Assembly: GCA_034401795.1 (NCBI GenBank)
Contig: CM067360.1
Span: forward strand, 122,436,430 to 122,500,429
Length of the DNA: 64,000 nt
Reading direction: 5' to 3'
Source of the DNA: Chaetoderma sp. LZ-2023a
Lineage: Eukaryota > Mollusca > Caudofoveata > Chaetodermatida > Chaetodermatidae
The notes under the pieces were generated by a model. The model searched no databases. It worked only from the letters and a program-made list of their open reading frames with translations, and was not told the origin of the DNA. Each line of letters starts with the position of its first letter. Within the stretch, counting starts at the first letter, position 1. Made by a program: the position numbers and the translations under genes. Shown here piece by piece: positions 1-64,000 of the stretch.

Positions 1-279
1 ATGAAACGGTATATGCATAGAGCAATTTTTAAATATTCTCTTGCTGCCTATATCAAGATTCAATATTCTTTATTTCCATATAGTTAAATAATTTAACAAT
101 TCAATGCAGGCATCCACCAAAGGCAAGGCCTTTATATATTACTGATTCTATGCACATTAGAAGGCAAAATACTACCGCAATGATATGTCAGAAACGCCCC
201 CACACTATCAGTGCATGTGGATCCAGGTAGGCTATAGTACCAATACAAGCGGCTGCCTGATAGATGTTTACGAATGCGG

Positions 280-282
<3 letters not shown>

Positions 283-332
<50 letters not shown>
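283..332. repeat. (TA)n microsatellite
   Basis: About 25 uninterrupted AT dinucleotides. The Tyr-Ile repeats seen when it is translated are an artefact of the dinucleotide. Confidence 0.97.
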
Positions 333-335
<3 letters not shown>

Positions 336-1184
336 CTACTGTCATAATGATTAGCCGTGTGTGCATAGGCGAAGAAAGTGGGGGTGGGTGGTTAGGCAGG
401 CGTGTACGTGTGTGTCTGTCTGTCTGTGTGAGGTAACCCCCCCCCCCCCATATTTAGGTTGGCTTTGCACCCCCTCCCCACCCTTAGATTTGTGGTGGGT
501 GGAGGGTGGTGGTGGGCACCCACAATTCCCACCCGCATCCCAGTAAATAAACAATGATTAATTTCAATTTGATTATGAATTAATTAATCAATATGCAGGA
601 AATTACTTCTCAGAGCATTTCATTTTCCAAATATTATAGGGGAAGGGGCATGACACCCCTCCCTACCCTCACCACCATTTGGAACCCCACCCAGACCATA
701 TAACTGCTAGGTTGGACACACCCCATAATAGAATCTTCAATTCACCATGCCACGTTGGTGAATTTATTATTAAACTCTCCAGACTTATGAGTGTTATTTT
801 GACAAATTGTGTGTTTTGTGGGGTTAGTGACAGAAACAGGGGGTTTGGGGTAGGGAGCATTAGACCCCTAAATGTTTTAGATGTTGTGTGGAGGTGTAGA
901 GGGAGGGTGGTGTTTAATACAATTTCTTTTCCTGGCAGCAACCTTGAGAATGTATAATAGTCAGTAAATAAAATAATACTAAATACAGTCATACTCAGAT
1001 AGTTGATCAGGAGAGTATATTTTAATATTCAACTGGAAAAACATCTGAAATTTACAGAGTGAACATGGTGAGGCCATATGCAGTGGACCAGTGGCTGTCG
1101 GACCTGGCTCTAGGGCTATCTGTTCAGCATTATCCCTTTAATGGTGAGGATTGGTAAATGATATTTGAATTTTTGCTTAGTGAA

Positions 1185-1310
1185 TGACCATTTGTAGGTC
1201 AAGGGAAGATTTTTTTTACTTTACTTTATTTTACTGCCCCAGTAACAAAGCCAGCAACTCATTTTTCAAAAAGTAATCTTCCCTTGGCTTACAAATGGAC
1301 ATCTTCCAAG
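1185..1310. repeat. HP1 foldback repeat, degenerate copy
   Basis: Two arms face each other: a CCATTTGTAGGTCAAGGGAA arm near 1189 and its complement ending in TTACAAATGGACATC near 1304. The outer arms match the HP1 family found about ten more times in the window; the centre is diverged. Confidence 0.7.
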
Positions 1311-2712
1311 ACATACCACTACACAAGCAATTTTTGGCAAAGATGATACTTTCCCCATTAAAGGTCAAATTTCATTAAGAAAATTTCCCTTTTTTTCACA
1401 CAAAATGTACATTTACACTTTGGAGTTCAAAAGAAGGCAATTTTTAAAATTTACAACTGAAATGGCTGGTTTGATTATGGAGCCAGGCATCTCAAGATCA
1501 ATACAAATGCTGGTTTTGGACAATTTCTCCTTTAGAGGGTTGAAACCTGCTCACTTTGTTATATTACATATGTTATACTATGTTAGGAGAAAAAACTGTT
1601 GATAAAATTATAAAATGATTGAAAAGAAATTGAGAATTAGTCATTCTTGGGGCAAAGTAATTTCAATTAGCAATTCCAACTCCTAAAAATCTACCAATTT
1701 ATCCAATGTGATAACTGAATTAGTACAACTTCCAATTACTACCAGTCCTGGTCATTGTTAAATTGAATCTGCTATCTAGAGCCTGTAAATTTCCCTGTAT
1801 GGGCAGAGTTACACCCTTGTCTGTCAGGAACTTGCTTCCCCATATCTAATTTTCAGCATTTCCTGAGTGAATAATGCATGGCTAGATACTCATACACCAC
1901 AAGTCTACTCCACTCCTATTTAAAAGACAAATTGGTTTCTATGCTTGGGCAGATGTAGGGGGGGGGGGGGCAAATGTTCAGCAATGCCTTAATATGGAAT
2001 GAGCGATTCAACACTGGCAATGCTACCTAATTTATCTGAACCAATTTATGGCATGGCACTTGCAGATGCACATATCTGATTATCAAATGCCAAAACATTT
2101 TGTAGAACTTACACTGTTTGCATAAGCTGAGATAAACATTGATTGTTCTTTCTATACTATCTATTTTATCAAGCATATCTCATCAGTCACCCATATATTA
2201 AATGATGTAATTATTTAAATAATTTTGTTATTAAATGTAGATTGTTAATGCAGAATTTGAAGTAGATGTGAGGCTCTACATGGTTGGTTCTCAGTTATTT
2301 TAACTACATACACATAATTTATGCAATAGCAGTTGGTATCGTGTCTTGAGGCCCAATAAACTAATAACCCAATCACATGCCCCTAGCAATTAAGGTAGGT
2401 AAAGGTAGAGAAGTATCTTTCATGGTGACGGTTAGGGTTTCTATTACTATGTTTTTGCTAAGCACAGCAAAATAAATCTAGGAAAATAATAAAACTATGA
2501 AAATTCAATAAATTTTACAATCAGTCCAGTCTTATGTAGAAATATAAATATTGCAATATTTTTGGGAGCCGGTAAATTGTATCCATTGTTGCAGGTACAT
2601 GTAGGTAATGAATCATAGACATCCATATGCTTTAACCCTTAAGGGCATGTAGCTATTCATTAGCCATTTATCCCGCTGAATTCCCCATGTCTCATTTTCA
2701 ATGCTACCATCC

Positions 2713-2816
2713 AGGAAAACTATTGAATATTTTGAAATTAATTTGACTGGCAGGTGTTGCTGCCTTAGGCAGCAATGCCTTCCAGTCAAATTAATTTAAG
2801 AATATTCAACAGAATA
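2713..2816. repeat. HP2 foldback repeat, core only
   Basis: The hairpin arms are TTGAATATTTTGAAATTAAT and its complement, with CTTAGGCAGCAA at the loop. Only the central hairpin of the HP2 family is present. Confidence 0.75.
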
Positions 2817-3660
2817 AGTTTTATAGCATAAAGAATATACTTTTTCAGGGATTTGTTGGTGAAATGGTTATAACTAAATACACAATTAAACATGATCAAC
2901 ATATGTTCAAAGTTAGTTAAGCTTATTTACTTTATGCATATAGTAACAGTGACTTCCTCTTACAATCAGTGGGGTTGCCCTTAGCTGGCCTAGCACTTGA
3001 AACGCAGCAGAAAACTTCTTTCCATCCCACTCGCCCCAACTCCAGCCCATATGCACCTCCAAATCAGCTCCTGCATCTCAAAATCCGACACACCCAGCTG
3101 GTTATCATATTATATCTCCTGCCAGCCATGGATAATTAAACTGACTTGAAAGAATAACAACACTGCTGAATTATCTCCTCTCTCAGTCATCTAGAGGTAT
3201 ATTTTATCACCATTCATACCATCATACACTTATTTGAGCATGAACAGCACAAATCTCGCCATTCACATACACAATGAGCAAGCCATTTGATGCACGAATA
3301 CTGGTTCCAACACGGTATGAAAGCAGTAAATAAATCATTGCTCTCAATATTGTACACAAATAAAGTGGAAATTGAATACATTCCGCCAAAACTATTATTA
3401 TTTAGAGGACTAATGAGGTGTAAGATAAGATTTACGGCCAGCAAGATCTGTGTTTACTTTATCACGGCAGTGGCCACTTGACGGCCAGGCTTCCCCCGTT
3501 CTAAAAATAATGATGTAATGACGTCACGAAAAACCCTCCTATACCGATATTATACCGAATACCAGTATCGTAGCCATACCGGTAGTCATACCGGTATGAT
3601 TTTGCTGATACTGAAATATCTAAATATAACATAAAACCGGTATTTTCACATCATGAGATC

Positions 3661-3931
3661 ATACTTACCTCCCTAACACTCTTGATATACTAGTGTATCG
3701 GCTCTAAATTCAATAATATTCAGAATTATAAAAAGTTAGGTGCCCCTAATGGGCAGGTGGAAGTACACAGTCATGCACATGACAAACACCACCCACTGCG
3801 CATGCGCACACCGGTACTTCCGTTTTCTAATATATTGGCTTAAAGCAACTTGTGGAAAATCTTCACACGCTCTTTATCGAGAATTTCTCTATTTAAAATC
3901 ATCCTATTCCATCATGGCTGATGCAAAACTG
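3661..3931 (+). repeat. DIRS copy 1 left inverted terminal repeat
   Basis: Reverse-complement match over its full length to 9727-9997. The outer tip reads ATACTTACCTCCCTAACA. The inner edge reaches ATGGCTGATGC, the likely first codons of the element's leader exon, so the repeat overlaps the start of coding sequence. Confidence 0.93.
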
Positions 3932-5050
3932 TTGGAGGAGTCCTCCTCGTCATCATCTAAGGTGACATTGTTCCTGGCATTTATTTAAGACTTGTAACTT
4001 TTATGTGTTGCCGGTTTTCGTCGCGGCCGTTTCGGCGGTACCGCGTTTTCAGGCGCTGGGAATCCATGTAAATTTTTTCCCAGCACCTAGGGCTATTAAT
4101 CTCTTGTGTGTTATGCTTACAGGTTTGTCTTGTGACTAAACAAGGATTCCTGTTCTTCTCTCGAAGGTTGTTCACATCCCAGGGTGACTTATCATCGTGA
4201 TTTGTCTAAGGGTGGAGATATATTAAATTAATAAATAAAATATCTCCTTCCTTTTGTCCCATCCCCCTCATCAGTTCTTCTGGAAGAGGAGTCTCGGCGG
4301 ATGGAGGGACATGTTCTCCTGCACAAGAGGATGGTTGCCTGTGCTCAGGCTAAGGGAGTTTATTAATTATGGCGCATAATTATTTGAAAATAATTACAAT
4401 TTTCTGCTGCCTTTTGCTATTGCACTATATTCTCTCTTGCGTGTGCATGGGTTCTCGAATATATATAATTTAATATTATATTATTCAGGAGGTATGAATG
4501 TCTTTAATATCTAGATATTTCTTGCATTCTTTCTGACGTCCCCTCTCCTTGAAGGAGCTTTTGCATTGAGGTTTGATGTCATAATCAACCAGAGTTTTTT
4601 CTCTTTCCTTGATGTCATAATCTTAGTTTAGAGAAGTCTGTGATGTGTTCATCTCCCTGTTTATTAGGAGTGTGGAGAGATATCTAGATAGTCATAATCT
4701 TTCTCTCTCTCTCTTAATTTGGGGTCCTGGTTGTGATTGGTTTTTATTAACTAGAGAAGTCACCTGTCCCGTCAGGGTTGTCAGTCATAAAAGTGGATGT
4801 CTTCTCTCGAGTTTGTTTTGGTTTCTACTAAATAGTCAATTAACAAGGCTTTGAAACTATCTTACTCATTGTCTTCGTATCCCTTCCCTTTTCAGAAGTG
4901 TCCATCCTGTCTGAAGCCCATGAAGGCTAGATTCTTCCCCCACCTTTGCCATCTGTGTTCAGCTTGTAGGGTGACTAACAAATGTGTCATTTGTAAAGAG
5001 TGGGGGGGGGGTGGTGAATCTAACCTCTGAATTTTTCTCTTCAGACTAAG

Positions 5051-6760
5051 ATGATGGCTGAGGAGGGCAAGAAGTCGAAGAAGGAGGGTAAGAAGAAGGC
5101 CTCTGAGAAGGGTGGGCTTGAGGCCTTCACGGTTGAGTTAGTGAGTGAGATGCGCAGGACTTTGAAAGACATGATGCCTGACATGCTTCGCGGCATGTTG
5201 CCTGGCACAGGTGTTTCAACTTCCTGCGCATCGACCTCAGTGCAGGTAGCCCCTGTCCCTGGATCATGGCCTACTAGCTCGGACAAAGTGTTTAGTGATC
5301 CAGGGGCGGCCGTCTTGGACCCAGGCTTGATGTTCGCATCGCCTGGTGTTCCAGCGGCGCGAGAAGCATCAGGTGGGACCCGACCAGCGGGCCTGACCAC
5401 GATCACTCACGGAGTACACTCATCATCTGCTTTCGAGCAGTCTCCTGGTCAGTCTGGATTAGTTTTCTTTACTAATCCGGAGTCTAACTTTCCTGACCAG
5501 GAAGATGATGAGGACTACCTACTCGGTCCACAGGTTGACCATGAAGACATGGATGTGAACGTCTACACTCCTCTTATGGGAGGCGTGAACGCTCGCACCT
5601 ATGGCACTGTTCCCTCGGGAGCAGGTTTCATGGTTCAGCCTGTGGCCCGCTTTGGAGCAGACGGCCGGCCGTATAAGATTCCACGCTTAGACATGAATCT
5701 CATACGGACGTTCCGGGCCGCGCTGGTGTGCATGAACCCCCTTACACAAGCGCGGCCTTGGTGCCTGGTTTGCCTATGGAGAATGCTATGCCAGCCCTCG
5801 CGGGCCCGTATACATTCCCTGGGCAGCCAGGTTCGTCTATAGCCTCCCCCTCGGCCATACCTGCGATTGCCATTGAGGATGACGAGGGCCCGCTGCTCGT
5901 CAGCAATTCGCAGGTAGCCACGGGTGAAGACTGGTCAGAAGCATGTGCATGGCTCCTCGCTGTAAGACCAGAGCTCGCCGTGGACGAGACGGCCGCCGGT
6001 AACCCTTGGGCATGGTTACAGGCGAAGCCATTTGCCAGCACGACTCTGTCTCTGCTGTATGCTGAGCATATCTTAGATATGTTCTTAGCGGCAGAGGAGT
6101 CGATCAGACCGAGAGGTCGCCTCGCGAAGGCCCCCCCCGCGAGGTAGCTAGGCGATGTCGAATTACTGCTAGTCAGTATGCTCGATATGGCCTAGCACCC
6201 AGACCAAGCGCGGACGACCGCGCCGCTCTGGGGGAAGATACGTGGCCGGGTTGTGCACGGGTGCTATGCGCTCGGTGAATGCCGCCTTGCGTGACACCGA
6301 GAGCTCTTGAGCGGCGATTAGTGCACTGTCGCATGTTTCTCAGCTGCTATCGAGGCGCACTTTTGCATTGGACAATTTGTGCCCGTCTCAGGAGCTCAAG
6401 TCGCGCTTGTTGCAAGCGCCGATGGCGGGCCCTGGACTCTTTGGAGGTGAAGGTTGTCGGCACCTCCAGGAGACAGTGACTTTGGTGAACAACCAGAGGG
6501 CGCTGCGCGCACAGTTCGAAGTGCTGCGCAGAGAACATGTGCGTGTGCAGCCCTCGGCTGCTCGACAGCAGTACGCTCGTGGCGGTGCTGGCAGTGTCAG
6601 AAACCAGCAGGCTGGCCGCTTTCAGAGACCGCGTCAGCTGCGCCAGCAGCAGCGTGCTGTTGTACGTCAGCCAGCACCTCAAGCGCAGTCAGCCAGACAG
6701 CAGCCCGCGCACCATGGTGCACGTGGCGCGCGAGGAGCGGCACGTGGTAACCGGGCCTGA
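5051..6760 (+). CDS. DIRS copy 1 gag-like region (fossil part)
   Basis: It starts with a Lys/Glu-rich segment (MMAEEGKKSKKEGKKK) followed by an acidic, Pro/Gly-rich stretch. A conserved GPGLFGGEGCRHLQETVTLV block near 6430-6490 is shared with copies 2 and 3, and the end is Arg/Ala/Gln-rich and probably binds nucleic acid. A Cys-rich segment with CPSC-like spacing lies just upstream (about 4895-5010). Gag identity is inferred from position and composition; no capsid fold was tested. Confidence 0.6.
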
Positions 6761-6779
6761 TGCAAGAAAATTGTTTCCG

Positions 6780-8620
6780 GTTATCACAAGTACCACTCGG
6801 GTGTTGTCACTCGTACCAGAGACACTCCCACTTCTAAAATTTATGGGCACCCCGTCAACCCTAGGTGCACCAGTGGGAGGTCGTTTGACTTGTCACATTC
6901 AGAAGTGGGGGCGGTTAATTCAGGACCGCTTAGTCTTGCAATGTCTTTCGCACGGATACCGTCCAGAATGGATAAGAGGTCCGCCGTTGCATCTGTCTCT
7001 GTCCAAGAGATCCAGACAAGCGGTTGTGCATAGAAGCAATTCAACCGGCGCAGGATTGCCCGGGCTTCTATTCAACCGTGTTTCTTGTGGCAAAGAACAC
7101 CGGGGGGTGGAGACCAATTCTCAACCTCAAACCTCTAAACAAGTTTTTAGACACACCGAGTTTCAAAATGGAAACAGTAGGATCGGTGTTGTTGGGGTTA
7201 GAGAAGGGGATGTGGACAGCATCTATAGATCTCAAGGATGCTTATTTCCACATTCCAATTGCAAGGAGTTTTCATCAGTTCCTGAGATTTGCTTTTCAGG
7301 GACGCCAATGGGAATTCAAGGTTCTTCCATTCGGCATCTCGACGGCTCCAAGGGTCTTCACTCGAGTGGTACTTGCTATCACGACATACCTCCGCAGGAG
7401 AAATATAGCTGTTCACACTTATATAGACGACTGGTTGCTGAAAGCACACAACCCAGAAAGTTTGACAGCAAATCTGGAGATAGTTTTGAAAACTCTCACG
7501 GATTTAGGCTGGATAATCAACTTTCAGAAATCAGAGCTGACTCCATCCCAGAAGTTTGTTTACCTTGGTATGTTCTTCGATCTGGAGATAGGATATGTTT
7601 ATCCGTCCCAGTAGAGAGTGGAAGGTCTCCTCTCGTGCATTCAATTGGTTTGCAACAGTCGTTATATTCTAGCACGGGTCTATCTGAGAATGTTAGGTCT
7701 GATGGTTTCAATGGAGCCAGTCATTCCTCAGGCGGCCTTACGCAGGCGGCCGATTCAATTGTTTCTCATGACTCAGTGGACGCAGAGTTCAGGATCACTG
7801 GACTCGCACATTCAAGTGTTGGACCCTCTCATTCATCACCTTCATTTGTGGATGGAGAGAGGAAATCTCCTGGTGGGGGTCATGCTGACCCCTCCCCACC
7901 CTCAAGTAACGATGTTTACGGATGCATCGATGGAGGGTTGGAGATCTTGCCTGGAAGAAGCCACTATATCAGGGCTTTGGAATTCTAGGCCTGGAACACT
8001 TCTTAAAGGAAGTGGAGGAAAAATTTGTGATGATACGTTCAGACAACTCTACAGTAGTGAGTTACATAAACCGCCAGGGCCAGTCTCTGTATGATGACAC
8101 GGAAGCTGCTTTGCTGGTGCATGGATCATATGATCACCTTGAAAGCAGTTCATATTCCGGGAAGGCTGAAACTGTTAGCAGACTCATTGAGCCGAAGGAT
8201 GAGTATTCTGCCTACAGAATGGCAACTAAATCAATGTGTGGCGGATCACCTGTTCAATCATTGGGGAAAGCCCAACATAGATTTGTTCGCAATGAAGAAG
8301 AATGCGAAGATGATGACATAAGTTTCTCCGATTCCAGATCCAAGCGCTATCGCAGTAGATGTGCTAGCTATCAGTTGGAAGGGAATGTATGCATACGCAT
8401 ACCATCCAACAATCCTGATTCCAAGGATTCTTCAGAAGATCAGACAAGAGGAATGCCAAGTGCTTCTGATCGCCCCGAATTGGCCAAGCCAATCATGGTT
8501 TACGGATCTGCTGGACCTTCTGGTTTGCAATCCGGTTCCTCTGCCGCTGATGGACAATATTATCTTCCAGGGCAAGACCCTTCACAACAATCGTTCAATG
8601 TTTCAATTGACTGCATGGAT
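6780..8620 (+). CDS. DIRS copy 1 reverse transcriptase/RNase H region (fossil part)
   Basis: Recognisable blocks include the conserved WRPILNLKPLNKF segment, DLKDAYFHIPIA, and the catalytic-site motif YIDDWLL (about 7418-7440). An RNase H-like domain follows, with FTDASMEGW near 7916 and RSDNSTVVSYIN near 8038. The tail (about 8300-8560) resembles the methyltransferase-like segment common after RNase H in DIRS elements. This is an evolutionary remnant. Confidence 0.85.
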
Positions 8621-9628
8621 GTTGTCAAACAATCCGCGATTAAGGAGGGCTTTTCTGAGCAAGCAGCCAATTTCATGGCCAGAGTCAGAAGGGGGTCAAC
8701 CTCCAGAGCTTATAATTATAAAATCAACAGATTTGCAGAATGGTGCTCTAAGAGATGTATCAATCCGATGGAAGCATCTATTCAGGTAGTAGCTGATTTT
8801 CTCTGTCACCTGTATGATACCTATAGTCTTAAACCTAATTCTATTGCTGGATATAAATCAGCATTGATGACTGTTATCCCTTGCTTGGCAAAGAGGGGAA
8901 GTGATGAAGTAAGTGTTTTAAATACTCTTATTAAAGGTATGGGCAATCTCAGACAAAGAAATCCTCCAGTGACACCGTCATGGAGTCTTTCTTTGGTTCT
9001 GCAGGTTTTGAGTGATAAACCTTTTGAACCACTTAGTGCTATATCTGTAAAATTATGGACAATTAAAACCCTATTTTTAGTTGCGGCAGCATCAGCCAGA
9101 CGCAGGAGTGAAATTCATGCCTTGTCTGCTGAGCCTGACCATTATATAGTTACAGGTGAAGGCCTTAAGCTTCTACCTAGATTGAATTTCTTGGCTAAGA
9201 ATCAATCTTTAAAGTATCCGGGTAAACCTATTATTTTACCTGCCTTAACCAGATATGATCCTGGTGCTAAAGTATGGTGTCCTGTCCGTGCTTTAAATAA
9301 GTACAAGAGAAGAACTCAGGTTTGGCGGACGGACCCATGTTCCCTATGGGTGTCGTATATTGAACCCCATAGTAGGGCGTCAAGAGACACTATTTCCAGA
9401 TGGATAGTAGAATGTATTCAATTCTGTCATAAGACAGCCACTGGAATCCAAGTAGATAGAGCCAAGGCTCATAGTGTCCGTGGTGTGGTAACTTCCACGG
9501 CATTATTTAATGGTGTTTCTATTGAAGACATTATGTCAGTAGCCCAGTGGCACTGTGAATCGAGTTTTACCGACCATTACCTTCGTGACACTTCTAACCC
9601 GCTCGCCGTCTCAGTCCTCAGAAAATAA
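8590..9628 (+). CDS. DIRS copy 1 tyrosine recombinase region (fossil part)
   Basis: A core-binding-like part (SRAYNYKINRFAEWCSKRC) is followed by a catalytic part with SARRRSEIHALS (box I Arg), AHSVRG (HxxR) and a terminal QWHCESSFTDHYLRD that carries the His and Tyr. This Arg-His-Arg-Tyr signature defines the DIRS order, which integrates with a recombinase instead of a DDE integrase. The frame overlaps the end of the RT/RNase H region, as is usual in the family. Confidence 0.93.
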
Positions 9629-9726
9629 AATATTAATGTAGAGGTTTATGTTTGTAAATAGTTTTCCTCCTCTGCTATTTACAAATATCACATTTGTTGG
9701 TAGGGTATCCCTACTATTAGCTGGTA

Positions 9727-9997
9727 CAGTTTTGCATCAGCCATGATGGAATAGGATGATTTTAAATAGAGAAATTCTCGATAAAGAGCGTGTGAAGATT
9801 TTCCACAAGTTGCTTTCAGCCAATATATTAGAAAACGGAAGTACCGGTGTGCGCATGCGCAGTGGGTGGTGTTTGTCATGTGCATGACTGTGTACTTCCA
9901 CCTGCCCATTAGGGGCACCTAACTTTTTATAATTCTGAATATTATTGAATTTAGAGCCGATATACTAGTATATCAAGAGTGTTAGGGAGGTAAGTAT
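9727..9997 (+). repeat. DIRS copy 1 right inverted terminal repeat
   Basis: Inverted copy of 3661-3931. The outer end reads GTTAGGGAGGTAAGTATG, which contains a consensus-like 5' splice site (AG|GTAAGTAT, GT at 9990). A right extension related to those of copies 2 and 3 (CTCGTGAAAAAGAAAT) follows to about 10030. Confidence 0.93.
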
Positions 9998-10610
9998 GTC
10001 ATCTCACTCGTGAAAAAGAAATTTGATAAATTTACTTAAACCTTCAGTTAGGCAGATTTCCAGACTTTCCATTAGTTACATTCCAATAATATATCTGGCT
10101 AACGCACTAAGTTACTGCTCGTCGTACGTGGAAAATGGTATTTAACGATCACACTTGAAAATCTTCTTAGTTATCCTTATGTCTGTCAAATTGTTGTTAG
10201 AGGCTAGGGTTAAAGTAATTGATAAATTACTACTTATAAGAACGTACTTCGCGCAAAAAATAGAATAAAAGTTATTTTAATTAACCTCATAGGACAGGGG
10301 GTGGTTAAAAATATCTAAAACCTATCTTTACTTGCACTAATATTTTATAATTTCGAGCCGTTTTTTTCTAGAAAATCATAATATCAAATGAATATTTTGC
10401 ATGATATTTTATATCAATTACTACAGCCTGGTTAGTTAGCAATTTCCCGGAATTTTACAACTTTGTAATGACCGGACAATGGCCCAAGTAAAGAGGAATG
10501 GACAATATGAGAAAAACGTCTCAGTTCCCGCTTCTTATTTTGGCGGGTAGCGTTAGATATCGATCGATACAAGCTACTGTAACGAGAAGCGGCTCAGCGA
10601 GCGTAGGCAT

Positions 10611-10698
10611 ATGTATTCTCAGCATATTATAGTCTATTTAGTATGTGTTATAATGGCTTGGTTGTACCGCTGCGTGGAGATTTGCACGATTCCTGGCG
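10611..10698 (+). CDS. Candidate signal-peptide exon 1 of TM2D3 (weak)
   Basis: An ATG opens a short frame with a strongly hydrophobic run (HIIVYLVCVIMAWLYRC), as a secretory signal would have. TM2D3 proteins begin with a signal peptide. The first sure exon needs one preceding nucleotide (phase 1), and a possible donor GGCG|GTTTCG after 10698 gives that phase and would form a Glu codon at the junction. Against it: the donor is weak, the sequence is not specifically similar to known TM2D3 starts, signal peptides occur by chance, and a hAT-like end lies about 600 bp downstream, so this stretch could belong to a transposon. The true first exon may lie outside the window. Confidence 0.22.
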
Positions 10699-11289
10699 GT
10701 TTCGTCACATTGCAATTTTGTCGTATGAGGCACACGTTTTCGTGGTCAGTTTATTTATTATTCTGGCACATACATCATACAAAAGTAGCCAGAAAAATGA
10801 GTAGAACATAGATTTACATTCAGCATATCCAACGTCTTTGACTCGTAGCAATGACATTTGTCAATCAAATATCAACCGTCTTGGTTGTTCGCAGTTTCAC
10901 TGGGCGAGTTTATTTGGGATGAGATTGTCACTAGTTACCGGTATCGCGTGATCTCGACACGGAGTAGTTGTAATTTTGTGGCAAATTCAAATCATTTGTA
11001 CAGGCGATTTGGTTGAATTACAGCTTTAACTGAAGACGGTTAATATTTAGCGTTTAATATCGGGATTCATATAATTTATTGGTTTTATTGTGGAAATTTG
11101 CGCCGACTGTTTCAGGAGCGCTGATATAGGCCTACTTCGTATGTATGGGAAATACATTGACTATGGAATCATACTACTGGAGCCTCACTCTATTTTGCCC
11201 ATCGTAATAATACAGGTATTAAAGGTGTACTGGTATGGAAATTGATACCATATAAACCGGTATTAATTTTTCCAATACCGTGAAGCCCT

Positions 11290-11410
11290 AGCTGAATAAT
11301 AATGATAACACGAACAACAACATTATTATTATTATTATTGTCGCATTGTTATTATCATTATGCTCAATAATTGCTATTATTTATATGTATTATTATTATT
11401 ATTATTATCA
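11290..11410. repeat. ATT/TTA-rich microsatellite
   Basis: Imperfect runs of ATT and TTA triplets with interruptions. Confidence 0.85.
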
Positions 11411-12051
11411 TATATTGTCCAGTAAGGTGTTTTCGAGGGTCATGTGATTTCGAGGGTACATGTTTTTGACGTTCTCACGTGTGGGTCACTTATGTCATGT
11501 CAACAAATCATATGTCTTTAAATAGATACAGTATTTTTACACAAGTGTAAAATTTAAAAAGATGTGCAGAGAACAAGTTATTATTTTATGCATTTTGATG
11601 GCAGTGTAGTGAAAAACCTCTTTTTTCACTAATACTTTTTTTACCCATGATAAAAATGCCGACAACTCGTAAGGAAATGATACAAATCAATCCAGTTTTT
11701 GCATCAAACGACATCTGCCAGTTACTGTCCTGAGTAGCATAGCAGATCCTTTGCCATAGCAATAATTTATTTATACCGAAGCGTGAAACTGGCATGGGTT
11801 GCTTATGTAGTTTCAGATCTAGAGTGATTTTTCTCTACCCGCAACGGTGATACAATGAAATGTTCTGTTGAATATTTTTAACATAATTGGATTGGAAGAC
11901 ATTGCTACCTAGTGGGTGTGGGAGGTATACTGGTTTAACACCGTTTCACACTTTTTTTATAGTGATGGTTTAAAAACCATTGCGAAAATAAAAAAAAACG
12001 AAAAAAACATCTGTAAGATTGTCATTGCGCGAAAACTGGTGACTGTCTGGG

Positions 12052-12411
12052 TTTGTGTCATATTACGTTTGGAATCATAATTAATAATCATAATTAACTA
12101 GTTTGTTCTTGACTTGAGAGTTTATTACCATCTAGTGAATAACCATTTGCTAATAGCGTCCATAAAATACAGGCATCTATAAGTATTAGCCATGGAAAAG
12201 CAAGGGTGTTGGTGAAATCCCGACAAATCGGCCGAGAACAACACTCGTCAAATATGATTTGCCAGCAACGAATTTTACATGACGTTAGTTCTGCGACATC
12301 AAGGTAAGAATAATCTGTAAATCTAAATTTCTTCTTTGTAGTAAATAATCCTTTTGCCAATTCGCTTTGTGCGATATGTGTTTAATTATGATTCCAAACG
12401 TGACATGATAA
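12052..12411. repeat. Imperfect inverted repeat, about 30-bp arms
   Basis: TTACGTTTGGAATCATAATT (about 12062) is matched in reverse by AATTATGATTCCAAACGTGA (about 12383), about 300 bp apart. This could be a small non-autonomous DNA transposon; I could not find a target duplication. Confidence 0.45.
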
Positions 12412-13289
12412 AAAAAGTCAAGAAACACGCTACAAAAACAACCATGCTTTGCAATGCAATCAATCCAAACATGTCATTATTTCCCTTAGATTTCAAAAAC
12501 CATAAAATGATCCAACACGGAATAAAACATAAGAAACAAATTCCTTGTCCCCCAAGGAATGAAAATGATTAAGTCCCACTTCTTATGTTGGCAAACATAA
12601 AGGTTTTACAGTTGTAAAATAAACGTCTTAGCCTCTCAAATATGAGCAGGCATAATGTGATTAGTTGTTAATGAATTCTTCCACCGGGAAAATCTCTACT
12701 ATTGATTTTATGAATGAAATTCCTGTCAATCGTAGTATTTTTTATCACGTGACTTTTAGTTGATAAAGTTAGAATCATATCGTCTTGTTTTATGGGTGCG
12801 TGTTCGTATATCTGCCAGACTACTGAGTGTTGATTTAAGTAGATTTAAGTTAGATTCCCTCGAATCATTGCGTTTACGTTGTCAATTTAAATCATATTCT
12901 CTTTATTATGGCATATGCTCTCGAAAAATATTTAGACAGATGGTTTTTCGTGAGAATTCTTGAGATGTGATCTCCGGGAAATGACTACTTTTTAGTGGCA
13001 TGCTGAATGACATTCACCCGTGTAGACACGAATGACACTTTATTGTATTACTGAATACCGAGTACTCGAATACAAACATGTGACTTACCAGATTAGATCA
13101 TAATGTAGGTGGTTACACAAGCTCTAGCCGTATCAGCGCTACTGTACTAGGGGTCTAGGCTCGCTCTCATATCCGGGTTCCTATTTTCATGCATTATATT
13201 TTACTATGCTTTCTAAAATAGTGACCTAATAAGAGTTTTGGAAATCAAGATTTGAGCAGTTAGGGTGTTAATTTCACGACATCATATGA

Positions 13290-13510
13290 TTAGAGGGATG
13301 GGGGCCAATGGATCTTTCCGGTTTTAGCTATGCCCCGCCCACAAATACATACAATTCATACAGCGTGTCGGACTGTTTGAGATTTGGTGACGGTCTATAT
13401 GGAACCCTTTCTGATGTAATGATTGTGACGTTATCATACATGCACGCACTGAGTTGATTATGATGTCATACGAGGTCAGATGATGGATGGATACTCTGGA
13501 AAGGTGAATT
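13290..13510 (+). repeat. HP2-family MITE, copy lacking the hairpin
   Basis: It begins with GGATCTTTCCGGTTTTAGCT and ATGCCCCGCCCAC and ends in GGATACTCTGGAAAGGTGAA, the two termini of the HP2 family. The central hairpin is missing. Confidence 0.65.
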
Positions 13511-13660
13511 CCATTTTATCAATTCCAATTCTGCTTCAATTCATTTTATCAATTCCAATTCTGTTTCAACATCAATTCATCTTATCAATTCCAATTCCAT
13601 CGAGACAAGTTCAATTCCAAGTCCAATTCCATTTCATCAATTCCATGTCCAATTCCATAC
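13506..13660. repeat. AATTCCAATTC minisatellite
   Basis: Irregular tandem copies of TCAATTCCAATTC, several joined by ATTTTATCAATTCC. The same motif recurs at 15560-15735. Confidence 0.85.
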
Positions 13661-13747
13661 AAATATTTACTGAGATCAATAATATTGTTCACCGAAGTTA
13701 TGATTTTACTTCATAAAGGGCTAGAAACAACATGGATAAGAAAATGT

Positions 13748-13915
13748 GTCCATTTGCAGGTTAAGAGAACCTTTTTTGAAAATTTACCATTGCAATGACT
13801 GGCTCACTCATCAAGCCAGTCATTCCAGTGGTAAATTTTCAAAAAATAGTCTTCCTAGCCTGCAGATGGACATTTATCAAGACCACTGCAGAGGACAGTT
13901 TTGGTCGCCTTGTCC
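13748..13915. repeat. HP1 foldback repeat
   Basis: The outer arm GTCCATTTGCAGGTTAAGAG faces its complement CCTGCAGATGGACAT. The inner arms TGGCTCACTCATCAAGCCAG form the loop region. The tail AAGACCACTGCAGAGG is characteristic of the family. Confidence 0.9.
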
Positions 13916-14465
13916 ATTGAAGTGATAAAACAATTAGAATAAAAGTTGTTAATCATTACTTTAGGCAGCTATATCTTTCAGTCAAATTATTTTTTAAAGA
14001 ATTAGAATAAAACTATTCATGCTGAATTTCAAATAGAAGAAATTTATAATTTGTGTAACAATCTAACTGAAAGCAGTTGGTGCCTTAGGCAACAATATTT
14101 TATGAATATTAAGTGGATTTTATTTAAATGTCACCTGGATCTAAAGTATAGCACAGTATAGACTGAATTCTGTAATTCAGCATGTATTTTTGAATAACAC
14201 CTATGGTTCAGGCATCTGTGTTTTAAAAGCTGAGATAGTTTTCATAGCGTGGTGTTTGACCCTCCCTTTGTGGGTATGATTACAGGGAATTTGTCTTGTA
14301 ACGTACTTCTATCTTGACTAAGCTTTCACGATTATTGCTTTCAGTAATCATGATCGATTATTTAATAATAATTGCGATTACTCGATTAATCAGCTTGAGT
14401 ACAAATTACCAAGTTATAACAGCAAAAAAGCATATCAATGACGAAAGCTGCAATGATGTTGAGAA

Positions 14466-14610
14466 TGGTCGATTTGCAGGCCAAGAGAAGATTATTTTTG
14501 AAAATGTATCACTGGAATGACTGAAAATGACTGATTCTCGAGCCAGTCATTTCAGTGATACATTTTCAAAAATAATCTTCTCTTGGCCTGCAAATGGGCA
14601 TGCAAAATGT
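14466..14610. repeat. HP1 foldback repeat
   Basis: Nearly perfect hairpin: GATTTGCAGGCCAAGAGAAG on one side and CTTCTCTTGGCCTGCAAATG on the other, with arms of about 60 bp that include GAAAATGTATCACTGGAATG. Confidence 0.92.
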
Positions 14611-15237
14611 AAATTTCTGTGACCCATCGCAATAAACAATAATTTAAAGGTAGGTTTTAAAATATTTTATGAATCAGAAAGGAAAAATTATTACACCTGA
14701 AATTGCTAACTAGAATTAAACAGAATTATGTTCACTGATTATTGCCTAACACTCTGCAACTAAGTATATACTTGGTATTTCACGACAGACTCAGTGTCTG
14801 CAGCGAAAGAAAATTATATGGAGATTCGACGGAGTAACAATCTGGTTTTCTCAATGACAAAGATGTTACCTCGCTATTGTTAGCCTGTTTATCATAGCGC
14901 TTTGTGTTGTGATTAGTAATTATTCAACATGTGCATGGCACGGCGGGTTATAAACACAATGAACACAGGCGTGAATTGGTTATATTGTACTCATGTACTG
15001 ATAAAATGCGACGGAAAAGTACACACTTCAGATTTTAAACATTTTTGTGATTTTTCCTCAGTTACATCGTAAAAATCGTGATGTTAAAAATAAAACTTCA
15101 CGATTAAATCGAAAAGTCGCACACGCCTAATGAGAGTTATAAAGATCACGTGACAGTATGATAAAAAGGTCAAGTGTCAGGGAAAATTGAGGTATTCAAC
15201 AGCATATTAAACATGAGGTTTATCAGATCTTTACTTT

Positions 15238-15400
15238 GGACATTCACAGACCAAGAGGTTATTTTTGAAAATTTACCACTGGAATGACTGGCTCAATTAT
15301 TGAGCTAATCATTCCAGTGCTAAATTAAAACCAAATAGTCTTCTCTTGGTCTGAAAACAAACATTTCTCAAGACCACTGCAGAAGTCGTTTTGGGGTGTT
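15238..15400. repeat. HP1 foldback repeat
   Basis: Arms with AAATTTACCACTGGAATGAC and its complement, followed by the family tail CAAGACCACTGCAGAAG. Confidence 0.88.
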
Positions 15401-15559
15401 AAATGTTAATGGTTAATCTGTCAGCAATGAATTATCTGTATAGATTGTGGATTGAAGGCCTATAAAGATCAATGTATTATACAGATCAAGTGAGATATTA
15501 CATGTACACTAACATAGCCAATAGTACACATGTAAGTCTATGACAAATACATGTATGAC

Positions 15560-15735
15560 TGGAATTGATGTGGAATTTATCAATTCCGGTCAATTCAAAC
15601 CAGAGCAATTCAATTCTAATTCAGGTGTCTTTAAATTTATCAATGCCAATTCCAATTCCGGAGTCATAAGATTTATCAATTCCGAATCCAGAATTGAATT
15701 GGAATTGATGCATTCCAATTCCAATCTGAATTGAC
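15560..15735. repeat. AATTCC-rich minisatellite, partner of 13506-13660
   Basis: Repeated TTTATCAATTCC and CCAATTCCAATTCC motifs, ending in the opposite orientation (GAATTGGAATTGATG). It marks the far side of the DNA inserted into the hAT-like element. Confidence 0.8.
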
Positions 15736-15979
15736 CTCAACCCTGCACATGAACCAGACCTCAGTTATTTTAACTACTATTTTGTGATGGGTAGCATCGA
15801 AGTCAACAGTCGTACGTAGTCGTGGCAATGAATTTACGTCAGATGTCAAATCTCAAAATACATGATATTTCAACTTATGTTTGATCATTCTAGTCCCTTA
15901 AACTAGTATTTCGGTTAAACCGGTTTAATTGGTCATACCGTCACCGGTTTTCTTTTAGGCCAAACCACCCAGCTCTATG

Positions 15980-16550
15980 TTCACGAAACTTGGATGGGAT
16001 ATTTATTGGCGTAGGTGTCCCGAAGAACTCCTAATTTGGGGACAAAATGTTAAGATTATTGAATAGGGCATGAAGACAAGAATCTTTGAATAATTGTTTT
16101 TACATCGGTATGAATTCAGTGTATGTATGTTAATGATTACATTGTATACTGGCCCATAAAATCAGCCAGTGAATGCCTCTTGAAAACACTAGGCACACTA
16201 AAAGTAGTGCAACTTGAACTTTTGAGACTAGCAAAAAAATCAGCATCTTACAGATTTAATTCGATCTGATGTTGGATGTAGCAAAGAATGCTTCTAACGA
16301 AGTATGTTACCACAGAATATAATTAAATATAATTTTTTTGTTACCCAGAGACGTATGATTAATGGACATACTGATGTACATTATTCAGGTAGGTGAGTGA
16401 AAAAGTGCATCTGTATTGGGAATAACATGAGCTGTAGGTGAAGGCGAGGCTGCATACAAATTATTTATAAATAATGTATGCCAAGTATTGCTGACTCAAA
16501 TGTTTTAAAATCACCAGTTATCTACCTATCATGCTTATGATTGATTTCAG
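15980..16550. other. Intronic sequence before the first sure TM2D3 exon
   Basis: No recognisable repeat or coding sequence. It ends in a short pyrimidine tract and TTGATTTCAG acceptor at 16541-16550. Confidence 0.5.
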
Positions 16551-16741
16551 AGAGCGGTTCTGATCAGCGTAATGGATCAGATGTGTCCGAGAATACGTCC
16601 GCAGCTGTAGCTGTGTGCCCCAGTGGAGTTACATGCGCACTGCTGGGCGGCGAATGCATCACATGTCTGTTCAATAAGTCTTGTATTTATGGCCACGTGA
16701 TTGAAGTCAACTGCTCAGTGAAACCAGACATTCATTGCCAG
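16551..16741 (+). CDS. TM2D3: TM2D3-type gene, first sure coding exon (extracellular Cys-rich part)
   Basis: Internal exon bounded by TTTCAG|AG and CAG|GTCAGA, entering in phase 1 and leaving in phase 0. It encodes about 63 residues: a Ser/Asn-rich spacer, then VCPSGVTC, GECITC, NKSCIYG and VNCSVKPDIHCQ. These follow the Cys spacing of human TM2D3 as I remember it (CPSNGLC, DCIDC, FSCTYG, CAVKPSVTC). TM2D3 is a small secretory-pathway membrane protein whose fly counterpart, almondex, is required for Notch signalling. This part should face the lumen or outside. The frame is open a little upstream of the acceptor, but the Cys-rich homology and splice site place the start here. An upstream exon with the signal peptide is required. 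Confidence 0.85.
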
Positions 16742-17084
16742 GTCAGATTATCCAGTTAGCCTGTGTGTGCGTATGTATATGCTAGATCACTCAAACAGCC
16801 ATTAACTTCCGAACCAAATTTGTCAAGAAGTATGTGTATGTATCATTATTCTCTGTATTGGGAAACAAAGTTGTGGTCATGTTTCTTTACTGTTCATGGA
16901 AATCCTGAAAAGTCATGAAATCTGAGAATCGGAGATTAATGCCTGGAACTCAGGACTGAAAAAGGATCATGTTTCCTCATAAGTAATGGAACAGCCATGG
17001 ATAGATAATCCTTTGGACGCTGCTGACGTTCAAGACAATCATGCATGTTGCACCTGGGGTAAAAAACAATCTGCAGTCATCTTG

Positions 17085-17200
17085 GTCATGCCCATTTGGA
17101 GACCAAGAGAAGACTGACTATCTTTGACAATTTATCATTGAAATTCCACTGATAAATTAAAAAAAAGACTGATTGGCCTGTAACTGGACATTCAAAGCAA
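17085..17200. repeat. HP1 foldback repeat, shortened
   Basis: The arms CCCATTTGGAGACCAAGAGA and GATTGGCCTGTAACTGGACA enclose a reduced centre (AATTTATCATTGAAATTCC). Confidence 0.75.
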
Positions 17201-17774
17201 GCATGTAAATTTGATTAGCCCATCTTGACCATTAAAGGGATAAATCTTGCTAGAGTTAGCAGAGGGAAGATAGGTCCAGTGTTGGTTTTTCCTCTCATGG
17301 CATCTCAATTTTGGAGGTTCCAGCGACCCCACACCTAGAAATCTTAGGTGTCCCAACCTGAAATCGTGGTGTACCAAACTGAAAGTTGACATTCCCATGC
17401 AGTTTTTCTCATCCATGCTAAAATTAGAAAGTGTCATGGGTGCACAGCTATGAATAAAGGGGGTACCATGCTAGATTTTGTGCAAAAACCGATAAAACTA
17501 ATATTTAACAATCGTGCAAGATTTTCTGGGGTCCCATGGCACCCACTACCACAAGTTTTGGGGTTCCCCAGCTACATTTTGGTGGTCTATACCCTTAAAA
17601 CGACCATTATGAGAAACCCTGGATAGGTGTACATATTGACAACAATGCTGAATGATAGCCCTCCATCTTTTTATCAACACCATTGTCAACAGAGGGATCC
17701 ATTTCTCGCTAAGCTCCTTCCAGTTTTGGGATTGATCAAACCCTGAAATCCCAGGACATCAATGTGATGATACA

Positions 17775-17935
17775 GGTAAGCTGTTGAATATTTTGAAACT
17801 AATTTAACTGGGTGCTGTTGCTACCGATGGCCTATTCTGCATATGGCAGCAACACACCAAGTAAAATTAGTTTCAAATATTCAACAGACTTTATTAAATA
17901 ATAAAGACATACAATTTGTACAGACTATTCAATTG
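17775..17935. repeat. HP2 foldback repeat
   Basis: It starts with ACAGGTAAGCTGTTGAATAT, has a hairpin with TGCTGTTGCTACC facing GGCAGCAACACACC, and ends in the family tail TTAAATAATAAAGACATACA. Confidence 0.9.
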
Positions 17936-17969
17936 TGTTCTTGACGGACCTAGATACATCATTCATTAA

Positions 17970-18205
17970 CCCTTTAACCCTCAAAATTGTTCAAGAAAAT
18001 TTCAATTTTCTTATAATATGTCCATTTGCGGACCTAGAGAAGACTAATTTTGAAAATTTACCACTGGAATGACTGGCTTGGTTTTCGAGCCAATCATTCC
18101 AGTGGTAAATTTTTGAAAAATAGTCTTCTCTTGGTCTGTAAATGGACATGTCTCAAGACCACTGCAGAAGCCGTTTTTGGCTGATATGAGTGTTAAAGGG
18201 TTAAG
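17970..18205. repeat. HP1 foldback repeat, most complete copy
   Basis: The central hairpin (GAAAATTTACCACTGGAATG and its complement) lies between TTAACCCTTTAACCCTC at about 17969 and GTGTTAAAGGGTTAAG at about 18190. These look like terminal inverted repeats, so HP1 is probably a MITE of about 235 bp ending in TTAACCCTTTAAC-like sequence. Confidence 0.9.
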
Positions 18206-18344
18206 CATTTTGATTATGACATCAAATATGTGACTGAAAAATTGGATCTATCCATACATATGCTTTTGAGAATACAAGAGGTTTTTTTTAGCCATTTAAT
18301 GATCAAATTTATTACTCAAAGTTAAAGAAATATTCATATGCCTA

Positions 18345-18475
18345 GCCAGAGAAGACTTTGACCACTTTAATGACCAGCTTGGTTATGGATCCAGTCTCAG
18401 GACAGTGGTAAATTCTACAAAACATCTTTTGGTCTGCAAATGGACATTTCTCGAGACCACTGCAGAATCTGTTTT
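18345..18475. repeat. HP1 foldback repeat, degenerate
   Basis: One arm with CCAGAGAAGACTTTGACCAC faces CATCTTTTGGTCTGCAAATG; the family tail CGAGACCACTGCAGAATC follows. Confidence 0.75.
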
Positions 18476-18884
18476 GCCCAGTTTTACCACTAAATTAAGA
18501 GTGTTGGATGTAAGATGCTGTTAGGATTGTATTTTAACCCTTTAAACTTGAGGAATGTCCATAATTTGCAGGCCTGAAAATGGGCACTCACTATATGTCA
18601 GAGTTCCCAGCACTACCAAACCAAACTTCCCTGATATTTCCCTGAGCAATTTCCAAAATTCCATGAGAAATATTTTCACTTTAATGAGGTTGCTGGAAAG
18701 TAAAGCGATGATTGCATCACAGCAACTAAGATACTGGTAAAATATACAACAGCGTGGTAGCCTATGCACACAATTATTTAAATTTATTTCCTTTCAGTCA
18801 ATGGACACAACTTGGACACATGACACAAGGTGCGCATTTGTCAAACTGGCAAAATGTGAAAACCTTCTCTTTCACTTCAAGAGT

Positions 18885-19035
18885 ATACTTACCTCCCTAA
18901 TATTCTTTGATATTGCTAAATATCGGCTTTCACTTAATAAAATACTCATTTAAAAAGAAAGGTGCCCCTTATGGGCAGGTAGTCAGAAGTCAGTCAGGCG
19001 GATGCCAGCCCCACCACCGTTGCTAATTTATTGGC
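18885..19035 (+). repeat. DIRS copy 2 left inverted terminal repeat
   Basis: Begins ATACTTACCTCCCTAATA and ends GCTAATTTATTGGC; pairs with 25513-25690. It is shorter than its partner. Confidence 0.9.
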
Positions 19036-19931
19036 AAAGGGTTCACACATGTTTCATGCTTAAAGCTTTTCTGGGCTGTTTAAGTCGTTTAATTAATATA
19101 TTAGAAGTGTTTTATCAACCTGGAGTGATAGCAGATCAGATTAAGTCGCCGGAGGAGCGCCCAGTACCTAGCCATCAGGTGACTTCTAGTATATTTTAGA
19201 GAGTTTATCCCGTTGTAATGTGTTTCCGGGACTCGCGTTTATCATGATAAGCGCCTAAAATAATTAGTTTATTTCAAAATGGCGCTATGAAATGCTAATC
19301 TCTCTTTGTGTTTATGTCCACAGGTATCTACCTTCGGTTGTTTAGGACATCACATTATCAGAGAGTTGGTTTTTCTCTCCACCAAGGTTCCATTTCCTAC
19401 TAACATTGTTAGGTTTTCTAACCAAAATTTATGCCCAGTGAGTTGGAGGCCTCGGATGAAGGTCTTCTCACTTTTCCCTCTTGGTCCACTTCCTTCCCCC
19501 TAAGGTGGAGAGAGTTAAGAGGTAATAATGTTGGTGGAGTGTCCGGTTCATCAGATCAGATGGTTTGTCTATGCTAAAGACTCAGGTACTCTAGTTATGA
19601 TATGAGGCTTTTCAATTATATTTGAAAATATTTATAAAATCTTACTGCCATTTATCACTGTTTATCTGATGTTTGTTCAGTCTGTATAAACTATCCTGTC
19701 TAGTTAGGATGTTCTTGATATGATTACAATTCGTCCTTCCACCTGGAGCTTTTGTTTCGGATCGATTTAACTTCTTATTCTTGAACTTATGACATCATAA
19801 TCAGCCTTACGCCTTACTGTCAGTTAAAAGTTTTGTCCAACGCTGATTTATTATTATTAGCTTGGGTCTTTATGGCCCCTTCCTCCTTGTTTATTTCGTG
19901 TTGAGTTTTAATTCAATATCTGTAATACTCA

Positions 19932-21983
19932 TTGTCTTCGTCCTCTGGTGTGTTTCAGAGGCCTGGTTGTCCTTCATGTGGTAGGATGGATAAGTTCTTC
20001 CCCAATTTATGCTTCCAGTGCAGCCCATGTGGGCCATTGCTTAAGTGGGGGGGGGGGGGGGGGAAGCTAATGTCTGAATTTCTATCATTGCAGACCAGGG
20101 AGAAGGCTCCAGAGGAGGAGAGGAAACTTAAGAAAGAGGCTTCTGGTAAGAAGGGTAAGAGGAAGGCCTCGTCCGCTATGGATATGGAGGCCTTCCGTAT
20201 TGAGATGATGGGAGAGATGAAGAGGACAATTAAAGATTTGGCCCCAGAGTTGCTTCGTGGCATGCTTCCTGGTCCAAATCTTTCGTTGTCCTCTTCATCT
20301 GCTCCGGAGCATATAATCCCCGCCTCTGAATCGGTACTATTTAGGGACCTATCAGTTTTCGACCATGATTTAGAGGTGGCCCTAATAGAGGGTGAAATCC
20401 ACGGTAAGAACACTGGCAGGAGGCTTGGCGCGCCGGTTGTTCGTGGTCAGGTGTCACTGGAACCTACCTGCTTATCAGGCCAGCATTATCCGCACCCTGC
20501 AGGTACCAGTTCCTCCTATGGTACCTCTCCTGGCCAGTCCGGGTTAGCATTCTTTGCTAACCTGGAGTCTAATCTTTCTGGCCAGGAAGAAGAGGATTAT
20601 CTGCTGGGTTTTCCTTCTGGCGCCGTGGCCATGGACATTGATGTACGTGCACCCCTCGCGGGGAACATGGGCGACATTGTCCACGGTACTACCCATGCAG
20701 GAGTAGCGTTCACGGCGCAGAATGTAGCCCGGGCTGGATCTGATGGCCAGTTTTACCGCATACCTCGGCTTGCCGATGGTGTAGCAGGTGCTGGCCATGG
20801 CCGTGGTGTGGCGAAATTTTCCCCACGCAATACCACGGCGCCTGCGCCTGGTCAAGCCAGTCAGTTTGGCATGCCTGTTCTTTCAGGCCCGCATGCTTTC
20901 TCTGGCTTGCCAGGCGTATCAGTTCCTCCAGCCACATACACACCTGTGATTGCTCAGGACGATGATGAAGGCCCTCGTCTTGTAGAGCATTCACAGGTGG
21001 CCACGGAGAAAGACTGGTCTGACGCTTGTCAGTGGCTAATCAACGTCAGGCCAGATCTTGCCGTGGATCAGTCAGCCAGTCAATGGGACCAGCACCTGTG
21101 GCTGGCAGGAAAGCCGACTGTTACCGCTATGCCATCTTTGCCATTAGCTGATCATATTGTTGATATGTTCACTGCGGCGGAGACATCCATTAAGGCACAT
21201 GGACGTTTAGCGAAGGCCCCCCGCAAAGTGGCAAAGCGGTGCCGTATTACAACTAATCAATATCAGCTATACGGTGTAGTACCGAAGCCAAGCACGGATG
21301 ACCGTGTTGCGCTGGGTGAAGATACGCGGCCAGGTTCCCAGTCTGACACGGGAGCACTGTGTTCGAACGTTTTGCATTCGTCTAACACCGCGTTACGTGA
21401 TGCGGAAGAGAGTTCGAGGGCGTCTATTTCAGCGCTTTCGCATGTCTCACAGTTGTTACAAGGGGTAGTAACGGCATCCGCATTACGTCAGCCTAGTCCG
21501 GTGACTGTCCAGAGAGCCATCCAAGATGGAATTAACTTGGCTTTGGACTGTTTAACCCGGTCTGTAACAAGGAGTGTCGGGGCGAGGCGCACGTTTGCTC
21601 TTTACAACTTGTGCCCGTCCCAGGATTTGTATAATAGGCTGCTGCGTACTCCTATGACAGGTCCTGGTCTCTTTGGGGGTGAGGGATGTAAGCATCTCCA
21701 GGAGACGGTTACCCTGGACCAGAGGGCATTACGTGAGCAATTTGAAGTGCTCCGTAAAGAGCGCGTTCGCGCAGCTCCCGCTGCGTATCATCCCCTGCAG
21801 GCTCGAGGTGGCGGTGGCCAGGTCAGTGGCCAGCCACCGGCGCAACGGCCGCGTGCGCTTCGGCCAGCAGTGAGGGGGGCGCAGGCTCCTCCGGCGCAGC
21901 CAGCCAGGCAGCCGCCCACAGACCGTGGTGCGCGCGGTGCGGGCCGTGGTGCGCGAGGATCTGGTCGTGTTAATCGTACCTGA
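19932..21983 (+). CDS. DIRS copy 2 gag-like region (fossil part)
   Basis: The N-terminal part has a Cys cluster of ribbon type (CPSCGRMD, then CFQCSPCGP). A Lys/Glu-rich block (EERKLKKEASGKKGKRK) and an amphipathic stretch (MDMEAFRIEMMGEMKRTIKD) follow, then a Pro/Gly-rich acidic middle. The conserved GPGLFGGEGCKHLQETVTL block leads to an Arg/Gln/Ala-rich end. A 16-base G run lies inside the early part. The role as gag is inferred from position and from conservation with copies 1 and 3. Confidence 0.7.
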   Translation: MSSSSGVFQRPGCPSCGRMDKFFPNLCFQCSPCGPLLKWGGGGGKLMSEFLSLQTREKAPEEERKLKKEASGKKGKRKASSAMDMEAFRIEMMGEMKRTIKDLAPELLRGMLPGPNLSLSSSSAPEHIIPASESVLFRDLSVFDHDLEVALIEGEIHGKNTGRRLGAPVVRGQVSLEPTCLSGQHYPHPAGTSSSYGTSPGQSGLAFFANLESNLSGQEEEDYLLGFPSGAVAMDIDVRAPLAGNMGDIVHGTTHAGVAFTAQNVARAGSDGQFYRIPRLADGVAGAGHGRGVAKFSPRNTTAPAPGQASQFGMPVLSGPHAFSGLPGVSVPPATYTPVIAQDDDEGPRLVEHSQVATEKDWSDACQWLINVRPDLAVDQSASQWDQHLWLAGKPTVTAMPSLPLADHIVDMFTAAETSIKAHGRLAKAPRKVAKRCRITTNQYQLYGVVPKPSTDDRVALGEDTRPGSQSDTGALCSNVLHSSNTALRDAEESSRASISALSHVSQLLQGVVTASALRQPSPVTVQRAIQDGINLALDCLTRSVTRSVGARRTFALYNLCPSQDLYNRLLRTPMTGPGLFGGEGCKHLQETVTLDQRALREQFEVLRKERVRAAPAAYHPLQARGGGGQVSGQPPAQRPRALRPAVRGAQAPPAQPARQPPTDRGARGAGRGARGSGRVNRT

Positions 21984-23830
21984 CAGGGTGATTACCACAG
22001 TAAGAGCTACCCCAGTGCATCTGCACCAGGAGACAGTGCCACTCTTGCGCTTCTTGTGTCCACCTCTCTCCCTAGGTGAACCAGTGGGAGGCCGATTGGC
22101 CAACCACATGCAAGAGTGGGAACGGTTGACTCAGGACCGTTTAGTCTTGCGATGGCTTTCAGTCGGATATCATCCCGACTGGATAACAGGCCCACCATCA
22201 CGACTGTCTCTGGTGCCGTCTGGACTTGCCCGGGCTTCTATTCAACCGTGTTCTTGGTAACGAAAAGCACTGGAGGGTGGAGACCAATTCTCAACCTCAA
22301 GCCATTGAACAAGTTCATAGACACACCCAGTTTCAAGATGGAAACTGTGAGATCGGTGTTGGCAGGGTTGGAGAAGGGAATGTGGACAGCTTCAGTAGAT
22401 TTGAAGGATGCTTATTTCCACATTCCAATAGCGAGGAGTTTCCGTCGCTTCCTGAGATTTGCATTCCAGGGCAGACAGTGGAAATTCAGGGTGTTACCCT
22501 TCGGAATGTCTACGGCTCCTCGGGTCTTCACCAGGGTGGTTCTTGCGATAACAGCATACCTCCACAGGAGAAGCATAGCAGTCCACACGTACATAGATGA
22601 CTGGCTGTTAAAAGTACACAACCAGGAAAGTTTATCTGCAAATCTGGAGATAGTTTTGAAAACTCTCACAGATTTAGGCTGGATAATAAATTTTCAAAAA
22701 TCAGAGCTGGCACCAGAGGCACATCCCAGAAGTTTGTTTACTTGGGAATGTTCTTCGATCTGGAGATAGGATATGTTTATCCTACTCAGGAGAGGGTACA
22801 GATACTCATCTCAGTAATACAGTCAGTGTGCAACAGTCGTCATGTCCTGGCACGGGTTTATCTGAGAATGCTGGGATTGATGGTTTCTTTGGAACCAGTC
22901 TTCCTCAGGCGGCCGATCCAGTTATTTCTCATGACACAATGGACCCAGAGTACAGGTTCACTGGACTCGAGCGTGTCAGTGTTGGAGCCTCTAGTTCATC
23001 ACCTTCAATGGTGGTTGAAGACAGAGAATCTCCTGGCGGGGGTAATGTTGCATCGATCGAGGGGTGGGGAGCTTGCCTGGAAGAATCCACGATATCAGGG
23101 CTTTGGAATCTGGAACCGTCAAAGGAACATATCAATCTACTGGAATTACGAGCAGTAGTCCTGGGCCTGGAACATTTCTTACAGAAAGTTTAGGGCAAGA
23201 GTGTTCTAATTCGATCAGACAACTCAACAGTAGTGACTTACAAAAACTGCCAGGGCGGAACGAAGTCGCCCAGTCTCTGTATGATGACTTGGAAACTGCT
23301 TTGTTGGTGCCTGGATCACAGGATTACCTTGAAAGCAGTTCATATTCCGGGAAGGTTAAATCTGTTAGCAGACTCATTGAGCCGAAGGATGAGTGTTTTA
23401 CCTACGGAATGGCAACTAAATCAATGTGTGGTGGATCGTCTGTTCGACCACTGGGGGAAACCAAACGTAGATTTATTCGCAACGAAGAAGAATGCGAAGA
23501 TGACGACGTACGTTTCTCCGATTCCAGATCCAAGCTCTTTCGCAACAGATACATTAGCTATCAGCTGGGTGGGAATGTATGCATACGCATTCCCTCCAGC
23601 AATCCTGATTCCAAAAATTCTTCAGAAAATCAGACAGGAGGCGTGCTTCTGATCGCCCGAAATTGGCCAAGCCGATCATGGTATACGGATCTGCTGGACC
23701 TTCTGGTCTGCAATCCCATTCCTCTGCCTCTGATGGACAATATTATCTTCCAGGGCAAGAACCTTCACAACAATCCGTCAATGTTCCAATTGACTGCGTG
23801 GATGTTGTGAAGGGATCTAGAATTAAGGAG
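21980..23830 (+). CDS. DIRS copy 2 reverse transcriptase/RNase H region (fossil part)
   Basis: Visible blocks are GGWRPILNLKPLNKF, DLKDAYFHIPIARS, LPFGMSTAPRVFTR and the catalytic YIDDWLL (about 22593-22613). RNase H-like sequence follows, including INLLELRAVVLGLEHFL and HIPGRLNLLADSLSRR, then a methyltransferase-like tail with YAFPPAILIPKILQKI. Known DIRS elements have the same order. Confidence 0.85.
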
Positions 23831-24809
23831 GGCTTTTCTGAGCAAGCAGCCATGTTCATGGCTAAAGCCAGGAGGGGGTCAACCTCCAGAGCATATAATT
23901 ATAAAATCAACAGATTTGCAGAATGGTGCTCAAAAAGATGTATTAATCCAATGGATTCATCTATTCAGGTAGTAGCCGATTTCCTCTGTCACCTGTATGA
24001 TGCCTATAGCCTCAAGCCTAACTCTATTGCTGGCTATAAGTCAGCTTTAATGACAGTTATCCCTTGCTTGGCTAATAGGGGAAGTGATGAAGTAAATACA
24101 TTAAATACTTTAATCAAAGGCATGGGCAATCTAAGACAAAGGAATCCCCCAGTGATTCCGTCTTGGAGTTTATCACTAGTGCTTCAGGTGCTAGCTGATA
24201 GGCCGTTTGAACCACTAAGCTCCATTTCTATGAAAATGTTGATGCTTAAAACTATTTTTAATTGCTGCGGCCTCGGCTAGGTGTAGGAGTGAGATTCATG
24301 CCTTGTCAGCCGAGGCAGACCGTTTTGTGGTTACAGGGGACGGCGTTAGGCTTCTACTCAGGATAAATTTCATGGCGAAAAACCAGTCTTTGAAATATCC
24401 GGGTGAACCGATAATTTTACCAGCTTTGACTAGGTTTGATCCTAATTCCAAACTATGGTGTCCAGTCCGAGCATTAATCCGGTACAAACAACGTACTCAA
24501 GATTGGCGGACGGACCCAACAGCGTTATGGTTGTCATATATTGAGCCTCATGGCAGGGCGTCAAAGGACACCATTTCCAGGTGGATTGTAGAGTGTATTC
24601 AATTTTGTCATAAATCCGCCACAGGTAAACAAGTTGACATGGCCAAGGCTCACAGTGTCCGAGGTGTAGTGGCTTCCACTGCCCTATTTAATGGGGTACC
24701 TGTGGATGACATTATGTCAGTAGCTCAGTGGCACTGTGAGTCAAGTTTTACCGACCATTATCTCCGTGACACCTCGAATCCTCTCGCCATATCGATTTTG
24801 AAAAGCTAA
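23790..24809 (+). CDS. DIRS copy 2 tyrosine recombinase region (fossil part)
   Basis: Core-binding-like sequence (RGSTSRAYNYKINRFAEWC) followed by a catalytic part with AHSVRG and QWHCESSFTDHYLRD near the end. Very similar to the same region of copy 3. Confidence 0.88.
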
Positions 24810-25342
24810 TCTAGGTGTACATATTTTAATGAGGTATCCTCATTTTTTATATATTTCACATTTAATCAATGGAAACATCTACTTTATGGGCTGCATCAGT
24901 CTTCACCAATGGGGAGATGATGACAGCACCAATCTTCCACAAGGTCAGTCCTGTGTGTGTTGTCCATGGTTTTTTGTAATGTCACGTGACCCTTCGTTAT
25001 TAATATGGTGATGGTACGTGTTTTATGTGGTTCATTATTGAGAGTATACGAAAATGTAGCCTTTTCATTTAATGTCCTATAGTACATGGCACTTGTACGT
25101 AGAGAGCGTATGGGACATTGAGGTCATTCAGTCTTCCTCCCAAGAGGAGGGTGGGGGAGCGCTTATGACTTTTGGTCATCCCTCAGCCATCGGTTTGTGT
25201 TAGCTGATGTTTTCCTATCTATTCCTGATTGTGTTTCCACACAATTTCAGAAGTTTAAGTGCCTTAATCGCAGAAAAGCGCATAGGGAAGAGCTGGTCTT
25301 TTGACCTCGCCTCCCTCCCGCCGAATTCACTGACGAATTCTG

Positions 25343-25446
25343 GCAATATCAAAGAGTATTAGGGAGGTAAGTATACTCTTGAAGTGAAATAAACGAAATC
25401 ACGGATTTCTTTTTTCACGAGAGAGTTGATACTTACCTCCCTAATA
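25343..25446 (+). repeat. DIRS copy 2 internal complementary region
   Basis: Contains the complement of the left end (AGTATACTCTTGAAGTGAAA) fused to the complement of a right extension (CACGAGAGAGTTGATACTTA). In DIRS-1 this region is thought to template closure of the ends into a circle. Confidence 0.85.
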
Positions 25447-25512
25447 CGGACCCAGCCTCTCCGCCCCACTGAGGCTTGGTCTTCAGGCTCTTATTATGTT
25501 GCATGTGTGTCA

Positions 25513-25690
25513 GCCAATAAATTAGTCAGAGGAAGTACTAGTCGGCGCATGCGCGGTGGTGGGGCTGGCATCCGCCTGACTGACCTCTGACTATCTGCCC
25601 ATAAGGGGCACCTTTCTTTTTAAATCTGAGTGTTTTATTAAGTGAAAGCCGATATTTAGCAATATCAAAGAGTATTAGGGAGGTAAGTAT
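25513..25690 (+). repeat. DIRS copy 2 right inverted terminal repeat
   Basis: From GCCAATAAATTAG to AGGGAGGTAAGTAT. The outer tip is a consensus-like 5' splice site with its GT at 25683. Confidence 0.92.
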
Positions 25691-25725
25691 GCAATCCTTT
25701 ATTGGTCTTCTTTATTTTCCTATAG

Positions 25726-25885
25726 GGTAATGATCATTTCGAACGCTCATCACACTGCCGCTACTGTTACCAACTAGATCCAGACTTGTACACTTGTGAT
25801 ACAAACACAATCTGCCGTGTTGTTTCTGCAGCTCGTAGCACATATATAGCCAGGTGCAGAGTCAAGAGCTCTGTGATTTGCATGG
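25726..25885 (+). CDS. TM2D3: TM2D3-type gene, second sure exon
   Basis: Bounded by TTTCCTATAG|GG and ATGG|GTATGT; it enters in phase 0 and leaves in phase 1. It encodes GNDHFERSSHCRYCYQLDP, then YTCDTNTICRVVS, and ends ARCRVKSSVICMG. The Cys pattern matches human TM2D3 (CRFCWQLPETDYEC, CTVRDHVHCLG). Together with the preceding exon it forms the Cys-rich extracellular part before the two membrane segments. The acceptor lies only 35 bp after DIRS copy 2, and its pyrimidine tract occupies almost all of that gap. The branch point may therefore lie within the transposon repeat. Confidence 0.91.
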
Positions 25886-26394
25886 GTATGTACTAGGGTT
25901 GCACAGTAACGTAATCTTTTAAAAATGATGACTGCGATGCACTTACATGTATCAGAAAATAAGTAAGAATGGGAATGATAATCCAGCATGTGCTTTATAA
26001 TTGTACCATAATTTCTTTAGGTAAGACAAATGAATGTCTCGCCTCCGAAGCAAAACTGAGACATAGGTATCACTTTTCCAGTTGTGGCAGTTTCAAGCCA
26101 TCAGCAGTAAGTTTTGAATTTGGTTAGTGGTACTAAACTTGGATGAATGGTGGGTTATGCTGTTAGGAATCCACACAATGACATTGATGTTAGAAGATCA
26201 AAGATCATGGTCACTGTTTGGTACCAACTATGTTTTGTCAAGGTTATGGTTTTACACGTACATGGTGGGCTATGATGTTAGAAGTCTGTATTATGATGTT
26301 GAGGTCACAAGGTCCAAAGTCAAGGTCAGTCTGACCTTGATGCAAAAACTGCTTTGTCAGATTGTTTTAGAACCTTTAAGCTTCTGCACCTTTT

Positions 26395-29080
26395 TATACC
26401 CCACCCAAAAAATTGGTGGGGGTATTATATGATGGCGTTTGCCGGAGGGCAGGCAGCTGGTAGCAGGCGGCTGTCAGAGAAGTTTCCGCATGATAACTCT
26501 GCTATCGTTTATCTGACACTGAAACTTCACACGATGATTGGACTAGGTCTGAGGAAGAAATTGATGATGATCTCAAATCCAAGATAGCTGCCAGCCAGCG
26601 GCGGTCATCTTGAAAATTGGTTTCCGCACATCAACTCCACTATCGTTTATAGGATCGCTCTGAAACGTCAGAGGATGATTGGACTAGGTCTGAGGAAGAA
26701 GCCTATCGAATTCGACAATGATTCGAAATCCAAGATGGCCGCCAGTGGCTGGCGGCCATCTTGAAAATTGGTTTCCGGATGATAACTCGTTATCGTTTAT
26801 CGGATCACATTGAAACTTGAATGGGTGGTAGAGCTGGGCGGTATTGATATTTACATGATGGTACCGGTACCATGAAAAAATACCGCGGTACCACGGTATA
26901 CTGTCATCTGAGCTTGAGGCATGCCACGAAATTAGAAAAAAAAATTCCATTTCCTTTTCACTTCCATCTCCAATCAACGGTAAACATAGGTAAAATAAAT
27001 AAATCGGCTTCCTGATTTAGAGAAGAAAAACATGGCTATTGCGACTGTTTAGTTTCACGATTTTATTAGGTCACTATTTTTATTGACTTAATATCATTCA
27101 CGGGGATATCGGTCAAAGGGTGTGGTCGACTCGCTAACTATAAACCCGCTGTCTGAGACATTGGGGTGCACTATTTTCAATCTGGATTGTTCTTGCTATT
27201 AATGCGTGCGACCAGCAAACGGTAAATTCTATTTTGGCAGTCGAGCTCTTTGATAAACAGAGTCCAGACAAAATCCGCGAGTATTTAAACATGGCGAGTG
27301 TTGTACGCTTTTATTTCTGTTGGAGTCGTATATTCTGTTACTCGCGAAAACAGGCCTATACACATACATATAACACGACATTGAACATAGCCGAATCCAA
27401 AGCTTCTGATAATTACCGAGTACCCGATGTGCAGACTCGTTACTCGCCATGCTTCACGTGAACAATGCGTGTAAAAAGCTATTTCCGCGAACTTCCGACG
27501 TGTAGCCAGTTGAAAAATGAATTACAAAAACTAAAACACTATAATTTTTAGGTGTCGTTACTTAAACTGGATTTAATCCGTAAAGAAATTTCTTAAAACA
27601 AGCCAGGAAAAAATAAAATAACGACTTCAACGCTGCTCGTTAATAAATTAGCACGTGATCAAAACGGCGCGAGCAAATACTACGTTTTAGTAAATTTTCA
27701 TTGATTAATTCAGCATAGTAATGTATTTTCCCACGGTCTAGTTAATGAACAACCAATCAGATACGTCTTTGCGAGATTGCTGTTGTGTTTGAATAGCACG
27801 CAGTTTGTATGTTAGTTTGTTATTCTAGCGTGTTTGTTCGGTGACAAAATGCTTGGAGTAATAAATTACAAATAATAGAAACGGGAATAGGGAATATATT
27901 ATAGTGTAATTACTACCGGCGGACGGCCAGAGAATGAGTTTAGATGTTTTAAATAAAGCAATTTTACCGTGAGACTTAAGACGTACGTTTGACATACAAT
28001 TCTGCCTGTCATTATTTTGTAATTGACGTCTTGATGTTTGTTTTTGCAACAACCCTTTCACCTGAACTCGGCTAATAGTTAGGGATGCCTGTATTTTTGG
28101 CACTATTAGCACTTATTTACCCTTGGTCAAGTCGGATTTTATGAATATATTTCTCAAATATTGCTCAAACATTATGGACGGTATTCACGGTATTTGGAAA
28201 TGTCAACGGTCACGGTATCGGTTCACGGTATACCGCGGTCCTCACGGTACTACCGTCAGACCGCCCAGCTCTAATGGGTGGTTGGACTAGGTAAGGGGAA
28301 GAATCCTATCAAAATTGATGATGATCCGAAATCCAGGATGGCCGCAAGCCACTGGCGGACATCTTGAAAATTGGTTTCGGCATGATAACTATTACCATTT
28401 TTTGGATCGCTTTGAAACTTCATAGGGTGATTGGACTAGGTATGTGGAAGAAGCCTATCGAAATTTGTGATGATCCGAAATCCAAGATGGGCACCAGGCA
28501 CCGGCGACCATTTTGAAAATTGATTTCTGGATTTTTCTGAATTTATCGAATTGCTTTGAAACTTCATAGGGTCATTGGACTAGGTCTGGGAAAGAAACCA
28601 ATGGAAATTGATGTGATCTGAAACCCAAGATGGCTGACAGCCACTGGCAGCCATCTTGAAAATTGGATTCCAGATTATAGCTCCGTTACCATTTATCAGA
28701 CTGCTTAGAAATTTCATAGGCTTGTTGAACTACATGTAGGTCTGGTATGTCTGGAGAAGAACCCTATCAAAAATGACGATAATTTCAAGTCCAAGATTTG
28801 TGGCCATCTTGAAATTATGGTACCGAGCGGTAACTCCAATTTTGTTAGGTTGATCGCTTTGAACATTCATAGGATTACTGGAGATGGACTGATGAAAAAA
28901 CTTATCGAATTTGAAGATGTTCCGAAATCCATTACAGTTTAGGAGATCGCTTTGAAACTTCAGACATGTCAGAATGACTGGTCTAGGTCTGAGGACGAAA
29001 TCACAATTTTTTGATAGCTCTCATTCATTGGTTTGTCATCGTGGCAGGGTATTATGCACCGTTTTCGGAGCTCTTGTTTC
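26395..29080 (+). repeat. Degenerate tandem repeat, about 165-bp unit, split by a hAT element
   Basis: It begins with ACCCCACCCAAAAAATTGG and GGGGGTATTAT and ends with GGTATTATGCACCG and GGAGCTCTTGT. Units share ATTGGACTAGGTCTGAGGAA, then GATCCGAAATCCAAGATGGC and CATCTTGAAAATTGGTTTCC. About eight or more diverged units are visible; the array is interrupted at 26829-28273. Confidence 0.8.
26829..28273. mobile_element. Non-autonomous hAT-type DNA transposon
   Basis: The termini TAGAGCTGGGCGGTA and CCGCCCAGCTCTA are inverted repeats. They are flanked by a perfect 8-bp direct duplication ATGGGTGG (26821-26828 and 28274-28281), the hallmark of hAT insertion. Subterminal ends are rich in CCGCGGTACCACGGTA-like words. 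The 1.45-kb interior has no transposase frame, so it would need a helper in trans. The perfect duplication suggests a relatively young insertion. Confidence 0.93.
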
Positions 29081-29149
29081 ATATTAATATGTGCAAATCT
29101 CATTTCAGAAAAATAATGCCACCCTGAGTAATAGATGGTCAATCCAATC

Positions 29150-29545
29150 TATCGCTCAATCATATAATGTCATAATCAACCAGGTCACATGTAGGCTGAC
29201 ATCCTAATCAATTACATCATGAATGGTGTGATTAAGTCCATCATACACGATTAATCCTCTGTCAAGTTAAAGAAATTCTATGTCTACTATTTAATAAACA
29301 TTCTGTTGAATATTTTGAAAGCAATTTAACTGGGCGCTTATGGCAGCAACAGTGCTCAATCAAATTAGTTTCAAAATATTCAACAGCTTACTTGTGTACC
29401 TGTTTAGTTTTCTGGAAATTCAGATTCAGGGATTGCAGGGATCGATCGATCCCAACATGGGAAAATCAATGGTGGAGTTTAGCTAGAGATGGGCGGGGCA
29501 TAGCTAAAACTGGATTCTTCCATTATCACTCCTAAGACGGAGACC
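29150..29545 (-). repeat. HP2-family MITE
   Basis: Reverse-strand copy. Its hairpin is at 29302-29392 (CTGTTGAATATTTTGAAAGC and its complement), followed by GATCGATCGATCCCAACA and GGCGGGGCATAGCTAAAAC. Confidence 0.85.
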
Positions 29546-29902
29546 ACGTTCATGTTTTATCTTTCATCAAAAGATGTATATTTGCAGGAGTTATTACCAT
29601 TAAACATTTTACATATATTAAAAATAAACTTCATTAATTTGGATGTTTCTGAGCAATAGACTATTGAACAGTCCTAATAACAATCATGGTGAAGTTGAAT
29701 ATTTTCTGAATATATTCACTTTCACCTGTATAAGTAGGTCATTCTTTCACAATAAAATAATAATTAATTTATCCAATGCTGTGCAAATAATACATATAGG
29801 TGGAATCGCTAACTCTTTTACATGTATATAATAAACTAGATAGTAGACTATTAGAACTTTGTCAGTTATTTGTACATAATCTAAGAATTACATGTACCTG
29901 AT

Positions 29903-30340
29903 TTAGGGCTGGGCAGTTTGGCCTAAAAGAAAACTGGTGACGGTATCACTAATTAAACCAGTTTAACAGAAATACCGGTTTACAGGACTAGAATAATCTA
30001 AAATAATTTGAAATATGGAAATATCTTGTTTTTATTAGCTACAGTGCATGTATTTTGCAATTTGACAACTGACATGAATTGCCATGAAATTAGAATGGTA
30101 ATTACATACGACTGTTCACTTCGATGCTTTCTATCTCAAAATAGTAGTTAAAATAAATAAAGTCTGGTTCATGTGATGTCCTGAAATTAACACCCTAACT
30201 ACTAAAATGTTGATTTTCAACACTGTTATTAGGGCACTATTTTTGAAAGCATCTTGATTACTGATATTGAGTCATTCATATATGTCTGATCACTGATAAA
30301 ATTGGAAATTGTGGACCTATTCTCAAATAAATTTCTCAGC
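29903..30340 (+). mobile_element. hAT-like element, left end and partial body
   Basis: It begins TAGGGCTGGGCAGTTTGGCC, followed by CCGGTTT-rich subterminal sequence, and matches the reverse-oriented element at 13170-15978 over about 400 bp. I could not place a right end before the exon at 30450. Confidence 0.65.
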
Positions 30341-30389
30341 ATATCATATTAATGGTCAAATTTGCTCAAGAAAATCTAAATCTCTGCTA

Positions 30390-30440
30390 CTATTATGAAA
30401 ATTTACGACTGGAATGATTGGCTCAGTAATCAAGCATGTT
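30390..30440. repeat. Half of an HP1 hairpin adjoining a TM2D3 exon
   Basis: GAAAATTTACGACTGGAATG and ATTGGCTCAGTAATCAAG match one arm of HP1; the second arm is absent. Exon sequence starts about 10 bp after it. Confidence 0.7.
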
Positions 30441-30449
30441 ATCTTTCAG

Positions 30450-30525
30450 GGAATCGTGAATTCAATAAAAACCTGCCATGCAACTGGACTGGAGGCTACA
30501 AGTGGTCAACTGCTCTTATGCTCAG
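30450..30525 (+). CDS. TM2D3: TM2D3-type gene, third sure exon (start of TM2 domain)
   Basis: Bounded by ATCTTTCAG|GG and CTCAG|GTCAGT; it enters in phase 1 and leaves in phase 2. It encodes NREFNKNLPCNWTGGYKW followed by STALMLS. Human TM2D3 has NRTFPKMLYCNWTGGYKW and STALALS at the same place, so this is a near-exact family match. It carries the conserved CNWTGGYKW block, which includes a potential N-glycosylation site, and the first residues of membrane segment 1. Confidence 0.94.
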
Positions 30526-31143
30526 GTCAGTATTATTAACTCCACTGGCCTGAAATCCCAATTGAGAATATGCCATGGCAACCATCGTCCATCAACTGTT
30601 TCTTTAAAAGACTCCTCATTAACTGCCTCGCCAATTTCAAACAAAATTTGCCTATAGCCATCTTGGATTTTCAAAAAATCTCCAGAAGTCAGTTAAAAGA
30701 CTGAAATCCTCATTAACTATTGGTCTAATTTCAACCAAACCTAGCTGAAATGACCCTGCAGTCATAGGCTTCTGCAGCTGTATTCATGAAAGGTAAGTAT
30801 GGAAAAATGTGCAAATAGTGCATAAAGTCCAAAATATTAATCCACCTACAGGAAATGTATATTTAGTCCTGTCTTCATGGCTACAATGTAGTCAGATCTT
30901 CTAAAAATCTGCTGGCACTTAGGCGGGCTTGTAATTTAGGCACTCTTCATGAATACAGCCCTTGAAGTTGTAATCTGATTACTCAATTTGTCAGTGCCCC
31001 TCTTGAATTTTGTGGAAAGTTAACTTTCGCTTTAAAAGACTACAGACTCTCATTAACGGCCTGGCCGATTTCAACCAAACCTGGCACAATTAACCCTATG
31101 GTAATAGACCGCCAAACATATATACCGGAATGTGAGATGATCT
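30526..31143. other. Intron sequence before DIRS copy 3
   Basis: Non-coding. Repeated phrases such as GACTCCTCATTAACTG and GATTTCAACCAAACCTGG point to an old dispersed or tandem repeat. It continues after the DIRS element at about 37985-38200, so copy 3 inserted into it. Confidence 0.6.
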
Positions 31144-31158
31144 TTTCACATCAAGAGT

Positions 31159-31335
31159 ATACTTACCTCCCTAATACTTTTGATATTGCTAAATATCGGC
31201 TTTCACTCAATAAACACTCAGATTAAAACAGTTAGGTGCCCCTACTGGGCAGGGAGTCAGAGTGTAGTCTGGCGGATGCCAGCCCCACCACCGCGCATGC
31301 GCAGACTAGCACTTCCTCTTTGCTAATTTATTGGC
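31159..31335 (+). repeat. DIRS copy 3 left inverted terminal repeat
   Basis: ATACTTACCTCCCTAATACT to GCTAATTTATTGGC, complementary to 37763-37939 with equal length. Confidence 0.95.
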
Positions 31336-32239
31336 AGAGAGTCTACACATGTTTTTGTGCTAGAGCTTTTCTTTACTCAATTCATAGTCTTTTTGTGTGA
31401 ATTTGGAAGTGATTATCCCTGATATAGATGGCAGAAAGGATGACTTCGCCAGAGGAGGGCCCAGGACCTTTAAATCAGGTGACTTCTAGTAAAATTAGCG
31501 AGTTTTTTCCCCGGTGTAATGTGTTTCCGGGACTCGTTTACCGTGATAAGCGCCTTGTTTAGTTGGTTTATTTCAACTAGGTGCTATATAATACTAATCT
31601 CTCTTTGTGTTTATGTCCACAGGTCTGTGTGACGATATGTAATGGACATCACATCAGCAGAGGGTTTGTTTCTCTCCACCATGGTTCCATTTCCTACTAA
31701 TACTGTTAGGTTATCTAACCAAAAATTTTATGTCCAGTGAGTCGGAGGCCTAGTATAAAGGTCTTCTCACTTTGCCCTCTTGATCCAATTCCTTCCCCTA
31801 GAGGTGGAGAGAGTTAAGAGGCGTTCAGTTGGTGGAGTGCTCCAGTTCATCACGTTGGATGGTTTGTCTATACAAAGTGTCAGGTATCTAATTATTGATA
31901 TGAGGTGATGTTAATTATTTAGAGAGGAAAGGGAGATAATTAACAGTATTTGCCATTGTTATCAGTATATATCTGATGGTTGTGTAGTCGAAATGTCCAT
32001 TCTGCACATGTTCTGGTTAGAGATACAATTCGTCCTTGCACTTGGATGTTTGTTGGGGATCGATTTTTTCCTGTCATAGGATTAATGACGTCATAATCAG
32101 CCTTGCTCTTTATTAACAATTAAAGTTTGTCCAAAGCTGGTTTTCTGATGAATATTGATCTTTATGATCATTTCCTTCTCTTGAGTTGGTTGAGTTTCTG
32201 AGCTTAACTAGATTGCTCATACTCCTCATCCTTTGCCCT

Positions 32240-34298
32240 GTTTCAGAGACCTGGTTGTGCGTCCTGTGGACGATTTTTGAAGGACAAGTTTGTGCCTCAT
32301 CTCTGTTATCAATGTAGCCCCTGTGGTCCCTTGCTTAATTGCGAGATATGTAAGCACTGGGGGGCGAGCTAATGTCCGAATTCTTGTGCTTGCAGGCGAA
32401 GGACAAGGTGGTGGAGGAGGAGAAGAAGAAGCAGAAAAGAGAGGGTGTGAGTAAGAAGGGTAAGAGGAAGGCCTCGTCCGCGGTGGACATGGAGGCCTTC
32501 CGGACCGAGATGTTGGGAGAGATGAGGAGGACAATAAAGGATTTGGTTCCAGAGTTGCTTCGTGGCATGCTTCCTGGACCAAATCCTTTGGGTGTCCTCA
32601 TCATCTGCTTCGGAGCAGGTAATCCCCACCTCTGAATCACCTTTCCTTAGTACGCTTCCGTTGTTCGAAGATTCAGAGGTGGCCCCATTAGAGGGGGCGT
32701 TCCACGACCCTGGCAGCAGGCTTAGTGCCGCGCCGAGGGGCCGTGGATGGTTGTCGCTGGAACCCGCGGGCTGCTTATCAGTCCAGGGGTATCCACACGC
32801 CGCGGGTGCCAGTACCTCCTATGGCACCTTCCCTGGCCAGTCCGGGTTAGCTCTCTTTGCTGACCCGGAGTCTAATCTGTGTGGCCAGGAGGATGAGGAT
32901 TACCTGTTGGGGTCGCCGTCTGAGGACGTGGCCATGGATTATGACGTCTGTGCACCCCTCGCGGGGAATACAGGCGACTTATTCCACGGTTCTACTCACG
33001 CAGGGGTAGAATCCACGGTTCAGACTGTGGCCCTGGGCGCTGAGGGCCAGCGTTACCACATACCTCGGCTTGCCGAGAGTGTCGCTGGTGCTGGCCGGGG
33101 CCGTGGTGGGGCGGTATGTGCCCCGCGCTCTACCACGGTGCCTGCTCCTGGTCAAGCCAGTGAGATTAGCATGCCGGTGTTGTCAGGCCCGCATGCTCTC
33201 CCTGGCTTGCCAGGGGTATCAGCGTATCCGCCGTCAAGCTCTGTTGCTTGCGCTCAGGAGGAAGACGAAGGCCCCCGTCTTGTAGAGCGCTCGCAGCTAG
33301 CCACGGAGGAGGATTGGTCTGACGCTTGCCAGTGGTTGGTGAGTGTTAGGCCAGATCTGCCCGTGGAGCAGTCGGCTAGCCAGCGTGACCACAGGCCGTG
33401 GTTAGCTGGTAAGCCTACTGCTAACGCTATGCCTTCTCTGCCGCTGGCAGAGCATGTCGTTGACATGTTCGAGGCGGCGGAGACGTCCATTAAGTCAAGT
33501 GGACGTCTCGCGAAGGCCCCGCGCAAGGTGGCCAGGCGTTGCCGCATCGTGCCCCTGGATTACCAGCGGTACGGTGTGGTACCTAAGCCGAGCGTGGATG
33601 ACCGCGCGGCTTTGGGTGAGGATGCGCGGCCAGGCTCCCGTTCTGACACGGGAGTCTTGTGTTCGAACGCGTTGCGTTCAGCAAATACCGCGTTGCGTGA
33701 TGCGGAGGAGAGTGGGAGGGCTTCGATTGCCGCTCTGTCCCACGTCTCCCAGCTGTTACAAGGGGTAGTAACAGCATCCGCATCGCGCCAGCCAAGTCCG
33801 GTCACAGTCCAGCGAGCCATCCAGGATGGTATCAACCTGGCGCTGGACTGTATGACTCGGGCGGTGACCAGGAGTGTCCGGGCAAGGCGCACATTTGCCT
33901 TGGACAATCTGTGCCTGTCCCAGGACCTGTACAATAGGCTACTGCGTACGCCTATGACAGGTCCTGGTCTCTTTGGAGGTGAGGGATGTCGACACCTCCA
34001 GGAGACGGTTACTCTGGTAAATAACCAGAGGGCGCTGCGCGAGCAGTTTGAGGTGCTTCGTCGTGCTAACGTTCGCGCCACACCCCCTGCGTATCGTCCC
34101 CTGCAGGCTCGAGGTGGTGGTGGCCAGGTCAGAGGCCAACCACCATCGCAGCGTCGGCCTCGGCCGCGTGCAATTCGGCCAGCAGCGAGGGGGGCGCAGG
34201 CTCCTCAGGCGCAGTCAGCCAGGCAGCCGCCCGCGCACCTCGGTGCGCGCGGTGCTGGTCGTGGCGCGCGAGGATCTGGGCGTGGTAATCGTTCCTGA
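32240..34298 (+). CDS. DIRS copy 3 gag-like region (fossil part)
   Basis: An upstream Cys cluster (CASCGRFL, CYQCSPCGP, CEICKHWG) leads to a Lys/Glu-rich segment and MDMEAFRTEMLGEMRRTIKD. A Pro/Gly-rich middle, the shared GPGLFGGEGCRHLQETVTLV block and an Arg/Gly-rich end (GARGAGRGARGSGRGNR) follow. The RGG-like end suggests RNA binding. Composition is more GC-rich than the flanking intron. Confidence 0.72.
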
Positions 34299-34309
34299 TG
34301 GGATGGTTA

Positions 34310-36130
34310 CCGCGGTGAGAACCGCTCCGGTGTTTCTGGCAAAGGAGACAGTGCCGCTCTTGCACTCCTTATGTCCACCTCTATCCCTAGGTGGACCGGT
34401 GGGAGGCCGGCTAGCCGACCACATGCAAGAGTGGGAACGGTTAACTCAGGACCGTTTAGTCTTGCGATGGCTTTCAGTCGGGTATCATCCCGATTGGATG
34501 ACAGGCCCGCCATCGCGACTGTCTCTAGTGCCGATCTGGACTCCAAATCCGAGAGATCCAGAGCAAAGGTTGTGTATCGAGGAGGAAATAAATTCCCTCA
34601 TACAAAAAGGAGCTATTCAGCCGGCACAAAGGTGTCCGGGCTTCTATTCAACCCTGTTCTTAGTAACAAAAAACACCGTAGGGTGGAGACCAATTCTCAA
34701 TCTCAAGCCATTGAACAAGTTCATAGAGACGCCCAGTTTCAAGATGGAGACTGCGCTCGGTGTTTGCGGGGTTAGAGAGGGGAATGTGGACAGCGTCGAT
34801 AGATTTGAAGGACGCTTATTTCCACATCCCCATACACAGGAGTTTCCGTCGCTTCCTGAGATTTGCATTCCAGGGCAGACAGTGGGAACACAGACTTGGG
34901 CTGGATGATCAATTTCCCAAAATCAGAGCTGACTCCATCCCAGAAGTTTGTTTACCTGGGGATGTTCTTCGATCTAGAGACAGGATATGTTTTTCCTACT
35001 CAGGAGAGAGTTCAGAAACTCATCTCATTGATTCAGTCAGTGTGCGACAGTCGTCATGTCCTGGCACGGGTTTACTTGAGAATGCTGGGGTTGATGGTTT
35101 CATTGGAACCAGTCATTCCTCAGGCCGCCTTACGCAGGCGGCCGATCCAGTTATTTCTCATGACACAGTGGACCCAGAGTACAGGTTCGCTGGACTCGAA
35201 CGTGTTAGTGTTGGCGCCTCTGATTCATCACCTGCAATGGTGGTTGGACACAGAGAATCTCTTGGTGGGGGTTATGCTAACCCCTCCCCACCCTCAGGTG
35301 ACTGTGTATACAGATGCATCGATGGAGGGCTGGGGAGCTTGCCTGGAAGAATCCACGATATCAGGGCTTTGGAATCTGGAACAGTCAAAGGAACATATAA
35401 ATCTACTGGAGCTAAGAGCAGTAGTCCTGGGCCTGGAACATTTCTTACAGAAAGTTCAGGGCACGATTGTTCTTATTCGTTCAGACAACTCAACAGTTGT
35501 GACTTACATAAACCGCCAGGGCGGAACGAAGTCGCCCAGTCTCTGTATGATGACATGGAGACTGCTTTGGTGGTGCCTGGATCACCAGATTACCTTGAAA
35601 GCAGTTCATATTCCGGGAAGGTTAAATCTGCTAGCAGACTCATTGAGCCGAAGGATGAGTGTTTTACCCACGGAATGGCAACTAAATCAATGTGTGGCGG
35701 ATCGTCTGTTCGACCATTGGGGGAAACCCAACATCGATTTGTTCGCAACGAAGAAGAATGCGAAGATGACGACGTACGTCTCTCCGATTCCAGATCCAAG
35801 CGCTTTCGCAACAGATGCGTTAGCTATCAGCTGGGGGAGAATGTATGCATACGCATTCCCTCCAGCAATCCTGATTCCAAAAATTCTTCAGAAAATCAGA
35901 CAGGAGGAATGCCAAGTGCTTCTGATCGCCCCGGATTGGCCAAGCCGATCATGGTATACGGATCTGCTGGACCTTCTGGTCTGCAATCCGGTTCCTCTGC
36001 CTCTGATGGACGACATTATCTTCCATGGCAAGGCCCTTCACAACAATCCGTCAATGTTCAGATTGACTGCGTGGATGTTGTCAAGGAATCTAGAATTAAG
36101 GAGGGCTTTTCTGAGCAAGCAGTCATGTTT
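34310..36130 (+). CDS. DIRS copy 3 reverse transcriptase/RNase H region (fossil part)
   Basis: Shared RT blocks include WRPILNLKPLNKF and DLKDAYFHIPI. A clear RNase H domain follows, with VYTDASMEGWGACLEES, INLLELRAVVLGLEHFL and LIRSDNSTVVTYINRQGG, then HIPGRLNLLADSLSRR. The region ends with the DIRS methyltransferase-like segment (NIDLFATKKNAKMTT, YAFPPAILIPKILQKI, APDWPSRSWYTDLLDLL). It is a remnant and I do not regard it as functional. Confidence 0.85.
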
Positions 36131-37084
36131 ATGGCCAAAGCCAGGAGGGGGTCAACCTCCAGAGCATATAATTATAAAATCAACAGATTTGCAGAATGGT
36201 GCTCAAAAAGATGTATTGATCCAATGGATTCATCTATTCAGGTAGTAGCTGATTTCCTCTGTCACCTGTATGATGCCTATAGCCTCAAGCCTAACTCTAT
36301 TGCTGGTTATAAGTCAGCTTTAATGTCTGTTATTCCTTGCTTGGCTAAGAGGGGAAGTGATGAAGTAAATACATTAAATGTATTAATTAAAGGCATGGGC
36401 AATCTAAGACCAAGGAATCCCCCTGTGATTCCGTCTTGGAGTTTATCGCTAGTGCTTCAAGTACTAGGTGATAAGCCTTTTGAACCACTTAGTTCCATTT
36501 CTATGAAACTATTAACACTGAAGACTGTGTTTTTAATTGCTGCGGCCTCGGCTAGGCGTAGAAGTGAAATTCATGCCTTATCAGCCGAGGATGACCGTTT
36601 TGTGGTTTCAGGGGAAGGCCTTAAGCAGCTACCTAGGATTAATTTCTTGGCTAAGAATCAGTCATTGAAATATCCAGGTCAACCTATTGTTTTGCCTGCT
36701 TTAACTAGATATGATCCTAATTCTAAAGCATGGTGTCCCGTCCGGGCGCTTCTCCGGTACAAACAATGTACATCGGAGTGGCGCACCGACCAGTCGGCGT
36801 TATGGTTGTCATATATTGAACCCCATGGCAGGGCTTCTAAGGACACCATTTCCAGGTGGATTGTAGAATGCATTCAGTTTTGTCATAAATCCGCCACCGG
36901 GAAGCAGGTTGACGTGGCCAAGGCTCACAGTCTCCGCGGCGTAGTGACATCCACCGCCCTATTTAATGGGGTCCCTGTGGATGATATTATGTCGGTGGCT
37001 CAGTGGCACTGTGAGTCAAGTTTTACAGACCATTATCTCCGTGACACCTCTAATCCTCTCGCCTTGTCGATTTTGAAAAAATAA
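36060..37084 (+). CDS. DIRS copy 3 tyrosine recombinase region (fossil part)
   Basis: Core-binding-like part with SRAYNYKINRFAEWCSKRC and a catalytic part with ASARRRSEIHALSAE, AHSLRG and QWHCESSFTDHYLRD. All blocks of the tyrosine-recombinase signature are visible. It overlaps the end of the RT/RNase H region in another frame, as is normal for the order. Confidence 0.94.
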
Positions 37085-37592
37085 CTAGGTTTATATTTTT
37101 GATGAGGTTTCCTCATTGCTTATATATTTCACAATTAATTTATGGAAACAACCACTTTTTTGGGACTGCATCATTCTTCACCAATGGGAAGATGATGTCA
37201 GCAGCCATTTCAACAAGGTCAGTCTTGTGCATGGGTTGTTGATTGTCTTGTCACGTTACCCGTTATTAATATGATGATGGTTTTGTGTATTTATGTGGTT
37301 CATTGTTGAGATGGAGCTTTTTCGTCTCTGTCCTGTAGTACATGGCACTTGTACGTAGAGAGCGTATAGGACATTGAGGTCATTCGACTCTTCCTCCCAG
37401 GAAGGAGGGGGGGAGCGCATATGACATTCGGTCATCTCTCATACATCGGTGGTGTTATCCGATGGTTAGTCAAATCCTGACTGTTTTTTCATACAGTTTC
37501 AGAAGTTTAAGTGCCTTAAACGCAGAAAAGCGTATAGGGATGAGCTGGTCTTTTGACCTCGCCTCCCTCCCGCCGAATTCACTGTCGAATTC

Positions 37593-37689
37593 TGGCAATA
37601 TCAAAAGTATTAGGGAGGTAAGTATACTCTTGATGTGAAATAAACGAAATCAAGGATTTCTTTTTTCACGAGAGAGTTGATACTTACCT
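37593..37689 (+). repeat. DIRS copy 3 internal complementary region
   Basis: TACTCTTGATGTGAAATAA is the complement of the left extension, and CACGAGAGAGTTGATACTTA the complement of the right extension. They are joined in the order expected of a circle junction. Confidence 0.92.
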
Positions 37690-37762
37690 TCCTAGATACG
37701 GACCCGGCCTCTCCACCCCACAGAGGCTCGGTCTTCAGGCTCTTAATAGTTGCATGTGTATC

Positions 37763-37939
37763 AGCCAATAAATTAGTCAGAGGAAGTGCTAGTCTGCGCA
37801 TGCGCGGTGGTGGGGCTGGCATCCGCCAGACTACACTCTGACTCCCTGCCCAGTAGGGGCACCTAACTGTTTTAATCTGAGTGTTTATTGAGTGAAAGCC
37901 GATATTTAGCAATATCAAAAGTATTAGGGAGGTAAGTAT
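37763..37939 (+). repeat. DIRS copy 3 right inverted terminal repeat
   Basis: Inverted copy of 31159-31335. It ends TTAGGGAGGTAAGTAT, containing a consensus-like 5' splice site with its GT at 37932. Confidence 0.95.
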
Positions 37940-37977
37940 CAACTCTCTCGTGAAAAAAGAAATCCTTGATTTCGTTT

Positions 37978-39022
37978 GTTGTCATTAAATGATTGGTAGA
38001 TTTCAAGCAAACTTGGCTGGAATGATCCTATTGTTAGAGGCTCCAGAACTTGTATGCAGAAATATGATTGGGCAATTTTTCATTAACCCATGGGACAAGT
38101 TTAATGAAACGTGGCCGAAAGCACCCTGCAGTGGTAGCGTTCAGAAATTATATGTAGATATTTGATTGGTCAAGCTTTTCGGTGGCCATCTTAGGTTTTC
38201 TAATATGTCCCTGAATCAGTTTAGCGAGATATTCATCATGTGCTCGGTTGAAAGCAAATAATCACACTTGCATTAGGCTTAAAGGACAATAGAGTGTTAG
38301 ATTTATGTTCTAGGTGATTGCCACATGTTCTTGGGCCTCTCTATGATAAGCAGAAAGTGAGTATCGTCAGTGACATCTTGTTGATTGCACACCCACTGTT
38401 CATTATATACTGGTTTAGCTAGTTCCTAGTCCATTTATCTTCTAGCTCATATTTACTGCAATGAAAAAATTTAGAAGGTAAATGTGCAAACGGTTGCTGC
38501 TTAAGAGAGCAACGGTTTCCATCAAATCGTTCCAATATGCTCGGATAAATTTTCATGTTCTAAGTCTGTTGGTATTTCAGTTGTAGGGCATAAATGAAAT
38601 TGACATGTAATCATATTACGGCTGTAAGGTGTATCAGCTTTATTCTCTGTTATGAGAATATAACATGCTAGCCTGCTCTTATATTTGAGCCAGAATGACA
38701 TCTTGGATAGTGGTGGAAATGTCATGCAGTGGAAGTTTCGATAAGCTGGCAGAATACATTGAAATTTCACGTTCCAAAATCAAATATCATTGATGACTTA
38801 GAATGGATTTAAAAATTGAATCTATTGTTTATATGTCATAATTGATCACCTGAATAGATAGTTTGAAATACAAATCTTACTAGCCCTGGTCAATTTTTAC
38901 TATACTTGGGCAAGTGGTCTAGTATTAATTTCAAAGCCTGTTCTTGTGTCCTGTTGTTGGCTAGCAGTAACATCGTTGATTGTGTTATTTACAATAACCA
39001 TGTATGTTTTGTCTGTTTGCAG
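37978..39022. other. Intron sequence between DIRS copy 3 and the last TM2D3 exon
   Basis: The first 200 bp continue the old repeat seen before the element. The rest holds no recognised repeat and no gene. It ends in TTTTGTCTGTTTGCAG, a good acceptor. Confidence 0.6.
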
Positions 39023-39188
39023 CATTACGCTAGGTGGCTTTGGAGCAGATCGCTTCTACCTGGGTCTGTGGAAGGAAGGAATCGGTAAATTATTTAGCTT
39101 CGGCGGGCTTGGCGTTTGGACATTGGTGGATGTTGTTCTCATTGCTATTCGATACATAGGACCTTCAGATGGATCATTGTACCTATGA
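39023..39188 (+). CDS. TM2D3: TM2D3-type gene, last exon (TM2 domain and C-terminus)
   Basis: Enters in phase 2 after TTTGCAG and ends at TGA 39186-39188. It encodes ITLGGFGADRFYLG, LWKEGIGKLFSFGGLGVW and TLVDVVLIAIRYIGPSDG, then SLYL. Human TM2D3 reads ITLGGFGADRFYLGQWREG, LGKLFSFGGLGIW and so on, ending GPADGSLYI. It therefore contains most of membrane segment 1, the conserved DRF motif of the short loop, membrane segment 2 and the typical short tail. The protein length after this exon and the stop position match the family. All phases from the four exons are compatible, so the gene looks intact from exon A to the stop. TM2D3 is linked to Notch signalling by the fly homologue almondex. Confidence 0.97.
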
Positions 39189-39298
39189 TGTTAGTTCACA
39201 ACAAAGGCTTTTACACTTCCTACATATGCACTGTCACATTTCAAGAATATTGTATCACCCACAATCATTGCTTCATGGATGTCTGTAAATAATTGTAA

Positions 39299-39304
39299 AT
39301 TAAA
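39299..39304 (+). promoter_or_regulatory. Possible ATTAAA polyadenylation signal of TM2D3
   Basis: The common variant ATTAAA lies about 110 bp after the stop; no AATAAA is seen nearby. AT-rich sequence makes chance occurrence likely. Confidence 0.3.
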
Positions 39305-39329
39305 TCTATTGACATATAATAATTTGTTT

Positions 39330-39935
39330 GTTTTTTAGTTGCGAGTCGCTAGTACTTTGGTCGAGAGAACCTGATTGGTTGATTTGTTTGGCAGCCATCT
39401 TTGATGACATAGTTTTCACAAAATGGCTTGTCCAGAACCACAAAACAAATTTGGGCTGAGATCTGCAAAAAAAGATTGTTGACTAAGTGTCATTGGAGGC
39501 TGTGGCACAGAAAATGTAGTGTTTGTGACCACATTAGATTTTTCATTATCTCTGTTGGGCTGAAAGTGAGCTTATGCCATCGTTCACTCCATCTGTCCTC
39601 AACCTTTCGTTTTTAAAGCATCTCAAGAACCACTGGGCTGATTTCATCCAAATTTGTAATAAGCGTCCTTGGAGCATAGAGATCCAATGAAGCTGAATGA
39701 TCCGTTTGGATGGTGAGCATCTTTGATTTTGCATTATTTTTAGCTTAAAAATCTTTTTTGGAAGTTGTTTGGCCAATGGATTTGAAACTTAACAAACTTC
39801 ATCTACAGGAACGCCTAGACCTGATTGGTCAATTTCTCTGGAGGGCATCTTGGATGACATAGTTTTCTCAAAAAGAACTCGAGAACGGCGGCTGAACAGA
39901 TCGTGACAAAATTTTGAAAAAATGATTGGATACTG
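39330..39935 (+). repeat. Two degenerate units of an old repeat
   Basis: CTGATTGGTTGATTTG and GCCATCTTTGATGACATAGT near 39370 recur as CTGATTGGTCAATTTC and GGCATCTTGGATGACATAGT near 39820, about 450 bp apart. Similar wording (CATCTCAAGAACCACTGGGC) occurs at 45260, so the family is dispersed. Confidence 0.6.
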
Positions 39936-40030
39936 AGGGCCACTTGATACCTGCCACCGCAAACACCTACACCGATGGACACCGATGCCCATACAGCATA
40001 ATTTCCAATGATGCTCAAAACAAGATGTGT
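39935..40030 (+). mobile_element. Small LINE fragment
   Basis: CCACCGCAAACACCTACACC and ATAATTTCCAATGATGC match the LINE remnant at 54435-54530 (CCACCACAAACACCTCTAC, ATAATTTCCAACGATGC). Truncated by the inverted arm of the next element. Confidence 0.6.
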
Positions 40031-41101
40031 AATTCGGTTTGAACTTATCAGAAGCTACTGACATTATGAATTGAATATGTTTGGTTTAGTGTAACGTTAG
40101 TGACGTCAAGCAGGTGTGACGTAATGTGATTGCGTCATAAGCATCTCCAAGGGGGAGCATGGTGACAGGTAGCTAATTATTGTGTTTATTATACTACTTT
40201 CAGGTAGGGGATGTCACCAATCAGCGTGGTTAATACCAATTGGGTCCATGCTGTGTAGCTGATGGATCCAGAATTTCTCGCGTTCCTTACGGATAGATGT
40301 GGCTTCCGTTGAATCAGGATCGCGATGGAACACTTCAATAATTCTGTAGTTGACTGAAATGATATTGTGGTTTGGGTGATTGAAATGAATGGCTACTGGT
40401 GTGTCTTTCTTATTTTTGATATCCCTTCTTCTTTTTGATGAGCAACTTCTGCTATATCAATTGAATCTACAGAAACCATTGTAGACATGATGAATAATGC
40501 TGTTATTGACAGAGTCGGTTCTGAAATTCAGAGCCGCAAACGATAATTGCGCATTCTGCTAACAAATGGATAAGAAACGCATATCAAACCAAAAACATTC
40601 TGTAACACTACAAATGTTGTGTATTTAATCACTTGTAATACATGTTCTAAACAATACATTGGTGAAACTAAACGAGAATTTCAAATACGTATTAAAGAAC
40701 ATTTGAGGAATATCAAAAATAAGAAAGACACACCAGTAGCCATTCATTTCAATCTCCCAAACCACAATATCATTTCAGTCAACTACAGAATTATTGAAGT
40801 GTTCCATCGCGATCCTGATTCAACGGAAGCCACATCTATCCATAAGGAACGCCAGAAATTCTGGATCCATCAGCTACACAGCATGGACCCAATTGGTATT
40901 GACCACGCTGATTGGTGACATCCCCTACCTGAAAGTAGTATAATAAACACAATAATTAGCTACCTGTCACCATGCTCCCCCCTTGGAGATGCTTATGACG
41001 CAATCACATTACGTCACACCTGCTTGACGTCACTAACGTTACACTAAACCAAACATATTCAATTCATAACGTCAGTAGCTTCTGCTAAGTTCAAACCGAA
41101 T
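40031..41101 (+). mobile_element. Penelope-like element 3' end between inverted arms
   Basis: The arms 40031-40425 and 40725-41101 are inverted copies of each other, for example AATTCGGTTTGAACTT and AAGTTCAAACCGAAT at the outer tips. The right arm contains the end of a GIY-YIG frame and its 3' tail; the left arm carries the complement. Penelope-like elements are known for inverted or tandem partial terminal repeats. Alternatively, two truncated copies inserted head to head. Confidence 0.7.
40590..40918 (+). pseudogene. GIY-YIG endonuclease domain, Penelope-like fragment
   Basis: About 105 residues starting VVYLITCNTCSKQYIGET, the GIY-YIG core. It continues with RIKEHLRN, VAIHFN and IIEVFHRDPD, followed by ERQKFWIHQLHSMDPIG, a typical end of such proteins (KFWIxxL). 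In Penelope-like elements this nuclease lies C-terminal to the reverse transcriptase and nicks the target. No reverse transcriptase precedes it here, so this is a 5'-truncated copy. Another possibility is a GIY-YIG-bearing LINE. Confidence 0.85.
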
Positions 41102-41117
41102 CATAGCACTAGTTTGC

Positions 41118-41237
41118 ATGGAACAATTTCAGTGCCCGAAGTGCGACGCCAACTTCGTTTGGAGAACTAGCCTAGTACGCCACAACCTCCTTGACCACCA
41201 CACGCAGAGTTGTCCTTTTGCGTGTATATACGCATAA
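41118..41237 (+). CDS. Tiny frame with one C2H2 zinc finger (unassigned)
   Basis: An ATG directly after the inverted arm opens 39 codons. They contain FQCPKCDANFVWRTSLVRHN followed by LLDHH, a good C-x2-C-x12-H-x5-H finger. There is no further finger and no obvious donor site. It might be a lost exon of a zinc-finger gene or part of a mobile element. Function unknown. Confidence 0.35.
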   Translation: MEQFQCPKCDANFVWRTSLVRHNLLDHHTQSCPFACIYA

Positions 41238-42807
41238 AAATGGCAGAGGGACGCATAAAGATTTAACCCTCTGCGTCCCCGAGGACGCACGAGGGATGCA
41301 GTGAAAAACCCCGGAAACTGGTAACTTTGCATGTGCTTAATTATCAATTATAGTATCGTGTGTGTATATTTATTTGTGCATGTTTTTACTTTAAAAGATA
41401 TACCTAATGTATTGTATAATTAAAACGAACTTATGCGTTGTTTAAGACTGATTTGTTGTATGTTTTCTTGCACAACTCAAAGTTGTTAATGCACATAAAT
41501 AAGATTCAACCATCACATTTAATTGTAAACACAATCCCCAAATCATCCTTAGTATTCCATTTGATCTAATTTGTATAAATAATGAGTTTACAAGCCCGAT
41601 GTTAGTCGCCTTGTTTGGCCTTCAAATTGCAAAAATACCCGCCATGTTTCTGTCAGTTGTGCTAAACGTCAGTGTGACGTGTCAGTATTTGATTGGATAA
41701 CAGCGGAGTCTCCCTCTAGAGGAACTCACGCTTGAGAAATTCAATACAACTGATCAAGCGTATACAAACGTGTCTGGGCGTCTTAACCCTTTCACAGCTC
41801 AGAACATTGGACAGATCACAAAGTTGTTATCACTAATATGCTAAATACTTTGAAATTAATTTGCGCATGCCTACATGCCTAAAGCAGCAACGACTTACAG
41901 GCAAAATATTTTTTTTCTGTCTGCTTATCAAAATATCTAAATGGATGGAGGAATATATGGAAGATATTGTGATATCTTTTACATTTGAATGGTCATTTGA
42001 CGGATTAGTGGCGGTGTCTTTGTATTGCTGTTTGAATAACGGTATCAATACGTGCTATAAGCCGTCTTATTTAGCAATAGTGGCTGATTGGTTGACTGAT
42101 GGATTAGTGTTTATAGTGTTTAACAATACTCGATCCTTAGGTGTTCCCAATTTCCGAACTATAAAGCTCATCCCAGCAGCGATGTTCAACGATATCGTCG
42201 ATCTACAGGTAGGCATACGTTAAAATATAGATTTTTTTCCAAACAGCGTATAGCTCAAAGCTCTCCAATACAAGTGTCCTTATTGGATACAAGCTAATGC
42301 GTTATCTATGCTTCAACCCATCAGCAATCGCGTTACATAGTTACTCCCTATGAATTAGACATATCCGGTTATTGGCTGATATATTTTCACTAATTACGCG
42401 TTTTAATCTGATTTATACAGATTATTTTTGATAAATTATTGTTTTGTTTGATCTTAGCCTATGTATTCTACTATATTTAGTCATTTCAGTTACATTATAA
42501 AAAAGACACGCCACGCGCATTATATCGAAGTAGGTCAAGTCGTCCTTGAGCAAACTCACCCAAGTTACTCGTAATTTATCAATTCGTCCAAAGTCAAGTT
42601 AGGGTTTTCTAGAAAAACTTATGCAGTGGTCTTTGATAAAGTGGTCTTTGGAAATGTTAATCATACAAGGTTGTCAATGTAGGTTTGTTTGTTTATCAGA
42701 CAACAAACAAGTACAGTGCTTTAAGTTATTGTTTATTGACATGCAGTTCAAATGTTATTAGTTAAATATACAATGGCCATTTCAATAGATACATTTTAGC
42801 CACCATT

Positions 42808-42955
42808 GTGGATCACAGAATACATATTTTTGAAAATTTACCACTGGAATGACTGGCACTGCTTAGAGCCAGTCATTCCAGTGTTAAACTTTCAAAAATA
42901 GGTATTTTGGTGATCTACACTAGTGGGCAAAAGTGTTAAGTGCTAAAGGTTAATA
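42808..42955. repeat. HP1 foldback repeat
   Basis: TTTTTGAAAATTTACCACTG and TAGAGCCAGTCATTCCAGTG form the hairpin; the outer arms differ (GATCACAGAATA facing TATTTTGGTGATC) but still pair. Confidence 0.85.
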
Positions 42956-43084
42956 AACTATACATAGTTAATATTCTCTATATATACATTAACAGTATTT
43001 ACACAATGTCATACCTAGTGCTTTCAACATGTTTAATAAAGTGCTTTATAATTAGATCAATGTGTTGTGTTTATTTTAAGAAAA

Positions 43085-43200
43085 AATATGGGACCCCCAT
43101 ATATCAGATGAGGACCCCATGGGACCCCCACATTTTACAGTGGGACCCCCAAATCTGAGTGTGGGGTCCTTGGGACCCCCAAAAATCAGATGTTGTGGGC
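43085..43200. repeat. GGGACCCCC word repeat
   Basis: At least five copies of GGGACCCCC or close variants, most followed by an AT-rich spacer containing ATCAGATG or AAATCTGA. Confidence 0.8.
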
Positions 43201-43483
43201 AACACTGACCACACGCACTTACCTAAACACCATAGATTTTTTAAACTTGAACACTCAAGCTACTACTTTATGACTTTCGTCTATACACATCCCAGTAAAA
43301 CCTACTGAGAAAAAATTGTCTATAAACTATACGACAACACATTTCCTCTGATGAGTATAACCCAAACACAGGTACGAAACGCCAGAAGTCTGGATCAAAA
43401 ATGGAAGAGTCCATCACCATAATGGACCAATGCCTTATACTTTTATTTATATCCCTGAAACCCGATGTATAAAACTGTACAAA

Positions 43484-43700
43484 TCGGGTACACCCACACT
43501 CGGGTACACCAATAAATTGTTAAACAAGCAAGTCAGGTACACCTAAACTCGGGTACAAATAAATGTACACAGATTTCTAACTAAATCGGGTACACATACA
43601 CAAAGTCGGGTACAAAACCGACCACAACAATGGGATGTATCTACCAAATCTGGGTACATACACAAAGGATCGGGTACAACCGGGTACAAGACACTATAAA
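43484..43700 (+). promoter_or_regulatory. Cluster of CGGGTACA motifs followed by a TATA box
   Basis: TCGGGTACA or a one-base variant occurs at about 43484, 43500, 43534, 43549, 43586, 43606, 43650, 43670 and 43680. It is followed at 43695 by TATAAA in CACTATAAAAGGAGCGC. The spacing is irregular. One more copy lies at about 47751. No known factor site is recognised. It resembles the control region of a mobile element or gene, but no clear product follows. Confidence 0.5.
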
Positions 43701-43774
43701 AGGAGCGCACAAACAGTGCTTCGGCATCCAGGCTCAACGGACACTAAACTGTTAGCGTCAGGACAACCTACAGG

Positions 43775-43950
43775 CTTTTCTAAAAATATTTCAATTTGTA
43801 CAACACATAGACCGACTTCAAATATGCGTTCGTGGCGTACTTATCGACGTCATTCATGACGTCATTCATTTTGATGTCATTGTACACGTCACGCAGTTCA
43901 TTATGACGTCATATGATGGGTGGGTACCCTGGAAAGGTGAATTACATGTC
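43775..43950 (+). repeat. HP2-family MITE, right half
   Basis: Contains several TGACGTCA-like palindromes and ends GGTACCCTGGAAAGGTGAAT, the right terminus of HP2. Confidence 0.8.
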
Positions 43951-44564
43951 GAGCACATAGGCTCAAGAACTTTTAAATGTTTGGCAGCTGTATCTCACGA
44001 CCCTCTTAATTCAATTTATTGTATTTACTAGATTGTTAATGAATATTTTCTACATTATTTCAAACATTATTATTTGACCTGAATGTGGAAGATGCATCAG
44101 GCTGCATTCGTGCATGGGAGCAAGTCTGGAGTAGTATCGCGGAATGGATTGATCCGACTTTGTAAAACAAGAAAGGCTGTAAATGTCATTAGGATACACT
44201 GACATAGGTATAATGAAATTGTAAAATCCAAACAAAGCGGGAGAATGAGAACCTGCAATTACCGAGTTATCGTCTTATTTGATGTGTCGCTGACTACTGT
44301 ACCTATTAATAATAGTTCTTCAAATGTATTATTCATTTCAATATTATAACACGTCCCCCCCCCCCCACACACCCACGCACACACTCATACACACACAAGA
44401 TTTAAACGAAGGTGATTATTTAATGTGGGTGGAGCTTACCTTTCATTTTGCCCTATTTTTATCTTGACGTTACGAAGTAAAACAAGCTTTTGTGATATCC
44501 TCCTCGTCGGCCAGTGGAGGTGGCAGCCTCGTCCGTGGTTGACGTCGTCGTTCAATTTGCGTTT

Positions 44565-45200
44565 AGCTCAATTTTCTCATTATCTCATATTTGGTTAATT
44601 ATACTGGACCCAAACTTGAATACACACTTCCTCATAATGACATGGCATCACACAATGGCCTTGGTAACATCCTTGGTTTTTCAACATTAACTTTTACCGT
44701 TTATCGCAACCTTTTTGATTATATCTCATGTTTGGTTAATCATACTGGTCCCAAACCTGGACACTTGGTTCCTTATTATGATGCAATGACGTTGGAGTTA
44801 AAATATCAAAGGTCACGGTCAGTGTGACCTTGGTAAAAACCTTGTTTTTTTCAACATTAATATTTTCCGTTTAGCTCAACTTAGCAGTTAATATCTCATC
44901 TTTGGTTGAGTATACTAGACCCAAACCTGGACACCTACCTCCTTATAATTGGAGGGTATCATGCATTGATGTTGGGGTCAACGGTCATGGTTATTGTGAC
45001 ATTGGTAAAAACTTTTTCGACGTTAACATTTTGTGTGGCTCAACTTATCAGTTCATATCTCATGTTTGCTTAATCTTCCTGAACCCCCACCTTGTGCACA
45101 TACGTCCTTATAAGGCGAGACACAGCACAATGACCTTTGGGCTTAAAATGTCAAATGTCAGTATTATTGTGCTATTGGTAAGCTCACCTGGGCTTAAATG
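44565..45200 (+). repeat. Tandem repeat, about 132-170-bp unit, four copies
   Basis: Each unit carries TTAGCTCAACTT-like sequence, ATCTCATGTTTGGTTAAT, GACCCAAACCTGGACAC, CCTCCTTATAATG and GTGACCTTGGTAAAAACC. Copies begin near 44565, 44697, 44867 and 45035. The adjoining CATCCATCACCATCCGTTGT and following sequence is an old dispersed repeat. Confidence 0.85.
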
Positions 45201-45396
45201 CCAAGTGGCCTTATACCACGGCATCCATCACCATCCGTTGTCCATCAACTTTCACTTTAAACAACTTCTCAAGAACCAGTAGGCAGATTTCAATTATATT
45301 TGGCAGGAAGCATCCTTAAGGCACATGGATACAAGTTTGTTCAAACGCAGCCGATCAGCCAATTTGGCTGGCGACTGTCTAGGATTTGGGAACATT

Positions 45397-45488
45397 TTTT
45401 GCTCCCCTGGCCAGAAATCAGAACACGTATTCCAGAGATCTTTTGCTCCCCTGGCCAGAAATCAGAACACGTATTCCAGAGATCTACA
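45397..45488. repeat. 44-bp direct duplication
   Basis: GCTCCCCTGGCCAGAAATCA and the following 20 bp occur at 45401 and again, without change, at 45445. Confidence 0.95.
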
Positions 45489-45489
45489 G

Positions 45490-46260
45490 AAAACGTGAAA
45501 TGACTCCTGCACAACAGAATGTGTATAGATGGCTCAGCAGAGAAAGCAGTTAGGAATGGTGGGAGCGGTAGTTTCTTAGATGATGGTACAACTGACTCCA
45601 TTTCAGGACCAGCAGGAAGACTATTCAAACTTCAGGGCAGAAATCCAACCACGCTTTTGAAGCCAGTAGAGTTCTGATTGCTGTAGCAAGAGAGCTACGG
45701 AAAATGGTATTTTTCAGGGACTCCCTGTCAACACTGCAGAGATTGAACAGAGGCTTCAAGAGGGAACTGACCTTGCTCGCTGTCAAAACGAAAGTACTAC
45801 AATGGATTCCAGCCCAGGTAAGAATATTAGGATATCAAGAAAGCAGACCAACTAGCAAAGGAGTGTAGCACCTAACAACATACACAGTCTCCTTTAGAGA
45901 AGCCAAGACTGTTGCAGAGCATATTCAAGATGGAATGGACTACTCTGAACAGAGGATATAGAACAGACCAGGATGCGCTTTTTTAACTTGAAAACAACAG
46001 ACCATTATTTTCCGCCTGAGAACGGTCCACATAAAGTGCATTGGATTGGCAGGCACAGCGACGTGCCAGTGACCAAACGCCAAAACTTGTGCTCAAAACC
46101 TGTCAACCTTTTGATGGCCCAAGGAATGAGGTATGGTCCAACACGATGGACCTCAAAAAAACAAGCTTTGGGGAATGGTAGCCAACCTCTGCCTGACTAC
46201 CCAATTCATGACATCGGTTGGATTGAATATATAAATACCACCAGTTGAACACAGTAGAAG
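45490..46260 (+). mobile_element. LINE remnant with RNase H
   Basis: Translation in changing frames gives IDGSAEKAVRNGGSGSFL, VLQWIPAQ and ADQLAKE, which are RNase H blocks of LINEs (TDGSA, WIPAHVGI, ADxLAKEG). Near 46150-46230 it gives KLWGMVANLCLTTQFM, a phrase typical of the C-terminus of such elements. Clade not certain; RNase H is found in the I, R1 and Jockey-type groups. Many stops and frameshifts: an old copy. Confidence 0.7.
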
Positions 46261-46404
46261 AAGGGTTTTGCTATTCTTTTTATCAGGTAAGCTGAAAATT
46301 TCATGTTTAAGGAAGTAGAATTTAATATATTTCTTATCTTTAACATAGCTGTTCTTCTGTATTGTTAACAATTGAGTCGCCCCCAAAGGCCAAGAGTTCC
46401 TGAG

Positions 46405-46490
46405 AAATGTCCATTTGCAGACCAAGTGAAGACCCTTTTTGAAAATTCACGTTTGAAACAATTGTAAATTTTCAAATATACTCTTACATT
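46405..46490. repeat. HP1 foldback repeat, reduced
   Basis: GTCCATTTGCAGACCAAGTG, then a short stem with TTTTGAAAATTCACG facing TGTAAATTTTCAAA. Confidence 0.7.
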
Positions 46491-47136
46491 TGACCCGGGT
46501 TTTATCAATTAGCTAACCAGCAATCTGTTGTGCGGGGATCCTATCATCAGTTTTTAAAGCGATTCGACCCGGGAAAAGACTAGTTCACATTTAATGTGCT
46601 CAAAGATGATGATTGCACCATACATTACCATCGGCTTTTACCACAACAAGTGCAGGGATTGACAATTTTCATATGCATCTGACACCCATCAATTCGAGTG
46701 TGCCACTGAATAATGCAACAGTAAAACCCTGTCAGCACCCACACCTAGCATACATCTTAGATCAACAGAAAACACACGGCGAGTGAATGCAAATATGCAG
46801 GTTTCATACACACTTATAGGAATATACCTCATATAGTCTTCATGATCTAGGATGTTTTTTTGGCCCAAAGGGATCTCAGATAAACAATGGTAACATGGAT
46901 GTGTGCATGGCTCCTGCACTACATATGACACTGGGTGATCAAGATGTCCACCTATTGATAGCATCCATATAATCTGCCATGCAGCATCTCCTGTACCAGA
47001 CGTGCAAAGTTGGGAACATGAAGCAGAAGGTCAGATACATCAATTTGGTGCTCTAGTTGTACAGGACCAAGTACAAAGAGACAGATGTGAGAGCTGAATG
47101 AACAGTTCCAGCCATTCAGCACCTTAGTCGCACGCA

Positions 47137-47168
<32 letters not shown>

Positions 47169-47770
47169 CTGGTGCAGGCAACTGGTGAGAATGACCCGTG
47201 GGAAGAAGAGCCAACATCTGATTCACAGTCATATTTACGACAAATGTTGCAAAGGACAAATACAAAGGCTAAATAAGGACATGAAAAGAGAGGCCCCTGT
47301 TCCTTCCCCTGGCTGTATGGGAGAAAGGCGCAGAACTATCCGAGTACCTGGCCCCCTGCACTACACCATCTAGAGCCGCACTTGTGCTAGCGTCATCTCT
47401 CTTAACCCCACTCCACCCACTCGATATGCATCTCCAGTACACAAGGGATCGAAATTGTCAATATCTGAAGGGATAAAAATACCATTGTAATAAAGAATCC
47501 TGACAAAAGGTCAAGCCAGAATAATTCGAAATGTGGTGAAGTGCTTAGACATCCACATCATATGCGGTTTTATGTTGAACAAACTAATGATTTGACAGCA
47601 GAACATGCTGAAAAAGTAGAGACGGTCACAACATGAATGCTCCGCAGTGGTGACTTATCAACTGATATAGCCAGGCCTCAGAATCAACAATCGCTTTACT
47701 TCTAAATTCTACCTGCTACCAATGATTTACAAATAAAATGGTCAAACACTCGGGTACATTGTAGGACGAT
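46491..47770. other. No recognised gene
   Basis: Possible continuation of the LINE tail. It contains a CGCA/CA microsatellite at 47129-47170 and one CGGGTACA word at about 47751. Confidence 0.5.
47129..47170. repeat. (CGCA)n-(CA)n microsatellite
   Basis: Consecutive CGCACGCA units grading into CACACACA. Confidence 0.9.
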
Positions 47771-48112
47771 CATCAATTCACCTTTCCAGAGTACCCACCC
47801 ATCACATGACGTCATAATGAACTGCGTGATGTGTACAATGACGTCATAATGAATGATGTCGATAAGTATGTTACAAATGCATATTTGAAGACGGTCTATG
47901 AGTTGTTGTACAAATTGTTTGCTTTTACTATTTATTAAATAGGCAACAACAGCACCCAGTCAAATTAGTTACAAAATATTCAACAGCTTCCCTGTATAGT
48001 TTTCAGGAAATTAATAGGTAGGGAATTAGGGGATCGATCAATCCCAACACTGCGAGGTGTGGGTGGAGCTTAGCTAGTGATGGGCGGGGCATAGCTAAAA
48101 TGGAAAGGTCCA
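47770..48112 (-). repeat. HP2-family MITE, nearly full length
   Basis: Runs from AATTCACCTTTCCAGAGTAC to TAAAATGGAAAGGTCC. It contains the CRE-like TGACGTCA words, the second arm of the hairpin (GGCAACAACAGCACCCAGTC), GATCGATCAATCCC and GGGCGGGGCATAGC. The termini CACCTTTCC and GGAAAGGT are short inverted repeats, so this copy shows the element's limits best. Confidence 0.85.
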
Positions 48113-48852
48113 TTATCACAGAACAGATCAGCAATTTTATAGATGAATATATAACGGTGAATCTATACAGTATGCATTTTAGCTAAGATATGGCAGGCCA
48201 TGGTTAAGGCTACTTTGAATGAGCAACAGTTTGAAGTGCAGGGGCGATTCCGAGAAGGTAGTTCATGTACTAATGGTCACAGAGGTAATTCTGGATGGTA
48301 GAAACCAGTTTATGTTGTATCACTAGACGCTGAGAAAGCTTTTGGTGTTATGTGGAACCTGGGAGAAATGTATGACAAATCTAAATCAAGAATAAAATGT
48401 GACGGAAACCTCTCTAGCCAGGTGCTTTAAGGAGTGAGACCGGGAGGAATTACCTCTACACACAGCTACCGCCATTCATCATAAGTCCATGATTGTGGGA
48501 GGTAGAGGACATGATGCTTGACACCAAGATTATCTGTGCCGATATTTCAGCCCCCCCCCCCCCAATCTGTGCAGATGACGCTATCTGTATAGCAGATTCA
48601 CCTATACATATGCAGGTGCTGATCAACGTTACAAACAAATACACTGCCATGGAGCAGTCCTTAACACAAGCAAATGTACTAGCATAATATTCAACAATAA
48701 AGGCGATAATACTCGTACATTCTGACTAGCAAACATAGGTTCCTTCAAAGAACATACTGGTTCCACTAGGACTAACCAGGACGGTGGATGGCAAGGTTGT
48801 TATTGAGCCACTGATGACCAGTGCACAATGTATGCCCTTCTGGGAATTGCAG

Positions 48853-49688
<836 letters not shown>

Positions 49689-50640
49689 TAGATTGACATA
49701 TGGATTAGAGTCATGGTATTTAAGTAACACAAATATCCTCCAAATGGAAATGATAAAGCATCAGAAACTAAAGCAAATCCAATCCTTACCTGATAGGTCT
49801 GCATATGTTGCTGTATTCTCTATAGATGGTGTTAATCCTATTCAACCTGAGAACAATAAGAATGTCATGTATCCTCATGTTGAGGTCTTGCTCATCTCCA
49901 GCATTGAACTGAACTTTTGGCACGGCACTAAAGAGGAAATGCCTGATGTTGCTAAAGATGACATGATGCTGTATGGACAAATTTGCAGGAGTCATAATTC
50001 AAAATAGCACTGGATGGTGAAAAGAGTGTTATACAAGTACAATCTCCATTCAGCTTGGATGTTACTGGAGAGCCCACTATCTTAATTCAGGACAAACCAT
50101 CCCTAAAATTCCTAAATTCAAAGGATATGAGGAAAGCAAAACACGGATGTTCCAAGGTGTACCAAGAAGACTTGAGAAAGCTGCAGTCAAGGCAAACTTC
50201 GTGACAGGATCATACACGCTTCAAGGTAACGTAGCAAAGTTCAATCAATATCAGATTGATCCTCCGTGTCCTCTGTATGGTGAAGAAGCTGAAGATGATT
50301 AGCACTTGATAGCAAGATGCCGTCTCTACTCTGAATTACGACATGTTTTGAGACTATCCAGTATCCTGCACACAGTATGCACGCCTTATCAGGCAGATGA
50401 TTTTGTCAATGAGATGTCCACCTTGGTGCAGATCACTGTAGACATCTCTTATGTCTTGCCGGTCATGACTGATGCTGTGGTACACTACAGGCACCACACT
50501 GACAGACCACCTAATAAAGAAGATAGAAAAGTGCAAGATACTGTACACATCCAGCGATGCGAGCTCCTCGATCTGAGAACAAAACGCCAGACATGTTGCT
50601 TCTCACTTTGATTGCATGCAGTTACAGCTCGCTACCAATT

Positions 50641-53600
50641 TCCTACGATTACACTAGAACTAGTTAATGACTATTGTGTGGGTGTATTTTTAATAACATT
50701 TATCCTCTTGCTAAGGACATGGAACTGACTATATTCATGCAAATATTATGGATAAGTGTGTATGCATTACCCCCCCCCCCACCCCCTTCATGGATTGTTC
50801 CTGTGTGTGCGTGCGTGTGGGTACGTGCATATTTACATGCATGCAGACAGTTGTACCATCTCTTGTCATGTAAAGCAGTGGTATATTGGCTATGCCAACC
50901 AAGAAGATAGTCATTTCTACTGAGTCTAGGAGTTGGTCTACTACTGTTTGGAATGTCGCGGATGCCTGTACTTGTCTGAAGATCAATTACACGTGTACCA
51001 GGGTAACCGGCCTGGTTGTGCCTATGAAGAGGCATTATCTCTAGCACTGAACTGAACTGTTGGCAGGGCACTAAAGATGTAATGTAATAACTTGACGCAA
51101 TAATAATCTAGCCGGTCTCGTAATCACGGTAATGGACAATGTTCTTGGCTGGATAAGAGGCTTCTTAAAGGTCATATTTGGAGAAATCCCTTTTATGTAC
51201 AATTTTGCAAGTATTTAAGACATTCTTGTATATTAATTAATAACAAACCAGCTGTGTGTGTCTAACATTCACCAAGTAGATAATATTAAGCCGCGAAGTC
51301 GGCGTATGATCGAATACACGAAATTACGTGATGACTTACCTCCCTTGATTTTGAGCTCTTCAACGTCAATAATGACGTAATAGCGCAACACGCTATTTAT
51401 ACCGTAACGTTGAATATGCAGCTTCGTTCAACTTCAGCGTGAACTAAGTACAGTTTGGTTGCATTTTCCCGATCAGGCAACGATAAAAATAGCTTTTTCA
51501 GGTCTTATGCCAATAAAAATAATAGAAAGTTATATGTTGATTGATTTTAACCCTAAATAAACAACTGACCATAGTGTCTAATGCGCGCTAGCGGAATGAC
51601 AGTTTTTGTAGCTGAATTAAATACACGTGCATACATAAAACAGACACACGTAGGTCAGCTAGAGCTGTCTTATTTGTCTAAAACAAAAACTGTGTGAGAT
51701 CTCAAGGTATTTTCTTTAATTCTGACATTTTTGCAGCGGCTACGTAGGCTACATGGTTTAGGCCTAGAGGGTGTGTATACGTGTAGTTGGAATCACGCAA
51801 AAACGGCAACAGCTACGAAAAACCAATCCACTGCGGTTTTATGTTTCCAGGCATGTTTGAGAACACGATTGCTTCAATGGCGATTTTGGCTCGATAGAAA
51901 TGTGCGTGAACAAATTTAGCCTGTAAATGACAAGATAATTTAATGTACAAGCCAACTGTTTGTAGGTTTTATCAGACACCCTTCTGGTTTTACCTAACAT
52001 GCATAGGCCTGTGTTACTAGTACGATTACAGTTGAATATGTGAAGAAAAATAATCGATATTACATGACCGTAGCAATGGTTGGATGGTGGGGTGGGGTGG
52101 GAGGTGTAAGGGGTGGGGGGTGGGGTGCATATTTTCACGTTGATGCAAAGCATATTATTTTGAGAAATCACCACTGGGCTTATTGAAAATCACCACCGGG
52201 CGATAAAACAAGCATTCCGTGTGATGGAAGCACATAAATAGTAGCAGATGAATGAATTCATAGGAAGACTGACATATCGGTTATCGATCTCCCTCTTTCA
52301 GTACATGCGGACGTCAATGAAAGCTTATAGTAAACAAACAATTTTGACAGACTTCGACGCGTAAGCTATCCAACGTAAATTTGTGCACTCTTAATAAACG
52401 TACGTAGGCCTATCTAAATATGACAATTTAGTTCATCTTACCCACCTATTATAAATTATCATTGTGACGCTTTTTGCGCATCTTCACTCATATATGTGCG
52501 TTTTCAGTATACGCGACAATTGTACACACTCAGGGCCAGCATTTGTCTCTAGTACGTAAACCTACAAATTACACCGGTAAAAGCGTTGGCGAGTGAGTGT
52601 CGTTATGCGTAAGTTTATACGTTAGCTAGATTACATTCAAAGAATCCTCGTCCACATACATATAGGATACGGGCGCATGTGTAGGCCTATGTTTAGAATG
52701 ACAGGAAACATAAGTGGCAAAGTGTAGGCCCGACCACGGGTATTTTGGCATACCTTTTGCAACTGAATGCAGTGTTATTTGCTTGTCCGCCCCCCCCCCC
52801 CCCCCCATCCCCACCCCGGTCACTCATTGCTGGCATAATGTATATCCCTAAATGATATTGTAATCAATGCTTGAAATTGATGTTTTAGATTGTCACAAAT
52901 AGTGTGGCGTAAGTCTACAGGAGATTTAATTATATATGCCTATAAAATGTATCCAGTCTTAGACTTAAACAAATCAATTGATTTCGATACCTTAGGCAAA
53001 TTCGCAAATTCGGATTGCATTTGGTTTGTGTGTGCGTGCGCGCGTGCATGCGCATGCTTACGTGCTTGCATGCATGTGGTGGGTGGGGTGGGTGGGGGGG
53101 GGGGAGGGGTGGTTAGAGATACATCTGGAAAATCATAACAGATTTTGCTGAATTATAGGCGCAGTTTGGATACAAAATAGATATGTTGTTTATCAAATGG
53201 AATGCAGGAGATGACTTCGCATAGCATCAGAATTTTCAGGGAGAAGAACCAGCCCTCCCGTATCTCCCCAAACGGTCATTTGGAGGGGACACGCTTTCAC
53301 TCACAGACCCTCTCCAATATTGGACTAACTCAATAATAAAATCCTAGATCTGCGCTTGACGGCCATCCCACCAATACTGGATGTAGCAAGATATAGTGTC
53401 GTAATACAGTATCTACAGAATCACACTGAGATATTTTCTCAAAGCAGATCTCATCTAAAATGGGGGTTTTCGTGACAGGGATATTCATATTTAAATATGG
53501 CATCGGCGCTATTATAAACTTCTGACTAATGTCTACCAGGAATATCATTGAGATCATTGCCTATTTCAAAATTCATTGCTAAATGCAATAGAATGAAAAA

Positions 53601-53975
53601 GTCACAGCTGCTTGGAAATCATGACGCGATATTCTAAAGCTATGTACTTTATCGGCAATAAATATAAAAATATGCCATGTATTAGCAAATTGATAACAGC
53701 TACATGATATGGAAAGACTGGATATATTGCAATGTCTTAAAATACACTCTCCATATATGACCTTTAAGTAATCGGAAACAGCATTCGATTGGCCTTGTTG
53801 TGATGCAACATTAGTGTTGACTAGTGTTGTGGCTGTTGTCATGGAATGATTGTGATGTTCTTGAGGAAATTTGTTTGGGCGAGTTCTGCAACACTCTTGT
53901 CATGACAGATTGTGATGTCATAATACATCAATTTGATGCTATTATGTCACCATAGTCATGCAATGCCAACGACTC
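50641..53975. other. No recognised gene
   Basis: Unique-looking AT-rich sequence. C runs occur near 50771 and at 52790-52806 (17 bases), and a G-rich stretch at about 53078-53110. At 51290-51420 a CpG-containing piece with GCTATTTATACCG could be a promoter, but no gene follows that I can recognise. Confidence 0.5.
52790..52806. repeat. 17-base poly-C run
   Basis: Uninterrupted C run, followed by CATCCCCACCCC. Confidence 0.95.
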
Positions 53976-53979
53976 TGAT

Positions 53980-55275
53980 AACGCAGGTTATTGCCCCAGT
54001 ACTGTAGCAAGTGGGTATGCCACTAGAGATAGAATATGTAGACGATGTGGACTTTATGGACGAGTGAAAGAAACCCCTTGATAAACTACTCCCTATAGCT
54101 GCAAGCAAACTAAGAATTGAGAATTCTATGAATGAATTGAAAACAGATTCACCCACATATACCTATCAACAAAACATGAAACTAAAGAATATTCACTTCT
54201 TTGCGGGGAACCCTGGAGGAAGAGTACAATCCGGCGCTCACTGTTCTGCAGTACTGCCGATATCAGTGCACTCTGGAGAACGTAGCTTTCCAGTCCTTCT
54301 GGAAGTTATGGAATCATAAATCAAAGATGCCATTGACAAAAAAGACTGTCTATACAACGCAACATGCGTGTCCCCGCTACTGTATAACTGTAACAGCTGG
54401 GCAGTTCCAAAGGCAGCTCTAGATAAACTTTATTCCGGCCACCACAAACACCTCTACACCACCACGGGACACCGATGGTCAGACAGTATAATTTCCAACG
54501 ATGCAGTATACAAGATGTATGGGATTCTACAACTAATATGAAGTAACTTTAAATTATGAATAAATTACACACGGACTCACAGAGACATTACTTGATGCAA
54601 ATATGAGATTAATGTTTCTACCTTTGCATTTTTATAACCTACATAAGCTAGTGAAGGCTAATTCTGACATCTACATGTAAACCACAGAGTTAGGAAGGAT
54701 GGAGTAAATAACTAAATATCCCTGTGTTTAATGCGCAACATAAATAAAATATGTTAAATACAAGTCCATAAATTGCTACTAATATAAGGTCTTGGGAAAT
54801 GTGCTATTTTAAATGGGTTATTTAATCTTGGCCGGATGGCCTATTTATTGATAGGAAGTCACTTATGATTTAAACATGTTTGTTTAAATAGGCTCCAAAG
54901 TACAGAACGCTTAGATTATCTGCTAATATATACAATTATACATGTGGTGAAGACTAGTTTATAGGTTAGACAAAACTGATTAAGCATGTGTAATGTGGTT
55001 CTCCTTGAAAGGAAGTCAAGATTACATGGAAGATACAAGATGTGTAGCATATCGCCGCTGTCAGTAAAAAGTCTCCCTGCAAAGATGGTTCAAGTTTGGC
55101 CATGTGCTAAGGATGCCAGCAAATATAAAACCAGAAGAGGACGCCATTGCATGAATCTGTTAATGGTGATATAAAGTGACCTCAACAAAATAGGACTCAG
55201 TATACACAGATCAAGAATGGACCCGAGGAATCTACGAATATTGACTGAGGACAAGACACAGTTGTCAAATGCAAA
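53980..55275 (+). mobile_element. LINE remnant, RT catalytic region to C-terminus
   Basis: MPLEIEYVDDVDFMDE (about 54018) is the RT catalytic motif region; PIAASKLRIE and NELKTDSPT follow. Near 54430-54530 is a block shared with 39935-40030. Near 55000-55260 LERKSRLHGRYKMC, AKMVQVWPC, GRHCMNLLM, DLNKIGLSIHRSRM and LRILTEDKTQ match the usual LINE C-terminus (gRp..l..Dl..ig......dl..lr.la.dr..W). Degenerate. Confidence 0.78.
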
Positions 55276-55300
55276 GACTGATTGCAGCTGTATGATGTTT

Positions 55301-55349
<49 letters not shown>

Positions 55350-55350
55350 A
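55301..55350. repeat. (CTA)n microsatellite
   Basis: About 16 triplets at the 3' side of the LINE remnant. Confidence 0.95.
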
Positions 55351-55469
55351 GCAGCTGCAGAATACAGTATTCATACATACCGTACCAATGACAGGCGGGC
55401 CCCTGCAGCCTGCGTTATCACGATTATTGCTAAACCCAACCCAACACTAGTGTTGGCAACACAACCCCA

Positions 55470-55730
55470 ATCGAATGCTCCAAAAGTGAGTCAAGTTGCT
55501 CAAGGATAAACACGTCCAACAGTAAACTCGTCCAAGTACCAACTCGTCTGAAGTCAAATCATTCTTGTCAGGCCGATGTTCTAATCAGGTGTAACACGGA
55601 TCGGCCGGACAGGTACGGACCGTTCCAGCTTGGCTGGGTACGGGACGACCGTTCCGGGTACGTTCTGAGCACGCCCCCCCCCCCCCCCCCTTAGCAGGAT
55701 AGTACGTGGGTATAAAGCCATATGGGAGAG
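55470..55730. repeat. GTACGG/CCGTTCC-rich stretch and 17-base C run
   Basis: ACGGACCGTTCC and GACGACCGTTCCGGGTACGT resemble the subterminal repeats of DNA transposons. A C run lies at 55674-55690. The part before it (55476-55560, CTCGTCCAAGT-type words) resembles 42520-42610 in reverse. No element ends found. Confidence 0.4.
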
Positions 55731-55734
55731 GTTT

Positions 55735-56600
55735 CTAACAAATGACTAAGTCTGTAGGATCGCGTAGCACGCATGAGCACCTCTTATAAGTAAGACCGAA
55801 ATTCGTAGTTCGTAGTTCGAAATTCTAAGGGACCAGGCATTACATGGTAAATATTAGATGCTGCAGATTAAGCCATAACGCGGCAGGTCTAATGCGCGCG
55901 TGTGTATACACAAATAGTATGCAGTCCTACATATAAACTGAATAACGAACTACGTTCTAGCAATAAAATGCAATCCGAATTACGGTCTGGACTGTAATTC
56001 AAGCTGAATAAAATTCCAGAACGATGGCGCGCATGTGTATATAGATTGTGCAGGCCGACTGAGCAAGTACGCATATTGATGCAAGGCATCAATGGTAAAT
56101 AGCGTGCCCGGGGGTTATTATAATTCTGAGAATAAACTCAACTGTTTCATGAAAAAATGAAGTTATATAAAGGCATACAATAAACACAAAGAAGGAATAT
56201 TTCTTGCAAAAAGATATGGGCAGTATTAGCTATGGGCTAGGAAAAGCAGCTTATATTTTTGGTCAGTCCAACAATTTTTCCATCCATCCTTTTTCTCCAG
56301 GCCAAACTCCTTAACAGAGAGAGGAACAGACAAAATTAAGAGCAGCCAGTGTTGAGAAAATTACACTACTGCATCAACAGAGAGTAACAGATAACATTTC
56401 GGTCATTAGGTATCAACAACTTTTAAAGATAAAGAAATCAACAGAGCTGGCAACCCAGTCAGTAGAAAAAAAAGCGCAAGAAGCAGTACAGACCCTGAAA
56501 CCCACTCAAACATATTAAAGAAACCCTGTAAAGAATATTTTAAACCTAAATCTTGATACCTTCTTAAACAGACGTGCAGAGCTTATTACCCGGAAATATA
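55735..56600. other. No recognised gene
   Basis: Unassigned sequence without motifs I can name. Confidence 0.5.
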
Positions 56601-56820
56601 TTGGTGAAATATACACTGCAATGCTAGTGAAATGCACAAAGCAAGTATATTTTGATGCAATACAGGACCCCGATCTGTACCGACAGATAACCTTTTCAAC
56701 AAAGTTAAGTGGCCAGGATAGAACCAATACCGTGAACCTAGTTTTCTCCAACGAAAATGAAATAGTAGAAAACATTCTGACTGAAGACCCAGTGGGAAAC
56801 ATCGTGATCTGTTTCATTTA
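56600..56820 (+). mobile_element. Short LINE endonuclease fragment
   Basis: QDRTNTVNLVFSNENEIVEN and ILTEDPVGN correspond to the segment before the SDH motif of LINE apurinic endonucleases (xxSxLDLVFTNxxxxIxNI, PLGxSDH). It stops before the SDH. Probably CR1/L2-like. Confidence 0.6.
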
Positions 56821-57270
56821 GCTATCATATCTATGTCACCTATTAAACGATATCTTTACTGGAAACAGTGACAAACTATTAAATCAAATATTTTTGCTAG
56901 ACAAAAGGCCAAAATTGGCCTCAACCGTTGTAAATATGACGATCGTGTTGACCATATGTGCAAATGTTATGGTATTAGCTTGATAAGTCAGGTTCTACCA
57001 GTACACGCAGCTAATAATATGGGTTATATAGAAATATTTTCACATTACTATAATAAATATTTGGTGGTAGAATTATTACAATATTTCGCACAGCACGAGA
57101 ACATAGTGAGTTCTACATGTCCTTATGTTCGAAAACTGGCTACAATGCATGTAGAGATATTCTGGTACCGAATATAATACATTATTGGATTTTGACAATG
57201 GTGTGCCACTACTAAATTGCATATGACGAAACTACTGTATAGTAAACATTTTTTAACCCTTTGATACTTT

Positions 57271-59690
57271 ATTAGCGTATTCATATACGTATCTAACCAT
57301 ATGGGTGAACTTCTGGGGTCGAACCTATTGCAAACAGTGTGGTACAGAAAATCGTTGATCTGACAGAATTTGCGCCAATTTTCGGTATTGAATTGTGTAC
57401 TATGAAATTACGTTCCTGTAGAATTTTTTTTAATTCGGAATACAACTAGCATATTTCCTATAAGTATTTGTGTGTGAAATTCTAGGGGTGAGCGTATTGC
57501 AATGAAAACCATGAATTATCCTAAGTTTGAGCTTATTTACGTTATGAAATTTTTAAATCTCACTACGTCGTAAGCTTATGCCTATACCTATCTAAACATA
57601 TGGGTGATATTCTGGGCCGAACCCTTTATGAGCGATATGTCAGGACATATCGACACCTATCTGAATGTGGTGAATGTGAACCAACCATATTACAATGGGG
57701 CCATATGGCGAATATGTAACAACATATTACCAAATTACTTGATGGTAGAATCGTGCAAAAGCAAAGCTATATGTAAAAATTGATTACAAACTGAGATTCT
57801 AATACTGAATATAGTAAATTGTTGGCATTTGACAACTGTCCGTGACTACTAAATTGAATATTACGAAATTACTACATGGTAGAAATCTCAAGATTCATTA
57901 GCGTATTCATATCCCTATCTAACCATATGGGTGAAATTATGTAACCACACATATTGCAGATGGTAGGGTATTGAAAACCACAGATCTGCCAACATTGGAA
58001 CAAATGTATGTGATGAAATTGCATACTACAAAAATACTTCACGTTCGAATTCTTTTAAATTCCCAATGTAACTAGCATATTCAAACTCCTATACGTCTAT
58101 GTGAGCGAAGTTCTGGAACCGACCATATTACGGGTAGTAGGGCAGTGAAAACCACGAATACACCATCATTTAAGCTAAATTTTGCGTATTAAAATTACTT
58201 CATCTTTAATCTTGAATTTGTTAGATTCGGAATATAACTAGCTTATTAAAACTCAAGTCTATGTGGGGTAGATTATGGAGCTGAACATACTACAGACAAT
58301 AGGGCACTGAAAACTGTGGTGGTTTATTAATACAATGAACCTTTCCAGTTTAGCCCATCTCTAGCTAAACGTCACCCATACCACTCTCGAGTTGGGATCG
58401 ATGGATTTCTGAACTACTAGATGATAAATTTCAAGAAAACTATACAGGTAAGCTGTGGAATATTTTGACACTAAATTGACTGGCTCCTGTGGCGGCCAGT
58501 CAAATTATTTTCAAAATATTCAACAGCATTTTTATTAAATAACAAAAACATAAAATTCGTACGATGTGTCAGATTATTAAGCATTTAAGATGAACTAAAT
58601 CGAGTCAGTCATGACGTCATTATTATGACGTTATCCTATGCATCACTTAATTAATTACGACGTCATATGACGTAATATGATGGATAGACAACCTGAAAAC
58701 GCCCATTAGCAAGTGGTATTAATTACCCTCGCTCCGTCAGAGGATGAGTGTATTGTATTCTGGTCTATGTGCGCTCGGGATGGCAAGGGTCTACAATCTA
58801 TGATTGGCCTTGTTAAAATGTGACCTATAAATACGGGTGCTCTCTTAATACAAGTGGTCCATATTGTGTGGACCACACATTAACAAGTGGTATTAGCCCT
58901 GTAATGTTCAATTTGGTCATGCCAATTTCAATAGAGTTATCCATTTCTAGGTAATTACAAAATTATTACAAATCGAGAACAGACATTCTGATACCGAATA
59001 TAGTAAATTGTTGGCATTTGACAACTGTCCGTGGCTACTAAATTGAATATTCCGAAATTACTACGTGGTAGAAAACTCAAGATTCATTAGCGTGTTCATA
59101 TCGCTATCTAACCATATCGGTGAAATTATGTGGCCAAACCTATTGCAGACAGGTAATAGTAGGGCATTGAAAAGCCGCAGATCTGCCAAAATTGAAACGA
59201 ATTTACGCGATGAAATCGTATACTACGAAATTACTCCACAGTCGAATTTTTTTAAATTCCCAATATAACTATCGTATTCAAATCCCTCTACGTCTATGTG
59301 AGCGAAGTTCTGGAGCCCACCATATTACATACAGATTGTAGGGCACCGAAAAGCATGAAAACCCCAACATTTAAGCCTACTTTTGCCTAATAAAATTTTT
59401 TCATCGAGAATCTTTTAGATTCGGAATATACCTAGTATATTAAGGTTTAAGTCTATGTAGGTGAAATTATGGGGCTAAACATACTACAGACAATAGGGCA
59501 CCGAAAACTGTGAATCACCGGAGATTTAGCGAATTTTCGGTATGAAATTGTGCACTACGAAATTACTTCATGGTAAAAATTTTTTTAACTTCAATCCATA
59601 AATTCACTAGCGTATTGATATACCTATCTAACTATATGGTTGAAATGCTGTGGCCGAATTTCCTGTAGCCCTTCGTAACTTAGCACATGC
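57271..59690. repeat. Satellite-like tandem array with higher-order structure, interrupted
   Basis: Subunits of about 165-178 bp share ACTAGCATATT or TTAGCGTATTC, then ATCTAACCATATGGGTGAAA and GGGCACTGAAAAC. The same subunit type (ATTAGCGTATTCATAT) returns at 57271, 57898, 59086 and 59606. Taking out the element at 58335-58955, this is a higher-order period of about 520-630 bp, or roughly three subunits. Strongly diverged. Confidence 0.8.
58335..58955 (+). mobile_element. Composite HP2 element, copy A
   Basis: An HP2 unit (GAACCTTTCCAGTTTAGC to CCTGAAAACGCCCATT, with hairpin and TGACGTCA words) is followed by a 240-bp segment from AGCAAGTGGTATTAAT to ATCCATTTCTAGGTA. The same combination recurs at 60905-61495. 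Confidence 0.8.
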
Positions 59691-60420
59691 ATAGGCCTAC
59701 ACTTTCGGTTGATTTCTGTATTCAACAATCTGCTACAATATTATTGGCAGCAGTTTTGACTGGAAATTTGGAACATTGGTAGTCTATCAATACTGCTACA
59801 TAATTGCATTGGCCCTACATGGATTTATTCCCACGGATGGATTAAAGATAAAAGGATACTACTGATAATCACACATCCATTCGTATCCCGTGAGGTCTCT
59901 TTCGATACGAGATCGAGAAATGTATCTCGTATGTAGGGGCCTATTGAGTTGCCATTGACGTAGCGATTTCACGATCCAGTATTGCTTTTACAGTCTGCTA
60001 CATAGATAGACTGGGTCCCGGCCTGTCTGGTATCCGAAGTTGAGTCTGTCTAACAGTCTAGTCATTGTGATAACGTAAGAAGATGCCCGGTCATTACATT
60101 AGAGGTGTAGTTTCGAAGAAGCCAAGCCTTTATTTTTAGATGGATCCATTATTGTTAGCGAACTCTGTCTACTTTTTCGCCCTCTACAATATTATTATGC
60201 ATGTTTTTCTTTTGAGATTTACCACACACATAGTACGCCTCAAGACTGTCTGTAACAAGTCTGTAATTTTTGCCCTATCTCGAATGCAACAAATGTGACT
60301 CATACTATAATACAATACGGGAAAGGTTACACAGACATGGTACATCATCGTCGTCCTCATAATTTACTACCCCTGTATTACCTAAATTGAGTCAAGAATA
60401 TGAAAAAAATATTTGGTTAT
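59691..60420. other. No recognised gene
   Basis: No repeat or coding signal recognised. Confidence 0.5.
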
Positions 60421-60424
60421 TGAG

Positions 60425-60603
60425 CACCTATTTGCAGGCCAATGGTCGACTGTTTTGAAGAGTTACTATTGGAATGACTGGCTCAATTATCGAGCCAGTC
60501 ATTTCAGTGGTGAATTTTCAAAAACAATCTCTTGACCTGCAAATTAACATCCTCAAGATCACTGTAGAGGCCGGTTTTGGCGGCCTCCTCATGAAAGGGT
60601 TAA
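60425..60603. repeat. HP1 foldback repeat
   Basis: ATTTGCAGGCCAATGG, CTGGCTCAATTATCGAGCCA loop region and GACCTGCAAATTAACAT; ends with CATGAAAGGGTTAA. Confidence 0.9.
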
Positions 60604-60904
60604 AATACATTAAGAGAAGATGATAAGCTTACATGGGCAGTCGTTGTCGTTGCAATACTTAATACAGGTCTATGATAGCAACAAGTAGGTGGGTAGGGTG
60701 GGGTGGGCTACCAGTCAAAGTATTAAAAAGATATTCGTATAGTTGTCTTTATCTGAGATATTGAAAGTTCGGTGTTAAACATTGTATAGGATTTTGTTAG
60801 AAAAACACACAATTCTGCCCAAGTAAGTCACATCTTGGTGACGGTTGCTTGAAATGACTTCCATAGGCCTAACGTTAGTCAATCGGTCACTGAATCCGGA
60901 TGGT

Positions 60905-61465
60905 ATATTAATACATTAATACCACGCTCGTGTTGATATCGATGGATCTCTGAGCTTCTTGACTATCAATTTCCAGAAAACTATACAGGTAAGGTGTTGA
61001 CTATTTTGAAACCAATTTGACCGGGTGCTGTTGCTGCTTGTAGCAGTAACATCGCCCAGTCAAATTAGTTTCAAAATATTCACCAGCATGTTTTGTAAAT
61101 AGCAAAGATATAAAGACACAACGTGTCGGACTATTAAGTATTTAAGACGGACTAAATTGAGTCAGTCATGACGTCATGATTATGACGTCATCATATACGT
61201 CACGTCGTTGATTATGACATCATATGACGTAATATGATCGATAGACAACATGAAAATGTCCATTAGCAAGTGGTATTAATTATTCTCCCTCCGTCAGAGG
61301 ACGAGTACATTGTATTCAGGGCAACAATCTATGATTGGCCTTGTTAAAATATGTGACCTATAAAATATGGGTGGTCTCTTCATACAAGTGGTCCATATTG
61401 TGTGGGCCACGCATTACCAAGTGGTATTAGCCATGTGATGCTCAATTTGCTCATGACAATTTCAA

Positions 61466-61495
<30 letters not shown>
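60905..61495 (+). mobile_element. Composite HP2 element, copy B
   Basis: Same order as copy A: HP2 hairpin (TGCTGTTGCTGC facing GTAGCAGTAACA), TGACGTCA words, then AGCAAGTGGTATTAAT and the 240-bp tail to GATCCATTTCTAGGTA. Confidence 0.8.
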
Positions 61496-62220
<725 letters not shown>

Positions 62221-62227
62221 ATGTCTA

Positions 62228-62425
62228 ATTGCCGTCCAAGAGACCATTGTGGTTTTTCTTTTGCAATTTACTACTGGAATTATAGGATCGGATATCCAAC
62301 CAGTCATTCCAGTGGTAAACTTTCAAAACAATTAGTTCTCCGGTGAGTAGCTAATGCAAATGGACATTTCTCACGATCACAGCAAGAAGCCATTTGTGGT
62401 CAGTTTGATAGAGTGCTAAAGTGGA
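62228..62425. repeat. HP1 foldback repeat, diverged
   Basis: TGCAATTTACTACTGGAATT faces CATTCCAGTGGTAAACTTTC; the tail AATGGACATTTCTCACGATC follows. Confidence 0.8.
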
Positions 62426-62639
62426 CATATAAGTTCCGTTGGCTGTTTATTAAAATAATTAAGCGGTCATCGCTGCCCAAACTCTATTACAGTCGGACCA
62501 GAACAAATAAGAGAACTTGCCATGAATCACGTGCATGAAGAATGGAGATCTCGCGAGACACAGCCCCAAAATCCCATGCGCGAAATGTCTGCGCCTACGG
62601 TTTGGACCGCGATTCAAGCTGAATTATGTTCTAGCATGT

Positions 62640-64000
62640 TTGATTTGATTTGATTTGATTTATTCTCTTGGTAAATATTATAAATTACAATATGATAACA
62701 GGGAGTCCACTTGAGGCTGTGCCTATTAGCTTGTGGACCCCTGACATAAAATAACATACAGATTACACATGATTTGACATACGTAGACATAAGGCATTAT
62801 GACAATATATTATACATAACTACAGACAAATAATATAGGATTTGACATAGAAAAAGAGAAAAAAAAAAAAAGAAGAAAAAGACAAGACATTTTACAAACA
62901 TGGTTCACTTGTTTTTTATTGTTCTTCATACTGTGGGTAACATATTTCACTCATTGGAATGGGCTAGGGGATGAAGGGGGTGGGGTGGGGTGGGGGTGGG
63001 GGTGGTGGAGTTCATCCTGTTTCTACTATTTTTTTTTTTTTAGAGCTCTTAGATATGATCAAGTTCTGGATCTGTGTATATCTTGAGGAGTGCTGGTCCA
63101 ATTTGACTCAGAATTTAACACAGAAGCTGCACACTCGCTGAATATTCAGAAAATCCACCGACCGAGAGTTGTTGGTGGCTTAGCAAACCACAGCCCGTGG
63201 TCAAAACACCCATCAAGAGGAGCTATGTCCCTTGGGATGTGTTGTCTGTAAGACCCAGGAGCCAGACATTCACATAAAATATAATATAATAAAATAAATT
63301 AAATTAAATATGATTATGGTTAATGATACAGTAAAGATAGCAATGGCCAACATGATTCTAGGAACAAACTGATTTGGTTATGACGTAAGTAATCTTCTGT
63401 ACACATTTGGAATAGAAGACATTGCTGCCTTATGCAGAAAATTCTCCCACAAATTCCACTAGGTCCAGAATATTCAGCAGTAACGGTACCTTTTATTTTT
63501 TGTAGACAATATGTCAAACCGGAGTATAGAGGCAGGGCAAGAGCAGTAATATCAGTATTGTTAACAGGTGGTTCTTCATGATGAATTACTGGTAATTGCT
63601 GTGGTGTCCGGGCGCATGAAGGTGTGGTAACTAATATATGAGTGAGGTCCAATTACTCGATTTAGTACTTATTAATGAACATTTGTTTAACAATATGTTT
63701 GCAGGAATTTTGACTAATAATCTGTGTACGTGTGTTCGTGTCTGTGTTATTCCAGAGTTGTGTAGCTTGAAAGGATGGTTTTTGTTTTGAGATTTCCATT
63801 CTATTGTATTCTGTGTTAAAGTTGTGTCTAGATCTGGTGTTGTATGCGTGTATTTCAGTGTTTAGGTTAAAGAGAGAGGACAGTGAATTTGGTAGATTAC
63901 CTTTGAAAAAATCTTTTATTATTGTCTAAAATTGGAGATTACCAATATCTTCCAGTTTTAATAAATTTTCTGTCTTGTAAACATTTTGGGCCTCTCCTGT
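62640..64000 (-). mobile_element. CR1/L2-like LINE, 3' part, runs off the window
   Basis: On the minus strand near 63990-63700 the translation reads YKTENLLKLEDIGNLQF, IKDFFKGNLPNSLSSLFNLN, HAYNTRSRHNF and QATQLWNN. This matches the C-terminal end of CR1/Daphne/L2-type LINE reverse transcriptases. An untranslated region follows to about 62642, where AATAAATCAAATCAAATCAA (minus strand) forms the short tandem 3' tail typical of these LINEs. One stop is visible in the coding part. The 5' portion lies beyond 64000. Confidence 0.8.

Follow-up and report, generated by a model that had tools for sequence, protein, structure and literature searches.

A conserved U1-complementary word at the ITR/ICR boundary of DIRS elements of at least four families

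Introduction

To our knowledge, RNA-end formation, copy priming, and circle closure of DIRS elements are poorly understood. In the established model, the ends and the internal complementary region (ICR) of a DIRS element are templated from each other, and copies of a word within one element are therefore not independent evidence. DIRS1-like elements carry a boundary sequence, 10 nt or longer, that is common to both ITRs and both ICRs, and a role in circle formation has already been suggested for it in the parts of the published account used here (Piednoel et al., 2011, PMC3266345). Four copies of a boundary word per element are therefore expected, and this sharing is a published property of DIRS1-like elements as a class. 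In Dictyostelium DIRS-1, both ITRs are reported to be strong promoters, the right ITR for antisense RNA, in the portion of the description drawn on here (PMC4482531). Here we describe a word shared by the ends and ICRs of three DIRS copies in a stretch of 64,000 nt (the window) and by their relatives elsewhere in the same genome.

The Boundary Word and the Element Ends

In the window, GGGAGGTAAGTAT occurs nine times exactly and 13 times with at most two mismatches, whereas 100 shuffles gave a mean of 1.19 and a maximum of 4. An earlier note had placed the word at all three right ends, in the ICRs of copies 2 and 3, and, in minus-strand orientation, at the left ends; each of these was recovered at the position listed below. 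Furthermore, the other half of each ICR also carries a minus-strand word, exact in copy 2 and with one mismatch outside the 9-mer GGTAAGTAT in copy 3. The word is found near both ends and in the ICR of many DIRS copies in this genome. The features are as follows.

3644..3660, minus strand: divergent outer ITR arm beyond the left word of copy 1; the true tip, judged from related family-A left ends, is near 3644
3660..3932, unstranded: left ITR arm of copy 1, spanning 273 nt without gaps and with 99% complementarity to 9726-9998
3661..3673, minus strand: copy 1 left word GGGAGGTAAGTAT (sequence match)
3914..3961, plus strand: copy 1 putative short first coding exon, donor AAG/GTGACA at the junction (read from the sequence alone)
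9726..9998, unstranded: right ITR arm of copy 1, with neither an ICR nor a purine run of at least 9 ahead of it
9985..9997, plus strand: copy 1 right word, GT at 9990 (sequence match)
9998..10037, plus strand: copy 1 right outer arm and right extension; true right tip near 10037, by comparison with family-A ends
18870..18884, minus strand: copy 2 left outer arm
18885..18897, minus strand: copy 2 left word (sequence match)
25142..25151, plus strand: copy 2 purine run AAGAGGAGGG, 220 nt ahead of the ICR word
25362..25441, unstranded: copy 2 ICR, left-half word at 25362 (plus), right-half word at 25429 (minus); hairpin fold z -8.2
25678..25690, plus strand: right word of copy 2, with GT at 25683 and no right extension beyond 25690 (sequence match, loss of similarity)
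31144..31158, minus strand: left outer arm of copy 3, with the true tip near 31144
31159..31171, minus strand: copy 3 left word (sequence match)
31428..31478, plus strand: copy 3 putative short first coding exon, donor CAG/GTGACTT (read in the same way)
37399..37415, plus strand: copy 3 polypurine tract AGGAAGGAGGGGGGGAG, 214 nt ahead of the ICR word
37613..37692, unstranded: copy 3 ICR, left-half word at 37613 (plus), right-half word at 37680 (minus); hairpin fold z -7.4
37927..37939, plus strand: copy 3 right word, GT at 37932 (sequence match)
37940..37977, plus strand: copy 3 right outer arm and right extension; true right tip near 37977
39023..39188, plus strand: host TM2-domain exon to the stop codon; acceptor TTTGCAG, its AG ending at 39022 (Pfam, acceptor reading)

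The word had been taken to lie at the very tip, exactly at the exit of the elements, which does not hold, since the elements run 38-40 nt further on the right and 15-17 nt further on the left. Copy 3 continues for 38 nt beyond its right word, to 37977, and copy 1 for about 40 nt, to ~10037. A tip at the word is ruled out by outer arms that match the ICR, the outer part of the copy 3 right end matching the ICR of copy 3 itself, and by the common outer points at which similarity stops in 30 distinct family-B ends (14 right and 16 left, from a sample of 32 rows). Copy 2 alone breaks off at the word; its similarity ends right after GTAAGTAT, and it is therefore without the right extension.

The copies resemble DIRS1-like elements in having ITRs with a divergent outer part, an ICR that matches both ends (copies 2 and 3), and a right extension complementary to the ICR, which copy 3 shows against its own ICR and copy 1 against that of L002, another family-A copy, and which is missing in copy 2. 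An ICR is present in L002 and was not found in copy 1. All five ICRs tested fold into a hairpin with the word at the base of the stem (z -6.0 to -10.5).

Regarding coding content, the ORFs at 7922-9625 and 34760-37081 match Phage_int_SAM_1 below the cut-off (E 0.0013 and 0.0036); the catalytic part of the putative tyrosine recombinase gave no Pfam match at E 0.01, and the other ORFs given yielded none for reverse transcriptase, RNase H, or methyltransferase. The C-terminal 300 residues of the recombinase are alike in families A, B, and C. Introns within the elements themselves are likely, and the donors of the putative first exons vary (GTGACA in copy 1, GTGACT in both copy 2 and copy 3, and, read by eye, GTTGTA in family C). 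Family-B copies contain a possible last exon of the recombinase; separately, a partial RT fragment adjoins a family-B insertion at locus L035, and no protein-only family was reached from there.

Conservation Across Families

The earlier note had counted two subfamilies; more than one family indeed carries the word, and the number was an undercount, because at least four (A, B, C, and D) do so. Recombinase identity falls to 47% between family D and copy 1 (351 aligned positions), and two family-C copies show 55% and 65%. The word itself led to the recognition of families C and D, and their sharing of it is therefore a biased sample. The proposed comparison of the word with its neighbours was made on ten hand-picked right ends from the four families (copy 2 and the D copy L074 left out; the row Bp_L060 is plain family B), among which the word is the sole long invariant run, of eight columns in the gapped alignment and nine in the ungapped listing, the next longest being three. 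The inner flanks differ between families (AGGGA; CATCT; ATAAT or GTAAT), as do the outer flanks, the inner flanks of L074 being GTAGT and GTAAC, and GGTAAGTAT is common to the four families despite differing sequence on both sides. The outer arms read, by eye and some decayed copies aside, GTGAAA in A and B, GTAGAA in C, and GGAGAA in D at both ends, and lie 8-12 nt from the word (by eye). The exonic side of the donor is not kept, since families C and D have T at -2. Within family B, the exact 9-mer is present in 46 of 47 ends at loci retrieved with an anchor lying beyond the word, which is weak evidence alone because young family-B ends are alike over their whole length. A search for relatives in viral contigs, where records near this genome may be left out, gave two pattern matches and none confirmed.

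Genome-wide, the junction signature occurs 16,889 times, against three for the reversed-pattern control. Three coordinated single transitions in both ICR halves, of nine possible, were counted: the GGTGAGTAT form (+3 A to G, GTGAGT) occurs 8,174 times (control 1), the +5 transition 19 times (three in DIRS; control 23), and the +6 transition three times (two in DIRS; control 1). The 9-mer is therefore not fixed, and the only common variant among the three is the donor-compatible one, GGTGAGTAT being again a consensus donor. A word nearly unchanged between distantly related families with diverged flanks suggests that it does something, and the earlier argument from conservation to function is borne out to the extent that the sole long invariant run across four families looks functional.

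U1 Complementarity and the Host Gene

Host U1 genes were found as 36 matches, 30 of them over the cut-off, and begin with ATACTTACCTGG in all ten loci read, so that GGTAAGTAT is the exact complement of nt 1-9 of host U1 snRNA. The excellent U1 match noted earlier is thus upheld at the level of predicted pairing, which is complete over these nine positions. The calculated energy is -13.3 kcal/mol in families A and B and -11.1 kcal/mol in C and D, whereas 0.075% of 4,000 random 16-mers of the window reach -12 kcal/mol. The first-exon donors of the elements pair more weakly (-6.6 to -8.2 kcal/mol), and because they also vary, ordinary splicing does not alone explain the strictness of the word. 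The right-end word is in sense with the host gene, as had been stated, the last exon of a TM2-domain gene being encoded on the plus strand (Pfam E = 5.9e-14). Its acceptor at 39022 lies 1,091 nt (1.09 kb) downstream of the copy 3 donor and is a usable acceptor for copy 3 only.

Explanations of the Conserved Word

The word forms the core of the boundary repeat common to ITRs and ICR, at 15-17 nt from the left tip and 38-40 nt from the right one, and its several copies follow from the established model of mutual templating. In this genome its sequence is held to a consensus 5′ splice site with full complementarity to U1 snRNA nt 1-9, or to its GTGAGT form. The best explanation of this, to which we assign a probability of roughly 0.4, is that U1 would pair with the word and govern the 3′ end of element RNA. 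The sense RNA would most likely be read by the host U1 snRNP at the two words of its 3′ part, one in the left ICR half and one at the right end; bound U1 may then govern the RNA 3′ end, through either onward splicing or blocked cleavage inside the element, whereby the RNA would run through the right repeat and the extension needed for copying, and fusion with host exons would be a by-product. A canonical AATAAA/ATTAAA lies past the end of the recombinase and ahead of the right word in copies 2 and 3, and copy 1 has one at the stop; it is absent in four of the seven copies examined (one C, two D, and the other A), and the cleavage-blocking form is weakened because these lack the nearby canonical poly(A) signal expected of a poly(A)-blocking U1 site. 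A stronger version, in which pairing with the U1 5′ end would be an obligatory part of the cycle and a splicing snRNP a retrotransposition cofactor (in 3′ end choice, chromatin retention, or bridging of ends and ICR), is doubtful.

The constraint on the word could instead be recombinational. A DNA-level site for circle formation or recombination, through ITR-ICR annealing or contact with the tyrosine recombinase or a host DNA-binding protein, with the donor likeness a coincidence fixed by ancestry, is a real possibility at somewhat less than even chance. Both ITRs and both ICRs carry the same word, for which such a role has been proposed in the literature, and it lies at the stem base of every ICR hairpin tested. 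Splice donors usually tolerate a change at +6, and the word keeps this position more strictly than a donor should need, no tolerated change having been seen there in the coordinated counts. However, pure annealing would let the whole shared segment of ~18-22 nt drift alike, and only the 9-mer is common to the families (by eye); the likely recombinase arms differ from family to family around a constant word; the word-to-arm spacing varies and the distance to the tip differs between the two ends; and the common variant GGTGAGTAT is again a donor. The word as the recombinase specificity site is rejected because the arms change between families and the word is constant, an accessory contact being outside this rejection. 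The outer arms, changing in step at both ends, would be better candidates for recombinase sites.

It is unlikely that the donor is selected, as proposed earlier, for splicing of element transcripts into host exons downstream or around a circle. A consensus donor in sense at the right ends, a real host acceptor past copy 3, and likely introns in the elements favour this reading, whereas the word ends 38-40 nt inside the tip, host-exon splicing leaves the minus-strand words of the left ends and the ICR unexplained, no benefit to the element is evident, and the elements' own first-exon donors are weaker and variable. Absence of any special function, with recent common descent and homogenisation of four copies, is very improbable, since recombinases only 47-65% identical and diverged neighbouring bases accompany an undiverged word, even though the families were noticed through the word and the nearly identical end region of the listed family-B copies makes the 46/47 count say little.

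Comparison With Known Systems

Transposon ends can act as splice donors, as in Ac/Ds of maize, where donor and acceptor sites assist in splicing the element out of host mRNA. Ac/Ds likewise has donor-like sites at its termini; however, these are DNA transposons, whereas the donor here faces outward near the exit and is also present inside the ICR. U1-binding sites near 3′ ends block polyadenylation in papillomavirus late RNA, at the HIV-1 major donor, and in U1 interference. The papillomavirus and HIV-1 sites share with the present word a strong U1 complement in the 3′ part of the RNA and differ in that four of the seven DIRS copies examined had no canonical poly(A) signal. Dictyostelium DIRS-1 has inverted repeats and a 27-bp extension of the right ITR, and is set apart by the portion of its description used here, which contains no U1-like boundary word (PMC4482531). 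DIRS1-like elements agree in their ITRs with divergent and conserved parts, a two-part ICR near the 3′ end, a right extension, and a boundary sequence; the sections of that account used here include no splice donor, U1, or between-family comparison of the boundary word, "intron" and "spliceosomal" having zero occurrences in the main text (PMC3266345). A literature search for the 9-mer together with DIRS gave no match. The less ordinary feature is a 9-mer, predicted to pair with U1, that is common to four families with diverged flanks. More than 16,000 junctions with a strong donor are spread through the genome at a fixed place in one element class, and a near-invariant U1 target at the ITR/ICR boundary offers a concrete, testable link of DIRS elements to a host factor.

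Boundary word and true ends of the DIRS1-like copies

The ends of the three DIRS1-like retrotransposon copies in the window carry a 13-base, splice-donor-like word, found as nine exact copies and a tenth with one mismatch. All three left ends have it on the minus strand; all three right ends have it too, as does each half of the internal complementary region (ICR) in copies 2 and 3. With up to two mismatches, 13 matches occur in the window, against a mean of 1.19 in shuffled sequence; pattern matching bore out every position given for the word in the earlier note. Its fourfold presence is an expected hallmark, because the passages of Piednoel et al. (2011; PMC3266345) on the border between the divergent and conserved parts of the inverted terminal repeat (ITR) already describe a sequence of at least 10 nt that both ITRs and both ICRs have kept and that may play a role in circle formation.

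The word had been taken for the element tip, a placement that does not hold: copy 3 runs 38 bases past it on the right, where the sequence is reverse-complementary to the right half of the copy's own ICR, and 15 bases past it on the left, matching the left ICR half. Family-B ends were retrieved genome-wide with an ITR-internal anchor that excludes the word (32 rows, two duplicates); 14 distinct right ends continue for 38 bases beyond the word, as far as ..CGTTT, and 16 distinct left ends for 15 bases, as far as ..GTGAAA, before diverging. The 9-mer core of the word is exact in 46 of 47 anchor-retrieved family-B ends. The sequence beyond the word is the divergent ITR and right extension as characterized in the border passages of Piednoel et al. 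(2011; PMC3266345). Copy 2 diverges directly after GTAAGTAT and therefore lacks the right extension, a break that may have suggested the tip. The ends of copy 1 (family A) behave as other family-A ends do. An ICR was looked for in copy 1 and not found; the right-hand part of the copy (9628-9998) is likewise without a purine tract, its ungapped ITR arms span 273 nt as against 161 nt in copy 3, and its right end looks as if copied from its left end.

Further features of the window
3914-3961 (copy 1), 19128-19178 (copy 2), 31428-31478 (copy 3): putative short first coding exon with donor, from sequence only; ATA in copy 2 where copies 1 and 3 have ATG
25142 (copy 2), 37399-37415 (copy 3): purine run (purine-run scan); also at fetched genomic loci L002, L008, L039, L059, L060, L062, L065, L070, L072, L074-L076
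25243-25304 (copy 2), 37498-37556 (copy 3): conserved reading frame (FQKFKC..RRKA.R.ELVF stop) preceded by an acceptor-like tract, possibly the last recombinase exon in family B; also L072
25455-25475 (copy 2), 37707-37727 (copy 3): G+C-rich palindrome, e.g. GCCTCTCCACCCCACAGAGGC, by eye; also L002, L039, L070
39023-39188, plus strand: TM2-domain exon with stop codon
40018-41115: large palindrome, perhaps a Penelope-like element
40574-40915: GIY-YIG ORF inside the large palindrome (Pfam E=1.6e-6)

Conservation of the word among families

In the 2.44-Gb genome that contains the window, GGGAGGTAAGTATG has 2,942 + 3,056 copies versus 9 + 10 for the reversed pattern; the family-B ITR anchor (up to three mismatches) has 20,953 matches (control, 0), and GGTAAGTAT-gap-ATACTTACC, the junction pattern, has 16,889 (control, 3). 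Family C was recognised in a fetched locus and the fourth family, D, came from these junction matches; both came to notice through the word, which makes them a biased sample for word sharing. The 50 junction matches listed were assigned by reading rows to B (28, three of them a B variant), C (17), and D (5). Compared with copy 1, the recombinase is 81% identical in copy 3, 55% and 65% in two C copies, and 47% in D. At G000:C1:13718790-13725717 (loci L030 and L031), family-C coding sequence flanks a family-B element on both sides, and the latter therefore probably inserted into a family-C element.

Across ten hand-chosen right ends (two A, three B, two C, three D), no long run other than the word is invariant; the word spans eight columns in the gapped alignment and nine by eye, the next longest invariant run being three. 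Its inner flanks read AGGGA, CATCT, and either ATAAT or GTAAT, and the outer flanks likewise differ. In the outer arms, i.e., the ITR parts beyond the word, families A and B have GTGAAA, C has GTAGAA, and D has GGAGAA. Both ends change together, as either recombinase half-sites or the ICR hairpin would predict; the ICR folds as a hairpin in all five cases folded (z -6.0 to -10.5). The word stayed unchanged while these arms changed, its spacing from the arm varies from 8 to 12 nt (by eye), and it lies at unequal distances from the tip at left and right ends. Together, these features favour a reader other than the recombinase, although an accessory recombinase contact is possible. The G+C-rich palindrome lies just downstream of the right ICR half in families A to D, its sequence varying with palindromy kept (by eye).

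U1 pairing and variation of the word

The host genome has 36 U1 matches, 30 above the cut-off, and the ten loci read start with ATACTTACCTGG; GGTAAGTAT is the exact complement of U1 bases 1-9. The word pairs with U1 at -13.3 kcal/mol (A/B) or -11.1 kcal/mol (C, D), and three element first-exon donors at -6.6 to -8.2 kcal/mol; the latter donors vary among families (family C by eye). An acceptor-like tract precedes gag in copies 1 and 2, as judged from the nucleotide sequence, and introns of 1,083 and 780 nt, respectively, are likely. A similar first-exon-like start was seen by eye in family C and not in family D.

Coordinated changes in both ICR halves were counted at donor intron positions +3, +5, and +6. 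The +3 change, to GGTGAGTAT, the other consensus donor, has 8,174 matches (control, 1), and all 50 of its junctions listed belong to family D. Neither the +5 variant (19 matches, three of them DIRS; control, 23) nor the +6 variant (3 matches, two of them DIRS; control, 1) gave rise to a large group. The +3 and +5 pattern fits the donor code, but at +6 a splice donor would be expected to accept a change, and the variation is therefore not decisive for the donor reading.

We favour a mechanism in which U1 would act on the element's sense transcript in two places, the left ICR half and the right end. A canonical poly(A) signal was absent from the 3′ part in four of seven copies examined, which weakens the cleavage-blocking form of such action. 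Copy 3 lies on the plus strand, as does the TM2-domain exon, and its donor is thus in sense with the host gene, as the earlier note had proposed. The donor precedes the real TM2 acceptor by 1,091 nt, and no other acceptor-like tract between them passed the filter used; no upstream exons of the TM2-domain gene were located. A fusion transcript of copy 3 with the TM2 exon is possible.

Comparison with known systems

The border sequence is neither compared among families nor tied to splicing in the DIRS passages of Piednoel et al. (2011; PMC3266345), and titles and abstract openings of the papers listed yielded no account of U1 or donors at DIRS ends. In all 14 ICR-bearing copies examined, from four families, the longest purine run precedes the ICR word by 184-234 nt; it reaches at least 16 nt in 11 of them (e.g., AAAAGAGGGGGGGGGGAG), varying most among D copies. 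Across 500 draws of 550-nt background sequence, the median longest run was 8 nt, with at least 16 nt in 2.6%. In one paper that names DIRS together with a polypurine tract, the tract belongs to an LTR element. LTR elements use a polypurine primer, and the DIRS purine run resembles such a plus-strand primer site; if it primes the plus strand, the first plus-strand DNA would include the ICR and the right end.
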